Source: Prorocentrum cordatum (taxonomy: Eukaryota; Sar; Dinophyceae; Prorocentrales; Prorocentraceae). From it: a stretch of DNA of 64,000 nucleotides. The translations under genes were made by a program, and so were the position numbers. The DNA is taken from positions 1-64,000 of the forward strand of contig CAUYUJ010000692.1 in the NCBI GenBank assembly GCA_963575745.1. The letters run 5' to 3'. Within the stretch, counting starts at the first letter, position 1. The number at the start of each line of letters is the position of its first letter. Shown piece after piece: positions 1 through 64,000 of this stretch. The notes beneath the pieces were generated by a model. That model was given only the letters and a program-made list of their open reading frames with translations. It searched no databases and was not told where the DNA came from.

Positions 1-2
1 CT

Positions 3-302
3 GCCAAGGGGAGAGAGCCAATGCCAGAGTGGTGTTTGTGCCTTCGCAACGCGTGCGAAGCGAATTCTTTTAGCGGACCCGTAGTGGTCCAGGACGACCA
101 GTCCCCATGCGTTTTGTGCGGGGCGGTCAAAGTGGATGGGTGCCCTTTACTTGATGACAGCTACACGTGTTCCAGCTGTTGTTTGTTGTGGCACCCATCT
201 TGCTCACGATGGGCCGCGTCCAAATGGGGCGTGGACTGCGACAAGTTTATGATGGCCCCTTGGATGTGCCCAGCCTGCGAATCAGCATACGCAGCAGGTT
301 GA
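3..302 (+). CDS. 3' end of a family A gene: C-terminal PHD-type zinc finger protein (partial)
   Basis: The frame is open to the window edge, so the gene starts outside. The visible 99 residues end in a Cys4-His-Cys3 pattern: CVLCG, then YTCSSC, then LLWHPSC, then MCPAC, the spacing of a PHD-like zinc finger (usually a protein or histone-tail reader). It aligns with the C-terminus of the minus-strand gene ending at 47533: GREPMPEWCLCLRNACEA matches EREVMPAKWVRLRDMWRTA, and CESAYAAG matches CMRAYAG. The two are therefore paralogues on opposite strands. Here the protein stops directly after the finger; the other copy has about 25 more residues. The stop is TGA at 300-302 and a CAT microsatellite follows at once. 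The paralogy is read directly; the binding role is family knowledge only. Confidence 0.7.
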   Translation, partial: AKGREPMPEWCLCLRNACEANSFSGPVVVQDDQSPCVLCGAVKVDGCPLLDDSYTCSSCCLLWHPSCSRWAASKWGVDCDKFMMAPWMCPACESAYAAG

Positions 303-337
303 GGCTTGGGGCCACACGCGCTGAAAGACAACAGCAT

Positions 338-505
338 CATCATCACCATCGTCATCAACAGCACCATCATCACCATCACCATCACCATCAACGTCACCAT
401 CACCATCACCATCATCATCACCATCATCATCATCATCATCATCATCATCATGATCAGCAGCATCAGCATCATCTTCATCATCAACATCATTATCATCATC
501 ATCCC
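338..505 (+). repeat. (CAT)n microsatellite
   Basis: Imperfect CAT/CAC trinucleotide run directly after the family A stop codon. It makes long false ORFs (His, Ile or Met runs) in several frames. Similar tracts lie at 37180-37475, 41756-41905, 57841-58065 and 59355-59830. Confidence 0.9.
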
Positions 506-1124
506 TCCTCCTAGTCCCTCTATTCCTTCTCCTTCCCCTTCCCCTCAGTCCTCCCCATCCCTCCAGATGATGCCTCATCCCCCTCCCCCGCATCCCCCTC
601 CTCCTCCTCATGGTCCTGCTCCTCGCTCTTAGGCGTCCTTCCCTTCCCCCCCCAATCCCGATGGGGTAAGTCAGGTTTTTGCGTGCGCAGCAGGCTGTGT
701 CTAATGATCGCACAGGTTCGGGGATGCGTCCCACATCAGCGTACCTAAACGATTGGGAGGGGCAGGGGGCATGGGAATGGGGTCGAGCTCTCTCTTTCTC
801 GCCCCTGCTGTCGGCGCAGGCGTTCGCGACTTCCTGGACCTGCCGATGGCGTGTGCCGCGGCACCCGCGCCTTCGGCGCCCGCTGCTGCGCTGGGCGGCG
901 GCGACGCGCAGGTCTTGGGGAGTCGGATCGGGCTTGCGCGCTCTCGCATTTCCATTTCTGTTCTTGATTCGGAAAAAAAAAAACAACACAACACATATTT
1001 GCAGGACACTGAACTGTAGTATTGCGTGTGTGTTTTGTTTGAGTTGTTTGTGAATTTAACTGCACAGCGTGACATTTTTATTTGAATTGTACCAGATACA
1101 CGTCTGTCGCTATATGCTCGTGTG
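506..1124. other. Intergenic, no gene seen
   Basis: C/T-rich to 650, then ordinary mixed sequence. ORFs here overlap in both directions with no recognisable domain. Nothing supports a gene. Confidence 0.5.
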
Positions 1125-2338
1125 GCAGCTGCTGCCAGCTATTGCAGTTGCTCCAAGGGTCCATTTGGCAGCTGCTGCAATGGGCCATCCCGGCGGGAAG
1201 CCGATGGCCAGGAGTGCCAACTGGGCCCCTTTGAGCAGCGTCCACCTGGCAGGAGCTGGCCAAATGGATAGTCTTCCAGTACAGCGTCTTTGGCAGGGAG
1301 TGGCAAATGGACTAGAGCCATACGTTATTTGGCAGGGAGCTTGCCCAAAAGGACCTCTAGCGACAGGCGTGCATTTGGAGGAGCTTGCCAATGCACGTCT
1401 GTCTCTGGGGTCCATTTGCCAGCTTTCCTTCGCCAAATTGAACGTCGGGCTTAAGGGGGGAGCATTAGGCAGCTCGCAAAAATGGGGGTCTGTCTCTAGG
1501 GGTGTGCATTTGGCGCCTGCCAAAAGCACGTCTGTCTCTAGGGGTCATTGGCATGCTCTGCCAAATGAAGTCGGCTACAAGGGGTCCATTAGGCCGCTCC
1601 TGCAAATGGGTTCTTGTCTCTTAGGGGTGCATTTGGCAGGGTCCTGCAATGCACGTCTGTCTTAGGGGTTCCATTGGCAGCTATGCCCAAATCGACCCCT
1701 AGGGGACGGTTCGTTAGATTTGGCCGTGGCTGCCAAAAGGATCCCTAGAGGCAGGTGCTTTGGACAGCTTCCTGCCAAAAGCGGTCTGTCTCTGGAGGGT
1801 TCCATTGGCCGCTCCTGCCAATGGGCGTCTGTTCTCTTAGGGGTCCATTGGCAGAGCTGCCAAAATGCAGTCGGTCTTAGTGGTCGTTTAGGACCGAGTG
1901 CCAAATTGACTTTAGAGTCAGCACGTATCGTAATTTGGCAGCTGCTGCCAAATGAACGTATGTCTCTAGGGGTCCATTTGGCAGCTCCTGCCAAATGCAC
2001 GTCTGTCTCTAGGGGTCCGTTTGGCAGCTCCTGCCAAATGGGGGTCTGTCTCTAGGGGTGGATTTGGCAGCTCCTGCCAAATGCACGTCTGTCTCTAGGG
2101 GCCCATTTGGCAGCTCCTGCCAAATGGGCGTCTGTCTCTAGGGGCCCATTTGGCAGCTCCTGCCAAATGCACGTCTGTCTCGAGGGGTCCATTTGGCAGC
2201 TGCTGCCAAAGCCACGTCTGTCTCGGGGGGTGCATTTGGCAGCTCCTGCCAAATCGACCTCTGGAGACATACGTAGGTTTGGCAGCAGCTGCCAAATGGA
2301 CCCCTAGAGATAGACGCGTATTTGGCAGCTGCCGCTAG
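1125..2338. repeat. 43-bp satellite built on a 19-bp palindrome with flipped spacers
   Basis: About 28 units of 43 bp. Each has a near-perfect palindrome, TTTGGCAGCTCCTGCCAAA, and a 24-bp spacer of the type GCACGTCTGTCTCTAGGGG. Copies at 1950-2320 are almost identical and those at 1125-1900 are eroded. Most spacers share one orientation. At about 1309, 1349, 1692, 1738, 1908, 2254 and 2298 the spacer reads as its reverse complement (for example GACCCCTAGAGATAGACG). The array ends a few bases before the ATG of the family B gene. Confidence 0.9.
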
Positions 2339-2341
2339 ATT

Positions 2342-5300
2342 ATGGGGTGTCGGGCGTTGTCCAAACAATATTTTGCCACCGAGGTGGCGTCTACGGGCAT
2401 CGATTTCAGCCAGTTCAAGCACAGCCAAGTGTGGGGCGACGGCTTCGCTCGTGCCGAGGACCGTTTCCCAGGGTTCGTGGGCTTGCAGCTCATGGAGATC
2501 CTGTTTCACTTCTATCCCATCTCGAAGGGCGCCTCGATCAAGTTCATCAACGGCGCAGGGCAGTGGGCCATCTGGAGGGACCCCTTGAACAGCTCTCGCG
2601 GGGACGAGGCTACGATAGAGGACCCTGGACCCTGCCGAACTTCTAAACGCAGCCACGCAACCATCCTTGACCGTATTACCTTATTTATTCTCTTCATCGC
2701 TTTGCTCCTTCTCCTTCTCGTGAAGGATAGGGCCGTCAGCATCGAGACCGTAGGCTTGCTTCATGGTCTCCGAGGCGGTGCGTGGGTCAGGGCTGGCTCC
2801 AAAGATAACGCCATGGGCCCCGCCGCCACCTTCACCACGCTCCACTGGGGGTCATTGTGCGACGGCGTCAAGAGGGCCTTCGACCGTGACCCGAAGAAGT
2901 TGAATGCGAAGGTCCAGCGCAGCGTTGCCCTCGGCTTGCAGGACGTCACCGTGTTCCCGTTCGACACCCCGAGGGACGTCTGCGAGAAGCTGGTGTCCTT
3001 GGGCAACTCCATGAACAACAAAGCCTTGTCGACCACCTTCGTCGAGGTTTGCGAGTCGACCGACGTCATCGAGGCGACGTGGGACAAGCAGAAGGAGGAT
3101 TTTGGCTGGACTCATTCCAGCATCGGGCAGACGGCCATGGAGGCCAACAAGAAGGCGATGTTCAAGGCCGCGTTCGATTACCCACGCTGGGACTCCATCC
3201 CGATGTACGAGAATTGCCGCAAGTTCTACGCCGGCGCCAAGGCCCTGGTCATCAAGCGCGGGTCGGGCGCTGAGGTGGCCTACTGGGATGTGTTCAAGGA
3301 GAGCACTGCTAGGGATCGCAACGAACCCCTATTCCGAAACATCCTGGGGCTGTGGTTGTTCAAAATGCAGTGTTTTCCCCGTGCGAACTCGCTCGAATGT
3401 AGAAAAACATATGGTTTTTTGTTCATTTACTTGCTTCGATCGTCATATCGTGCGAGCGTTTGTCGTTCGAGGGCATCCCTTAGGTGATAAACTTATAGTT
3501 TTCCTATTGTGTTTTCAATGATTCGCCGCGTTCGCACGGGGAAACCCTAGGCAATTTGATACAATTTTGTGCTCTCGTTGCGGGAGGAGTGGTGCAAGAC
3601 CAATGTTGATTTCACGAATAGGGCCGTCGACAACCATCGGGTGATCTTCGCCAGCTGCTTCGCCATCTTCAAGCGCTTCAAGGACGACCCTTCCATGATG
3701 GAGCAGCTGTTCTCGCTCGTGCTGCCTGTGAACAGGCTGCGCAATGGCTGCGCTGGGGCATGGCGCATGCCGCTGTTGCCCCGACCTGCCCGTCTCCCCT
3801 CTTCCCCCGCGGGGGTCGGGGGAGAAGGGGTCAGCCCAGTAGCCGAGACCACTTGAGCAAACGCTTCCTTGGAGGATGTGCTTGGGAGGGGAGGAGAAGG
3901 GAGGAAATGAGGAACGGAGGGGAGGGAGGTAAACGTGCCAAAGTGGCCCCCGCAGAGATGGGGGAGGAGGCGGGAGGATGAGGAGGAGGATGAGGAGGAG
4001 GAGGAGTAGGGGGAGGAGGAGGAGGAGGAGGAGGAGGAGGAGGAGGACGAACAAGAGGAGAAGGAGGAGGCGGGCGATGCGGGGAGGGAGAAGGACGAGG
4101 AGGAGGGAAGAGGACGAGGGGGAGGAGGATATGGAGGGGGTCGAGGAGGAGGAGTGGGGCAAATTGAAACATGGAAATCTGTAGTTTCCCTGTCTGTTCC
4201 AGCTTACATGGGCAGTAGGATGGAGTAGGAGGAGGAGGAGGAGGAGGAGGAGGAGGAGGAGGAGAGAGTAGGAAGAGAGGGAGGAAGAGGAGAAGGATGA
4301 GGAGGAGGAGGAGGAGGGGGAGGAGGGACGGAGGATGGAGGAGAATGAGGAGAAGACTGATGTACGTTTGCAGTTGAAAGAGTGCGACGCTCAAAGGCCC
4401 ATCGGCAAGTGCCCCCTGCTCAAGGAGGGCTTGCCGAACCCAGCCATCGCCACGACGATCACCGACGGGATGATCATGTCCAGTCTGTTGGCGGCCATGG
4501 ACGACAGCAAAGTGAGCGAGGTCATCGTGGCGGAGGGCAATGACTACAGGGCGGCAGTTGCAGAGCAAGCGCTTCTGCAACAAGTTGGATCGGAGCAGAA
4601 GTCGGCGACGTCGGCAGGGCGCGGGAGAGGCACGGGCAGAGGCAGGAGCTCCGCCAGGGGCAGAGGCAAGGCGCCAACGTCTGCATCAAAAGGGCCAGGG
4701 CCTGTCCAAGTTCAGGAGGTGGGCAAGCTCTTCATCCACAACGTGAAGAACCTATCGGATTACTTGCGAAAGATTCACCCTGCGAACCCCCACATCGCTG
4801 CGTACGAGACCCTGGCTTACTTCGCATCCTTGAAAGGGAGTGTGACCCTGGACGGGAGGGGGCCTGGCAAGGAGACGACTGTACGCAAGTTCACCGCGCT
4901 CAGGAAGGCCATCAAGAGGCAGGTGTACATGAGTGCCAAGCTCGCGCCTCGCACCTCGGACCCAGATTTTCCAGATGGAATTGACGGTATGGGTACGGAT
5001 GACACCAGCAAGGGGGGCGTGCCGAAGTTGTCGGAGATCAGTGAGACCCAGGCCGAGAACATGCTCATGGAGTTCGTCAAGCACGCGCAGACAGTGTACA
5101 ACTACATGACGAGCAACCTTCCCAACATCAGCATCGATTGTCACATTGCGCCTGCGAAGGTCGCCAACGAAGCGATGATGACTATATTCCCACAGCTGCC
5201 GACCAGTACTTGCGGTGACGCGGCCACGTTGTTCAGTGACATTGTCCTACCAGCGGTGTTGGGCAAGATCGAGGAGACTTTGCCAACGACTTTCGATCAG

Positions 5301-5674
5301 GCCTTTGACCAGTTCGTCGTCTTGCGCGAAGCAAATAAGACGTTCGCGGAGCACGTCGCGGGAGGGGGGTCCGCCGTGAATGTGTTCGAGCAGATCTGGC
5401 AGAAGGGCTTTACTACCACCATGGTGCAGAACACGCGGATGCAGCTGATGACCAAGGTGATGCCCCACTTGGGATCGATGCAGTTCAACGGTTCAACTAA
5501 AGATGGCAGTACGATTTCATTCCCATGGGTTCCCGTCTTCATTCAAAGCCAGATGAAGGTGGCTTTTATTTTCAATATTTTTTTATTTTTTTTTTTTTTT
5601 TCTTTTTTTTTTTTTTGTTTGTTTTTTTTTTTGCTTTTTATTTATTTGTTTTCTTTTTTTATTTTTTTTTTTTT

Positions 5675-5710
<36 letters not shown>

Positions 5711-7233
5711 CTTTTTTTTTTTGATGTTTTTTTTTTTATTGTTTTCTTATTAATTTTTTTGTTTTCTTTTTTTATTCTTTTATTTGTTTTTTTGCGACAA
5801 GCACGCCATGGACAAGAAGCTCAACACGAACGAGAACATCACAATGACGGAGATCGTTGACATCAGCAATAAGATTGACAAACCTTGGGACGAGTACGTG
5901 CGCATCTGGATGCAGAAACTCCTCGGCATGAACACGGATCTGGATACGTTGGATTACAAGGCGTTCCGAGATGAGCACGACCAAACGATGGACGAGCTTA
6001 ACAAGATGACGATTCAATCCATCTCGCGCGTGATGTTTACGCAGTTCGGATCATCGTTGAAATACGGGACTACGAGGGCGCAGGCGGTGGCACAGTACCA
6101 GAAGTTGTACCATACCAAGCACGAGAAGAATCTCTGGGTCCTCGACTGGTGCGAGAATCCCGAAGCGGCCTACCGCATCATCGTTGAGGGCCTGCGCAAC
6201 GAGTACGTGCCGCAAGTGGAGCAAGCAACGTCGATGGTGGCCATCGAGAGGAGCGTCCTCGCTGATGAGATTGACGACGAGACCCTGTCCGCGCTCATCA
6301 CCAAGACGAAAGCCAGCGAGCTCGTTGAGTCCGACCTTAGCGTTGCCGAGGAGAAGTACCTGATCACGAAAGTGCAAGACCACCTCAACACTGTAAACAT
6401 GAATGTCATCAACGCTGGCGGCTTCAAGGGGTCCGATCTGCTTTCCGTGTCGACGCTCGTCGCCAGTGCCAAAGAGACGAGGGTGGTCATCACCCAGACG
6501 AACGAGGGCCACGTCGAGCTGCCGTACTGGGGCCGCGTCATCAGCGAGGCGGCTGGGACATCGTCAAACCCGAAGAACGTCCTGCCGATGGAGGTCTACA
6601 TTAAGGAGCAGCGTGCTGATGACCATGACCAGAACGTTGAGACGGAGAAGCTGGTCTGCACGCTCTACTTGGACAGCTCAGTCAACAAGAACCCCGATAG
6701 GAGCGACTGCTGCCACGCCTTCCTCGCAGCAGTTTTCAACGCCAAGAAGGCCAGTGTGATCTGACAGGGGATTGGAGGACGAGGAGAGGGGAAATAGAAG
6801 AAGAGGGTTGATGAGGAGCAGGAGGGGAATTCAGAATCAGCAGGAGTAGCAGCAGGATAACGACTACGAAGAATAGAGGAAGAGGACGAAGTTGAGGAGG
6901 AAGAGGAGGATGAGGAGAAGTTTTTATGTAGTGTAACGTCGGATTTTAACTTGTCTGTAAGTGTACCTAAAGGCAGAGGCGCAGTCCAAGAAGCGCAAGG
7001 CCGAGGATTCTGTCGTGATGGAGGGCCTTGCGAGCCATGAGGTCGTGTATACCAAAGTAGACTTCGCTGTGTTCGGGAAAGATTTGATTGTTCAGGTGCC
7101 CTCCCTCGTGCCCGTTGGCGTCCAGCCGCCTGTGCCGTTCACCATCGTGCGGGCCAAAGTCGCCAACGATGACAGGGAGAGGGTGAAGCCCGCCGAGCGT
7201 GGCTCGCCCTCGAAGTCGTTCACGCACAGCTGA
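2342..7233 (+). CDS. Family B gene, multi-exon, function unknown (plus-strand copy)
   Basis: Probable exons: 2342 to about 2600; about 2791 to about 3370; about 3587 to about 3750; 4374-5558; 5802-6755; 6973-7233 (TGA). The last junctions are well supported: GT-AG introns at 5559-5801 and 6756-6972 both keep phase 0. The protein would be about 1,050 residues. It has a Gly/Arg-Gly patch near 4610-4690 (GRGRGTGRGR) and a basic, NLS-like KKRKAEDS after 6985. No signal peptide or known catalytic motif was recognised. It is paralogous to the minus-strand gene 41344-37858: GPAATF...W..L...KRAF...VQ......GL matches GPSKTF...W..L..AF...VQ......GL, and TPRDVCEKL matches TPRNVVEFM. The start is chosen because ATG 2342 follows an AG (2338-2339) directly after the satellite. 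Upstream exons cannot be excluded. Confidence 0.7.
3371..3586 (+). mobile_element. Introner-like intron with 15-bp terminal inverted repeats
   Basis: A segment that breaks the family B coding sequence carries perfect 15-bp inverted repeats: TTTCCCCGTGCGAAC at 3374-3388 and its reverse complement at 3530-3544. The flanking exons (…ILGLWLFKMQ and REEWCKTNVDF…) are in the same frame. The exact splice sites are not resolved. Introns with inverted-repeat ends match the introner elements described in dinoflagellates and relatives. Confidence 0.6.
3765..4373 (+). repeat. Intron filled with (GGA)n
   Basis: G/A-rich intron of family B, dominated by GGA from about 3970 to 4340. The 3' splice site is probably TTTGCAG at 4367-4373, which restores phase 0 into LKECDAQRPIG. 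A GC donor near 3757 is possible. The long GGA run creates false ORFs on both strands. Confidence 0.6.
5559..5801 (+). repeat. Poly-T intron, GT-AG
   Basis: This 243-bp intron is almost entirely T, with scattered G, A and C. The donor AAG|GTGGCT and acceptor GACAAG|CAC both fall at codon boundaries, joining SQMK to HAMDKKLNTN. It shows that long T tracts in this genome can sit inside working introns. Confidence 0.8.
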
Positions 7234-8028
7234 GGTCCAGAACCTCCAGGCGCAACCAAGCTTCACAGCGATGGATTCGTCATCGCACGGGCCCCTTGCA
7301 TCATTACATCCACAGGACACTTGCATCCTTGAAATCTAATCGCAAAGGTAAATCACCTTTGAAACGGATTGCTTAACATAAGCTTGGTTGCGCAGCTGTC
7401 AGCCAGTGTTTTGTTTTTTTGGTCGTGGCCAGGGTGTATCTTGGGAGCGTGAGTTCAGTATGGGATTGAACCTCGCGTCGAAAGAACAGTTGCGAGACCC
7501 TGGCACAGCCGCACGGTGCCGATATGCTCAGAGTGTGTCTGTGCACCGTGCATGAGACATGTGTGCTCTGTGATGGAGGTCGGAGGGTCGTCTCACAGCA
7601 CGATAGGTGGTCCAGAAAAAACGATCGTTTGCACAATGGGTAACCATTCCGCACTGTCGTGTCTCAAATCCAGCTCGCTCCTCTTGCAAGTGGAAGCGTG
7701 GTTTGTTAGTGTTGGCTCCAAATACACTCTCAATATTAAATACTTAACGGTCGGAAACACGAAAAACACAACATACTGAGCGGTCGGAAACACAAACAGC
7801 ATATGATCCACGTGGTATGTTTAATCGCGGCCGTTGCCATTTTAAATAAATTCACGCAGAAAGTAGGCGCAACCATATTCGTAGTCAAGCTCAAAATCAA
7901 TTACCACCACCACACCAAAGCCTGACCTGCCAAACCGCCTTGAAGGCAAAATCCTCTGTGACACAACCTACCCAACACTCCGGGGTTCTCACCTGGCTCA
8001 TTTAAGCAAGTCACTGGATGTGTTCTCC
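7234..8028. other. Intergenic, between family B and the secreted protein gene
   Basis: Mixed, locally AT-richer sequence with no supported ORF. It holds a 33-bp tandem duplication starting with CGGTCGGAAACAC (about 7749 and 7783). CCGTTGCCATTTT at 7831-7843 matches the first 13 bases of the dinoflagellate SL at 12 positions, but the rest of the SL is absent. Confidence 0.5.
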
Positions 8029-8111
8029 CCGGCGTGCGCGCGGCTCAAGCCGGGTCGGCAGGCGCTGTGGCCAGCGATACGCCAGCCCCTCGACTCAGGC
8101 CCCAAGTCCGC

Positions 8112-8453
8112 ATGGCTCGCTTCCCCGTCCTGGCCCTGGCCCTCCTCGCCTCCGCGCTCGCCGCCGAGCAGGTGTGCGCGGAAGGCCAGTGCGCCGAGGG
8201 CGGCGAGGAGGCGGCGCTGCTGCAGTCCGCTGCGGCCCAGAAGCTCGCGGAGGTGAAGGCGCACTCTGACGACGCGGCCGTCGTCACCTGCACCACCACG
8301 CCGGCCAAGACGTGCAACGATGCCTTCCAGTACTGCTACCAGGACCCGGCGTGCTCTGCAGGAGGAGCCGGCTGCATCGCGGGCACCACCTGCCGCTTCT
8401 GCGGCGGCAGCAACGTCCCCCAGTGCCCAGGCCGGGCTGCAGCGTACCGTTGA
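8112..8453 (+). CDS. Small secreted Cys-rich protein (first or only exon)
   Basis: The 113-residue product starts with a clear signal peptide, MARFPVLALALLASALA, with likely cleavage near ALA/AEQ. An acidic stretch ending EEAALLQ follows; this is common just after the signal peptide in dinoflagellate secreted proteins. The rest has eight cysteines between residues 58 and 106 (CTTTPAKTC, FQYCYQDPAC, GCIAGTTC, FCGG, PQC). ATG 8112 is preferred over the upstream in-frame codon at 8034 because the hydrophobic segment then begins at residue 3. The stop TGA at 8451 may be real or may be read-through of an intron donor. No enzyme motif is visible; the role is unknown. Confidence 0.6.
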   Translation: MARFPVLALALLASALAAEQVCAEGQCAEGGEEAALLQSAAAQKLAEVKAHSDDAAVVTCTTTPAKTCNDAFQYCYQDPACSAGGAGCIAGTTCRFCGGSNVPQCPGRAAAYR

Positions 8454-9310
8454 GGCGCGTGCCGTTGAGCAGCAGCGTACGACTGGCCTCCCCTGGCGAG
8501 GGTCGCCCTTGCGTGGAGCCGGCGGCGGCAGAGGAAAAGGGTGAGGGCGGCAGGGAGGACCGAAGCGCGTTCTCCATGCCGCCCCAGCCCTTGAGGCCCT
8601 CGGGTGCACCCATGAGACCCATGGGGTGCACCTCGCGCGTTGCACTCGTGGCCCTTCCGTCTCGTTCGGGGAAGCGCGAGGCTCGAGTTTGCCGCGCCTC
8701 GGGCGTGCCGCCGCTCTTTGACGGTCCTGGCGTGAGCTCTCTGACCGACCAGTCTCCTCCGCGGTATGTTTGCCGCGGGAGGAGGCGTCAAGTCTCAGGC
8801 CACACCCCGCCTTTTTTTCTGACGGGCCCCTCGGGCAGGTTCGAGCCCCCCCTAAACTCGGGTCTCGCGCCTCCCCGATCTGTGCGCGCGCACTCAGACT
8901 CTGCCCGCTGGTTGTCTCGTTGTGGCAAAACAGGTGCTGCGCCCTCCCCAGTCGCGCTCGCCGTCCGCTCTCGGCCCCCGGGGCACTTCTGGCAGCGCCG
9001 CGGGCGCGCGACGAACGATGGGGGTCGACAGTCTGGGGGCCCCTCGGAGCGGAGCTCCTTCAAGATGGAGCGGGTCGCGCGCCACGGCGGGGGTCGGCCC
9101 AGTGCCCTGGGCCCTGCTCTGAAGGCCCTCGGGCCGGAGGGGCCGAATCAGTCAAAAGCCACCAGGGCTCCGTCGTTCTGTAGACATGTATGTATGGGGC
9201 ATCTTTCAACATCAAGTAATCGGCCATCGCATTGGTCGAAAGCCCAAAGTGTGAACGTGCACTGCATGAGTTTCGGGCGTTCTCACTCGCTGGCGAATTG
9301 CAGCTCCAAG
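8454..9310. other. No gene seen
   Basis: GC-rich sequence with long overlapping frames on both strands, including one running to 10174, that enter microsatellite and carry no domain. No coding signal was recognised. Confidence 0.5.
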
Positions 9311-9675
9311 ATGGCCTCGGAGCCCCAGCGTGTCCCCCAGAGAGCCCCAATGTCGGTCCAGGATGGCCCAGCACTGCCCCGCGAGAGCCCCACGAGAGCC
9401 GACGACGCTCTCTGGAGGAGCCCCAGACGGACCAAGAGGGCCCCAAGACGGTCCCCTGTACCCTGGAGGCTCCTTTGGGAGGATGTCATAGTTCTCTGGA
9501 GTTCACCCTTGTTGACCAGATTTAGCTGGATGGCCTCGGAGCCCCAGAATGCCCCTAGGAGAGCTACAATGTTGCCCCACGATGGCCCAGGACTGCCCCG
9601 CGAGAGCCCCACGATAGCAGACGACGGTCTCTGGAGTAGCCCCAGACGGACCAAGAGGTCTCCAAGACGGTCCCC
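9311..9675. repeat. Imperfect direct duplication, about 145-bp copies
   Basis: Copies at 9311-9456 and 9531-9675 (offset 220) both begin ATGGCCTCGGAGCCCCAG and both contain CCCAGACGGACCAAGAGG. Sequence between them is unrelated. Confidence 0.8.
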
Positions 9676-9969
9676 AGAGCCCCCCCGCGTGTTCGGTATT
9701 GATCGTAGTGCTCACACTGCGGCGTTGGCCTCATTTCTGCGTGCAAGGTGTTCCCGCTTCATCGATGGCGTCGTTTCCACGTCCTCAGTCTCTCAAAATG
9801 GTGCCCCCGCGGCAGCGTTGGCCCTCTTTCCACAGGGCTTCAGCGTTACCCCGTCAAGCCAGAGCGTCCTGTCTACAGCGTGGGCTGCGCGCTGGCCACC
9901 TCGCCTTTCGGCTGCTCCGAGGAGCCACGCGCTGGAGCGGACCTCCCCTGCCTCGCCGCCGACGCACAG

Positions 9970-10112
9970 GAGGAGGAGGAGGAGGAGGAGGAGGAGGAGG
10001 AGGAAGGAGGAGAGGAGGAGGAGGAGGAGGACGGGAGGAGGAGGAGGAGGAGGAGTGAAGAGGAGGAGGAGGAGGAGGAGGAGGAGGAGGAGGAGGAGGA
10101 GGAGGAGGAGGA
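9970..10112 (+). repeat. (GGA)n microsatellite
   Basis: Almost pure GGA/GAG tract, encoding false poly-Glu or poly-Arg. No gene flanks it convincingly. Confidence 0.9.
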
Positions 10113-10360
10113 AGACTGGTGAAGTGCTGGCCCTGGACCGGCGCTCCGGCTCCAGCGCGGGCCTTCATTCCTAAGATCGCAGCCCCGAGGTGCCCCAACA
10201 TGCTGGCACTGTGCCTGCGTCGCCCTCCCGGGGGCGACGCGCGCTCCGAGGAGTCTTCTGGTGTGTGTGTGTGCGTGTGTGTGTGTTCTGGCGGGCGCTT
10301 TCTGGCCACGCCGCTCGAGAAGCGATGCGCTACAAGCTGGGTATACTACGTTCGGGGGCT

Positions 10361-10511
10361 GCTAAAGGTGCCCCTGGCCCAAGGTGCCCCCCAGCTTTTC
10401 GCCCAATTTTGGAGCTCCGGGGGCCCTCTGGACCTCGTGAGGGGTGCTCTGGAGGCCGTGGGGGCCTCCTTGAAAATCCTGGGGGGACCTTGGGCCAGGG
10501 GCACCTCTGGC
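10361..10511. mobile_element. Inverted-repeat element, 151 bp (MITE-like)
   Basis: Arms 10361-10394 and 10479-10511 are inverted copies with a perfect core, GGTGCCCCTGGCCCAAGGT. The spacer is about 84 bp and no ORF fits. A non-autonomous terminal-inverted-repeat element or introner is the simplest reading. Confidence 0.65.
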
Positions 10512-11189
10512 AACACCCGATATGTGTTCGGGTCGGGCGCGCGCCTCCGAGGAGGACATGCAGTATTGGTCTGTCTCTGTGCGTCCCAGTCCCGTGCTGC
10601 CTCGGGACCTCGGCGTCCGAGGGCCTGGGTACTCGGCGAGCGCAGCCCGCGCTCTTGAACATCAGCATGTCGCGCCTGCGCCTCCCCGGCCCCCTGTTTT
10701 CCGCCGCGCTGGCACCCCGAAGTGGACCTCGTTCGAGCGACGCAGGAGGACGGGCTCGACTGCGCCGGCATTCGCGCGTAAGTTTCACGCGTCAGGTCGC
10801 GCGTAATCAGGCGCCCTCGTCTCCAACGTAGCGTGCCGCGCCGGCGGCCCGCGTATGCCGCGGTGTAAGGTCGCTGTGCCATCTCGCGTACGACCCCTTT
10901 TTGATCGTCGCTCGTTTCTCGTTTGCCATGGAGCCTTCAGCCAATGGACGGCGCTCTCGCTGCGGCGCTCCCAGGAGGACATTCTAGACGCTTCGCGTAA
11001 TCCCACCAGCGCCTCAGGTGACTGACCCCTCAGACTCCCTGGGCTTGCACGACCGCCTGGCCTCTCAGACGCCCTGGGTTGCCGCCCCCCTCGCCGCCTG
11101 ATCCGCGGCCCCCGCGCGCGCCCGGGAATTTAGTCGCGGCCGCAAAACAAAAAAAATAATCCCACCAGCTAAACACTGTGCTGGCTCAC
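10512..11189. other. No gene seen
   Basis: GC-rich, with no supported coding frame. The string TAATCCCACCAGC appears near 10998 and 11155 and again near 12565, the last two preceded by GCGGCCGC and an A-rich stretch: a short dispersed repeat. Confidence 0.5.
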
Positions 11190-11390
11190 ACTATGTAAAT
11201 GGTGCTTTGCGGCGGTTAGCTGCGCCCCCCTCTCTCAGCGCAGGTGCTCTCAGCGAGAAGTGCACATTCAACAGAGACCTCAGCTGCGAGTAGCTGCACC
11301 CATCGATGTAAAATGTATCCCAGCGGCGGTTAGCTTCGACCCCCCCTCTCTTCCACGCAGGTGCTTGCGGATAGTAGCTGCGATCCAACC
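11190..11390. repeat. Tandem duplication, about 118-bp period
   Basis: Two copies share GCGGCGGTTAGCT, a C-rich stretch, CTCTCT and CGCAGGTGCT. They start near 11193 and 11309. Confidence 0.7.
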
Positions 11391-12639
11391 CCCGAGAATG
11401 ACCCAGGAGATGACCATGACCCCTAGCCCTCGGATTCGGGGCCTGGCCGAGGGGTGTGGCGGTGCTTCTCCTCGCCTCTCCCCTCTCGGGCCTGGCGGGT
11501 GTCCCCCGCCCTCGGCCTCGGGGCCTGCCAGACGTGCTATCAGACGTCGGGGTGGTTGCCCCCCAGTGGCCTCTCGTGTTCCGCGCTTCGTGGTCTGGCT
11601 CCCACTCTCTGCGGAGTGTGCTTCGGCCCTGGAGGACCTCGTGGTGTGTGGTGGGTCTCGGGTCTGGGGGACAGTGCCTATCGGCGGACTGGGCCTGGCT
11701 TGCCTCCTGGCCCACGTGTCCTCTACAGTGCAGCTCCCCCAGGCGCCTCGCCCTTTGACACCGCAGAAGGCAGCACTACCACCAGTGCCGCCCCCCCCCT
11801 CACTCCTCCGCTGGCGGTGCGTCCCCGCCTGCGGGCCCTCCCCCCCCCTCTCTGAGGCCTGGCGCCGTGCCGGCACGCGCTGCGTGGCCCACAGTCGCTT
11901 GCTCCGCCCTTGCCCTGTGGAGTGGTCACTCGGGTGTTGGGTCGCCACGGAGTGGTTCAGCCTTCCGCAGCAGGACAGCACCCAGGCTCCCACCAGCTGC
12001 CGGCCAGTGCGCCGCACCAGTTCCGCGACAGTTGCTTGGACTGCAGACGTCGTCGCGGGCGTTCGGAGTCTGGCGCCCCACAGGCGACTCATTCCACCGG
12101 CCTCCCACTTGTCTCCACTGCAGCAGGACCCCCCCTGGCAGGCTGCGCAGGCGCTTCACCACTCGACGGCGGTGCTCCCCACGCCTGCGGATCTCTTCGC
12201 TCGAGGGATCGGCATCGCAGTTGCGCCTTGGGCACAGCCGCATGGCTCCACCTGGCATTGGGAGGCGGATTACTGAGGTCTGGGCGCCGTGTGGTTCAGC
12301 CTGCTTCGCCTGTGCAGCCCCCGGTTTTCCTTCTGATTCGCACACACTGCCGCTTGTCCACCTCGGTTCACACTGCGGCGCCTATGTGCGCTTGCTTGTG
12401 AATTTAGTTCATGTTGTTTTGTGCATGTGCAACTGCGCCCTTGTTGTGCAGGTGCGAGCCGGCTTGCCAACGTGGCGGCGGTGTTCGCCAATTCGCATCG
12501 TGCCGCACGCCCCGGACTTTGCCTCTCGCCGCTAGACCGTTGTCGCGCGGCCGCCGACCAAACAAAATAATCCCACCAGCCCATCCAGAAACGATGCCCA
12601 CAGGAATTGCCTCGATCAGGGAAGTGGGCAGCGCACAGA
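11391..12639. other. No convincing gene
   Basis: Long open frames run on both strands (11260-12276 plus; 11280-12092 minus) but they overlap antisense, are rich in Arg, Ser and Pro, and show no domain. They probably reflect high GC. Confidence 0.45.
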
Positions 12640-13015
12640 GGAAGGGTTCCCCAGTGGAGGCCTCTTGGAGCGTCTTGGAGGCCTCTTGGCGGTCCCAGAC
12701 GCCTCTGAAAGTGTCTTGGGTGCCTCGGAAAGCTTATTGGGGCCTCTTGGGGGTCTCTTGGGAGCCTCTTGGAGACCTCCTGGGCGCCTCCTGGGGCCTC
12801 CTGGGCGCCTCTTGGGACCCTCTTGAAGCGCTCTTGGGAGCCTTGGAAGCGCTCTTGGAGCCCTCTTGGGCCATCTTGGAACCATCTTGAGGCCTCGGAT
12901 GGTCGGGCATCCTGGGGGCCTCTTTGGTTCTTTTTGGGGCCTCCTGGCCACCTCTTGGGGCCCTCTTGGAGCACCCTTGGGAGCCGTGGGAGCGCTCTTG
13001 GGGCCATCTCGGAGG
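12640..13015. repeat. Degenerate short repeat based on CCTCTTGGGG
   Basis: Dozens of variants of GCCTCTTGGGGGCC, spaced irregularly at about 12-30 bp. Confidence 0.75.
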
Positions 13016-13139
13016 AGATCGATCAACAAAGGGGGGCTCCTTAACTGGCCCCGCCCCACCAGGAGGCTCAAATGGGGCCAACACTTTAGCGAAAACAGTG
13101 ATTTGGGCTTCCTCGCCGAAGCCGCTTTGGACGCTCCAA

Positions 13140-14215
<1,076 letters not shown>

Positions 14216-14700
14216 TTCTATCCAACAAATGGTGGGGGGCCCGCGTGGACCTGGGTTGGTTCCCAATCGCATGGGGGAGGGGGTGTATACTAATAGGGAA
14301 CAGTAATCAAGACGCCCTCCCCGCCCGCAAGCCGTCTCGCTCACTCCCACCCGCACTCCCGACACAGTTTTACGTACACCCCCAACCCCGCCCGAGCAGG
14401 CCGCTTGCATTTTCAGCAGCGTTTTGGATGGAGGGCGGGAAGCTTACGGGGGCGATCCGGCCGCCGCTCCGCGCCCGCCCTCGGGGGGGCCCCCCCCCCC
14501 CCCCCCCCCGCCGCCACCGTCGCAGCCCTTGCAGCCGGTGCCCCCGCCGCCGCAGCCGCCGCCGCCGCCGCCAAGTGTACTATGTACTGTTTGTTGACAG
14601 GGATGGTGGGGGAGACCGCATCGGGTTCGCTGCGCATGCTCCGGATTTGGAGGCAGAGTGTGTTTTGTATTGTTTTTTACAAAGCATGGTGGCGGCTGAG
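14216..14700 (+). repeat. Composite CCG element, copy 2
   Basis: The head includes GGGGGAGGGGGTGTATACTA and AGCCGTCTCGCTCACTCC. The core is short. The tail, CCAAGTGTACTATGTACTG then GACAGGGATGGTGG, matches copies 1 and 3. It abuts copy 1. Confidence 0.75.
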
Positions 14701-14836
14701 TGTGTTTTTTTACCTAACATCGAAGACTGATAGGTTTCTAGTAGTGTCAAAAGAGAGCATCGTGACTCCCCAGGGGGGTCTGGGCGGCATCCGGACAGGG
14801 ATCCGCGGAAGTCGTGTTAAACAAACAGTTGCACAC

Positions 14837-15247
14837 TTCGTGGTCTTCGAGTTCCCATAACTCCACTCCCGGGCCACATTTTGAATGCCCGGAGCCAACT
14901 GTAGGCCACCTCGTGCTCTTCGAGCTCCCAAAACTTTTTTCCCGGGCCACATTTTGAATGCCCGGAGCCAACTGTTCGTGGCCTTCGAGTTCCCATAAGT
15001 CCATTCCTGGGCATGATTTTGAATGCCTGGAGCCAACTCTAGGCCACTTCGTGGTCGTCGAGATCCCAGAACTTCATTCCTGGGCATGATTTTGAATGCC
15101 CAGAGCCAACTGTAGGCCGCTTCGTGGTCTTCGAGTTCCAAGAACTCCATTCCTGGGCGTGATTTTGAATGCCCGGAGCCAACTGCTGGCCACTTCGTGT
15201 TCCTTGAGTTCCCAGAGCTCCATTCCCGGGCCACATTTTGAATGCTG
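14837..15247. repeat. 73-bp satellite, about 5.7 copies
   Basis: Unit features in order: TTCGTGGTCTTCGAGTTCCC, CATTCC(C/T)GGGC, ATTTTGAATGCC(C/T)GGAGCC and AACTGTAGGCC. It runs straight into the GCTGAG repeat. Confidence 0.85.
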
Positions 15248-16275
15248 ACGCAGGCTGAGGCTGATGCTGAGGCAGGCTGAGGCTGAGGCAGGCTGAGGCT
15301 GAGGCCGAGGCTGAAGGCAGACTCAGGCTGAGGCTGAAGCAGGCTGAGGCTGAGGCTGAGGCTGAGGCTGAGGCTGAGGCTGAAGCAGGCTGATGCTGAG
15401 GCAGGCTGAGGATGAGGCTGAGGCTGATGCAGGCTGAGGCTGAGGCAGGCTGAGGCTGAGGCCGAGTCTGAAGGCAGACTGAGGCTGAGGCTGAAGCAGG
15501 CTGAGGCTGAGGCCGAGGCAGGCTGATGCTGAGGCTGAGGCAGGCTGATGCTGATGGCTGCTGAGGCAGGCTGATGCTGAGGCCGGGCTGGAGGCTGAAA
15601 AGGATGAGGCCTGAGGCCAGGCTGATGCAGGCTGATGCTGAGGCAGCTGAGGCTGAGGCCGAGGCTGGAAGCAGACTAAGCAGATGAGGCTGAGGCTGAA
15701 GCCGGCTGAGGCTGAAGGGCTGAGGGGAATGAGGCTGCAGCCTGAAAGCAGGCTGAGCTGAGGCTGAGGGCAAGGGGCGTGGATGAGCAAAGGCTGGAAG
15801 TGAGGCTTAGGCTGAAGGCAGGCTGAGGCTGAGGCGGCTGAGGCTGAGGCCGGAGCGCTGAAAGGCATACTGCCCCAGAAGGCTTGAAGCAGGCTTGGGA
15901 TCTCTGGCTGAAGCAGCTGAGGCTGAGGCTGGGCAGGCTGAGGCTGATGCTGAGGCAGGCTGAGGCTGAGGCAGGCTGAGGCTGAGGCTGAGGCTGATGC
16001 AGGCTGAGGCTGAGGCAGGCTGAGGCTGAGGCCGAGGCTGAAGGCAGACTGAGGCTGAGGCTGAAGCAGGCTGAGGCTGAGGCTGAGGCAGGCTGGGGCT
16101 GAGGCAGGCTGAGGCTGAGGCCGAGGCTGATGCAGGCTGAGGCTGAGGCAGGCTGAGGCTGAGGCCGAGGCTGAAGGCAGACTGAGGCTAAGGCTGAAGC
16201 AGGCTGAGGCTGAGGCTGATTCAGGCTGAGGCTGAGGCTGAGGCAGGCTGAGGCTGAGGCAGGCTCAGGCTGAGG
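15243..16275. repeat. (GCTGAG)n satellite, about 1 kb
   Basis: Hexamer-based repeat of GAGGCTGAGGCAGGCT variants, most regular at 15243-15560 and 15900-16270 and eroded between. Long ORFs over it (Gln/Pro/Ser/Leu) are repeat artefacts. Confidence 0.95.
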
Positions 16276-16289
16276 CTGTGACTGCGACT

Positions 16290-16430
16290 GCCGTTGCCAC
16301 TGCGACTGTCATCGCGAATGCGACTGCGACTGCGAGACCAGCAGAATTCTACAACTGGATTTTCATCTGAATCTTAAGGGGAATGTTTCCAGATATGCTC
16401 CTACACATCGCTGTTAGGTTGCTTTGCCGG
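16290..16430. repeat. Dispersed 140-bp repeat (second copy at 61149)
   Basis: About 140 bp, nearly identical to 61149-61290. Shared blocks include GCCGTTGCCACTGCGACTGT, ATTCTACAACTGGATT, CTGAATCTTAAGG and GGTTGCTTTGCCGGG. No coding content. Confidence 0.85.
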
Positions 16431-16431
16431 G

Positions 16432-16952
16432 ATAATGATCGTTGTATCCAAAAGATGGTAGGGGGGTGGCCGGCATGGACCTGTGTTGGTTCCCAGTCGC
16501 TTGGGGGAGGGGGTGTATACTAATAGGGAGCGGTGATCAAGACGCCCTTCCCGCCCGCAATCCGTCTCGCTCACTCCAACCCGCCCTCCCAACACATACG
16601 TAGCACCCGAGCCTGGGCCGAACCGCGGCATATTCAGCATCCGTCTTTGGATGGGCAGCTACTGGAGGCGCATCCGCCGCCGCCACCTCCGCCGCCGCCG
16701 CCGCCCGCCGCCGCCGCGCCGCCGCCGCCGCCGCCGCCGCTGTCGCCGCCGCCGCCCGCCACCGCGCCGCCCGCCCCGCCCGCCGCCGCCGTCGCCCCCG
16801 CAGCCAATCGCCGCAGCCGCAGCCGCAGCCGGATGCCCGCCGCAGCCGCTGCCGCCACCGCTGCCGGCCGCCGCCGCCCTCACCGCCGCCGCCGCCGCCA
16901 ACCGCTGCCGCCCCGCCCGCCGCCGCCGCCGCCGCCCCCACCGCCGCCGCCT

Positions 16953-16984
<32 letters not shown>

Positions 16985-17215
16985 GCCGCAGCCGCCGCAG
17001 CCGCTGCCCCCGCCGCAGCCACCGCAACCGCCGCCGCCGCCAAGTGTACTCTGTATTGTTTGTTGACAAGGATGGTGGGGGGAGGCCGCATCGGCGAAGT
17101 TTGAGGCAGAGTGTGTTTTGTATGGTTTGTTACAAGGGATGGTTGGTGGGGCCCGCATGGACCTGGGTCGGCTCCCGGTCGCCAGGGGGAGGGGGTGTCT
17201 ATTGATAGGGAGCAG
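16432..17215 (+). repeat. Composite CCG element, copy 3, plus start of a fourth
   Basis: Full head (16440-16670), a (CCG)n core of about 370 bp, and the tail from 17038 (CCAAGTGTACTCTGTATTG). At 17131-17215 the head motif GACCTGGGTCGGCTCCC then GGGGGAGGGGGTGTCTATTG starts again, so units are arranged head to tail. Confidence 0.75.
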
Positions 17216-17513
17216 TGATGAACCCCTCCCCGCAGGGGAAGAGGGGGGTTGAAAAAGGAAGCTCCCTAGACCAGCGACGCCCTTAAAGGGCTGATGGGAT
17301 TTAGTATCAGTATGTCTCTGTGCGTCCCGTTGCTCCCTCCCCCACCGCCTCCTTCGCCACCCCTTTGCCGGCTCCCAGGCAGCGCGGCGTCCGCAGCCGC
17401 AGCCACCGCGGCGCCGCAGGCCGCGCCGTGGCCGCGCTCGGCGCGCGCGCGTGACCACGCCTGGACCCCTTCCCGCTTCGTTTTCGACGGGGGTCGACGC
17501 TCGAGGGTTCGAG

Positions 17514-17656
17514 TAGGAGATCGACTACATGATGGATCGACCCTAAATTATTTTGTTCGTCGAATCTTCGCAAATCTACGAACTGTCTATTTCGTTTTCG
17601 CTGATTCGGTGAAGCATTCAATCCTGGGGTAAATCAGTTTTGTAGTCGATCTCCTA
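17514..17656. mobile_element. 143-bp element with perfect 16-bp terminal inverted repeats
   Basis: TAGGAGATCGACTACA at 17514-17529 is matched by its exact reverse complement at 17641-17656. The interior is AT-richer than its surroundings and non-coding. Looks like a MITE. Confidence 0.7.
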
Positions 17657-17659
17657 GTT

Positions 17660-18029
17660 GAAGGGTCGAGGATGGGAGGAGGAGGAGGAGGCTCGGGGCT
17701 CGAGTCGGGGAACGGACAATGCCATAAACCCAAGAACTTTCGGAGGCCCGCGAGGATTTCGTGGATCATCGGCGTTGGAACTTCCTGGCGCTGCCTCTGG
17801 CGCAGCCCCTGGCGCGCGACTGGACCTTCCCCGTCGTCCTAGCCATCTTCGCTTTGAGGGGGCCGCGGGGCGGGCGTCGGCGGGCAGGGGTTGCGAGCCC
17901 CTCTCTTGCCTCTGGCCGCTGGGGGAGCCAAGGGCCGTCGGTGGTCGGCGCACACAGGTTGCTGCAGTGCCGCGTCCGACTGGCACCTCGGCGTCCCTTC
18001 TCTCTCAGAGCGTAGATTACCTACCCCGC
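17660..18029. other. No gene seen
   Basis: GC-rich with overlapping frames on both strands and no recognisable protein. Confidence 0.4.
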
Positions 18030-18645
18030 TTTCGCTTCCAGGCAAAACCAAGTCATACCATACGCCTCCTCGTCAAGCGGCCTGACCAGTACATGCCGTA
18101 GTTTGGCATCGCTTGGTATCTCTTGGAAGCGAGGGTGGTCAAAAACGAGGTAGGTTTGTTTGCCCCCTACTCTCGTCTCGCCATGAAGCAGACGGGTCCT
18201 AAGGGAAACGGGTCCTGAGGTCGTCGCTGTTTTCCGGGCTCTGGGGCATTCCAAGGGCCCCCTTTGCCTTGTCAAAGAACGGTTCAGGCATATCATCTGG
18301 CCCTTGGGGAAAGCCCGCGGGTCCAGGACCCGCTTCTCTCATGACTGGTTTTTGAATGCCGATCGTCTTCCGTTCTCCCTTCTTTCCTCCCCTCGATCGT
18401 CCTGCGGTAGCTCGTTGGCTAGTGTTCGCCCTCCAAGAGAGACCGTGAGGACCCGGCCCGCGTGAGTAATGACTGCAGCTTGCTACCAGCCACCACGGCC
18501 CAGTATCGGCCGTCAAGGAAGCAAACGCCCCTCTATGACCAGGGGACACGGAGCCCTCCGAGGAACGCGCATCCCACCGGGCGCCCTTGACGGAGTCCGA
18601 GAACATCGGCTGTGGCGCTCCAGGAACAACATGCAGTTCCCTCAT
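18030..18645 (-). pseudogene. Possible protein fragment, frame-broken
   Basis: Two adjoining minus-strand frames look protein-like: 18645-18199 (ending PQSPENSDDLRTRFP) and, one frame away, about 18180-18021 (YLVFDHPRFQEIPSDAK then LRHVLVRPLDEEAYG). They read as one sequence interrupted by a frame change near 18190. No family was recognised. It could be an exon pair or a decayed retrotransposon piece. Confidence 0.3.
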
Positions 18646-19385
18646 TCCGCGTCCCGCCTATCGTCTCCCCTTCCCGCTGATGGACACCGATGGCCCATCG
18701 ATGCCCTGGAATGGTCCACCGATGCCGCTGGATCCACGTAATGGGAGTAGACGATTAACAAAAATCCCCCCCCCTCCCCCCCCCGGGGTCCCTGACTCTT
18801 TTGTGTGTGGGGTGGACGAATAAAAATCGGGCATCGGAAACTATTTGTTCAATCGTCCTCCCGCCCGCCCCCCCCCCCCCGCCCCCCCGCCCCGCAACGC
18901 CCCGGGGCTCGCGCCGTGGCGGCGTGCCGAAAACTAGCATCTAAATCGCCTCCCCCCTCCCGCCCCGCCGCATGTTTTCAGGCGTCGCTTTGGGACAGCC
19001 ACACGCGGCGCAGTTTCGAGGATTCCTTCGGGTCCTTGTATATACTTTACTACGGGGAGGGCCTGCAGTATCATCTGCATCGTGGTTCGACTTCTTTTCT
19101 CCGCCTCGCTGCGCGGCGTCTAGATGGTACGACTTTGGGGGCAGTTTCGTATCAGCCTTCCCCTCTCCCCTCGTCTTCTCCCCCGTTCCCTCTTCTCCTC
19201 TTCCTCCTGCTCTCGCCGGTGCTCTTGCACCCCGGGGATGACTGGATCATTTAACATTCCCAAAGTTTTCTTCGCCGTTGCTACGCATGAAGCAATTCAA
19301 CATTCCCAAAGCGTTCTTCGCTTTCGGGCACGCGGAGGAGAGGATTGCGTCCGCCTGTGTTGCCGTCGCAAAAAAAAGATTACGA
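18646..19385. other. No gene seen
   Basis: Contains C-rich homopolymer stretches (18767-18782, 18870-18890) and T/C-rich sequence. No supported coding frame. Confidence 0.5.
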
Positions 19386-19965
19386 TGAGGAGGAGGAGGA
19401 GGAGGAGGAGGAGGAGGAGGAGGAGGAGGAGGAGGAAGAACTTCGGTGGAGTTCCTTATGAGGCCACGAACGATGCGCCGCATGGTAGTCTTTGATCGGG
19501 ATGACGCGAGCGCGCCACGCGGACCCTCCCACTGGGGCCTTCGGTGGAGCTCCCCCATGGGGCCACGAACGACGTGCCGCATTGAATGATTTGGTGGGGA
19601 TGGTGCGAGTGTGCCAGGCGGGCCCTCCCACTAGAGCCTTCGGTGGAGCTCCCTATGGGGCCACGAACGATGCGCCGCATGGTATTATTTGGTGGGGATG
19701 ACGCGAGTGCGCCAGGCGGACCCTCCCACTGGGCCCTTCGGAGGAGTTCCCTATGGGGCCACGAACGATACGCCGCATGGTATCATTTGAGAGGCATGGC
19801 GCGAGTGCGCTACGCGGGCCTGTCCACTTGGGCCTTCGGTGGAGCTCCCTGTGGGGCCGCGCACGATGCGCCGCATGGTATGATTGGATGGGGATGACGC
19901 GAGTGCGCCAGGCGGACCCTCCCACTGGGGCTTTCGGTGGAGCTCCCTATGGGGCCATGAACCGT
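19386..19965. repeat. (GGA)n followed by a 98-bp satellite, six copies
   Basis: GGA runs at 19386-19438. Then CTTCGGTGGAGCTCCCTATG recurs at 19444, 19542, 19641, 19739, 19837 and 19934 (period about 98). Each is followed by GGGGCCACGAACGATGCGCC and a variable part ending in GCGAGTGCGCCAGGCGG. It is related to the array at 26130. Confidence 0.85.
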
Positions 19966-20309
19966 GTGAGGAGTCAGGAAGGATGCGGGAGGACGACGGA
20001 GGAGGGAGAAGGAGAGGAGGTGGAGAAGGAAAAGGAGAGAAGGAGACGCGGTGTTTCAAGGAAAACGAGGCCCAACTACGCAAGTGGGTTGGGGGAGAGA
20101 GAGAGAGAGAGAGAGAGAGAAAAAAAAAACGCGGGAGGGTATATTGGGATTGGGGAAATCGGGAGGCAGGATGGTCAGCCCTCGGCTTTCAGCCTTCCCC
20201 ATGCCGCTCGAATTGTCGCCCCTCCGTGGGCCGAACCCCCTCTCCCCCTATTGTGGGGGCACCCAGGCCGGCGAAACTATTTTTTTAATCGCCCGGCCCC
20301 AATTCTTTT

Positions 20310-20348
20310 TCATACATATATATATGTATCTATATATATATATATATA
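20310..20348. repeat. (AT)n stretch
   Basis: ATATATATAT runs with a small inverted part (ACATATATATATGT). It is followed by A-rich sequence, then a pyrimidine-rich stretch to 20760. Confidence 0.8.
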
Positions 20349-20398
20349 AAAAAAATAAAATAAATCGTTTACTCCCACTAGGGGGTGTTAGCTTGGTG

Positions 20399-20760
20399 CC
20401 AGGCCGCCCCCCCCCGCGCTTTTTTCTCCCTCGTTCCTCCTCCCACGCCCTCCCTCCTCCTCTTCCCCTTCCCCCTCTCGCGCGCCTCCTCCCCCTCCAC
20501 CTCCCCTCTCATTCCAATTTCTCCTCCTCGGTGCCGTTGTCCTTCCGCCACCTTCGCCCTCCTCCCTCCTTCCTTGCTCCACTTCCCTCCTCCCTCTTTC
20601 CTCCTTCCTCCTCACCTTCCTGCCTCCCTCTCTCCCTCCCCCCTCCCGGCTCCTCCCTCCTCGTTGCGCCATCCTCCTGCCCCCCCTCAGCCGTTCTATC
20701 TCTTCCCCTCCTCTTTCTCTCCCCTCCCCCCCTTCCCCCACCTCCCTCCCCCTCTTGGGT
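20399..20760 (+). repeat. Pyrimidine-rich (CCT) region
   Basis: Low-complexity C/T sequence rich in CCTCC and CCCTC. ORFs across it are low-complexity Pro/Ser/Leu. Confidence 0.8.
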
Positions 20761-20761
20761 A

Positions 20762-20950
20762 GGAAGTCCGCTCATACCACCATTATAAATCCTTACCTGC
20801 CGCCGACGTCTCGGCTCAGGCATTGGCACTAGGTACCGCGCTGCTCCTTCTGCGGCGCATGGGACAAAGGGCTCGCGACCTTTTCCCTCGCCTTCCCTTA
20901 CCTACGGGGGACATAGTAGGTTCGACTCTTTGGTCGTTAACCTACTCACA
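20762..20950 (+). repeat. Dispersed repeat upstream of gag (second copy at 53379)
   Basis: About 190 bp shared with 53379-53565 at roughly 80% by eye: TCCGCTCATA, GCCGACGT(C/A)TCGGCTCAGG, GCGGCGCATG, GGCTCGCGACCTT, TTTGGTCGT and AACCTACTCACAC. Because it sits immediately 5' of a gag reading frame and occurs alone elsewhere, it may be retrotransposon 5' sequence (LTR or leader). Confidence 0.6.
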
Positions 20951-21017
20951 CAGGTCATCAGCCTCTTCCTTCACGCTTTCCGTCGCGACACCCCGCTTCG
21001 TTTTCGACTCTTCCGCA

Positions 21018-22770
21018 TGGCGCTGGACCCCGCGGGGGCCAGTGCGTCTATGCGTGCAGGGTGTTCGACGGAACGCGGGCGCCGCGACACGATGGAGAGG
21101 GCGAGAGGATTGGCGATACTGCCATCCCCTCTTCCAGGTGACGGCAGCGCCGCGGCGTTCGAGGCTGCGCTCGGGGACCATGTCCCCGATTCGCCGCCCG
21201 CGCGCGCGCCCTGTCACACGCCTGGGTTCGAACAACATGCCCCGGCGCCTGATACGTCTGATACGTCATCTGGTGCCACCTTCCTTTCGACACCCTCGCC
21301 GGTGGAAACAATTGCAGCTGCCCTCGGAGCCACCACGGGATTCGCCTCGCCTCCTCCGCCGGCGGAAACACCCGCAGTGGTGGCGCCAGAGAAACGTTTC
21401 CTCAGCGCTTCCGCGCGACACCGCCGCTGGAACGACTTCATGTCCCCCACCGTGGACCCGACGAATCCAGGACGCGCAGCATCGGCTGGACCGGTGCCCC
21501 CAGCGAATTCACGACACCAACGACGAGAAGCGTGGTCCATGACAGAGTGTTGAGAAGATGCAGACTGACATCACAACAACTCAAGCCACCATAACGGCCC
21601 ACGTGAGCGACATTCAAATCTTCAATCCGACCCCGCCTCCAGAACCTCGCAACGACTGCACCCCAACCCTCGCCGATGGAAACATCCGCGCTGGACAAAC
21701 GAGGCGCGCATTACCAGGCGCCGCCTCCGCAGCGGGCTCCGCGCAGACACGTCGCGCCTTTCCCGCGCGCGCGCGTTATCGCGAACTCGCCGATTCCATC
21801 GCAGAACCCCTCGCAGTTTTCTCACGGTGGAACCGCCCCTATCAAGGAATCAGACATTGTGCGCGTGCCTCAATTGCCGCGTACTACTCAGCTACAGGAG
21901 AGGCAACAGATGGTCAGCAAGAATTTTGGCAACGCCTCCAACCGACCTGCCAAGGCATGCGCATTCCTTCGTTGCCGAACGACCAGACACCGCCTTTGAG
22001 GGCCTCCAGGACAGTGTCGACTTCGAAAGCACCGATTGTAAACTTGCTGCTGGATTCGGTGGCTCTCAACATTGAGCTCCGGCGCTGAACGAAGAACCTC
22101 TCGGCCGGCCGCATGTAGGAGGGTAGGCAGATCATGGGCTATCTTGCAATCCTACAAGGCCCTGACGTCGACGACGCGACGCAGGACTTTGAACGTCTAT
22201 ACCCTTGTCGCATGCGGGACGACGACTTACAACGGTTTTTTGCGGACTGGGACAATCTATTCTTGGAGTGCCGTGAACCACCGGATAACAAATTGTTGGA
22301 GTCATTGTTCCGAACTCAGATTTGCAGACGTCGATGGATGCGCGACTACAACAAGATGGAACCGAACGGCCTCAATCGCACGCGCGATTGGCTCCGGAAA
22401 CGCGTTTTGGCCAACCTCGAGAGGCGTCGATTCGAACGCAACCAGCACCGTATCAATAACGAAACGACTCCTTGCGAGACGGTCGTCTGTGCTGCGTTCA
22501 GGCCAGGGCGCTGCAAGAACGGAGAGCGGCGCTAGCTGCCGCGCGCAGGATCTGGCAGCCGCCCCGCGCCACGATTCTATCACAGCGAGCTTCGACTGCC
22601 GGCAAAGACGCCCGCGAAAGACGACCTTCTACAGGCAGAGGCCCCCGGCCGCGGATCAAGGAAAAAAGGCGCGCATAATTTCTGTTTTGCATCTGCGAGG
22701 AGCGGCTCCTGCCCGCGACGGGGTCGCTGCAAATATCCGCATAATAGCCAAGTGCAGCCCCCATGTCGAT
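21018..22770 (+). pseudogene. gag: Degenerate gag of a dinoflagellate LTR retrotransposon
   Basis: Pieces of one protein lie in order in shifting frames: an N-terminal Pro/Ala region with SPVETIAA and PAETPAVV (21018-21553); KESDIVRVPQLPRTTQLQ (about 21844); VDFESTDCKLAAGF (about 22013); GRQIMGYLAI (about 22123); then DFERLYPCRMRDDDLQRF, ADWDNLFLECREPPDNK and LLESLFRTQICRRRWMRDYN to 22535; then a CCCH zinc finger, C-x8-C-x5-C-x3-H (CFASARSGSCPRRGRCKYPH) at about 22682-22745. This order matches gag-like ORFs of copia-type elements I know from Symbiodiniaceae and Polarella. At least four frame changes make it non-functional as read. No protease, integrase or RT was found downstream. Confidence 0.65.
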
Positions 22771-25039
22771 CCGAAGCTACGTTGCAAACGTGGCAGCGGC
22801 CGCCGATTCGCGCGCGTCGATCCTGGCGCGAAGACCCCCGAGCGGAGCCCCAGCCGGATTCGCAGCCAAGACAGCCGTAATAGGTCGCCCTCTCCAAGAC
22901 ATGCGGGGGGGGCACATATCCCCCCATGCAAGGGGCGGCAGGGCTCTCGAAGTCCGGGGGGCGCGCGTTGGTCGCGCCGAGGAACGCCGCCCCCTGGGCG
23001 CGGGGGTCGGCGAGTCTCGCGTGGCCCGAGAGGTCGCGGATGTCCGCCGCGGCCCCTGCGACGCAACAGCGTCTATCCGAATCCGCTCCGACTTTCGAGC
23101 GCGCGCGTTCGAATTTCGCCCCCCGCCCAGGCGACAGGAGCAACCCCGCTCAACCTCGGCCATCGTGGTCAACCCCTCGACTGAGCTGCGCGGCGCGCTG
23201 GCGCCGATGGCATCATCTGCGTGGATCCCGCGTTCCTTTCACAGGTGGCGCGCTTTCGTTCGCTGGGGGATTGTCCTATGAGCCCCCTCCTCTATCGCGA
23301 GCGGCGCCCCGATGGAAGTGGATAGTATGGCTCCGTTCCAGCGTGCAGGGCCTCATCGCCACCGCCGATCATGCGGTGCATGGGGCTGCTGAGATCCTGG
23401 GCGGCAGTCGTGATCCGACCCCGTGCCGCCCATGGCGACGCCGTGGAATGCCTTCATGTCCGCATGGCTCTCATTCGCAGGGCTTGATCTGGAGGGCCCG
23501 CCATTGTGGGCGCCCTTTAGCAGCGCCCCGAACTCCTGTTCCACAATGCGCCCTCGATCGGCGCAGAAGGCACCAAGTATCCTTCGACGAAGGCGCGCAA
23601 GACATGGGCAGTCGCATGTGGGAGTGTCTTCGGGCGCCATGGGAGGTGCTCGGCAATGTCCTCGCGCGGATAACGCCGGGGCAGACTGCGGCAACATGTG
23701 AGGCGCGCGATGCTGGCAATCCCCAGGCCTCCACTCTTACAACGACATGTGTTCATGTCGACCAACTTCTCCGATCTCTCGAGACATCGCGAAATTGCCC
23801 TCGAGGCCGCCCGCTACGCCGCGTGCGTCCGATATGGCGGGCCATGTCGGTAATATTGCCGAGGCGCTGCAGAGCGCGTGTTGCCGCGTCTTTCACAGCC
23901 TGACAGACGCCCACAAGTGCGGGGCGAAACGTCGTCATGGGTTGCTTAACGCGGAGGCTTCGGTGGGCCTCAGCCCATGCCGGCGCCAGTGGCAACGCCC
24001 GCAGATGATGGCACGCTGACCCAAGTTGGCAGCCATGGGTGCCCAGCCTGCCCCGCGCCAGTGACGTGCCTCCAGGCAAGGGCGCTGGCAGTTTTGTATG
24101 CGACGACGCTTTCAAGGGTGATCCGGCCGCCCCTGCGCCGAGATGGTCGGCGTTTTCGTCTGGTCGTTAGCTCGAGACAACGTTCAGCGACAATGGGCTA
24201 CTCCTATACGGGGGGGCGTCGGACTCTCGGTCATTCATGCTCTTGGACCAGATGGGTGCGCCTTCAAGTGGGTGAATCTATGCAGCGACTCCAGTTGCAT
24301 CGTGCAGAGTACAGGTGGCAAGAGCAAAGTGAAGACAACGCCCTGCCCGGGCATCGACGACATGAGCAACCCGCGACTGTGCAGACATAATGCGGAGGTG
24401 TCAAACCTTGCGTTCGTTTTTTCCATGTGCCCTCGGATGCATGAGTTCCGATGCCAGCGAGGCGCAACGCTGGGGGGCTTCAGTATCTGGATGCGCGATG
24501 ATAATGTTGTGGGCCGCGCGTGAGATTGGCTACGGGACCTTTCGGCTCGTGCGCGACTGCCCCGTCGGATGCAATTGGCCTTTGTGGCCCGGCGCCGGCG
24601 GGGGCGCCCGCGCGTTTTACCCAGCTGCTGCGCGGCAGAGGCGCGACGGAGAAATGCGCCGCAAACTCGATGTCATCGCGGCCCCCGCGAACCCGCGCAA
24701 TCGAGAACAGAGGAACATCAACCTCATTGTACGCGAGGCCAGAGCGCAGTATATGACCGGAGACTTCGATGGTTATCGCGAAGGGAACAAAGTCGCAGGC
24801 CACAAGGCCTCAGCATTGAATCCTGGGTGGGTTTCGAGAGCTCTCGGCGGAATAAGCGAGCCGCGCGTGCACGAACGCGGCAGTTTTGCATTGCGAAGCG
24901 AATATGTAAGCTCCGTGCGCTTCGGAGCGGTCGTCGAGTAGCCTCGGATAGCGGCGCCGGCGGGCCCCGCGTGCTTCCACCTCGTGCAGAGTGCATCGCA
25001 ATCATCCTTCCTCCGTTTGCCCCCCTGCTACGTCAGTTG
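22771..25039. other. Downstream of gag, no gene assigned
   Basis: Many medium ORFs on both strands but no pol motif (no protease DTG/DSG, no RT YVDD, no integrase HHCC). A minus-strand frame at 24803-24480 (HILRSGLAYNEVDVPLFSIA) looks mildly protein-like, without recognition. May be an eroded internal part of the element. Confidence 0.4.
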
Positions 25040-26129
25040 CCGCAGCTGTTGCAGCTGCCCCCCCCCCCTTTCCCGTCGTGGCCCCCCAGCATCTCCTCCC
25101 CCTCCTCCCCTTCCTAATTTTCCCTTCATTCCCCTCGTTCTCGTCTTTGCTCGTCCTTTGTTTCGCCGTCTGCCTCGTCCTCCTCGCCCCCGTCTTCGTT
25201 GGCCCCCCCCCCCCGTCTTCTTCTTGCTTTGCGCGCCCCCCCCATCGACAGGAATTGTTCTGCATCGTCGTGGATATCATTTTTCCCCATCTCATCCACT
25301 CATCCTCGCCCCCCCCACCCACCCCGCACACCCCTTTCTCGACGCTCCGCCGCGGCGCCGCGCGCGGGGGGGGGGGGCAGAGCGCTCCAGCAACCTGCCA
25401 GGCGCGTCGCGCGGCTTTCACGACGGCTCTGAAGCGCCCCGAGAGAGCTCCAAGGCGGCCCTGCCGGGTGCCCAAACCGGCTCCTACGGCGCAGGACGGG
25501 CTGGGGGCGCTTCGACGCGGCCGGAATCCAGGCCCCGCCCGCCGTCGCAAACTGGGCTCGCGCGCGAGTGGCGCCCAGCCAGGGGGCGGGGGGGGGCAGG
25601 GGTGCGCAGTGGGGGCGCGTTGACTTAGGAAAGCTGGGCATTGAAAGAAATAGATCCCGCGGACTTCTTGGGGCCGTCTCGGGGGCCTCTGGGACCGCCA
25701 TGGGGCCGCCGTGGAGGCCCTTTGAACGATCGCGGGGGCGATGTCGGGCGCCTCTTGCACTGCTGCGGCCGCCGGGGGGCCGGGGCGATGCTGCCGCCAA
25801 CGTCATATAGAAAAAAGAAGTCAGTGATTCTAATAGTTTCTAGTTTTTTGGGGGGACCTTGGGGGCTTCCTGGGCCGTCGCGCGTGCTTCTTGGGTGCCC
25901 CCATGGTTGTCTTGGGTCATTTTGAGGGTACCTTGGGCCGTCCCGGTGGTTTCTTTCGCGGGCTTGGGGAGCGCCGCGCGGTTGTCGTTGGCGCTGCCGG
26001 GATCAGCATGGCCGTCTTAGAGGCAGCGCCGGCAGTCGTGGAAGCCTCCCCCAAGCATGGGGCCAGTCGGGGAGTTCCCCTGGCGACGGACCTGGCCTTT
26101 TGGCGTTGCGAATGCCGCCGTTGTGAGCA
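25040..26129. other. GC-rich, homopolymer-bearing spacer
   Basis: C-runs and G-runs (25061-25068, 25203-25213, 25369-25377), T/C-rich parts, then TTGGGGG-type degenerate repeats (25850-25960) reminiscent of 12640-13015. No gene. Confidence 0.5.
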
Positions 26130-26710
26130 TCGCCTTCGGCGGAGCTTCCTTTTGGGCCGCGAAGCGTGCGAGGGGCGTGCCGGGCGCCGTGCGAACCCTG
26201 CCACCGGGGCTTCCGGCGGAGCTTCCTATGGGGCCACGAAGCGCGTGAGGGGCGCGCCGAAATGGTGGGGGCGGCGCTGTGCGAACCTCGCCATTGGGGC
26301 CTTCGGTGGAGCTCCCTGCGGGGTTGCGAAGCGCGCGATGTGCGCGCCGCAATGGAGGCGGCGGCGTCGCGCGAACCCTGCCAGTTGGGCCTTCGGCGGA
26401 GTTCCTTATGTTGCCGCGAAGCGCGCGAGGGGCGCGCCGAAGTGCACGCGGCGGTGCCATGCGAATCCTGCCTGTGGGATCTTCGGTGGAGCCCCCTACG
26501 GTGCCGCGAAGCGTGTGAGGGGCAACGAATGGAGGCAGTGCCGCGCGCGCCTTGCCACTGCAGCCTTCGGCGGAGCTCCATCTGGGGCCGCGAAGCGCGT
26601 GGGGTGTGCGCCGAAATGGAGGCGACGGTGCTGTGCGAATCCTGTTCGCGGGGCCTCCGGCGGAGTTCCTAATTGCGCCGCGAAGCGCGTGAAAATGGGC
26701 GCGCCGACGT
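26130..26710. repeat. 90-bp satellite, seven copies, related to the 19.4-kb array
   Basis: CCTTCGGCGGAGCTTCCTATG variants recur at about 26137, 26214, 26304, 26394, 26484, 26568 and 26658. Each continues GGGCCGCGAAGCGCGTGAGG then GCGCGCCGAAATGGAGGCG. The first half of the unit matches the 98-bp satellite; the second half differs. Confidence 0.85.
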
Positions 26711-27187
26711 AGAGGCGGCGCTGGGGGACATTGCATGTCCTGCGCCGCCATCGCAGCCGGTTCGGCCGAGGAGGGCTGTCGTGACCGGGTAGTGGGGGCG
26801 GGGGGTTCTTCGCGGGCTATGTGGCCGCGGCGGCAAAACCAGGATCTCGTCGCGCGCGTTTCTTCTATGCCACCTGTGCTTCCTCTTCTCCTCCGCCCCG
26901 CAGCCGTTGTCCAGTCTTAGCTGCTTAGCTCCCGCCCCGCCGTGGCCCCCCGCCTCGACCCCCGAGGGCGCGGCCAGGGGGGGGGCCGAGGCGACGGCCT
27001 CCAGTGGCCCGTTCTAGCCCTCGAGAAGATGTCTGTTGCCATCGCGGGCTCAGAAGGCTGTCGCGCCTGCGGTGCTTCTCATGCGCCAGCGTGAACGCGG
27101 CGGTGCCCTGCGAACCCTGCTTCTTGAAAAGGCTGCCAATGTGCGTTGCCACCGCGCGTCGAAAACCGCCTGATCGTTGAGGGGGCT
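26711..27187. other. No gene seen
   Basis: GC-rich with no supported frame. Confidence 0.4.
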
Positions 27188-27385
27188 TGGATTTCGAGGT
27201 GATTTTCGAGGTGGATTTCGAGGTGGATTTCGAGATGGATTTCGACGTGGATCCACGCGTGAATGTCGAAGCGGATTTCGAATGAGATTTCGAGGCCGTT
27301 TTGTGGGCAGCCGTCGCGCGTTTCGCCGCCCCCGCAGCGCCGCCGGAAATCCACGTCGGAATCCACGTCGGGTTTCACATCGATA
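27188..27385. repeat. 12-bp minisatellite present in both orientations
   Basis: Tandem GGTGGATTTCGA variants at 27188-27300, then inverted units (GAAATCCACGTCGGAATCCA) at 27345-27385. The two parts can pair. Confidence 0.7.
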
Positions 27386-28049
27386 TTCTGGGCCTGCCAC
27401 GGCCCCGGGTCGTTTCGGCGCGCGCCGAATGCACCGGCACCCTGCGTCAGCGCAGCCAGGGATGGGGGCGGCCGTCTTCGGGCGCGGGCGAGGCGCCGGC
27501 CGCGCGAGGGGCGGCCGTTTTCGGAGAGGGGGCCTTTGCGGCAACGCGCCCCCCCAGAAGATGACCGCCGACGGCGTCGGGGGCAGCGGCGCGAAGCAGC
27601 GGCCGACGAAGGGCCGCCCCGGCGAGGTCCAGAGGGCAACGGGCATGCTTTCGGCGAAGAAGGCGGGCATTTCAGCAGAGGCACTCGTTCGCATGTGGCA
27701 CTTTTACGTGTGGTGGCACGCGCGTGAAGCTTGCGCGCGTGAAAGTGAATGTGCATGCGGTCGCGTGCGAAAGCTGTCATTATCTATGGCCTTCGGCCCA
27801 TCCGCGGCCGCGTCTGGGTGGTGGGTCAGGGGCCTTTGAGGCGCGCGCGTGGATCTCGCGGTCGCTCTCCCAGGGGCCTCTTGGGGATTTGGGGCGGCCG
27901 CTTGGATGCCGTCTGGGGCGCTGTCTCTTTGGGCCCCGTAAATTTTTTTTGGGCGTCTTGGGGGCCTCCCGGGGCTGCTTCGGGGCTGTTTGGCGCCGGC
28001 ATCTTGCGGGCTTCTGCGGGGCTTCTCGTGGCCCCCTCGACGCCGCGAG
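27386..28049. other. No gene seen
   Basis: GC-rich. Overlapping frames in both directions with no domain. Confidence 0.4.
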
Positions 28050-28790
28050 TGGCGCGCAAAGGGCGGTCCCTGAACGCGGCCTCTCTATCTGCGGCGCGCT
28101 CGCAGGGCGCGGCGGGCGCGGCGCTCCCTCGACGCCGCGGGGGGAGAGCGCGTGGCGGGCGGTTCCTCGACGCGGCCTCTATCCGCGACGGGCTCGCAGG
28201 GCGCGACCGGGGTTGCGCTTTCTCGACGGCGCAGGGGGCGCGCCCCCCTCGGCGCGGCCTCCATCCGCGACCCGCTCGCAGGGCGCAGCAGGAGCGGCAC
28301 TTTGTCGACGGCCGAGGGGGCGCGCAGAAGGTGGCCCCTCTGCGCGGCCCCTATCCGCGGCGCGCTTGCAGGGCGCAGCAGACGCGGCGCTTTCTCGACG
28401 CCGGGGGGGCGCGCAGCGGGTGGTCCCCGAGCGCGGCCTCAACCTGCGACGCGTTTGCAGGGCGCGGCAGGAATGGCAATTCCTCGACGCCGCAGGGGGC
28501 ACGTAGTGGATGGCCTCTCGCCGCGGCTTCTGCTCGCGACGCGCTCGTAGGGCGCGGCGCGAGTGGCACTTTGTCGACGTCGCAAGGGCCGCGCAGTGGG
28601 CGGCCCTTTGGCGCGGCGCAGTGGCACTTGTCGACGCATATGCAGGGCGCGGAGTGCGGCGCGGCGCTTTCTCGGCGCCGCAGGGGGCGCGCAGGGGGAG
28701 GTCCTTCAGCGCGGCCACCGTCCGCGACGCGCCCTCGGACGATGGGGGGGGGGGCGGGCGGGCGGGGGGGGGGGGCGAGGGGCGCCGGCC
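28050..28790. repeat. 88-bp GC-rich satellite, about eight copies
   Basis: Units carry CCGCGACGCGCTCGCAGGGC followed by CGACGCCGCAGGGGGCGCGC and recur about every 88 bp (near 28090, 28180, 28265, 28350, 28440, 28525, 28615, 28715). Long plus- and minus-strand ORFs follow the repeat and should not be called genes. Confidence 0.8.
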
Positions 28791-29960
28791 GCGGCCTCCT
28801 AGTGTCCAGCGTCTCGAATGAGTGCCTGTGAACGCTCGTGGGTCTTCCTCCTCAGTCTCCTTGCCCCCTTTCTTTCTCCCGCATATTGCCCCCGCAACAT
28901 TTCGACGCGCCGCGGGCGGTGGGCGCGGGCAGGATCTGACCCCCGAGTTTCTGCCGCGCTGGCAGGGCGACTCCCCTAATGACCGCGTGGCGCGGTCGAG
29001 TCCGCGTTGTGGGAAGTCGTTGGGCGCGCCGCGGATCGCCCCCTCCTGGGCGCGCCGTGGCCCGCGAGGGGACTTTCGGAAGCGGGTCGTCGGTCCGAGA
29101 CCGCCCGCGCTGCGTGCAGCTGGAAACGGTTCGCCCAGTTGAAGCATCCGAACCATGCCGAGGGGCGACGGGCGCATGCGACTCAACTCTGCTGCGACGT
29201 TTGCAGAGGCTTGGGCGCCCGTGGCGTCGGATGCTGCTCGCGCGTCGCAAATTAATCTGCGCCGGGATGCAATGGGTCATCTGTTCGTCCACTGCTGCGG
29301 CGGCTGGCGCGCCAGCTCGCCCGGCGCCCCGGGGGCGGTTCTGTTCGTCTGCGCAGCTTCCGGGGGCGAGCGCGCCAGTTTGCCCGGCGCCGCGCAGGTG
29401 GGCGCGCAGGTTTGAGGCCCGCGGGCCACCGGCAGCCGAGGGGCCGCTTGCCGCGGCCTTTCTTTTTGCGCCCGCGGGCAAGTCCAGCGACGGCAGCGAT
29501 GACCAGTTCGCAGTCATTTGCCCGCCCCCCCCCCCTCTCGCGCGCCGTCTCCGCGACGTTCCGACGCGCGTCGCGCGGCGAGTTTGGGCGCCGAGTTGGG
29601 GCCCCGAGTTCCGGCTGCGTTTGCAGGGCAATTGTTCTCGTCAGCAACGCGCGCGCCGAGGGAGCTTTTGGGGGTCTCGCGGAAATCCCTTCGGGCGCGT
29701 CGCGGCCGTCCCGGCGCTGCCCGTTGCCGCCCATCGTCGCGCAACCGCTGGTCGGGGCTGCCCTAGTCGCGCGGGCTGCTCTTCGCGCTGGGGCAGCTGG
29801 GCGGGGCGCCCAGCCCCGAACTTTTCTGGTCGTTCCATGGCCGGTGGCGCGCGTATGCGCGACGTGGGGCGCGCGCCGTGCATGTTTTCCCCGCTGCGAC
29901 GGACGCGCCTTCGCGCGCGTGCCCGCGCGCGCCCGCGTCTTCGCGGCGCGCGCGTTCGGA
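28791..29960. other. No gene seen; weak repeat echoes
   Basis: GC-rich. Blocks such as CCCCGAGTT…GC(T/G)GCG(T/C)…GCAGGGC recur near 28942 and 29598, suggesting eroded relatives of the preceding satellite. Confidence 0.4.
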
Positions 29961-29961
29961 C

Positions 29962-31500
29962 GTGATCGCTTTTCATATTCCAAGAGGCAGGAACAAATCC
30001 TCACAATGCTTGCTGAGACCTGGCAGCCCGATAAGTCATATGGAATTATTGGGTGGACCTGTTTCCTGTTTGTGTCAAACAGATCCACTACCAACGAGGT
30101 CTCAGTGCCTTTCTCTGGTGGAGCGCCAATTACAGTGCTTCGGATGGCAAACGCGTGGATCAACGTCCGCATCGTGCTCGCAACAGCTTGTGCCCCAACT
30201 ACCACGAACAGTGGGCCCCTACTCGCCAAGGTGTGGCTTCGTGCCTGCCCAGCACGTTAAGGTGGACATCTCACGTTGCATTGATGTGATGGGCCCTGGC
30301 AAGGGCCCGCTGTCATGTGCCCGCTCACGTCTCGCTGCCCCGCTGTCATGGGCCCTGGCAGGGCTGCGCATTGGGGCCATGGTGATACGTTCAACGTCCT
30401 TGCCAAGCCATCGCCCCCCATGTTCACCGGCAGAGTTGCTGCTGTCCTACCCGTTGAACAATGAGTTGAGACGAGGGATCGTCCACGCGCCAACGCTTGG
30501 CACGCCGCAAGAACGAGCGCAATTTTGTTCAGCTGACGTTGCTTTTCATGCATGGTGCTACGTTGCGCAACCTGAGTGCAGTTCCTATGTCCTTGGCGAC
30601 CCATGCGTTCCCTTTTCACCACCCCTTGATTCACCCGTCACTGCTTATCAGGGGCGCGAGAAGGCCCTCGAATTGCGCCGTGCTCTTCGCGTGCGCCTGG
30701 AGCAATCCGCGGATTTTCAGCGCCGTCATGGCTTCTGTGCGTTGCAGACAAAGGCGCTCGGTGACCACGAGATGGTTTCGTGGATGAATCATTCCTTGAG
30801 GTCCATGTATTCTGCGGCTGACGACATTCCCCCCCCCCGCTGGTGGTGAGGCCCACGCTGAGCAGTCTGTAGCGCGTGGGCAATCACAGATGCAGACGAC
30901 CTCGACGAAGCCATTCACTGCAAGAGCGCCTACATTCAAGAGTTGAAGATTTGCTTTTGGCAGCAGGCCGAGGCGAATCTGGATGGCCCGCCGTCCTTGC
31001 CACAGCGAGGGAAACGCGGGCCCACTGCTGTCCTCGCGGGTTCCGCCGCCTCCGCCAAAGGCGCCTCCCCGCCCGAGGGCGCCGCTGCGCCTGCCCCGGC
31101 GGGGCCGCCTCTGCCGCTGCATCCGCCGCCGCCGATTCTCCCGGCGAAGCCCAAGGATCCGCCTGCGCCTCCACTTCGTCCGCCGTTTATGCTTGCAGTG
31201 GGCTCCAGTGCGCTGGTGGCTACACCTGCAGACGCCGCTCCTTGTGCGGCTGCTGCAGCGTCGCCCCAGCTCGCGGCGATCGCGGCGCGCGAATGCCGCG
31301 ATCGATCCCGACATGAGTCTGGAACGGATATTTTGGGCAATCAGAGCAACCCCTTGCACTTCCAAGGGGTGCTGCATACTTACGAAGACAGTCGATTTCT
31401 TCTCGAGGGTACCTTCCCTCTAGCGGGGTCATGGCAACTACTCCATGTGCACGACGGATCAGCAGTGTGCGGAGTGTTCACAGTACGGTTTACATGACAG
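29962..31500 (+). pseudogene. Frame-broken coding region, 5' part, unrecognised
   Basis: An ORF reading through 30849 has protein-like content (AELLLSYPLNNELRRGIVHA, CVPFSPPLDSPVTAYQG, FCALQTKALGDHEMVSWMN). After a frame break it continues with DDLDEAIHCKSAYIQELK, a Pro/Ala linker and SSALVATPADAAP, then GNQSNPLHFQGVLHTYEDSR up to the stop at about 31497. No domain was recognised. It lies just upstream of the KptA-like part on the same strand, so both may be one gene. Breaks could be introns, decay or sequencing indels. Confidence 0.4.
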
Positions 31501-31503
31501 CGG

Positions 31504-32440
31504 GTGCTTCTTTGCATGCGAATGCATCATTATGTCATGCGAGAACACATTAACATGGCCCTTTCTCCTCGAAGGATGGGGGCACGCCCATCACTTCTTC
31601 GGCACCAAACAGCAGTTCAGCACATCGATCTTCACACGCTGCGCCGCGACAGCCAGGAGCGCAGTGGACTCAACCAGTTCCTTGATCGTCGGGTCAACAT
31701 CTGGCCGCGGTCGCCCGGTGTGGCGCCATCGGGAGTTTGCGACGCTGCCTCCTCGTTCGATCAGATGATGAAAACCGTCTTTAGGCAAAAAGGCGCATGG
31801 ATCAGAGAAGCAATCTGTTGTTGACCACGTGCGGCAGGTTCAAGACCTTGGACAACCATTGCAGTCCGAAGACGATTGCTACGCCATTGCGATCTTACGC
31901 TCGCTCCAAGTGCGCAGTCAATACGACAAGGCACTTTTCCAGGTCTTTGTTCAGCGCGATGGTTGCAACACCCTTGGGCAGAACTTTCCATGGTTGAACG
32001 TTTTGGCTAGTCGGGCTGTTAGATGACCGAGCTGCGTGCGCGTTCAGAGCCAGCCCTGGGTGGTGGGTTGGGGACGTTTATCATGGGCAGACGTCGAGCA
32101 CCTGCATCATGCCATTACCAAGGGTGCTTGGACCGGCTTGACTACCTACGGCATCATTCCTGGGTATGGCGCTGCACGCATGAGTCGGAAGGAACTTTCG
32201 TCAGTTCCTGCTCCTGTGCGTTTGGCGCGCCGAACCCCCGCGCCAAGCTTCGAGGCTGCAAATTCGACCACGAGAAGTAGCAGGTCGACATCGTCATTGA
32301 CATGACAGCCGCCACTGCCGCTGGTTGTGAGTTTTAGCATGGAGAGCAGGGCGCCATCACGTGCCCGCGGACCGCCCCGCGAGGTGCCTTTCTTGCAATC
32401 CGTACCGTTGGGGGCCTGGCCCTCTACCCTGACCGCAGTG
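31504..32440 (+). pseudogene. RNA 2'-phosphotransferase (KptA/TRPT1)-like region, frame-broken
   Basis: Pieces in family order: SSFDQMMKTVFRQKGAWIRE (31504 frame), DLGQPLQSEDDCYAIAILR and KALFQVFVQRDGCN (31829 frame), SWADVEHLHHAITKGAWTG then LTTYGIIPGYG (32036 frame), and VDIVIDMTAATAAGCEF then GAITCP (about 32285-32360). KptA enzymes remove the 2'-phosphate left by tRNA splicing; their usual order is an arginine-QGHS segment, an HGT segment with a downstream Trp and GL.PG, then a (V/I)(V/I)I.(I/V)D…G..FY…GVIL segment. Here HHGT reads HHAI and the QGHS segment reads QNFPW, so catalytic residues look lost. The assignment is by pattern memory only. Confidence 0.4.
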
Positions 32441-32689
32441 CGCCCTGGTCTTGCCCTCCGCTGGGCAAGCTTCCTGAGCCTCGGAGTCAGTATGAAGTCT
32501 GTGACATTGTGCCGGTGGCAACACCTGCGGCGAAACGCGCGCCGCAACCGTAACCCATGCCCCCGCCGCGGCCGCAGCACCCGCGCAGACCCCCGTGGTG
32601 TCAATGCCCCGTGCGAGCGGTCTTCTTATTGGCGAGTGCCCACCGCCTCCGACCCACCGTGGTTTAGCCCGCGCAGGCATCCGCGCCTT

Positions 32690-34787
32690 CAGATGCCGAC
32701 GCCGACATCCAGGATGTTCGTCGCCTGGATAAATATCTGGTCGCCACCGCCGAATTCTCAGACACTCCTGCGCCGGTGGAGACACCTGCATCCGGACAGG
32801 ATGCGACCCCGCCTGCACTGCCACCAACCCGAGTAGGCCAGGAGACCGCCGATGACAGCGCCAGCGCCGTTGAATTGTGGAACAGCTTGCAGACCTGCAA
32901 AGAGCAGTACTTCGAGCCGCTGGTTATGGAACTCCCCGAGGATTGTTGGCAGAGAAGCACGGGGTACAGACGTATCCAGACATCGTCTACGCACGACCTT
33001 GGGGCACCTTTCGTTGCCAAGATTTCAGCTCCCCATGGTTGCGAGGAGACATCAAGCGAGCCATTGCTTTGCAGGGGGGGAAGCTGTTTGGCCCTGTCAT
33101 TGACCTGGCCCATGTCGGAAACTGTCTGTTCAAATTGTTCAACTCCCACTTTTCGGTGAGGGGCCCCTCATGGGCCAACATCCGGTACGATGATCGCGGA
33201 CATGTGCAAAGTGGGTGCAAGTTTGCATATCTTCTTCTTGCCGATGTGCCCGATGAAATGCATGCCCACTTCTCTCTATGCGACGTGGCCGAGCATTTGG
33301 GCACCTCCGTCGGCGACGCAGTCGATGATGCGCCGGTGGAACCACCCGCGATTCGCGACGCTGACCCCACGGAAGCGGACCACGGCGACGATCGGGCTGT
33401 CAAAGCGAACGAGAAGAGGACCATGGCCATTTTCCCGATCACCGCTCCATCTGAGATCTTGCTTAGCGACCCCACTGCTAGCTGGCCCCCTTCAGGCAGC
33501 CAAGATTCTTTGCGTTTGCATTCTGGGAAATCCCAGACATTACTGAACGCGTTGTTGTGCGAAGTCGAGCAGCGCACTAGCGCGACCTATGTGGATGACA
33601 AACATGGGTTCGACACCTGCGTCGACATCAGTATCCGGTTCAACGCTGACATGGGAAATTACAACGCGAGGGTTGATCACCGCAGCCCATGGGCTTTTCA
33701 GTTGCAAGACCTTTGTAGCCATATCAGCTTTCTGCAAACTCTGATTCGGAACCTGGATTACAAGGGCGGTGACGAGCGCAGTACATTTCACCTGATATCC
33801 AACACATACGTGACCGTCTTGATCACAGCTACTGAACGCTCGGTTGAGACACCCAGGGTTGATACTCGCCCTGATCACCTAGGGCTTCTTACTTTACGCA
33901 AGCTCTGGGAAGTCGCGGTGGCCTCCAATGGGACATTCAAGCGCCACTTGCAGTCAGACTTCCCCATGGGCGACAAGACGGATGCAGGCGCCGCCGCTGC
34001 ATTGCGACTGGAACCTTGCGCTTCTGAGGCTGACGCCGATGGTGCTCCGCGCGTCTCTGTGCTCTCAGGCCCTGCCGCTGACCCAGGCAGCTTTGCTTTT
34101 GCTGCTGCCCCCGCCCAGGAACAGATCGTCGAGGTTCTCCGGGCGGACTCCGACGAACGCCTGGAGGGCGATGAGAAGGCTGAGAAGGAAGCCGTTCTCA
34201 TCGAAAAGGCCGATCAAATCATCGCCGAGCATTGTGGCGCGGCCACGGCGCGCCGGTCTCGCGGGAACACATCGGCATGTTGTCTTTCCGACCAAGTCAC
34301 TGGCAAAGGATGGAAATCTCCTTCGACCGATCTTGCCACATATAGCGCTCATTCGATGCCCGATCGGGCCCTCTGCGATCTCGGACGTTCCTGGAGCGCT
34401 GGTGGAAACGCCCGCAGACGCATCGAGATGCTCATCCAGGATGGTGCAGGTGGTCTTCAAACGGAGAAGCGGCGCTGCGACAAATACTCCCGTGACCTCC
34501 CCGATAACTACAGCGACCGCACTTGCAATGTGTGCGCGACCTCTCTCGCCCATGGCGACGTCGGCGAAGCCCAGGTTGCATTCGTCGCTGGCGTCGGCAG
34601 CTGGGTCCGCAACAAGCTGAACCGCGAAGTTGCGCGGCGCATCATGCGCGAAGACTTCTCCGCCAGGATCGCAGGCAGGCGATCCGACGCTGCGAGGGAG
34701 AGAGACCACCTTCGGCAGCTTGCCGCCGCAGCCGAAATTTGGTATCAGAAATGGCTTGAGCAGGAATCGCTGTCGGCCAAGCAATAA
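32690..34787 (+). CDS. Long open frame downstream of the KptA-like region, unknown
   Basis: The frame 32877-34787 (636 codons, stop TAA) is preceded by an overlapping frame (about 32690-32960) that reads QYEVCDIVPVATP-like and DTPAPVETPASGQDATPPA. Protein-like blocks include RPWGTFRCQDFSSPWLRGDI, FGPVIDLAHVGNCLFKLFN, CVDISIRFNADMGNYNARV and, at the end, VARRIMREDFSARIAGR then RERDHLRQLAAAAEIWYQKW, a probable helical tail. A short PVETPA-type motif recurs (32775, 33325, 33845, 34400). No family was recognised. The single frame may include short introns. Confidence 0.45.
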
Positions 34788-35248
34788 CGCGTGGCGCGCG
34801 CCGATGTGGGCCCAGATGCTGTAGAAAGCAATTTGCATCATCCTGTTGCGAACGTCGCCCTTCGTTTCCAGGGGCGCCGTGTCCTTCCGGGGCAGGTGGC
34901 TCGCTTCGGGGTAGAGCGCGGCCTCAAACTTTTCACCCTTGAGGACCTGCAGCGCGCCGCGCAGCTGCGCGCCCATGGCGCGGGAAGAGAGTGCGCCGGG
35001 CGCGGGGCTAAGGCCCCGCGGCGCGATGGGCCGCCCTGGGCGCTTCGAGAGAGGAATCATAGCCATTCCCGCTGCCTCTGGGGAATGATCAGGTTTCATG
35101 AGCCGCGCGGCGCCCGCGGAGCACGCTCGGGGGCGACGCCCAGAAAGGGCAAAGGGGGCAAGGGCGTCGGTTAGGGGTTTCTCCCGTCGCCGACCCGCGC
35201 CCCGCCCCGCCTCCTGCGCCTTCGCCTCCGCGCCGCGATGAGCTCGGC
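34788..35248. other. Spacer, no gene seen
   Basis: GC-rich; no supported frame after the TAA at 34785. Confidence 0.4.
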
Positions 35249-35602
35249 ATGGGCGCCGCCTCTTCCGCGGGCGCGGCGCCCTCTGGCGGCCCTGCCCCTG
35301 GCGACGCTGGCTGTGCTGGCGGAGCCGCTGCCGCTGCCGCTCCGATTGCGCCGGGCGCGAGTTCGTCGCGGGCGCCGCCGCGGTTGCCGAGGGCGCCGAC
35401 ACGGGGGCCGCAGGAGCTGGCCGCGCCCGGCAGGGCCGCGCCGCTCCACCTGGAGCGCAGCCGCAGTGCCGCACGGAAACGCCGCCCTGACGCGCGGTGG
35501 CGCGACCGCTTTGAGCGCTGCGAGAAGAGCGCGTATCGCTGCTGGTCATGCCAGTTGGGCAATGCGATCTGCGTTGACAAGCGCGATTACGAGTGCATTT
35601 GA
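35249..35602 (+). CDS. Possible small protein or last exon
   Basis: Starts Ala/Gly/Pro-rich and ends with a more protein-like basic and Cys-bearing tail (ARWRDRFERCEKSAYRCWSC then QLGNAICVDKRDYEC). The stop TGA is followed by a switch to AT-rich sequence, as at a transcript end. No homology was recognised, and the N-terminal half may not be coding. Confidence 0.3.
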   Translation: MGAASSAGAAPSGGPAPGDAGCAGGAAAAAAPIAPGASSSRAPPRLPRAPTRGPQELAAPGRAAPLHLERSRSAARKRRPDARWRDRFERCEKSAYRCWSCQLGNAICVDKRDYECI

Positions 35603-36635
35603 ATTGGCCCGAATTTTGCGCGTACGATTGGCAAGTTTGACGACCGTGGCAGTCGCATTTGGGATGATGTATAGTACGATTTCAACCGTTTTCGTTGATT
35701 AGAATATCGTGATTCTGATATTGATATGCTTTTCTTTCCTTGTGGCACTCATGCTGCGTATCTGTTGACGTTCGCATGACATTACGTATCCTCATATTTT
35801 TGATTGTTTTCTTCATGCCATTATATTGTTAAATAAATTATGGCATCATGGACATTAACGCACCCTGGCGGGTCTTTCGCTATCAATACTTGATTCTCTG
35901 CGGCATCAAGGGCATGAACGCGCCCAGGCAGGTCGCCCGTCGCCAATCTTCTCGTTTCTCACATGTTCTTTTCAGGGGAAGTCGGAAACACAAGATGCGA
36001 CATATGCGAAGCATGATTTCTTATTTTGATCGGCCTTTGTCATATCCGCATTTCTTTGGGCGGTCGTCGCACATGGTCTGCGGCCTGGCGTGCCTCGCGC
36101 CATCGATTTTACCATTACTTCTTTGATCAGTTGTCGTAACAGCTAAGATCGCATGCAATTTGCCGACCAGTTATCGGAAGAACTTCGATCTGCATGTCTA
36201 TTTGGATTCGGGCCTGGAGAGTCCAGTGGGTGACGCATCTTCTTACCTGATCAGTTGTCGCCCTAATTTCGATAGAAACGGTTTTCCTTGCAGTTGCTTT
36301 GCGCGGGAGTTCTCTGCGCGCCGGTGGAGGCGCCCGAGCCCTTGCTCGCGATGCGGCGCTGGTGTTGTTTTTGCCATATTTTCCCTTGCTCTCCCAGCCT
36401 CGTCGCCGGTAGTGGTGGGGAGTCGTCCAGGGGTGCCGAAGCTTTTTCGGTGGGAGCACCCTGGGCCCGCTAAAAGCGGGTAGACTCCTCTAAGTACCTT
36501 GTGTGGCGGGGTGGGCCCCCCTTCTTCTTCTCCCTCGCCGAGGCGGCCTCGTCTGGAGGTGCGGTGGACATGGCGTAGGGACGTGCTTACGCACACTGTG
36601 GGTGTCACGGTGGATTCGTGCCCCCCGCCGCACGA
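35603..36635. other. AT-richer intergenic stretch with a short duplication
   Basis: A 57-bp unit (GGCATCATGGACATTAACGC and GGCATCAAGGGCATGAACGC, each followed by CCAGGCGGGT-type sequence) is duplicated at about 35842 and 35900. TGATCAGTTGTCG recurs near 36124 and 36247. One more PVETPA-type motif (GCGCCGGTGGAGGCGCCCGA) is at 36319. No gene. Confidence 0.5.
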
Positions 36636-36639
36636 ATAG

Positions 36640-36765
36640 CCTCATGCGACCTACGAGTGGCCTCAAGAGGCCTACGAGTGGCCTCATCAGGCCCGAATGG
36701 CCACATGAGGCCGACGAGGTTTCTGAATTGCCTCGTGAGGCCTGCGCAGGGCCTGCGGGGCTTAC
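36640..36765. repeat. GGCCTCATGAGG-based minisatellite
   Basis: Units of about 20-25 bp such as GCCTACGAGTGGCCTCA recur five or six times. Several are near-palindromic. Confidence 0.65.
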
Positions 36766-36989
36766 TGGTGGTTTACTTGGGCGATGGCGGGGCCGAGTTT
36801 GGGCCAACAAACTCCTGCTCCTCGTCCTCATTCCTCCCTGATTCGTCCTTCTCCGCCTCCTCGTACTCCTCTCTCCTCCTCTCCTCAGGGGGCCTCTCCC
36901 CCCTCCCTCGCCCTCCCAGGCGGCCGCCGGGGCCTGCGCGTAAACGACCGTCCCGAAATAATGGAGGGGGCCGCCGCGCGCGCGGGGGG

Positions 36990-37475
36990 CGTCCTCCTCC
37001 TCCTCCTCCTCCTCCTCCTCCTCCTCCTGCTCCTCCTCCTCTCGTCCTCCTCCTCTACTCCTCCTCCTCCTCCTCCTCCTCCTCGTTTCCGTGCTGCGTT
37101 TGTTTTCAGTGTTCCTCCTCATTCTTCCTCACCCATGTTCTGTCAGAGCCCCGTCGCTCTTTAGTGCTCCTCTTCGTCAACGCGCCCGTCATCATCATCA
37201 TCAGCATCCTCATCACCATCATCACCATCATCACTGTCATCATCATATTTTCCATCATGACCAGCATCATCGCCAACCGAAACATCGTCATCATCATCAT
37301 CATCATCATCATCATCGGCATCAGCATCATCATCATCATCCTCATCATCCGCATCATCATCCTTATCATCATCATCAACATCATCACCCTCATCACCGCC
37401 ATCATCATTGCCACCATTTCATCCTCCTCCTCACCATCAGCATCCTCATCATCATTGCCTTTGTCATCGTCATGA
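36990..37475 (+). repeat. (CCT)n then (CAT)n microsatellites
   Basis: CTC/TCC run at 36990-37085, then CAT/CAC run at 37180-37475. All ORFs here are repeat translations. Confidence 0.9.
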
Positions 37476-37857
37476 TGTTGCCATAATCGTCCCCGTGTCC
37501 ATCACCTTCACCATCGTGCTCCCCGTCGCGATCGTCATGCCATCATCCGCCCGCAGTCGCCCTGCTCCTCTAGTCTGTCTCTTTTCCCTCCCTCACCTGC
37601 CCTTTCCCTGTCATTGCTGTTGCAGTTGGCTGCTTGCTGCTTGGTTGGTGCTTGGTTTAGTGCTGCTTGCTGCTCCTTGCTGCTTGGTTTAGTGCAGTTT
37701 TGCGACCTTGTTTCTTATGATCATTGCTAGATGGAATGTTTGTTTGTTCGTTGTGTTTTGCTGTCTGTCGAGAGGGGGCGTCAGCCCGATCCGATCCCGC
37801 ACGCACTGTGTGCCAATGTCATTCAGAGCCTCCGACTCGTCTCCTCAAAGCCTCACC

Positions 37858-40800
37858 TCACTTCAAGAGGTGCTTGAAATTTTTTGGGTCCACGAACTTC
37901 GCCGCCGCCTCCTTCGAATCCTTGGATTCCCTGGACTGTGTGGTGCCTTTCCCGCCGTCTGCGAAGGCCTTCAACTTATCCTCGATCATGTCGCAAACCG
38001 TCGGCAGGGCCACGGAGCCATCATCCTTGAGGCTGCCGCCTAAGAACTTTCTCGTAGCACGTTGCGTCTTCTCTGTGTCGGTCAGCGTGCGCGTCAGCAC
38101 GATGTCGCCTTTGGCCAGCTCTTCTCCCTCCTTCAGCTTGAGCACGGGGTCGGCGAACTCGATCTGGATCAGCTTCTGGACCTCGGGCTTGTTCTCGAAT
38201 ATGTTCAGATTGGAGTCGATGTACGCGGTGAACGTGCCGTCGTGGCGGACCATGGTAGCTGCATCTGCACGAGTAACAGTCTTCACGATCCACGCCGGGA
38301 CGGGTGCTTCTGAGGCGACCGAACCTGTATTTCCAGGAACGAGGAAAAATTGCATGCCAAGAACATGGCACACAGGGATGCCGTCCTTGGCGGGCGTGCA
38401 AGTGACTTCACCAGCGTACGGCATCACGAACGTGTTCGGGTCCAGCATCTGCCGTTGAAGAGCCACCACTTCGGTCGCCGCCTTATTGCCAACAGCCTTG
38501 CGAAAGACGATCTTGGGCCAGGTGTAGTTTTTCTCAGCAAGCCTGCGCCAGTAGAGGTTTGAAATGTTGTTCTCGAGCACTTTCACATCAGTCATCGTGA
38601 AATTCCGCTTCTCATTAAAGCCGAGCTCTAGGACGTCGACGGACTCCTTAGCGGCGGATACACTCGGATCCTCGAGGCCCATGATATGCTCCAGGCTGAC
38701 TTGTGCAATCTGCGGCGCCTCTGGCTCCGCTTCGACGATGTCCACGGTTTGCTCCTCGAGGTAAGGCTGCGAAAGCGAACGTAGATCCCAGACAAAATTT
38801 TCGAAACACCTTCAGCGCTGGCCCACTGGGCCAGACAATGTCCCTGAACTCGCCCACGGGACCCAAGGGACCGTTTACCAGTGTTCAGGTTTCCGACATG
38901 TTTCGAACTGCGACTGCGACCCCGGGAGATCGATATAGTTTCCAGTGCGTTTGTTTGGTACGTTCAATTTCGAACAGCCCTGCCCAGTCGCTCCAGCGCC
39001 GTCTCCATTTCCTTCTCCTCGGGCTTGGCCTCCTGTTCCTTGTCGTCGACCTTCTCGTTGACGATGCGGGTCAGCTGGTCCATCGACGATGCCATGGTCA
39101 CCACCTCCACCCACTTCTGCACCCACGTCTCCTTCGTATCTAAATTGAGGTCGAATGCAACGATCGCTGAGTCAATGCTACACTCGCGCGCCGTCCCCTT
39201 CGCATTGATCTTGATGTCGGAGACGAGGTCGATCAGCGACTTGAAGGTAGGGCCCGCAGGGATTGCCCCCGCATCCAAGGCGGCCACCAGCGCCTGCATC
39301 ATGTACAGAGGGCGCAGGGAAAGAGCGTGCTCGAGCGAAGCCTCGTCCTTGATGGCGGGAATGTACTGGCCGTTTGGGTCGTGCACAGACAGCCGGTTGA
39401 TGATATGAATCATCTTCTCAGGGAGGATCGAGAACAGCACCTCGGACCACGCGCTCAGGAACGTTGGCAAGGTAGTCGAAGAGACCAACTTCGCCTTGAT
39501 GTCTTGGATCTGGTCGGTAGCCTTGCGGATCTCGCGGTGGTATGGGAAGGGGACCTCGCCCGCGATGTCGCTCAAGATCCCAGTCAACCTGTCACAGACC
39601 TCCTTGTCGCCCGCCAAGAGAGAAACGAGCTCATTCTCGTCGGGATTCTGGTTGGCGCCGCCATCCATGGACTCGTCCTTCTCGTCCTTCTCCCCGTCGT
39701 CCACGACAGGCTGAACCCCCTCACTCATCTCGGCGTCCTCGCTGTAATCCTTCTTGGTCGCCTTGCTCGTGTACATTCCCAACAATGCACCTTTGCACAC
39801 AGACCACGCCTTGATCTCCTTGTGGATAGTCACGATGCCGTTGCATGCGAACTCCAACGAGTAGCTCGTTGTCTTGTGGTAAATCATGTCGAGGTCCTGC
39901 GACAGCGTAGCGTCCAGCTTACTTGACTCGCAATTCTCAGCTATAAAGGCGTCAGTGCCCACCTGCAGCATGTCGATGATCTCGCTGAAGAAGGTGAATT
40001 TGCTTCCTTTCCCTTGGCCAGCGGTCGTCTTCGCCTTCTTGGCTGGAGGTGGCTTGCTGGATCCGCTCTTCCTTTGCTTCCCCTTTCCTGCCTTCGTCTT
40101 GCTTCCCTCCTTGCCGCCCTTCTCGGCCTGCTCCTTCTCGATTTGTCTCTGCTTGAATGCGACGCTCTCTGTCATGTCCACGCCGAGCGCGCTCATCAGG
40201 TGGACGTGGTCCATCGACTGGATTATCCATGGGAGCCTCCGCTGCTCATCGGAAGGCCGAACAGGTAACGCAAGAGCAAGAGCTTCCAGAAACACGATGC
40301 CGGTGTCCTTCTTTCTTGCTTTCGGTGGCATGTGCTTGATAACGCTGACGCCGATCGCATTCATGATGTGCAAAACCCCCTTGTGATCGAGCTTCTCGTG
40401 AAGATACCGGACGTGTTTGTTGCACCATTTGCGAAATTGAGGTTGGATGTCGAATCTGTCGAGTTTGTGGCACAGGCCCTTGGTGCTCGAGAAAAGCGGC
40501 CAGTTATTCATGGGCTCATCTGCGTTCTCGGAGACCCACTTGCGGTATAGTTTCTCGTAATCGGGATTGTAAGCGTCAACTCCATCTTTATTTCCTGTCC
40601 ACTGGGCCTCAGCATGCACAGCCACACCCATCATCTGCTCGAAGGTGGTCTTGCTCCCCTTGTGGTACTTGTTGTGGCGATTGCACATGAATTCCACGAC
40701 ATTTCTGGGTGTCCTCAGCAAGCCCTTCCTTCGATTTCCCTCTAACACAAGACGAAGACCGCCAGAAGAGTTCGAAATGGTTTCGAGTCGAAGCCATCTC

Positions 40801-41344
40801 GAACTCTTCTGAAATTCTTCGTCTTGGTTAAGATATGGTGGAATTCGAAAGGTGCTCCCTGGCTCCCCGAGTTCAGCATCCGCGCGTTCTTCAGACCAGC
40901 CTTGAGAGCAATCTGAACATATGGATTATCGGGCTGTTCAGCGTGAGCCTTGTAGAAAGCTTCTTTCAAGTGGTTCCACGTGAGGGCTCGAACAGGAAAA
41001 GTCTTGCTAGGACCCCATTGCATCCACGGCGCACCGCGAGAACCCTGATTCAGGCCGTCTGAGAGGATCCCGTCCTTGTACTCCTCCACGGTGGCCATCT
41101 GCAATGGCCGGTTCTCGTCCGCGGCGATGATGTTCTTCCCGCCTGCCTCGTTGTACCATGGGATTGTGACAGGGCCATCTTTATCTTCGAAGTCGGCCCA
41201 CACGCCATCTTCCCAGATCTGCCCGCCTTGTGGGCCATAGCGTTCCTTCATGGAGAGGTCCGAGCGGTAAATGATGTTTCGGGCTGCTTGGAGAGAGGCT
41301 CTGGCATTTGAAGACGCTGCTGGCTGATCGACACTCTCGGCCAT
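37858..41344 (-). CDS. Family B gene, multi-exon, function unknown (minus-strand copy)
   Basis: Exons on the minus strand: 41344 (ATG) to about 40850; about 40720 to about 38985; about 38765 to 37858 (TGA). Together about 1,050 residues. Exon 2 has a Lys-rich, NLS-like linker (KAGKGKQRKSGSSKPPPAKK) and acidic segments (SEDAEMSEG, GEKDEKDESM). Exon 3 is a soluble, mixed alpha/beta-looking domain (PVCHVLGMQFFLVPGNTG, GTFTAYIDSNLNIF). It is paralogous to the plus-strand gene 2342-7233. The frame changes between exons 1 and 2 at a 79-bp palindrome. A spliced-leader relic lies 88 bases upstream of the ATG. No enzyme motif was recognised. Confidence 0.7.
40748..40826. repeat. 79-bp imperfect palindrome at an exon-exon junction
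   Basis: Nested arms: CAAGACGAAGA (40748-40758) pairs with 40816-40826, and AGAAGAGTTCGAAATGG (40764-40780) pairs with CCATCTCGAACTCTTCT (40794-40810), one mismatch. The loop is 13 bp. The family B reading frame changes here. Comparison with the plus-strand paralogue suggests this sequence lies in an intron between …GLKNARMLNS and TPRNVVEF. Confidence 0.75.
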
Positions 41345-41431
41345 CCTTCGGGTCTCTGAGTCTCTGGATCTCTGGAGGCCTCTACAGAATCAGCCCTGGG
41401 ATCGGTGCATCATCTGAGCACATCGCCCGAG

Positions 41432-41455
41432 CTTTGAGCCTTAACCGCTATGACG
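41432..41455 (-). other. Spliced-leader relic upstream of the family B gene
   Basis: On the minus strand, CATAGCGGTTAAGGCTCAAA matches the dinoflagellate SL 3' part (TAGC, TT and GGCTCAA all present, one inserted A before the final G). It lies 88 bases 5' of ATG 41344 and in the sense orientation. The weakest of the three gene-linked relics, but consistent in position. Confidence 0.5.
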
Positions 41456-41755
41456 ATGTGCTAGTGTGCTGTATGTTGTATGTTAGGCAGTAATATGTTT
41501 GATGCTATTGTTGTTGCTCTTGTTGTTCTTGACAGCATCCCCTTTCTGCTACATAAACCTCTTGCAAATATTCCTCCGCTTGCTCGCTTGCTCCTCCTTC
41601 CTTTCTACCCTCCTGCTTGGGCGTCCTGCTTCACATTATCCTAGATCCTCCTCATCTCCTCATCTCTGAGGCGGCTTGGCTCCTGGGCAAAGCTCCGAAG
41701 TTCTGACTGGGCACCCCTACCCCTCTTCAGCATAATTCTCTGTTGTGCGGGATTG

Positions 41756-41850
41756 TGGGATGATGATGTTTACCATTTTGAACGGGATGGTGATGATGAT
41801 GGTGTTTGTGGTGGTGATGCTGATGCTGATGCTGATGCTCATGATGATGG

Positions 41851-41881
<31 letters not shown>

Positions 41882-41905
41882 GATGATGCTGATGTTGATG
41901 ATGAC
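41756..41905 (-). repeat. (CAT)n microsatellite (read ATG on the plus strand)
   Basis: GATGATGATG/GGTGATG tract between the family B and methyltransferase genes. Confidence 0.9.
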
Positions 41906-42020
41906 GCCCTCTCGCTCGGTTGAACCCCACCAGCGTACCCCAGACTCCCAGCACACGTCAAAATGCATGCTGCAGCCGCCTCTCTAGTCCATGCCGCACG
42001 GGCCCCATGCGCCTCGCAGT

Positions 42021-44399
42021 CTACTTAGAACCCTTGGCCATCTCATCGAACCTCCTCTTGAGGGCTCGGATTCGCTCAAGGCTCTGGCGCGCAGGCGTGG
42101 GGACTGGTTTCTTGGGCGCGGACTGGCCGTGTAGAAGGCAGTACACTTGCGAGAGCATGATGATTGCCACGTGCATCGCATTGCCAGATTCTGCACACAC
42201 TACGCGGCATTTGCGAGCCGCTTCGTCGGGAGGCCTATGAAGGTTGAAGCTGCAGAGAGCCTTGCCGCCCTCGCTGACGTGCGCCTGTACAAATGCAGGA
42301 TTGACTGGGAAGCCTTGCGCAAACAGAGCCTCTGTGCCGCATAGCCAGCGGCTCCCAGAGGGCAGCTCGGCGTAGATGAGGCCCATCTTGCTCACAAGAG
42401 TCTGCAGGTTGTCGCCAGATGAGGACATCTGGTGATGCGTGGCACCATCTTGTGACAATGACCACGCTGCTCCTGGAAACGCCTTCCGATAGTTCTTGAC
42501 ATTGTTCTGCTCCCAGGGGCTCAAAGACAACCAGAAGGCATCGCGATCGTCCGTGGTGAAGGGTTCTTTCTGGTACCTTAAGCTGTTGCGCCTTGCCGTC
42601 GATGCCCATTTCAGCTCCTCATTGAGCTCGTCCTTGATGATAGGGTTGTCGTAGGCGTCCTGAGGGTACTTGTGCATGAAGAAGAAATCGCGCCACGTCG
42701 ACTTGCACATGGTATGGAACCTCCGAAGGAATCTTGATAGCGGAGGAACCTCAGCCATGCACTTCACGTTGTGTCGGAGGATGGTGTATTTCCTCTCCCT
42801 GGCAATTGGGAAACCGTAGGAGCGTGGATCGGTGTTCGCGACGTCGATGAAGTAGAACTTGCCAAGGAATTTGGCCAGCACCTCCGTCGCGAACTGTTTC
42901 ACATTTTCTTGCACCACCATTGCTTCTTGAAGAACCAGCCTCAGGCCTATCCACGCGAGTAGGCAGAATATGGTCGGTCCTAGCACGTCCTGCTGGGAAC
43001 CCAGCGGTGTGAAGTCGACGCAGGGGTTGCCTGCCACATGGCGGTCTGCCTCCTTGAGCTCGCAGGTACAGTTGTGAGCATGACACTTCGCCTGTAGCTT
43101 GACAGCCTTACCATCGAACACCAAAGGGGAGAGGAACTTCAACGCGTTCTGGTTTGTGATCTTCTTGTCTTTAATGAGCTGCACCGCTTCGTCTGACCAA
43201 AAGTCAGTTATGTCTCCGAATACGCAGCCGCCGCTCTCCTGCATCAGCATCTTGAGCTCCGTCTGGCAATCCTTGTTGATGTCGCAGGCAGACAACATCT
43301 TGGGCCGATTCAGCTTCTCGTTTTGCAGGATACTTTGAAGCCGGAAGTGCAACAGGTTCATGCTGACTTCTGGAGTGCCAATGCCACTGAAAGCCGTGGA
43401 CATCGTCTTATCGCCCAAGCTGCGCCCGAGGCGAAGCAAGACGTCTCCTCCTTCCTCCTTCAGCAGCGTGTCTATGACGTGGCGCTCGAAGTCAGCAGTC
43501 GGTGGTTCCGCTAGCTCCGCCACGCTGGTGTAGTCGCTGACGTCGTTGCCCCCACTCTCCTCCACGGCCTTGGCGATGCGAGCTTCTTCATCAGCCAGAT
43601 CAGGTTGCTTCTCCTGCTGCTCATCGTCCACGCGCAGCATCTTCATGGTCGCCGATGGGTGAGACTCGCACTCGGCCTCAGCAGCCTCGCTCTTGGAATC
43701 ATTCTCGCCACCATCCTCCTGGACGACGCTCATCTCGGACTGGGACTGCTCTGGCGGCAGCTCCTGCTGAGGTTCAGGCTCTGGCAGTTCCAGCAGCTGT
43801 GGCGGTGGCTCAGGTGTGATCTGCTGCTGCGACGACGAGCACGCGCACCCGTCGTCGTCGACTGCGTCGCCCTGGCCGTCGTCACTGCGCGCTGCGGGCG
43901 GGAAGGACAACAGTTGTTGAGTAGCCTTGAATGCACCCGCTGGAACGGCATGCCTTCGCAAAAACGTTGCGCCCCTACTAGCTTTGTTTATCTTCAGCGC
44001 AACCAAGAGTTGCTCGTCCAGCTTCTTTGCGTCGGTGAACTCAACCACGATGACCTTCCCTTTCCGCTTGTCCTCACCAATTATGTTGTTCAGTACCGCC
44101 TCTGTCACCCTGTGCTTCGTGAAACTGTTCGTGAACTCGGACTCGCTGATGGTCCTGACACAGTTGAACGTTGCAATCCCATGGAGCTTGCATAGCGTCT
44201 CCTCCTTGCGCGAGCAGAAGCCAGTGGTAGCTTCTGCGATGTAGACCTGGTCACCATGCTTGAAGTAATTTGTTTTGGACTGCATCACCTCCCAGCAGAC
44301 TGGACCACCATTGTGAGTGCCGCCGCCGCCGAAGAACATGGCTGCATGCTCTGGTGTGCGAACGGTCAAGGCTCGGTGGTAGTTCTCCATCAAGCTCAT
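42021..44399 (-). CDS. Cytosine-5 DNA methyltransferase, intronless
   Basis: One uninterrupted frame of 792 codons from ATG 44399 to TAG 42021. The methylation motifs come in order: I, TAFSGIGTPEVS (residues 335-346, SAM binding); II/III, ACDIN and FGDITDF (371-400); IV, GNPCVDFTPLG with the catalytic Pro-Cys at 459-460; VI, QENV (497-500); VIII, GFPIARERKYTI (529-540); IX-like, RWLCGTEALFAQGFPV (684-699); X, ESGNAMHVA (737-745). The N-terminal 160 residues are a separate domain with no family recognised (CWEVMQSKTNYFKHGDQVYI). A Gln/Glu/Pro-rich acidic linker follows (about 165-300). The frame is open for 90 codons further upstream, but those contain a spliced-leader relic, so ATG 44399 is preferred. 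All key residues are intact, so it may be active. Family B and family A genes flank it on the same strand. Confidence 0.85.
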   Translation of the reverse strand: MSLMENYHRALTVRTPEHAAMFFGGGGTHNGGPVCWEVMQSKTNYFKHGDQVYIAEATTGFCSRKEETLCKLHGIATFNCVRTISESEFTNSFTKHRVTEAVLNNIIGEDKRKGKVIVVEFTDAKKLDEQLLVALKINKASRGATFLRRHAVPAGAFKATQQLLSFPPAARSDDGQGDAVDDDGCACSSSQQQITPEPPPQLLELPEPEPQQELPPEQSQSEMSVVQEDGGENDSKSEAAEAECESHPSATMKMLRVDDEQQEKQPDLADEEARIAKAVEESGGNDVSDYTSVAELAEPPTADFERHVIDTLLKEEGGDVLLRLGRSLGDKTMSTAFSGIGTPEVSMNLLHFRLQSILQNEKLNRPKMLSACDINKDCQTELKMLMQESGGCVFGDITDFWSDEAVQLIKDKKITNQNALKFLSPLVFDGKAVKLQAKCHAHNCTCELKEADRHVAGNPCVDFTPLGSQQDVLGPTIFCLLAWIGLRLVLQEAMVVQENVKQFATEVLAKFLGKFYFIDVANTDPRSYGFPIARERKYTILRHNVKCMAEVPPLSRFLRRFHTMCKSTWRDFFFMHKYPQDAYDNPIIKDELNEELKWASTARRNSLRYQKEPFTTDDRDAFWLSLSPWEQNNVKNYRKAFPGAAWSLSQDGATHHQMSSSGDNLQTLVSKMGLIYAELPSGSRWLCGTEALFAQGFPVNPAFVQAHVSEGGKALCSFNLHRPPDEAARKCRVVCAESGNAMHVAIIMLSQVYCLLHGQSAPKKPVPTPARQSLERIRALKRRFDEMAKGSK

Positions 44400-44481
44400 T
44401 CGGAGATGCCCCGCGGCGCCCAGGTTCCCTGGTGCCACTGGTGCCGCATGATGCCAGGCGCTCGCCTCGATTCGCAACAGG

Positions 44482-44503
44482 TTTGAGCCAAAACAGGCAA
44501 CGG
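44482..44503 (-). other. Spliced-leader relic upstream of the methyltransferase
   Basis: Minus strand: CCGTTGCC, then TG, then TTTTGGCTCAAA. It differs from the SL by one substitution, a small change in the middle and the last base. It lies 83 bases 5' of ATG 44399, the position an SL would hold in the mRNA. Confidence 0.7.
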
Positions 44504-44828
44504 ATGACGTTATTGATGGTGTTTTGTTGGTGATAGCTTGTGTGTTTATTGCAAGGTGCCCTCGATCAGAAACCGTGGCGCACCACTGCCTGACGATGCC
44601 GATGCTGATGTTGTTGCCGATTATGCTGCTGATGGCATCGTGCGCGTGCCGATCTCTACGATTCTCCACTCGATTTCGACCATCGTTCTCTGGATATCGT
44701 TCCCCTTTTCGAGTTCTGAACGAGGCGTTTTCGTTGCTGTTCTGCCATTTAGTGGGCAGTTTTTGTCTTGTGATCGCCTCGATTGCACGCCAAATCGCAT
44801 GCGTTAGGCCCTAAATCTGAAGCTATTA
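44504..44828. other. Upstream of the methyltransferase; no promoter motif seen
   Basis: AT-richer than most of the window. No TATA-like or other element can be assigned and there is no gene. Confidence 0.4.
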
Positions 44829-45065
44829 CCTTCAGGCGCTGGGGCCCGAATGGGGGCCATTCAGGCGCTGGGGCCCGAATGGGCCTGTCAGGGCCTGCCA
44901 TTCAGGCCCCAGGGCCCGAATGGACATGCAATTCGGGTCCCGGGGACCCGAATAGGGGGGGCATTCAGGCCTCAGGACCCGAATGGACCTGCCATTCAGG
45001 CCTCAGGACCCGAATGGACCTGCCGTTCAGGCCTCGGGGCCCGAATGGCACTTCCAGGGCTCGCC
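44829..45065. repeat. Minisatellite of about 31-34 bp
   Basis: CAGGCCTCAGGACCCGAATGG and CTGGGGCCCGAATGG variants repeat about seven times. One unit contains the palindrome ATTCGGGTCCCGGGGACCCG. Confidence 0.8.
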
Positions 45066-45129
45066 CGAGCTGCTCGCTCCCAGAGGCCCCAGGAGACCCA
45101 AACACCTCACAAAATCAGGCCCGCACTTT

Positions 45130-46480
45130 CAAATAAGGAACGTTTTTCATGTGCGCGGGCTGCAATTTTCCTTCACGCACGCCTCATTTGCTGTCGGATT
45201 CAGGCGTTCACGCTGTGCCTTTGCGTTGTTCAGGGGTGGGTGGGGCCTCAACTTCGCTCCTCGATATGGGTGGGTTGGCGGGGATGGGTGTCGATGTTGA
45301 GCCAATCCCCGCTGCCCTGCTCCCTCCTCCATCCTCCTGTGTCCTCCGACACAGCCGCAAATCGTCTCGATAGGAACTGGCCTTTTCCTACCCGTAACCG
45401 ACACAACCGCAATATCCGTAACTCCCCAACTCCTCGTTCCCCCTCCCGCTCCTCTGACCTCCTCCTCCTCCATCCTTCACCTCCTCAACCCCATCCCTAG
45501 CTATATTCCTTAAGCTTTCTGCCTCACGACTGTAAGGGGCCCATCAGCACAGCAAATCCGAGCCGACACTCGGCTCGCAGACGACGAGACTACCCAGAGA
45601 TCCCCGCAAGAAAGTTGCTGGCTCGTCTGAGCCCGACAGGCCTCCCGAGAGGGTGGAGGCGTGCGAGACGGCTAATCACACCCAGAACCCAGACTCAGAC
45701 GGAGACGGCTGGAAAGAGCAGGGCGGGGGAAGGGAGCGGGGGGGAGGAGTGGGGGGAGCAGGAGACCCAAACTCCTCACTCACACAATCAAGCCCGAACT
45801 ACTTGCAAATCAGGAATGTGACTCATGTGCGCGGGCTGCAATGTTCTTTCACGCACGCCTCATTTGCTTTCTGGCTTTCTGGTCCAGGCGTTCACCCTGT
45901 GCTTTTGTGTTGTTCGGGGGGGGCTCAACTTCGCTCCTCGATATGGGTGGGTTGGCGGGGATGGGTGTCGATGTTGAGCCAATCCCCGCTGTCCTGCTCC
46001 CTCTTCCATCCTCCTGCGTCCTCCGACACAGCCGCAAATCGTCTCGATGGGAACTGGCCTGCTCCTACCCGTAACCGACACAACCGCAACATCCGTAACT
46101 CCGTAACTCCTCGTTCCCCTTCCTGCCCCTCAGACCTCCTCCTCCTTCTTGACCCTTCACCTCCTTAACCCCTATCCCTAGCTATATTCCTTAAGCTCTC
46201 TGCCTCACGTCTGCAAGGGGCCCATCAGCACAGCAAATCCGAGCCGACACTCGGCTCGCAGACGACGAGACTACCCAGAGATCCCCGCAAGAAAGTTGCT
46301 GGCTCGTCTGAGCCCGACAGGCCTCCCGAGAGAGTGGAGGCGTGCGAGACGGCCAATCACACCCAGAACCCAGACTCAGACGGAGACGGCTGGAAGGAGG
46401 AGGGCGGGGGAAGGGACGGGGAAGGGAGCGGAGCGGGGGGCGGAGTGGGAGGAGGGAGGGATATGATGTAGGGTGTCTTC
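45130..46480. repeat. Tandem segmental duplication, 677-bp period
   Basis: 45130-45805 and 45806-46480 are near-identical in order: TTCACGCACGCCTCATTTGC, CTCGATATGGGTGGGTTGGC, ACAGCCGCAAATCGTCTCGA, TAGCTATATTCCTTAAGCT, ACACTCGGCTCGCAGACGAC, CAGACTCAGACGGAGACGGC. No coding frame is conserved between copies. Confidence 0.85.
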
Positions 46481-47532
46481 AGGATGACTCTATGCTTGGT
46501 TCAATGCTTGATGTGTGTGTGCTGCTACATATGACATATGTGCGCGATGTATGCCAATTATCGTGTCATCTCTGTGTGATGATATTTAGGTTAGGAAGGC
46601 CTGACGGCCGGCGCCGCCGACCCTGAAAGACGCCGACGACGACCAGGAGTGGGATGAGGAGGAGAAGGAGGGGGAGCAGGAGGAGGAGGCGGAGATAAGA
46701 GGAGGAGGCGGAGATAAGGAGGCGGAAATAAAGAGGAGGAGGAGGAGCAGGAGGAGGAGGAGGAGAAGGAGGCGAGCCAGAACGCCCACGCAGCCCACGC
46801 AATTGAAAGGAGGAGGGGACGGAGGAGACTACGGGGCGCGATGGACTCGTGATGACGAAGGGGCCCCGAGAGGACAAAGGACGGGGCACGAACAAACCCT
46901 CACCGAGCGGAGGAGCCTTCGGGACGCCCCTGCCCTCAAGAGGACCCTCAACCGATTGCGAACGCGGGTGCCCATGTGCCCATATTTCTTATGTCCCAAC
47001 TTGCTGCCCTGGGAGCCCTGGGAGCTGGCGAGGACCTCAAGGACCCCCCCAGGAGGCACCCGAGAGGGGAGTGGCCACAAAGGCCCCCTCCGCTCCTTGG
47101 TACACCTCCAGTAGGGAGCCATCGCCAGTGCGAAAAATACCATCCCTCATATCGCTGGCCTCACAAAGCACGTTCCTATCGAGACGCTTCCCTGACTGTC
47201 TGACTCTTCAGATTCCCAATGACGATGGACCACCTAGTCACCCAGGCAGGAGCACAGAGGAGGAGGAGGAGAGGAGGAGGAGGAGGAGGAGGTATTGTTT
47301 GTTTACGCGGTTATGCTCTTATGATGTTTTGATGTGATGTTGGTATGCGTATGTGTGGTGGCATGGTTTAATGTGTGTATGGTGTTATGCCGTCATGTGT
47401 TCTGGCTTAGTTGTTATGTTTATTTGTGGTTACACATTGGGGGGCTTGTTCAATATTGGTCATGCTGTTACGCTGTTAGGATGGCAGTGAGGTTGACTGT
47501 TGAATATGGAACTACGGTGCTACGGCCCATGC
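46481..47532. other. Spacer with (GGA)n, no gene seen
   Basis: GGA/GAG microsatellite at 46650-46790 and a short one at 47255-47293. Otherwise mixed sequence without a supported frame, then T/G-rich sequence 3' of the family A stop. Confidence 0.6.
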
Positions 47533-50500
47533 TCATACTTGGTGTTTATTGTTGTTTGTAACACTTGCTATGTTGTTGTCCACTGTGTCCAGTGGGCTAT
47601 CCACCCCAGCATATGCGCGCATGCACAGGCGGCACACGCTCCGCCCGTCGAAAGGAGCGGGCAAACGAAACTTGCAAACCGACCCATGCACAAGCAGGGG
47701 CAGGAGATGGAGCCAGGCTGCTGCGCAGTCGTCGTGCCATGCTAGGAGGCACACTGCGCAATGTAAGAGCCTGGCGCCTGCGTTGCCGCCGCATCGTGCA
47801 CACTGCAGAACGGTTGCAGTGGAGCCAGCTGGGCCTACGTTCACCGAGACAGCCTGCATCGTCTGCGCTGTGCGCCACATGTCACGCAGGCGAACCCACT
47901 TGGCTGGCATGACCTCTCGCTCCTTAGATTGGAAGACCCCTGCGGTCTTCCTCGCTCTCTGCATCTTGATACCGATCCCAGGGTGCACGACTGCGCACCC
48001 CGTGAAGTCTTGCTTCCGAACGTTCGCAGCCACTATGGTGATCACCCTGTTGTGGTCGTCGAGCGATGCGATGCGGCCTTTCCACTTCTCATCCCGAACC
48101 CACTGGACGAAGTCGGTGTGATCTCCAGTCTGAGGGTCGTTGTACGCAATGAGGGACATGCACGCTTCGCCGTATGCGTCTTGGCCGAGCTCCATGCACC
48201 TGACGTCATCATTCATGACCTCGGACAACAACTCCATGCCTGTCTGAAACGAGCCACGCCAACGCACAAGGACGACCTTCGCATCCGAATCCAGCGCATC
48301 CAGATCAAGGCCTGGCTCAGTTGCGTCCATCGGCTGCTGCGTAGTATCTGGAGTCTCTGGAGGAGGGCCGCCCCCAAGCTCCACGTGCTGCAATGTCGCC
48401 TCCACCTCCGCTTCCTCAACGTGCAGGCCCGCTTTGATGAACCCGTCAACCGCGTCAGGGTCCACGGCAGGTCCGCTCGGGCCGTTCGGGCATGTTGCAT
48501 CGTCCATTGCTTTAAATATCTTGCCCAATTCGTTTTTACGTGCTGCCTCCTCGTCCTTCCCTGACCAGTCTAGCTGCGCTGCCTGCGCTGCTGTCTCGTC
48601 GTCGTCGTTGTGGTTGCCTGTATCTCCTCCCTGCACCTCCTCCGCCCACGTCAGGTCCATGGCCATCTCTAAGGCTCGCAGCATCTCGTCGTCTGAGTCG
48701 ATTGGCAGCCCTGCGCCGCCGTCGCCTGCGCCGCCGTCGCCTCCTCCAGCGGCGATAGCGCCAGCCGGTGGCGGCTTCTGGCGCTTCGGCTTGGGCGGCT
48801 TGGGCTCCCCCGCGTCGTCGTGCTCATCGCGTTCCCTCTCGATCTTTGGCGGGATCTTCTGCAATGTGAGGACAGTTTCTTCAGGTTTGCCATTCCCCTG
48901 TATGGACGCGCGCCGAAGTCCACACCCTTGCACGTCCCATTTGATCAGATAGCGGTGAAGCCCATACTCTGTCGGTAGCGGTACGTCGACGTCGCCCTCC
49001 TCTCCACTCCCATCTTCGTGCAAGAGGTCGTAATATTGCATGAATACGTTGAGAGACGAATTGCACTGTTGACCAGCGGCAACCACCAGCTGAAACGACT
49101 CGAAGCCCACCTGCTCGACATGTGCGTGAGCCACTCGAAACATGTGGTAATACCTGTCGAACGTGAGGAGCACGGTTGAGTCATCCTCAAGATGGTCGGC
49201 GAACGCCCAGCACTCGGAAAGGTAGTAAGCCTCGGTGTTCCTGCCCACGCGCTGCCTCCATCTGTACCACGCCAAGTTGTAAGCTGTGCACCAGGCGAAC
49301 CCAGGCAAGGAAGGGTGATCTTCATAGATGCCCATACGCAAGCTCATGAGTTTGACTTCTTTCTTGGATGGAAGCGGCGTTGGCGGCTCAGGTGCTTTCC
49401 ATCTCGCGGGTGCTGCTTGAACCGCACGTGCTCCGTCGCCGCCGTTCTCGATAATCAGTTTGACCAAAGCTTGGGCAGCTGGGCGCCTCGCCGACCACCG
49501 CTGATTAGTATTCTTGTTGGTTAGGTAATGCTTGAGGCACACTCTTCCTGACAGCAAGTCCAACGTTGCATTTGGACACCGCTCTCCCAATAGTGATATC
49601 ATTTTGTTGATGCGCTCATTCTCCCGGACGTCTCCTTTCCACAATCGTCTGACCAGCCAAAGAAATTGATATAGCTTCGGGCCGATGCTTCTCCCGTTGG
49701 TATCGATTACCATCTTGATGTCAGCTGCGAACCTCCTCTTGATTTTCAGCGCGTTGATCTCAAGCAGGTCCTCTGGAGTATTTTGAATTTCTTTGGCCAC
49801 ATAGAACTTCTCGCTGGAGGGCTCGTTCATCCCAACATCCACCAGAAGCATCAGCCTGTGGGGGAAGGCCACGACCTTTCGCGATATGCGGCGATAGAAC
49901 CCGCCCGCATTCGTCAGGATCATCGTGGCTGCGAGTTGCCGTAGCCAAGCCTGGTCAGCGGCGGCATCAATCCCTTGAGTGGTCAGCTCGTCCCAGGCTG
50001 GGTCATCAAGGCTTGCCCAGAACTCTCTGAATATGATGCGACCTTTGCCGCATGCCAGCTGGGCTAAGTGCGTGCCTGTCTCATCGAGCTCCTCCTCCGA
50101 AAACGATTTCATCACGAACGCCGAGTGGTGCTTGAGAGGTGCCCTCGAAAGCCTGCATATCTCGAGGACTCGCCAGAACAGTACGTCATTCTCGGTATCC
50201 ATGATGTCTCTGCGCCATTTTCCCAAAATTGTCGTGTAGTGCTTCTGCTCGTCGATGGCAATGTCGTTGACTCCGCTCCGCCTGCCCTCGGTCTCGTCCT
50301 TGGGCTTGGGAGCGAATGCCCCCCTCATTCATCGTCCACCTCCCTCTTAGCATCCACCTCCTCCTCATCCTTGTCCTCCTCCTTTTCCTCCTCATCCTCA
50401 TTCTCATCCTCCTGCGGAGTAGGAGGAGGAGAAGGAGGAGGCGGAGGAGGAGACGGATTATTCCTCCTCCTCTCCCTCCTCCTCCTCCGCCTCCTCACGT

Positions 50501-52512
50501 CTCCTCTTCTTCCTCCTCTTGTTCTTCCTCCTCCTCCTCCTCCTCCTCCTCCTCCCCCTCCTCCCCCTCCCCCTCCTGCCACAGAAAAGGCGCTGCTGCC
50601 GCTGCTTCTCTGCTCCTCTAGCTTGACCCCCCCCCCCCGATCCGTCCTGGATAGGTTCGCGCCGCTCCACGTCGCCGTATTTATCAATCAGGGTCACTCT
50701 CAGAGCATGCATCAATCTCTCTGGGCCGATCTCCAAAATGCGGTCCTCAACTACATCGACCGAGCCCCATCGGCCAGCAACGCACGAAGGAAACAGCTTT
50801 TTCATAACTTTGTTCCCGTCCACGAAACCATAGAGTTTGCAGAAATTCTGGTAGAGCTCTTTGGTAACCTCACGTATGACATTCGCTAGCTTGGCCAGCG
50901 TCGAGAAATATTTGCGCTTGGACCCGTGTTGCTTCAAGAAGGTGTCGGCTATTTTCAGGCAGTCCAGCACAATGAGATGTCGCGCATGTTCCTGGCAGTC
51001 GCTATCCATGAACAAGATATTGTCCCTGTCTGCTAGGATCGTGGCAAGGACCTTGGACGCATATACCTCGTCTGGTCCACGATCTCTCGTATAGCAAAAC
51101 GCGAACATCCCCTCCGTATCTAAGCCGATATCATCCCACGTCGGACACCCCAGACTCCGCAGATGCTTTATCCAGGCGCCGAGTGTGTGGTGACCTGTGA
51201 AAGACTCGCACCACTGCATGCGTCGATGAGTTCCCCCCACCCCATTGCCGCTTCCCTCTCCCCCTCCCCCCTCACACCATTACATGGTGCAAGGGTAGGT
51301 GCGAGGGGGAAGGGGGAGGGAAAAGCGGGAGGAGGGGGAGAGGGTACTCATGGACGCGCACAGGCGAAGTGAGCCAGGCCGCCACACCGTCTGCATGGTC
51401 GACAGGTAGCACGTCAGCAGCCCGCCGAATGTTGAAGGTCAGGTCGTCGAGTCGCATGGGAGATAGCATGGGCGTGTCCTTGTAGATGAAAGCCGTCTCC
51501 AATTCGAGTGCAGCGAGCTTCCTCCTTTGCCAGATCTGTGAATTTGTCGCGTCGTGCCGGAAGGCAAAGACGCAGCAGTCGATCTCTCCATTCTTCATTG
51601 AATCAGTAAGCACCTTATGAAACGCATGGGATGATGCGATCAAGGCCGCTGCCGATTTGACTTCGGCTCGTGCGACTGACCAGCGGCTCAGGTCGACGAG
51701 GGCAGCGGAGCCCATGTCAGCACATGCTATGTTGGAGAGATTCCGACGCACTGCGAGTGCGGCAGCTCCTTCAGAAGCTTCCCATTGCAACCACCAGCGT
51801 GGGTCACCTCCCCCAACTTCCCTCGTCCTCACACCTCTCGTAGCAAGATGTGGGGGGACGAGGGTCGTTGACGGAGGGCCAGCTCGGCAGTTACATTGGA
51901 ATCGCCCTGTCCTTGCTCAGTGAGCTTCACCCTCTGCTCTCCACGGCCCAAGACAATATGAAGGCCTTGGTTGGGATCGTCCTCTTGGTCACCGCCATCG
52001 CGAACAGCAATCTCAAGACGATGCACTTGTTGTCTCCGTCTGTCTAGGATCCGTCGCTGTCGAGCAAGAGCAGCATCTTTCTCGGCGAGGGCCGCAATGA
52101 GCTCCTGTCTAGACATGTGGTCGTAGGGCGTGCCTGGCACGCCTGCCTCCGAGGGCACAAGTGCATCGAAGCGAGGTTCTGCGACTCGTACGACTATATC
52201 TGCAGGCCCGGGGCGAAGAACGACATCGCTGCATGATCGTCGATGGGCTGCCAGAGTCGTCTTCGCCGAGCTCCAAGAAACATCATCAACAGGTACACCT
52301 GCCCACATCATCAGCACAGGAATAATATCGATGCGGTACAAGTCATCCCCGACAACAAAGCGTTCTGGAGCAATCGCTGTGGGAATCTGCCTGCGCTGGC
52401 CAGTGAACTCCGAAACAACAGATCGAACGCCCTCGCTCGAGAGCGCGTGCCCTCCAGATGCATCGTAAGTGACATGATATGAGAGGGCGCGTGAAAGGCG
52501 GGAGGCTAGCAT
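47533..52512 (-). CDS. Family A gene: hAT-transposase-like protein with C-terminal PHD-type finger
   Basis: Exons on the minus strand: 52512 (ATG) to about 51835; about 51830-51355; about 51194-50640; about 50330-47533 (stop). About 1,500 residues. Exon 1 ends in a coiled-coil-like stretch (MSRQELIAALAEKDAALARQ). Exon 3 has the order D.DCQEHARHLIVLD…FPSC…GRWGSVDVVEDRIL, like the C/H-rich insertion and RW.S segment of hAT-type RNase-H-fold transposases. Exon 4 has ENERINKMISLLGERCP then NATLDLLSGRVCLKHYL, like a hAT C-terminal region, then acidic linkers and an NLS-like PPKPKRQKPPP. It closes with a finger (CARCGG, LHCAVCLLAWHDDC, VCRLC) shared with the gene at 1-302. The hAT link is inference from motif order. 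Exons 1 and 2 abut with a frame change that may be an indel. Confidence 0.65.
50335..50640 (-). repeat. Intron rich in CCT/GGA with inverted arms
   Basis: Between the hAT-like exon and the long last exon of family A. GGA-rich (50424-50453) and CCT-rich (50462-50500) parts can pair; CCT runs continue to 50575. Confidence 0.6.
51195..51354 (-). mobile_element. Hairpin intron of family A (introner-like)
   Basis: The 3' splice site is well placed (TTTCACAG at 51202-51195). The intron carries a perfect 14-bp inverted repeat, CCCTCTCCCCCTCC at 51254-51267 and its complement at 51331-51344, with a second pairing inside around CACC/GGTG. The donor is not certain: a GC donor near 51354 keeps the frame (SPVR|HHTLGAW). 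Inverted-repeat introns fit introner elements. Confidence 0.55.
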
Positions 52513-52544
52513 GCAAGTCCGAGTTGATGCAACTCGGGGTCGAG

Positions 52545-52568
52545 TTTGACGCCAAAATGGCTGCGATG
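52545..52568 (-). other. Spliced-leader relic upstream of the family A gene
   Basis: Minus strand: CGCAGCCATTTTGGCGTCAA. Twelve consecutive bases (AGCCATTTTGGC) equal the dinoflagellate SL; one G is inserted before TCAA. It lies 33 bases 5' of ATG 52512, in sense. Confidence 0.7.
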
Positions 52569-53378
52569 AACATCACGACACACGAGAGCGATACTCATCA
52601 TGGTGAACAAACCACTCTCAACGATGCCCCTAACGATGCTGTTGCGTGGTAGTTGCACGATGAGGATCATGCGAGAGTTGTGACTCGTCAGATACATGAT
52701 TGGGAACATCATAACGGACCGACACTCGTTTGGGAGTCGGGCCGCACGTGTGTGTTCCCGTATTTACCCCCTTATGTGCTACATCTCACGTTTGATTTCG
52801 TATCATTCGTCTGGTTGGGCGACGTATTTCATGTCATCTACATGTCCGAAACGCATGGTTTGTTCTGTTAATTGATTCACACACCCGTGTTTTCACATGC
52901 CCAAACCATAAAAGCGATTTCTCATATCAGTCGCTTACACATAGTTTGTCAGCCTGGATGGGTTTTTTTGCACGCCTGGTTGTTTTTGCAACATTGGTTT
53001 TCGAACTCCGTTTCACAACTTTTGAAACGATGTTCGTTTTTTTTCGTGGGTCTAGCGCTGCCGTTTTCTATGCTCGGGCTCTGCTGGGGCTCTACCGGAG
53101 CTCTACCAGGGCTCTACTGGGGCTCTACCGGGGCTCTACCGGGGCCCCACCGAAGCAGCCGAATGAGCCCGAATGACCATTCAGAGGTGCTGGCATTGGC
53201 CATTCGTGCGGCCGCGGGCACGCGACCCGAACAGTCAGCGTGACAAGACAGAGGGCCGTAAGCACGTCCCTAGACATGGCGGTGCATAGAGTGCGGTTCC
53301 CGAGCCCCGCCTTCGTCTCCCGCGGGCCCGAGGCCCGCGTGGAGCGGGCTTGATTCGGGGGGCAGGGGGTGCGTGCGA
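52569..53378. other. Intergenic, upstream of family A; short minisatellite
   Basis: Ordinary mixed sequence, AT-richer to 53040. GGGGCTCTACC-type 12-bp units repeat at 53080-53150. No supported gene. Confidence 0.5.
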
Positions 53379-53565
53379 AATCCGCTCATATCACCGTCAT
53401 ATCTTTATCTACCGCCGACGTATCGGCTCAGGTATTGGCACGAGGTACAGCGCCGCTCCTTTTGCGGCGCATGAAAAAAAGGCTCGCGACCTTCTCCCTT
53501 GCCTTCCTCTACCTTCAGGAAACATCGTCGCTTGGACTTTTTGGTCGTCAACCTACTCACACACC
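53379..53565 (+). repeat. Dispersed repeat, solo copy (partner at 20762)
   Basis: Matches 20762-20950 block by block and ends at AACCTACTCACAC. Here no gag follows; a GAC-rich microsatellite does (53620-53710). Confidence 0.6.
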
Positions 53566-53810
53566 TCCATCCCCCCGCCCCCGACGTGTGCGCGCCAACG
53601 TCGCAGCCGACGACGGCGGCGACGATTGCGACGGAGACGACGCAGACGAACACGCAGACGCAGACGCATACGACGACGACGCAGACGAGGAGGAAGAGGA
53701 GGAGGAGGATCAGGGTAATTGCGGTGTAGTGCTGATGCCCTTACGGGTAGGCATCACCCTTTTGATTCGGATGGGGCATTTGGGCTTTCCCACCCTTGGA
53801 ACAGGTGCTC

Positions 53811-54642
53811 GATGATGCCACCTGGTAACGGTGGGTGATCTGCGTGTGCCGCATATCCTATGGCAGTCACCTGTGCTTCGTAGCACCGTGACCGAGGGGG
53901 TCATCGCATATGGGTCAGACGTCCCATGATGAGGGGACGACGAATGATGGACCCAAACATGATGTGTGACAGCAGTGAGTGTAAATGTGAATCCCATGTT
54001 GTGCCAACTTTGGTGCCGACACAATACACCAAACCGAAATCAAACACCAATGTGCGTCTCACGGGGGGTGCAAACATAGCTCTGTCTTCAAGTGACCGGG
54101 AAACGTTCCCCGCACTTCGGTCTTGATGGGATGTCGGCGGAGCTTGTGCGGAATATGTCCGAGGCATGCATGGCCGCCTCCCAAGGGTGACAGCGGCGGG
54201 TCGGTGTTGAAGAGCTTTGTGGCAACCTAAACGGTCGCCTCATGGGTCCCTGGATGGGGGCCTACGATAGTGGACGTACACAGTTATGACGCCGTCCGAA
54301 TCCAGGGCAGCCCCACCCCCGAAGTCGAACGGCCACGCAACCAAACCGAGGTTCCGATGTTGCCACCAGGTACTGGTGGGTGATATGCGTGTACCGCGTA
54401 TCATGTGGCCGCCACCTCTCCTTCGTAGCCCCGTGACTAGGGGGACAGCGCTTGTGGGGACAAAAGTCCCAGCATGAAAGGACGACGAATAATCTAAGCG
54501 TGATATGTGTCAGCAATGAGTATACATGTGAACCCCATGTTGTGTCAACATTGATGCCGCCAGCATGCACCGAACCGAATTCAAGTCCTCCACGGCGGGG
54601 GGCAACATAGCTCGGTCTTCAAGTGACCGGAAAACGTTACCC
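53811..54642. repeat. Imperfect duplication, about 300-bp copies, 545-bp offset
   Basis: Copies 53811-54110 and 54356-54642 share GGTGGGTGAT(C/A)TGCGTGT, CCGTGAC(C/T)AGGGGG, AAGGACGACGAAT-type, CCCATGTTGTG and GTCTTCAAGTGACCGG, in the same order. Non-coding. Confidence 0.8.
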
Positions 54643-54649
54643 TTCATGG

Positions 54650-54793
54650 GAAGACGCGGAGGAGCGGGAGGAGGAGGAGGAGGAGGAGGAACAGGATGAG
54701 GAGGAGGCGGAGGAAAACGACGAGGAGGAGGAGGAGGAGGAGCAGGCGGAGGAGGGAAGAGGAGGAAGGGCAGGAGGAGGAAGAGGAGGAGGA

Positions 54794-54824
<31 letters not shown>

Positions 54825-56665
54825 TTGGAGGATGAGGAGGAGCAGGAGGAGGACCAGTGTAAACCCAAGAGTCATCAACGATGTTGGAGTAAACCCTCCC
54901 TCCAAGCTCCCTCTTGATAGGCCCCTACAACGGTTCATTTTCGTTGATGGAACTGCCTCGTTGGGAGACACCCGTTTGAAGACCCTGATGCATGCTAAAA
55001 CATTGTTCTCCGGATTGTAACACCACGGGTCAACCTGACTGTTGCGTCTTGGCGATCTTGAATCGTGCCAGAACGCCATTCCTAGGATTTCAACACAGCG
55101 AATCAACGTAACTGTTGCACCCGCGTAGTGCTGAATCTTTCCAAAACGCAATTTTTGGTACGTTGATGATGGGATTCGCGGCGCTAAGGCGAGAGCCCCA
55201 TGTTGAAAAGGAACCGCCCCCAATCCGTGAAGTTCTCGCAAATTGTCAAAACGAGTGTGCGCGGTGCTAAGGCGACAGCCACATTTTGAAAACGACTCGC
55301 TCTCAAGCCCACTCTGGCACATTTTAACACGAATGTGCGCGGCGCAAGAGCAAGAGCCACATTTTGAAAACCATTCGCCCTCAATCCGTGAACCTCTTGC
55401 AGTCTTTTACAACGAATGTGCGCGCCGCTAGAGCGAGAGCCACATTTTGAAAACCACCCGCCCTCAATCCGTGAAGCTCTTGCAATTTTCGAAAAAAAGT
55501 ATGTGTGCTGCGCTAAGACGAGAGCCACATTTTGAAAACCACCCGCCCTCAATCCGTGAAACGGTTGCCAATTTTTGAGCTTCAGAGTCGTTAGTGGTGA
55601 GGAATTCTCAGGCGAAGCGACCGGCCCGCCCTAACAACTGGCCTCGGGGTGCGACAGCGAGAAGGAATGCATAAGGAAAAGGAATGGAGGAGGAGGAGAG
55701 GAGGGGGAGGAGGAAGAGGAGGAGCAGGAGCAGGAGGAGGAGGACCAGGAGCGGTATCACTAAGGCCACTGCCTCCCATCGCTCGAGTCGGCGTTTTTTT
55801 GTGACTAGTCGTTTGCGGACGCGGCGATCTCTAGAGCAGCGTCGGTTTAACGCACGCAACAGGAGGACGAGAAGGACCAGGAAGAGGACGAGGACGACGA
55901 GGTGGAGGAGGATGAGGAGGAACACGAGTGCAACCCACGGTAATCCAAGACGCACCAAAGATGTCGCAACATACCCTCCTGCCAAGTTCCCTCTTCACAG
56001 GCCCCTGCAAGACTTGATGGTCATTGCAGCACGTGGCTCATTAGAAAACACCGTAGGAGAATCCTCAATCGTGCCAAAACTCCATTCTCAGGACTTCAAC
56101 GCCGCGCATCAACGTGGCTGTTGCGTCCTGGCAATCCCAGATCGTGCCAAAACACAAGGCATGGGGCTTCAGCACCGCCATGAAACCTGACTCTTACGCC
56201 CTGGCAGTCTTAAACCGTGCCACAACACCATTCCTGGCGTTTCAACCATACAAATCTGTCAACAGGTTGCAAGTATTCAAGACGATTGCGCGACGCTTAG
56301 GCGAGAGTCACACTTTGAACCAGGAACCGCCTTCCATCCATGAATCGGTGCAAACGTTTTCGACCCATCTGCGTGGCGCTCATGCAAGAGTCACATTTTG
56401 AACGAGGAGCCGCCTTCCATCAAACTTTCAAAACGAATGTGTGCGGCGCTGAAGCGAGAACCGCCCTCCAGCCGTGAAGCCTTCGCGACATTACATGCGA
56501 CTGTGCGTGGCGCTGAGGCGAAAGCTACATGCTGAAAACAACAACCGCCCTCATGCGTGAAGCTGTAGGGGATTTCACACATCTTGATCGTAGAAGGTGA
56601 GGGGGTTTCTGGCGACACGCCCGGCCCGCCCTACAGACAAGTCCCTGGGTGCGACACGTAGGAGC
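54650..56665. repeat. Segmental duplication, about 1.07-kb period, with nested satellites
   Basis: Each unit is: a (GGA)n block (54650-54855; 55685-55925), a unique block (ACCCTCC…AAG(C/T)TCCCTCTT, then AGGCCCCT), a 70-77-bp satellite (CTGTTGCGTC, ATCGTGCCA(A/G)AAC; 55019 onward and 56040 onward), an 80-bp satellite (GAGAGCCACATTTTGAAAAC, CCGCCCTCAATCCGTGAA; 55199-55580 and 56290-56570), and a closing block (CCGGCCCGCCCTA…GGTGCGACA). No gene. Confidence 0.8.
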
Positions 56666-56674
56666 TATTTTCAA

Positions 56675-56960
56675 GGAGTAGGAGGAGGAAGAGGAGGAGG
56701 AGGAGGAGGAAGAGGAGCAGGAGGGTGAAGAGGAAAAGGAGGAGGAAAATAAAGACGAAAGGAGAAGGAGGAGGAGGAAGACGAGGACGAGGACGAGGAC
56801 GAGGAGGGAGGGCCGCGTCGGAACGACTCTTCAGCCAACGGGCAGCCGACAGGCAAAAGGCAACAAGGAGGAGAAGGAGGAGGAGGAGGAGGAGGAGGAG
56901 GACGCGAAGGAAAACAAGAGGAACAGGAGGAGGACGAGGGGGACGAGGACGACGACGAGG
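56675..56960 (+). repeat. (GGA)n / (GAC)n microsatellite
   Basis: Several GGA and GAC runs with short unique breaks. ORFs over and beyond it (to 57240) have no domain. Confidence 0.85.
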
Positions 56961-57558
56961 ACGACGACGACCCGCGGCCTCTCTCGGCGATGGCCGAGCC
57001 GACGGCGACGCCCTGCGAGGCCGCGGCGTGGACGCCGCCGAGCCGTCCCTGGGCGCACCGCGGACGCCCCCGCCCGCCCCGCCCGGGCGCGGCGCCAGCG
57101 CCGCCCCGGGGCAGAGGCGCAGCAGGAGGACCTCCCCCCGGGGTCGTCTCTTCAGGGGCGAAGCTGGAGTGGATAAGCTCAGGGGGGGGGGGCGACAGTT
57201 TTCGGGCGTATTCAGCTTTGATACTGGGCATTAGTTTCAATATCTTGCCGAGTTAGCGAACTTTTTGCTTGCCCGATGGGCGTGCTGCAAGTCCGCGGCA
57301 TGAAATCGGCTGATGGCTTCAGTGTTGTGGCCCCACTCAGTGATATGAATGTTAGGGCCGCATCGCGGTTTGCGGAGAACAAACAAATTTATTCAGGCGT
57401 ATTCGTCGGTTCTCGGCGGCTTTCCAGCCTCGGGGTGCTTTCCAGTGACTGCGCCTCGTCGAGAGCGTTCTGGGGGTGCCTGCATCGTCCCGAAAGGCCG
57501 CTGGAGAGTTGAATTATGACCCGAAAGCCAGTGGGCAACGAACGTTAGGGGGGATAGG
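56961..57558. other. No gene seen
   Basis: GC-rich then mixed. No supported coding frame. Confidence 0.4.
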
Positions 57559-57603
57559 CTGAAGCTATTTTGGCTTAATCCGCCGTAGTTATTTTGGCTC
57601 AAG
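57559..57603 (+). other. Tandem spliced-leader relics
   Basis: 57583-57603 (CCGTAGTT then ATTTTGGCTCAAG) equals the 21-base dinoflagellate SL core at 19 positions. 24 bases upstream, 57559-57579 (CTGAAGCTATTTTGGCTTAA) matches at 16 of 21. Tandem relics are expected when an SL-bearing retrocopy is itself trans-spliced and copied again. Confidence 0.75.
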
Positions 57604-57840
57604 CCTCTGCGCGGCGGCCACGGGGACGCGGCAGCAGCAGCATCAGTCTGGGTCGGTTTTTGAGGGCGGGTACATTGAAGTGTTTCCAGGTCGTGCTCTC
57701 GCGAGCCGATTCTCCCTCCCTCGGGCCGCGCCGGATGGCCCTCGCGCGCCGTGGCGCACGAAGGCACGCGCTGGTCGCACTCGCCGGGGCGGCCGCTGCC
57801 AAGAGCGGAATTCCCTGGGCCGGCTGGTGGGCTTTCCAGG
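57604..57840 (+). other. Sequence downstream of the SL relics
   Basis: Would be the 5' part of the retroposed transcript. It has overlapping frames but no recognised protein before the CAT microsatellite. Confidence 0.35.
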
Positions 57841-57934
<94 letters not shown>

Positions 57935-58065
57935 CCATCACCATCACCATCATCATCATCATCCTCATCATCATCATCATCCTCATCATCATCATCATCA
58001 TGTTCATCATCAAGAGCAGCAGCATCATCAGCATCAGCATCATCATCAGGATCGTCATCACCAGT
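57841..58065 (+). repeat. (CAT)n microsatellite
   Basis: About 110 bp of pure CAT, then imperfect. Confidence 0.95.
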
Positions 58066-58094
58066 TGACACTTTTAGCGTTTTAGTCAAGCGTC

Positions 58095-59332
58095 TTCGCC
58101 GTGCGTCTGGAGTCTCGATCAACTGTGCCGAGGCTGTTACCATCACCATTAAAGGTGGACAGAGAAACCGCCTTTCAGAAGTTCTTGGAGCAGGGTCTAG
58201 ACGCTACAGACTTTAGGATGTTAGATATCTGGGTGTAGTGATTGACCGCTCTGCCGAATACCGCTCATGGCGCGTTCCGTCCAGCAAGGGACTCGTGCAT
58301 GTAGAATCAAGGCTGCTTGACTACCTCTGCCGAGTTTGATCGCCAGACTTAACTCCGTAGGAACATCGGTGCTGCTGTATGTTGGTCAATCCTTTCCTGT
58401 TTGTCGTGAAGTTCGTGCTGCCTATCACGAAGCAGGTCAACTACTCATTCACTGTCCGAGATTATCTATCCCACACCTTACCTTCTTAAGTTTGATTATT
58501 TGATTATCTGCAGTTGCGGCCAGGGCTCCGTGATTTAGAATGCGAAGTCATAGCATCTATGTATTGCTGTGCTTTGAAGGCTACCGCCTTCCACCGCCTG
58601 GTTTACCTCTTTGATGAGCTGTCGGGGGAGGGAGATTACGTCGTGGCCTACAGGTTCCAGCATATGTTCGGGCACTCGATAAGATTTTGTTTCCACGAAA
58701 GCGTAGAAACTCTGTCTAGTAGCCCTGGGGTCCCTGTAGACTACTGGAATGACTCGTTTTCAGAGGTCTGTGTGCAAGCATTTGTTTAAGCTGGACTACA
58801 GACATGTTGGCGAGTCCCTGGCCCCGCGAATTAAGTACTTTGATTTAGAGCGGTCGCCGCAAGAACTGGACACTGCTTTGATTCGTGTCGGGCGGGCTGT
58901 CAAGAAGTTGTCCCCTTTTTTCCTTTAGTCTCCGCCTTAAATGCGTGGACGAATAGCTGGAATACTGCCGCTCGCTATGGTGACTTCGCTGCACGCTGTA
59001 TACATGGTTGTGGCACCCTTGAGAGTGACTCTATCAAACATTACCTTCGTTATTCACGCATTTTAGTATGCGTTCGCTCGCTGCTGCCCATGCTCCCCAC
59101 GTGGTGGGAGTCTGCCTCGTTCACCTGTGCCCCTGGCCTTGCCGCGCAACGCATTGCCATGTCTGGTTCTTTGCTCTCATTGTACATTGCCACCGATGTG
59201 ATCCATGCTGCTTTTAACTCACTGCACGCCCGAGATCTCGATTCGAGAAATGTCGCCTCCTCACTGGTGCATGTTCGAGACAGGGCCCTGATCCGGAAGT
59301 TCGGCCGAGTTCGGCTGCTCGTCGCCACGTGA
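58095..59332 (+). pseudogene. LINE (non-LTR retrotransposon) ORF2 3' end, degenerate
   Basis: Pieces of the C-terminal part of a reverse-transcriptase ORF in order: AVTITIKGGQRNRLSEVLGA, then after a frame change DVRYLGVVIDRSAEYRSWR (58217, the YLGV.I motif that follows the RT palm and thumb), then ECEVIASMYCCALKATAFHR (58514-58789), then PRIKYFDLERSPQELDTALI, then NAWTNSWNTAARYGDFAARC then IHGCGTLESDSIKHYLRYSR (58940 onward), a Cys/His tail of the C..GC…DS..HYL.C type with the last Cys replaced, running to TGA 59330. Several stops and frame changes; the YADD-bearing RT core is missing, as in a 5'-truncated LINE copy. Confidence 0.6.
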
Positions 59333-59354
59333 CGACGCAGGACTGCCCGTGGGG

Positions 59355-59598
59355 GGGAGTCCGTTTCATGATCATGATCATCAGCATCAGCAGCAGCAGC
59401 AGCATCATCATCATCATCATCACAAACATCGTCAGCGCCACAACCATGATCATCATCACCATCATCGTCGCCATCATCATCATCCTCATCAACATCCTGA
59501 TTGTCATCACCATGACTGTCATCACCGGCATCATCATCACCATCGTCACCACCACCATAAGCATCGTCCTCATCATAGCCACCACTATCATCACCATC

Positions 59599-59638
<40 letters not shown>

Positions 59639-59830
59639 CCACCATCGCCACCCCCATCATCATCATCATCATCATCATCATCACTTTGATCATTCGCATC
59701 GTCATCACATTCGTCGTCATCGCTGCCATCACCACCATCATCATCTTCATCGTCATCATCACCACCATCATCATCGTTGACCATCATCACGATACTCCGT
59801 TTCGTCCTCCTCCCCCTCATCATCGTCATC
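59355..59830 (+). repeat. (CAT)n microsatellite, long imperfect
   Basis: CAT/CAC/CGT run of about 475 bp directly 3' of the LINE relic. Confidence 0.95.
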
Positions 59831-60429
59831 ATCACCATGAACCCTGGAGGGCACCCTAAGAAGTGGGGTGTCGGGCCAAAGCGCCCCTTGGCGGAGGCGG
59901 GGACCGCTGTGCCTTCGGGGCACAAGCCCCCGCAACTGGGATGGCCCCCAAAGCGGTGGTCCCCTTTCCAGGGGGCTTCCGGCCACGCAGTCTCCCACGG
60001 GAGCCTGGCTTCCCAGCCCGGTGTCGCCCGTGGGAGTCGTGTGCCAGGGGGGTCCGTCTGCCCCCCGTCGTGTCGTCGCCGTCGCTGTCGCGTCTGTCGT
60101 GTCGTGGCGGGCCCCTGGGGTGGGTGGCGTGGGTTTGGTGTTGCCTGGCCCCTGCCCGTTCTGTCGGTGGTCGGGTGCTTCCGGCCGGCAAAACGGGTCG
60201 GGTGAATTGGCTTGCCATTCCCATGCCGCCCGCTTGCGGGGGCCCCGCCCGCGCCGTGAGCGCCCCGCGGCCCGCGGCGCGCCGCGGCCGCGGTGGCGCG
60301 CGCGGCGCCCCTGGGCATGCTCGCCCGCGCCCTGTTCGGCGTCTCGTTTTACCCCTTGCGGGCAAAAATCACCATTCTCGTAATGGTCAGATTCGCCATC
60401 ATCGTCGGCGTTAAACGTCATCTGCCGCA
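59831..60429. other. No gene seen
   Basis: GC-rich. Overlapping frames on both strands without domains. Confidence 0.4.
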
Positions 60430-60650
60430 TCAGCATCAGCACCGCCGTCACCGACGTCAGCATCAGCATCCGTGCCTGGTCGTCATCTTCGTCATCATCG
60501 TTAAAGTCGTCGTCAGTGCCGTCGTCCTCGTCATCGTCGTCGTCGCCGTCGCGGTCGTCGTCGTCGTCGATGCCCTCTTGGTAGTCGCGGTCGCGGTCGT
60601 GGTCGCGATCGTCGTCGTCGCTGTCTTCAACCTGATCCGCCTCCTCGGCC
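60430..60650 (+). repeat. (GTC)n-rich microsatellite
   Basis: CGTCATCGTCGTC-type imperfect trinucleotide repeat. Confidence 0.8.
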
Positions 60651-61008
60651 CGTCCGCGCCCACCTCGCCGCCGCCTGCGCCGCCCGCGCGGGCCCGCGGC
60701 CCCTCCCTCGCCCCGCCTGCGCGCGCTGCTGGCGCGCGGAAGCGCCTCCCGCCCGACGGCCCGAGTTTTTTTTTGTACGTGTCCCCTCGCCGCGCCGAAC
60801 CCCCTCGCATCCGACGCTGCAAAGGGAAAGTGAAAGATAGGGAAAAGTCGCGACCAGAACCCCGGACTCCAGTTTCCCGCGCCATTCTTCGAACCAGATC
60901 GATCGGCGAGGGCCCAAGGTCCCCAAACTCGGCGAACGCGCCCGGCGAGACAAAATTGCAGCGCCAAGACCTAAGGGCCCACCTGTCCGACGCCGCGCTC
61001 TCCGCCGC

Positions 61009-61117
61009 CATGCTGGCCGCCTTCGCCCCCGCTGGCTTCCCCGTCAGCGCGGCGCCGGCGCCGGGCCTGCGCGGCGCGGGGAAGGGCTGGGCGCGAGGGG
61101 CCTTAGGACCTCCCTAG
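61009..61117 (+). CDS. Possible first exon or targeting peptide (weak)
   Basis: MLAAFAPAGFPVSAAPAPGL then RGAGKGW, with hydrophobic Ala/Pro residues followed by basic ones, would suit a signal or transit peptide, but it stops after 36 codons and no following exon was found. Confidence 0.15.
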
Positions 61118-61148
61118 GAATCCTGAGGATTCCATTGGATCCTAAGGC
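61098..61148. repeat. 51-bp palindrome
   Basis: GGCCTTAGGA at the left end pairs with TCCTAAGGCC at the right, and GGAATCCT pairs with AGGATTCC inside. It adjoins the 140-bp dispersed repeat. Confidence 0.75.
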
Positions 61149-61290
61149 CGTTGCCACTGCGACTGTCATTGCGAATGCGACTGCGACTGCGAGAACAGCA
61201 TAATTCTACAACTGGATTCTCACCTGAATCTTAAGGAGAATGCTTCCAGTTATGCTTATACACATCGCTGTTCGGTTGCTTTGCCGGGGT
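61149..61290. repeat. Dispersed 140-bp repeat (partner at 16290)
   Basis: Second copy of the repeat at 16290-16430, same orientation, few differences. The copies diverge abruptly at GGTTGCTTTGCCGGG. Confidence 0.85.
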
Positions 61291-62130
61291 ATTTTTTTTA
61301 AGAACGCGAGCGTGCCTGAAAAGAAGGCCTTGGGCCCGAGCCTTTTCCGTGGAAAAAATCACTGTCGCAAACCGATCACCCCGCCGCATGGCATAGGAAC
61401 AGGGGAGGGAAGGGACGGAGGGGAAATGATGGAGGAGGAGGATGAACACGAGGATGAGGAGGAAGAACAGGAGGAGGATGAGGAGGAGGAGGAGGAGGGA
61501 GGAGGAGGAAAAAGGGATTGTTCTTAATATGAAACTTCCGCCTGAGACATTTTCCGATAAGTGAGATGTTGGAGGTCGGTCGTCAGATATCCGACATGGT
61601 GGGGGTCGTTTCGCTTGGGACATCTCACACAATGGAAATGCTGGAGGAGTTGCCCTTCGTGGTTTGCAAACAACGAGGCTTTCGCCATCATGCGAATGAT
61701 ACATCGGTCTTCGGATATTCAACATGGTGCGGGGGGGGGTCGCCTGAGTGTTCTCGCGAGTTGTTTGACGACGTTGGTTCTCAATTATTTAGCTTTCGTA
61801 TGATGACAGTGGGAGTCGGAAGAGGAGGACGAGGAGGAGGGAGGTGGGAGGTGGTAAGAGGGAGGAGGGCGGAGGGAGGATGAGGAATAGGTAGAAGGAG
61901 GAGGAGGAGGAGGAGGAGGAGGAGGAGGAGACGGGAGGGGGAGAGGAGGAGGAGGAGGAGGAGGAAAAGGAGGAGAGGAGGAGGAGGAGGAGGAGAGGAG
62001 GAGGAGGAGGAGGAGGAGGAGGAGGGAAGAGAAGGGAGGAGGAGGAGGAGAGAGGAGGAGGAGGAGGGAGGAGGAGGAGGAGGAGGAGGAGGAGGAGGAG
62101 GAGGAGGAGGAGGAGGAGGAGGAGGAGGAC
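61291..62130. repeat. Spacer with two (GGA)n tracts
   Basis: GGA runs at 61430-61515 and 61820-62130. Between them, 61520-61810 is mixed sequence with a short internal echo (TCCGATAAGTGAGAT, TCCGACATGG) but no gene. Confidence 0.7.
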
Positions 62131-62342
62131 AAGCGAGGCACGGGGCGGGGATGGTGGCGCAGCCGGCGCTCAGGAGCGCGACCTCGAGCCCCACGTTCTC
62201 CCGCGGCGCCGCGGCGAGGCGCGGCGGCGACCCCCAGGCGCGCCCCCCCCCCCTGGAGGGGGGGAGGTGGGGGGAGGCTTCTCCGGAGGTCGTCATCCAG
62301 GCGGTCTTCGGGGCTCGGGAGGCGAGGGTCAATGCTTAACGG

Positions 62343-62507
62343 GCGAATAACGGTATAAAATAAACTTTTTCGCTGTCGGGGGCGCCTGTCCCTGGGCGGC
62401 TGGAAAGTTTCTACCCTTACGGTGGCACCGTAGGGGTATGAAATTTCCAGCCGCCCAGGGACAGGCGCCCCCGACAGCGAAAAAGTTTATCTTATACCGT
62501 TCTTCGC
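62343..62507. repeat. 165-bp near-perfect palindrome (foldback element)
   Basis: Two 82-bp arms around base 62425 match at 76 positions. A continuous perfect stretch of about 47 bp runs from ATAAACTTTTTCGC through GGGCGGCTGGAAA. The loop is one base (ACGGTG-G-CACCGT). It lies between GC-rich unique sequences and encodes nothing. It could be a foldback transposon, an introner-type insert or an assembly hairpin. Confidence 0.9.
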
Positions 62508-63060
62508 TCGCTGAAATGCGCGAGCTCAGGAGACGGGGGGCGATGCTGGCGGCGGGTACGATGGTTTCTGCGCTGCCTCCGCGCCCTCCTGGGGTCCGTC
62601 TCGGCCCGTCCTGGGGCCCACAGGGAGCAGGCCGCGCCGGCTCCGCGTGAGAGTGGCCCTTCGACGGAGCGACCGTGGGTGCCGTGCTCTCGAGGGCTCA
62701 AGAGACGGGGGTCAGTGCAAACGGGGGTTAGCCAGAGTGCCGGATCTCGCAGGAGCCTGCTGGATCCTGCAGGATCCTGCAAGGCCTGACTGGCCCGGGT
62801 CTGGACTGATCCGGGTCAGCAGATTCCCGAGGTCCGCGCGCATGTCGGTCGCCGAGGGCGGCCAGGGACCCAGATCCTCTTGCGTCATCAGAGAGTCATG
62901 ACGGAGGTTTTTCCAAAGTGGTCCCGTCAGCAGCTCCAAAGTGGCTTCTACAACTACAGGATGAGAAGCAATCCTGGGCACGCCGTGTGTTGGTGTGGGA
63001 GCCCGCTGGAAGGGCGCGGCGAGCAGCGCGAGCCGGATTCAGATGGGTCGATGTTTCACC
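62508..63060. other. No gene seen
   Basis: Mixed GC-rich sequence. CGGGTCTGGACTGATCCGGGTCAG and similar short inverted words occur near 62800. A short direct echo (GAGACGGGGG near 62529 and 62702). No supported coding frame. Confidence 0.4.
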
Positions 63061-63220
63061 ACCCACCAAACCACTCCAACCCAACCCGAAGGCTCAGATT
63101 TACCCTCGATTTCCAGTGGGGGGGGGGGGTCGGGAAACATCGAGAAAACACATGTGGAACCCTTACCCCCCCCAACCCGAAATTCGGGTCTTCAGGTTGG
63201 GCTGGGGTGGTCTGGTAGGT
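63061..63220. mobile_element. 160-bp element with imperfect 32-bp terminal inverted repeats
   Basis: ACCCACCAAACCACTCCAAC at the left end (arm 63061-63092) pairs with 63188-63220 (TTCAGGTTGGGCTGGGGTGG, TCTGGTAGGT) with about six mismatches. The interior contains a G run (63118-63128). MITE-like. Confidence 0.55.
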
Positions 63221-63705
63221 AGCCAATGTTGGGTCATTCGCTACAGTGCAGGAGAGAGCTGCGAGAAGACGCGAGAGAGATGACACGGTGGATGCAGCCG
63301 AGGCTCCGCCGCGCGGCCCGCTTGGGGACGGCCTCCGGCCGACGCGCGCGTCAGGCAGTCAGTCGTTGGTTCGTAATTTCCGCTCTGCTGAAGGGGCCCT
63401 GGGACACACAAATGAATACACACAAATAAAAATATCCCCCATATTTTCCCATGTCTTCTGGGTTTTTGTCTTCCCGCCCAACTCCCATGTTTTCCCATAT
63501 TCTCTGGGGAATCGAGGATTAATTGTGTCTGTGTGTTTCTTTTCCTCCTGATCTACTCCTTCTTCGGGAAGTGTCCCACCCCACCAGCGCCGGCAGGCGC
63601 CAGGAGGCGTCAAGAGAACCACTGCGTGCAGCTGGCTCCTGTGACATCCGCGCCACTCCCCTCCGAGAAGAGGGGGGTTTAGGACTAGGTATTGGCGTGT
63701 GTATG
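63221..63705. other. No gene seen
   Basis: Two short inverted or direct echoes (CCCATGTTTTCCCATATTCT with CCCATATTTTCCCATGTCTT, 63438 and 63482). No gene. Confidence 0.4.
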
Positions 63706-63710
63706 CGTGT

Positions 63711-63779
<69 letters not shown>
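63706..63779 (+). repeat. (TG)n microsatellite
   Basis: About 36 uninterrupted TG units. Confidence 0.98.
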
Positions 63780-63782
<3 letters not shown>

Positions 63783-64000
63783 CGTGTGTGGACATCGCGG
63801 CTGGGGCCACGAGATCTCTCCGATCCCACGGCCTTCCCTTCTCCTTCCTCTCGGTGCGTCCCCTGGGTCCCGTGGCCCCACCCCCTCGTCGGCGCACGCG
63901 CCTCGGGCCGAGATGCGCCAGCCTGGCCGCCTCCTGCTGGCCCCCCCCCGGCGGCGCACCTGGGTTCGGGGGTGGGCCTTCGTCGCAGGCACCGCCCGCG

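Follow-up and report, generated by a model that had tools for sequence, protein, structure and literature searches.

Mobile elements that encode a DNA-modifying enzyme have been described from dinoflagellates and from fungi. In the dinoflagellate Symbiodinium, several families of elements with a C5 methyltransferase, SymbioLINE-Dnmt and SymbioDIRS-Dnmt3, are reported in the accessible sections of PMC5890265; these are retrotransposons with a reverse transcriptase, whereas the Prorocentrum cordatum elements considered here possess inverted ends, 9-bp target-site duplications (TSDs) and two further genes, A and B. The word Prorocentrum is absent from PMC5890265, and its accessible sections mention methyltransferase-bearing DNA transposons in marine viruses, citing another work. 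In fungi, DNA transposons of several superfamilies, including hAT, likewise carry a DNA-modification enzyme (TET/JBP) that some families lack, and the fungal hAT relatives produce 7-bp duplications (PMC12730594, in the portions available). The fungal enzyme is a dioxygenase acting on methylcytosine, whereas the P. cordatum elements encode a methyltransferase, generate 9-bp TSDs and include gene B; no TET/JBP gene was detected in the element frames scanned. We regard the Symbiodinium methyltransferase retrotransposons as nearest in biology and the fungal TET/JBP transposons as nearest in design. Among the matches listed in full-text searches that take in few preprints or subscription papers, none dealt with a dinoflagellate DNA transposon that carries a methyltransferase.

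The window, that is, the whole stretch of DNA analysed, covers bases 1 to 64,000 of contig C692, whose full length is 651,709 bases, and searches were extended to the P. cordatum assembly (4.13 Gb, 21,875 contigs). An earlier note on the window had pointed to A and B genes lying twice in the same order, once with a cytosine methyltransferase between them, and had argued for a functional or mobile unit over chance; all five of its gene stretches are open frames at the places and on the strands that it gave. Both sets are large DNA transposons, in which a cytosine methyltransferase is an optional part, and we put the probability that the A1-B1 set and the A-methyltransferase-B sets form one group of such transposons (13-22 kb) at roughly 0.85. 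The first of the two in the window, element 1, comprises the following features.

36576..53272, minus strand: element 1, a complete DNA transposon of 16,697 bp (homology limits against the C7635 and C19267 copies; inverted ends; TSD)
36576..36591, plus strand: terminal inverted repeat on the B side, TAGGGACGTGCTTACG (inverted end; exact genome count of 10 against 0 for the reversed control)
53257..53272, minus strand: terminal inverted repeat on the A side, TAGGGACGTGCTTACG (inverted end; genome count)
36567..36575, unstranded: TSD copy 1, GACATGGCG (direct 9-bp repeat)
53273..53281, unstranded: TSD copy 2, GACATGGCG (direct 9-bp repeat)
47536..52572, minus strand: gene A2, probable transposase (frames 52572-51832, 51916-51275, 51279-50461 and 50328-47536; homologous exons in C7635 and C19267)
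42024..44810, minus strand: C5 cytosine methyltransferase (929-aa stop-free frame; PF00145 at 19.9 bits; four motifs)
37861..41389, minus strand: gene B2 (frames 41389-40745, 40925-38967 and 38811-37861)

On the minus strand the genes of element 1 thus follow each other in the order A, methyltransferase, B. The methyltransferase occupies one open frame, and A2 and B2 need several frames each; a P. cordatum protein of 1000 aa, P0005, matches B2 at 100 percent. Motifs I, IV, VI and VIII of the methyltransferase occur in order, as FSGIG, AGNPCVDFT (with PC), QENV (with ENV) and RERKY, and its match to PF00145 has an E-value of 5e-4 and a score of 19.9 bits, below the curated cut-off of 22 bits. 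Judged on these motifs, the middle gene, which the earlier note had named a cytosine methyltransferase, is a divergent member of the C5 family, despite falling short of the Pfam cut-off. Across 21 methyltransferase frames, several of which are cut and among which two pairs represent one locus each, crude patterns recovered motif I in 9, motif IV in 17 (15 with PC), motif VI in 15 (14 with ENV) and motif VIII in 20.

The limits of element 1 were obtained by comparison with its closest relatives. The close methyltransferase group comprises six loci (the window, C20991, C590, C7635, C15767 and C19267), and B lies downstream of the methyltransferase on the same strand in all six. Upstream of the methyltransferase, C7635 and C19267 each have matches to the four exon frames of A2, with A split over more frames in these two copies than in the window, and a short stretch of C590 is 99 percent identical to the A2 region. 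The C7635 and C19267 copies share four blocks at 91-96 percent identity, together 11.9 kb of a 17.6-kb span, in a comparison that did not include the stretch round the methyltransferase, and blastn gave no match between their flanks past the element limits. Homology of the window to both copies runs from 53273 down to 36575, where inverted ends of 16 bp and a perfect 9-bp duplication are found. The TAGGGACGTGCTTACG ends are exact over 16 bp in the window and in C7635, with one mismatch at the right end in C19267, and the direct 9-bp repeats at the latter two sites are CTCGCCTGC (C7635) and GGGCTCGCC (C19267).

Within the window, TAGGGACGTGCTTACG at up to 3 mismatches occurs at two places only, both of them ends of element 1, against a chance level with a mean of 0.18 and two or more places in 3 of 100 shuffles. 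In the 4.13-Gb genome it has 10 exact places (reversed control 0), eight of which lie on contigs with the cassette (two each on C692, C20991 and C7635, one each on C19267 and C590) and the remaining two on C736 and C3240. The exact end on C590, at 40771, lies farther out than the stretch L055, which itself has no match to the right end of element 1. Low-complexity inverted repeats (455 pairs, the 25 longest inspected) were rejected as element ends, the ends being taken from the copy comparison. We also dropped C20991 as an independent insertion, since its flanks are identical to those of the window, with zero differences over the 438 and 368 flanking bases compared, as for an allelic or redundant contig.

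The second set, element 2, reaches into the window from its first base.

1..7974, plus strand: element 2, the right part of a second transposon (left end at C20991:61047; ends, TSD and empty site)
3..299, plus strand: end of gene A1, with PHD-like tail (open frame; tail kinship to A2)
2339..7230, plus strand: gene B1 (frames 2339-3484, 3560-3853, 4272-5750, 5754-6761 and 6961-7230)
7963..7974, minus strand: right terminal inverted repeat of element 2, TGGGTAGGTTGT read inward (repeat scan)
7975..7983, unstranded: right copy of the element 2 TSD, ACACTCCGG (repeat scan; empty site)

The start of contig C692 cuts the A1-B1 set, and C20991 extends past that point, so that the element can be followed from C20991:61047 to window position 7974, about 13,331 bp in total, with ends TGGGTAGGTTG. 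The rest of A1 lies on L056 (C20991:55401-63400) as two long frames of 578 and 827 aa. A scan for 8-10-bp direct repeats adjoining inverted 12-mers yielded a single outstanding pair, ACACTCCGG with TGGGTAGGTTGC/T, matching at 11 of 12 positions against a maximum of 10 in 300 Markov resamples. About 2.3 kb farther out lies a second, uninterrupted copy of the host stretch that flanks element 2. When the two flanks are joined through one ACACTCCGG, the alignment to that copy spans the full 210 bases; it contains a 2-base gap and few mismatches, and one mismatch falls inside the 9-mer. This empty site is a neighbouring, not an allelic, site.

No methyltransferase was found in element 2: none was matched in L056, and tblastn with the methyltransferase across the window returned its own place only. 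Among the matches listed, no A1-type locus (74 in all) lies within 30 kb of a methyltransferase locus (55 in all), although these A loci were found with the A1 protein as query, a search that says little on A adjoining methyltransferase. The methyltransferase loci derive from at least 61 matches, merged by hand, and all locus counts from the genome searches for A, methyltransferase and B refer to the best candidates, that is, to the matches listed. A genome search with PF00145 gave at least 129 places, of which the 120 compared share no contig with the 55 methyltransferase loci, nor with the 74 A1-type loci. Because no methyltransferase was found in the A1-B1 family, the enzyme shows itself to be an optional, accessory function and not a core one, within the loci listed. 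An element with a methyltransferase and related elements in which none was found occur in one genome, and indeed in one 64-kb window, providing a natural comparison for asking why a genomic parasite should carry an enzyme of the type that hosts turn against parasites.

The two sets are also connected through their proteins. The tails of A1 and A2 gave a Smith-Waterman score of 64 (500 shuffles: mean 29.0, sd 4.7, max 48), which bears out the common PHD-type tail noted earlier for both A copies, and exon c of A2 matched the 578-aa A1 frame on C20991 in the central domain (phmmer E 4e-15). The accompanying claim that the B copies share blocks has weaker support: the alignment of B1 with B2, in which the TPR(D/N)V blocks coincide, scored 81 (200 shuffles: mean 44.8, sd 5.5, max 66), but BLASTP of B1 against B2 at E 1e-2 and phmmer of B1 pieces against the fetched loci gave no match. 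Genome queries with B2 and B1 produced locus lists without a common member, among the matches listed. Both genes are placed downstream of A, and, on the alignment, B1 and B2 are probably kin.

More distant families repeat the same architecture. The methyltransferases on C19000 and C13389 are 32 percent identical to that of the window, and the two copies are 99.6 percent identical to each other in two blocks of 6.7 and 6.2 kb. The C19000 element measures 21,786 bp, its family has the ends TAGGGTGG...CCACCCTA, and its order is A (L045) followed by the methyltransferase and the start of B (L034); on C16656 the order is likewise A (L046), methyltransferase (L022), B (L047). Complete A-methyltransferase-B sets are therefore present in the window and on C7635, C19267, C19000 and C16656. 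The TSDs of the C19000 family are again 9 bp long, gtgctgaac on C19000 and ttcgagagt on C13389. All six insertions for which both ends were identified, from three families (element 1 of the window, C7635, C19267, C19000, C13389 and A1-B1), have perfect 9-bp TSDs, whose sequence differs at each site; the C19000 family and A1-B1 have inverted ends that are shorter or not exact. The shared boundaries and duplications that the earlier note suggested looking for round complete sets thus exist, and the insertion marks taken together (inverted ends, 9-bp TSDs, unrelated sites and one empty site) are those of a mobile unit; they document insertion, no excision having been seen.

A host gene cluster comprising A, methyltransferase and B, multiplied by segmental duplication, might be considered in this context, given that tandem arrays are common for dinoflagellate genes (PMC11453091, in the portion available) and that C20991 repeats the window locus together with the sequence on either side. 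Such an origin is contradicted by the sharp inverted ends, by a different 9-bp TSD at each of six sites, by the empty site of element 2 and by the lack of any match between the flanks of C7635 and C19267, and we consider it extremely improbable. Scarcely more credible is the view that the element is an integrated virus, or a Polinton-like element, with a methyltransferase among its genes. Although 13-22 kb fits the 14-40 kb of Polinton-like viruses (PMC12220804, in the portion available), neither the methyltransferase nor B had a relative in a search of IMG/VR, limited in reach, PHROGs, similarly limited, gave no E-value under 0.03 in seven frames, and no capsid or polymerase family appeared in the frames scanned with Pfam, again within limited reach.

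The linkage of the three genes was compared with that expected under independent placement. At least 11 methyltransferase-B pairs lie within 30 kb of each other, against 0.072 expected, and at least 17 A-B pairs, against 0.097 expected, though the pairs are partly dependent: C692 and C20991, both still counted among the 11 methyltransferase-B pairs, represent a single locus, and gene order is inherited among close copies. In all 11 methyltransferase-B pairs the two genes share a strand and B lies downstream at 0.7-2.8 kb; the genes also share a strand, B again downstream, in 16 of 17 A-B pairs, at 4.7-8.4 kb in 15 and at 22.8 kb in one; the odd pair, on C1736, involves a second, upstream B-like match. 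Chance co-occurrence of the genes was accordingly rejected, co-occurrence and order in the P. cordatum assembly being far above it. An independent scatter of A and B without enriched linkage, which would speak for chance, is not what we find, even though most A and methyltransferase loci among the matches listed have no B nearby. Specifically, of the 55 methyltransferase loci among the matches listed, 11 have a B within 30 kb and 44 do not; for the 74 A loci the figures are 16 and 58. A B start in the flanks of six more methyltransferase loci (L031, L033-L036 and C16656) raises the first count to 17 of 55. At the other loci B may be too divergent, broken or truly absent.

Substitution patterns point in the same direction for each gene. 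With the window as reference, Nei-Gojobori counts restricted to codons whose local identity was 0.4 or higher gave dN/dS values for the methyltransferase of 0.28 against C7635 (742 codons) and 0.24 against C15767, for A of 0.15 and 0.21 against C7635 and 0.28 against C19267, and for B of 0.34 and 0.38 against C7635. By these ratios, A, methyltransferase and B are all kept by selection, and because all three proteins are under selection we argue that the enzyme serves the element.

These results also bear on whether the methyltransferase is a retrotransposon-derived gene, of the SymbioLINE or SymbioDIRS type, that landed between A and B by chance. Its single open frame, against several for A2 and B2, would suit such an origin, as would the mostly intronless retrotransposon methyltransferases known in dinoflagellates (PMC5890265, accessible sections). 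However, at 17 loci a methyltransferase precedes B on a shared strand, in element families that are only about 30-40 percent alike in this protein, its dN/dS is 0.24-0.28, and no reverse transcriptase was found in P0005 or in five minus-strand frames of element 1 (a set that does not cover 51275-51916, 51832-52572 and 50068-50889 on the plus strand). A chance landing consequently appears improbable to us, while an old capture of the methyltransferase via a retrotransposon is possible.

In hAT transposases the motifs follow the order DATN, DxGxD/N, CxxH, RWxS and a late E; MULEs generate 9-bp TSDs; and the ends here that begin with TAGGG resemble those of Ac. Families of A with sufficient coverage retain DATN (or DGTN), DxGxD/N, CxxH..H and GRWxS, A2 itself having HDATN, TRDRGPD, CQEHARH and GRWGS followed by the PHD-like tail, and a late E motif was recognised by alignment and reading frames, a regular expression having missed several. 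We take this motif order to recall that of hAT transposases. The tail finger, where covered, reads CxxC..CxxC..WHxxC..CxxC and has weak matches to Pfam zinc fingers. A differs from hAT, whose motif order it otherwise follows, in 9-bp as opposed to 8-bp TSDs, the lack of a hAT profile match, the PHD-like tail and the presence of gene B; from MULEs, with which the 9-bp TSD fits, it differs in the lack of a MULE profile match and in a motif order nearer to hAT. In the described hAT subgroups, duplications are 5-7 bp long (PMC12730594, in the portions available).

Pfam searches with A gave no transposase family, and no hAT domain, at E 10 for three long frames or at E 1 for eight further pieces, and no MULE transposase domain was found in the element frames or in A. 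A profile search of the PDB with A returned ten sequences at E up to 10 (best 0.051), matching the N-terminal coiled-coil only. The AlphaFold model of A, built on an alignment of four sequences, has a mean pLDDT of 45, and Foldseek with this model found no match at E 0.001. The suggestion in the earlier note that A is transposase-like is thus made plausible by motif order and element structure, but draws no support from the profile and fold tests; A has conserved acidic motifs and is probably the transposase, putatively an RNase-H-like DDE enzyme. The model of B has a pLDDT of 30, and B has no convincing match in Pfam or PHROGs. Taken over Pfam, PHROGs, PDB sequences, AlphaFold and Foldseek, the searches made with A, B or the methyltransferase gave no usable match apart from PF00145 and the weak zinc fingers in A tails.

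If A is such an enzyme, these would be cut-and-paste elements in which A cuts and inserts and B assists, and the PHD-like tail of A could steer insertion or sense chromatin. Because B is constant in the elements, we infer that it may be a second protein that they need, for example an end-binding or assembly factor. Our tentative suggestion for the methyltransferase, to which we would give somewhat less than even odds, is that it methylates the new DNA of the element itself, such that a new copy blends with a methylated host genome and is expressed at a low level. Low expression of a new copy would limit harm, and the methylation state of the ends may govern the activity of A. A methylated genome is described for Symbiodinium. 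On the self-silencing or genome-marking cassette that the earlier note proposed, the present results weigh neither for nor against. Alternatively, the main target of the enzyme could lie outside the element, in the host genome or in rival elements. A diffusible enzyme is free to act in trans; that the gene has been kept within the element suggests that the element benefits, without fixing the target, and we consider action mainly in trans rather unlikely.

The A-B core with its 9-bp TSDs may represent an as yet unnamed group of DNA transposons. The fuller proposition, that this core, with its chromatin-reader tail and 9-bp TSDs, constitutes an undescribed superfamily, one branch of which methylates its own new copies as part of the transposition cycle, is doubtful, a shade more so than self-methylation by itself. 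The P. cordatum proteins P0003, P0005, P0006 and P0007 were previously unnamed; a UniRef name on P0007, 'FACT complex subunit', was set aside, having no Pfam support. At least these four proteins are accounted for by the A-B group.

The methyltransferase and the probable transposase A have relatives (P0001, P0002 and P0004) in records other than those of P. cordatum, which suggests that this group of elements may extend beyond P. cordatum. P0007, a relative of the second conserved family, B, is named “FACT complex subunit” in UniRef, a name for which a Pfam search of this protein gave no support. Within the whole P. cordatum genome, a profile search returned at least 129 matches to the C5 cytosine methyltransferase family (PF00145), among which frames of 383–402 aa, near-identical to one another, are numerous; these perhaps represent a retrotransposon type of methyltransferase.

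Between A2 and the methyltransferase, element 1 carries a tandem direct repeat of 690 bases (89% identity), the two units of which are as follows:
window 45090–45756, first unit
window 45759–46440, second unit
The 16-bp terminal inverted repeat at the end of element 1 recurs without mismatch at two more places on other contigs, C736:313320 and C3240:45504, both outside known element copies.

Element 2 (A1-B1) is flanked by a host stretch present in two copies that are 90–96% identical (window 7975–9456 and within C20991:55401–63400), the outer of which is uninterrupted. The same locus occurs on C692, the contig of the window, and on C20991, with identical flanks where compared. Judged from this identity, the two are allelic or redundant contigs, and because they carry one locus, copy counts in this assembly are possibly inflated.

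Elsewhere in the window, 171 bases (62340–62510) match their own reverse complement at 91%.
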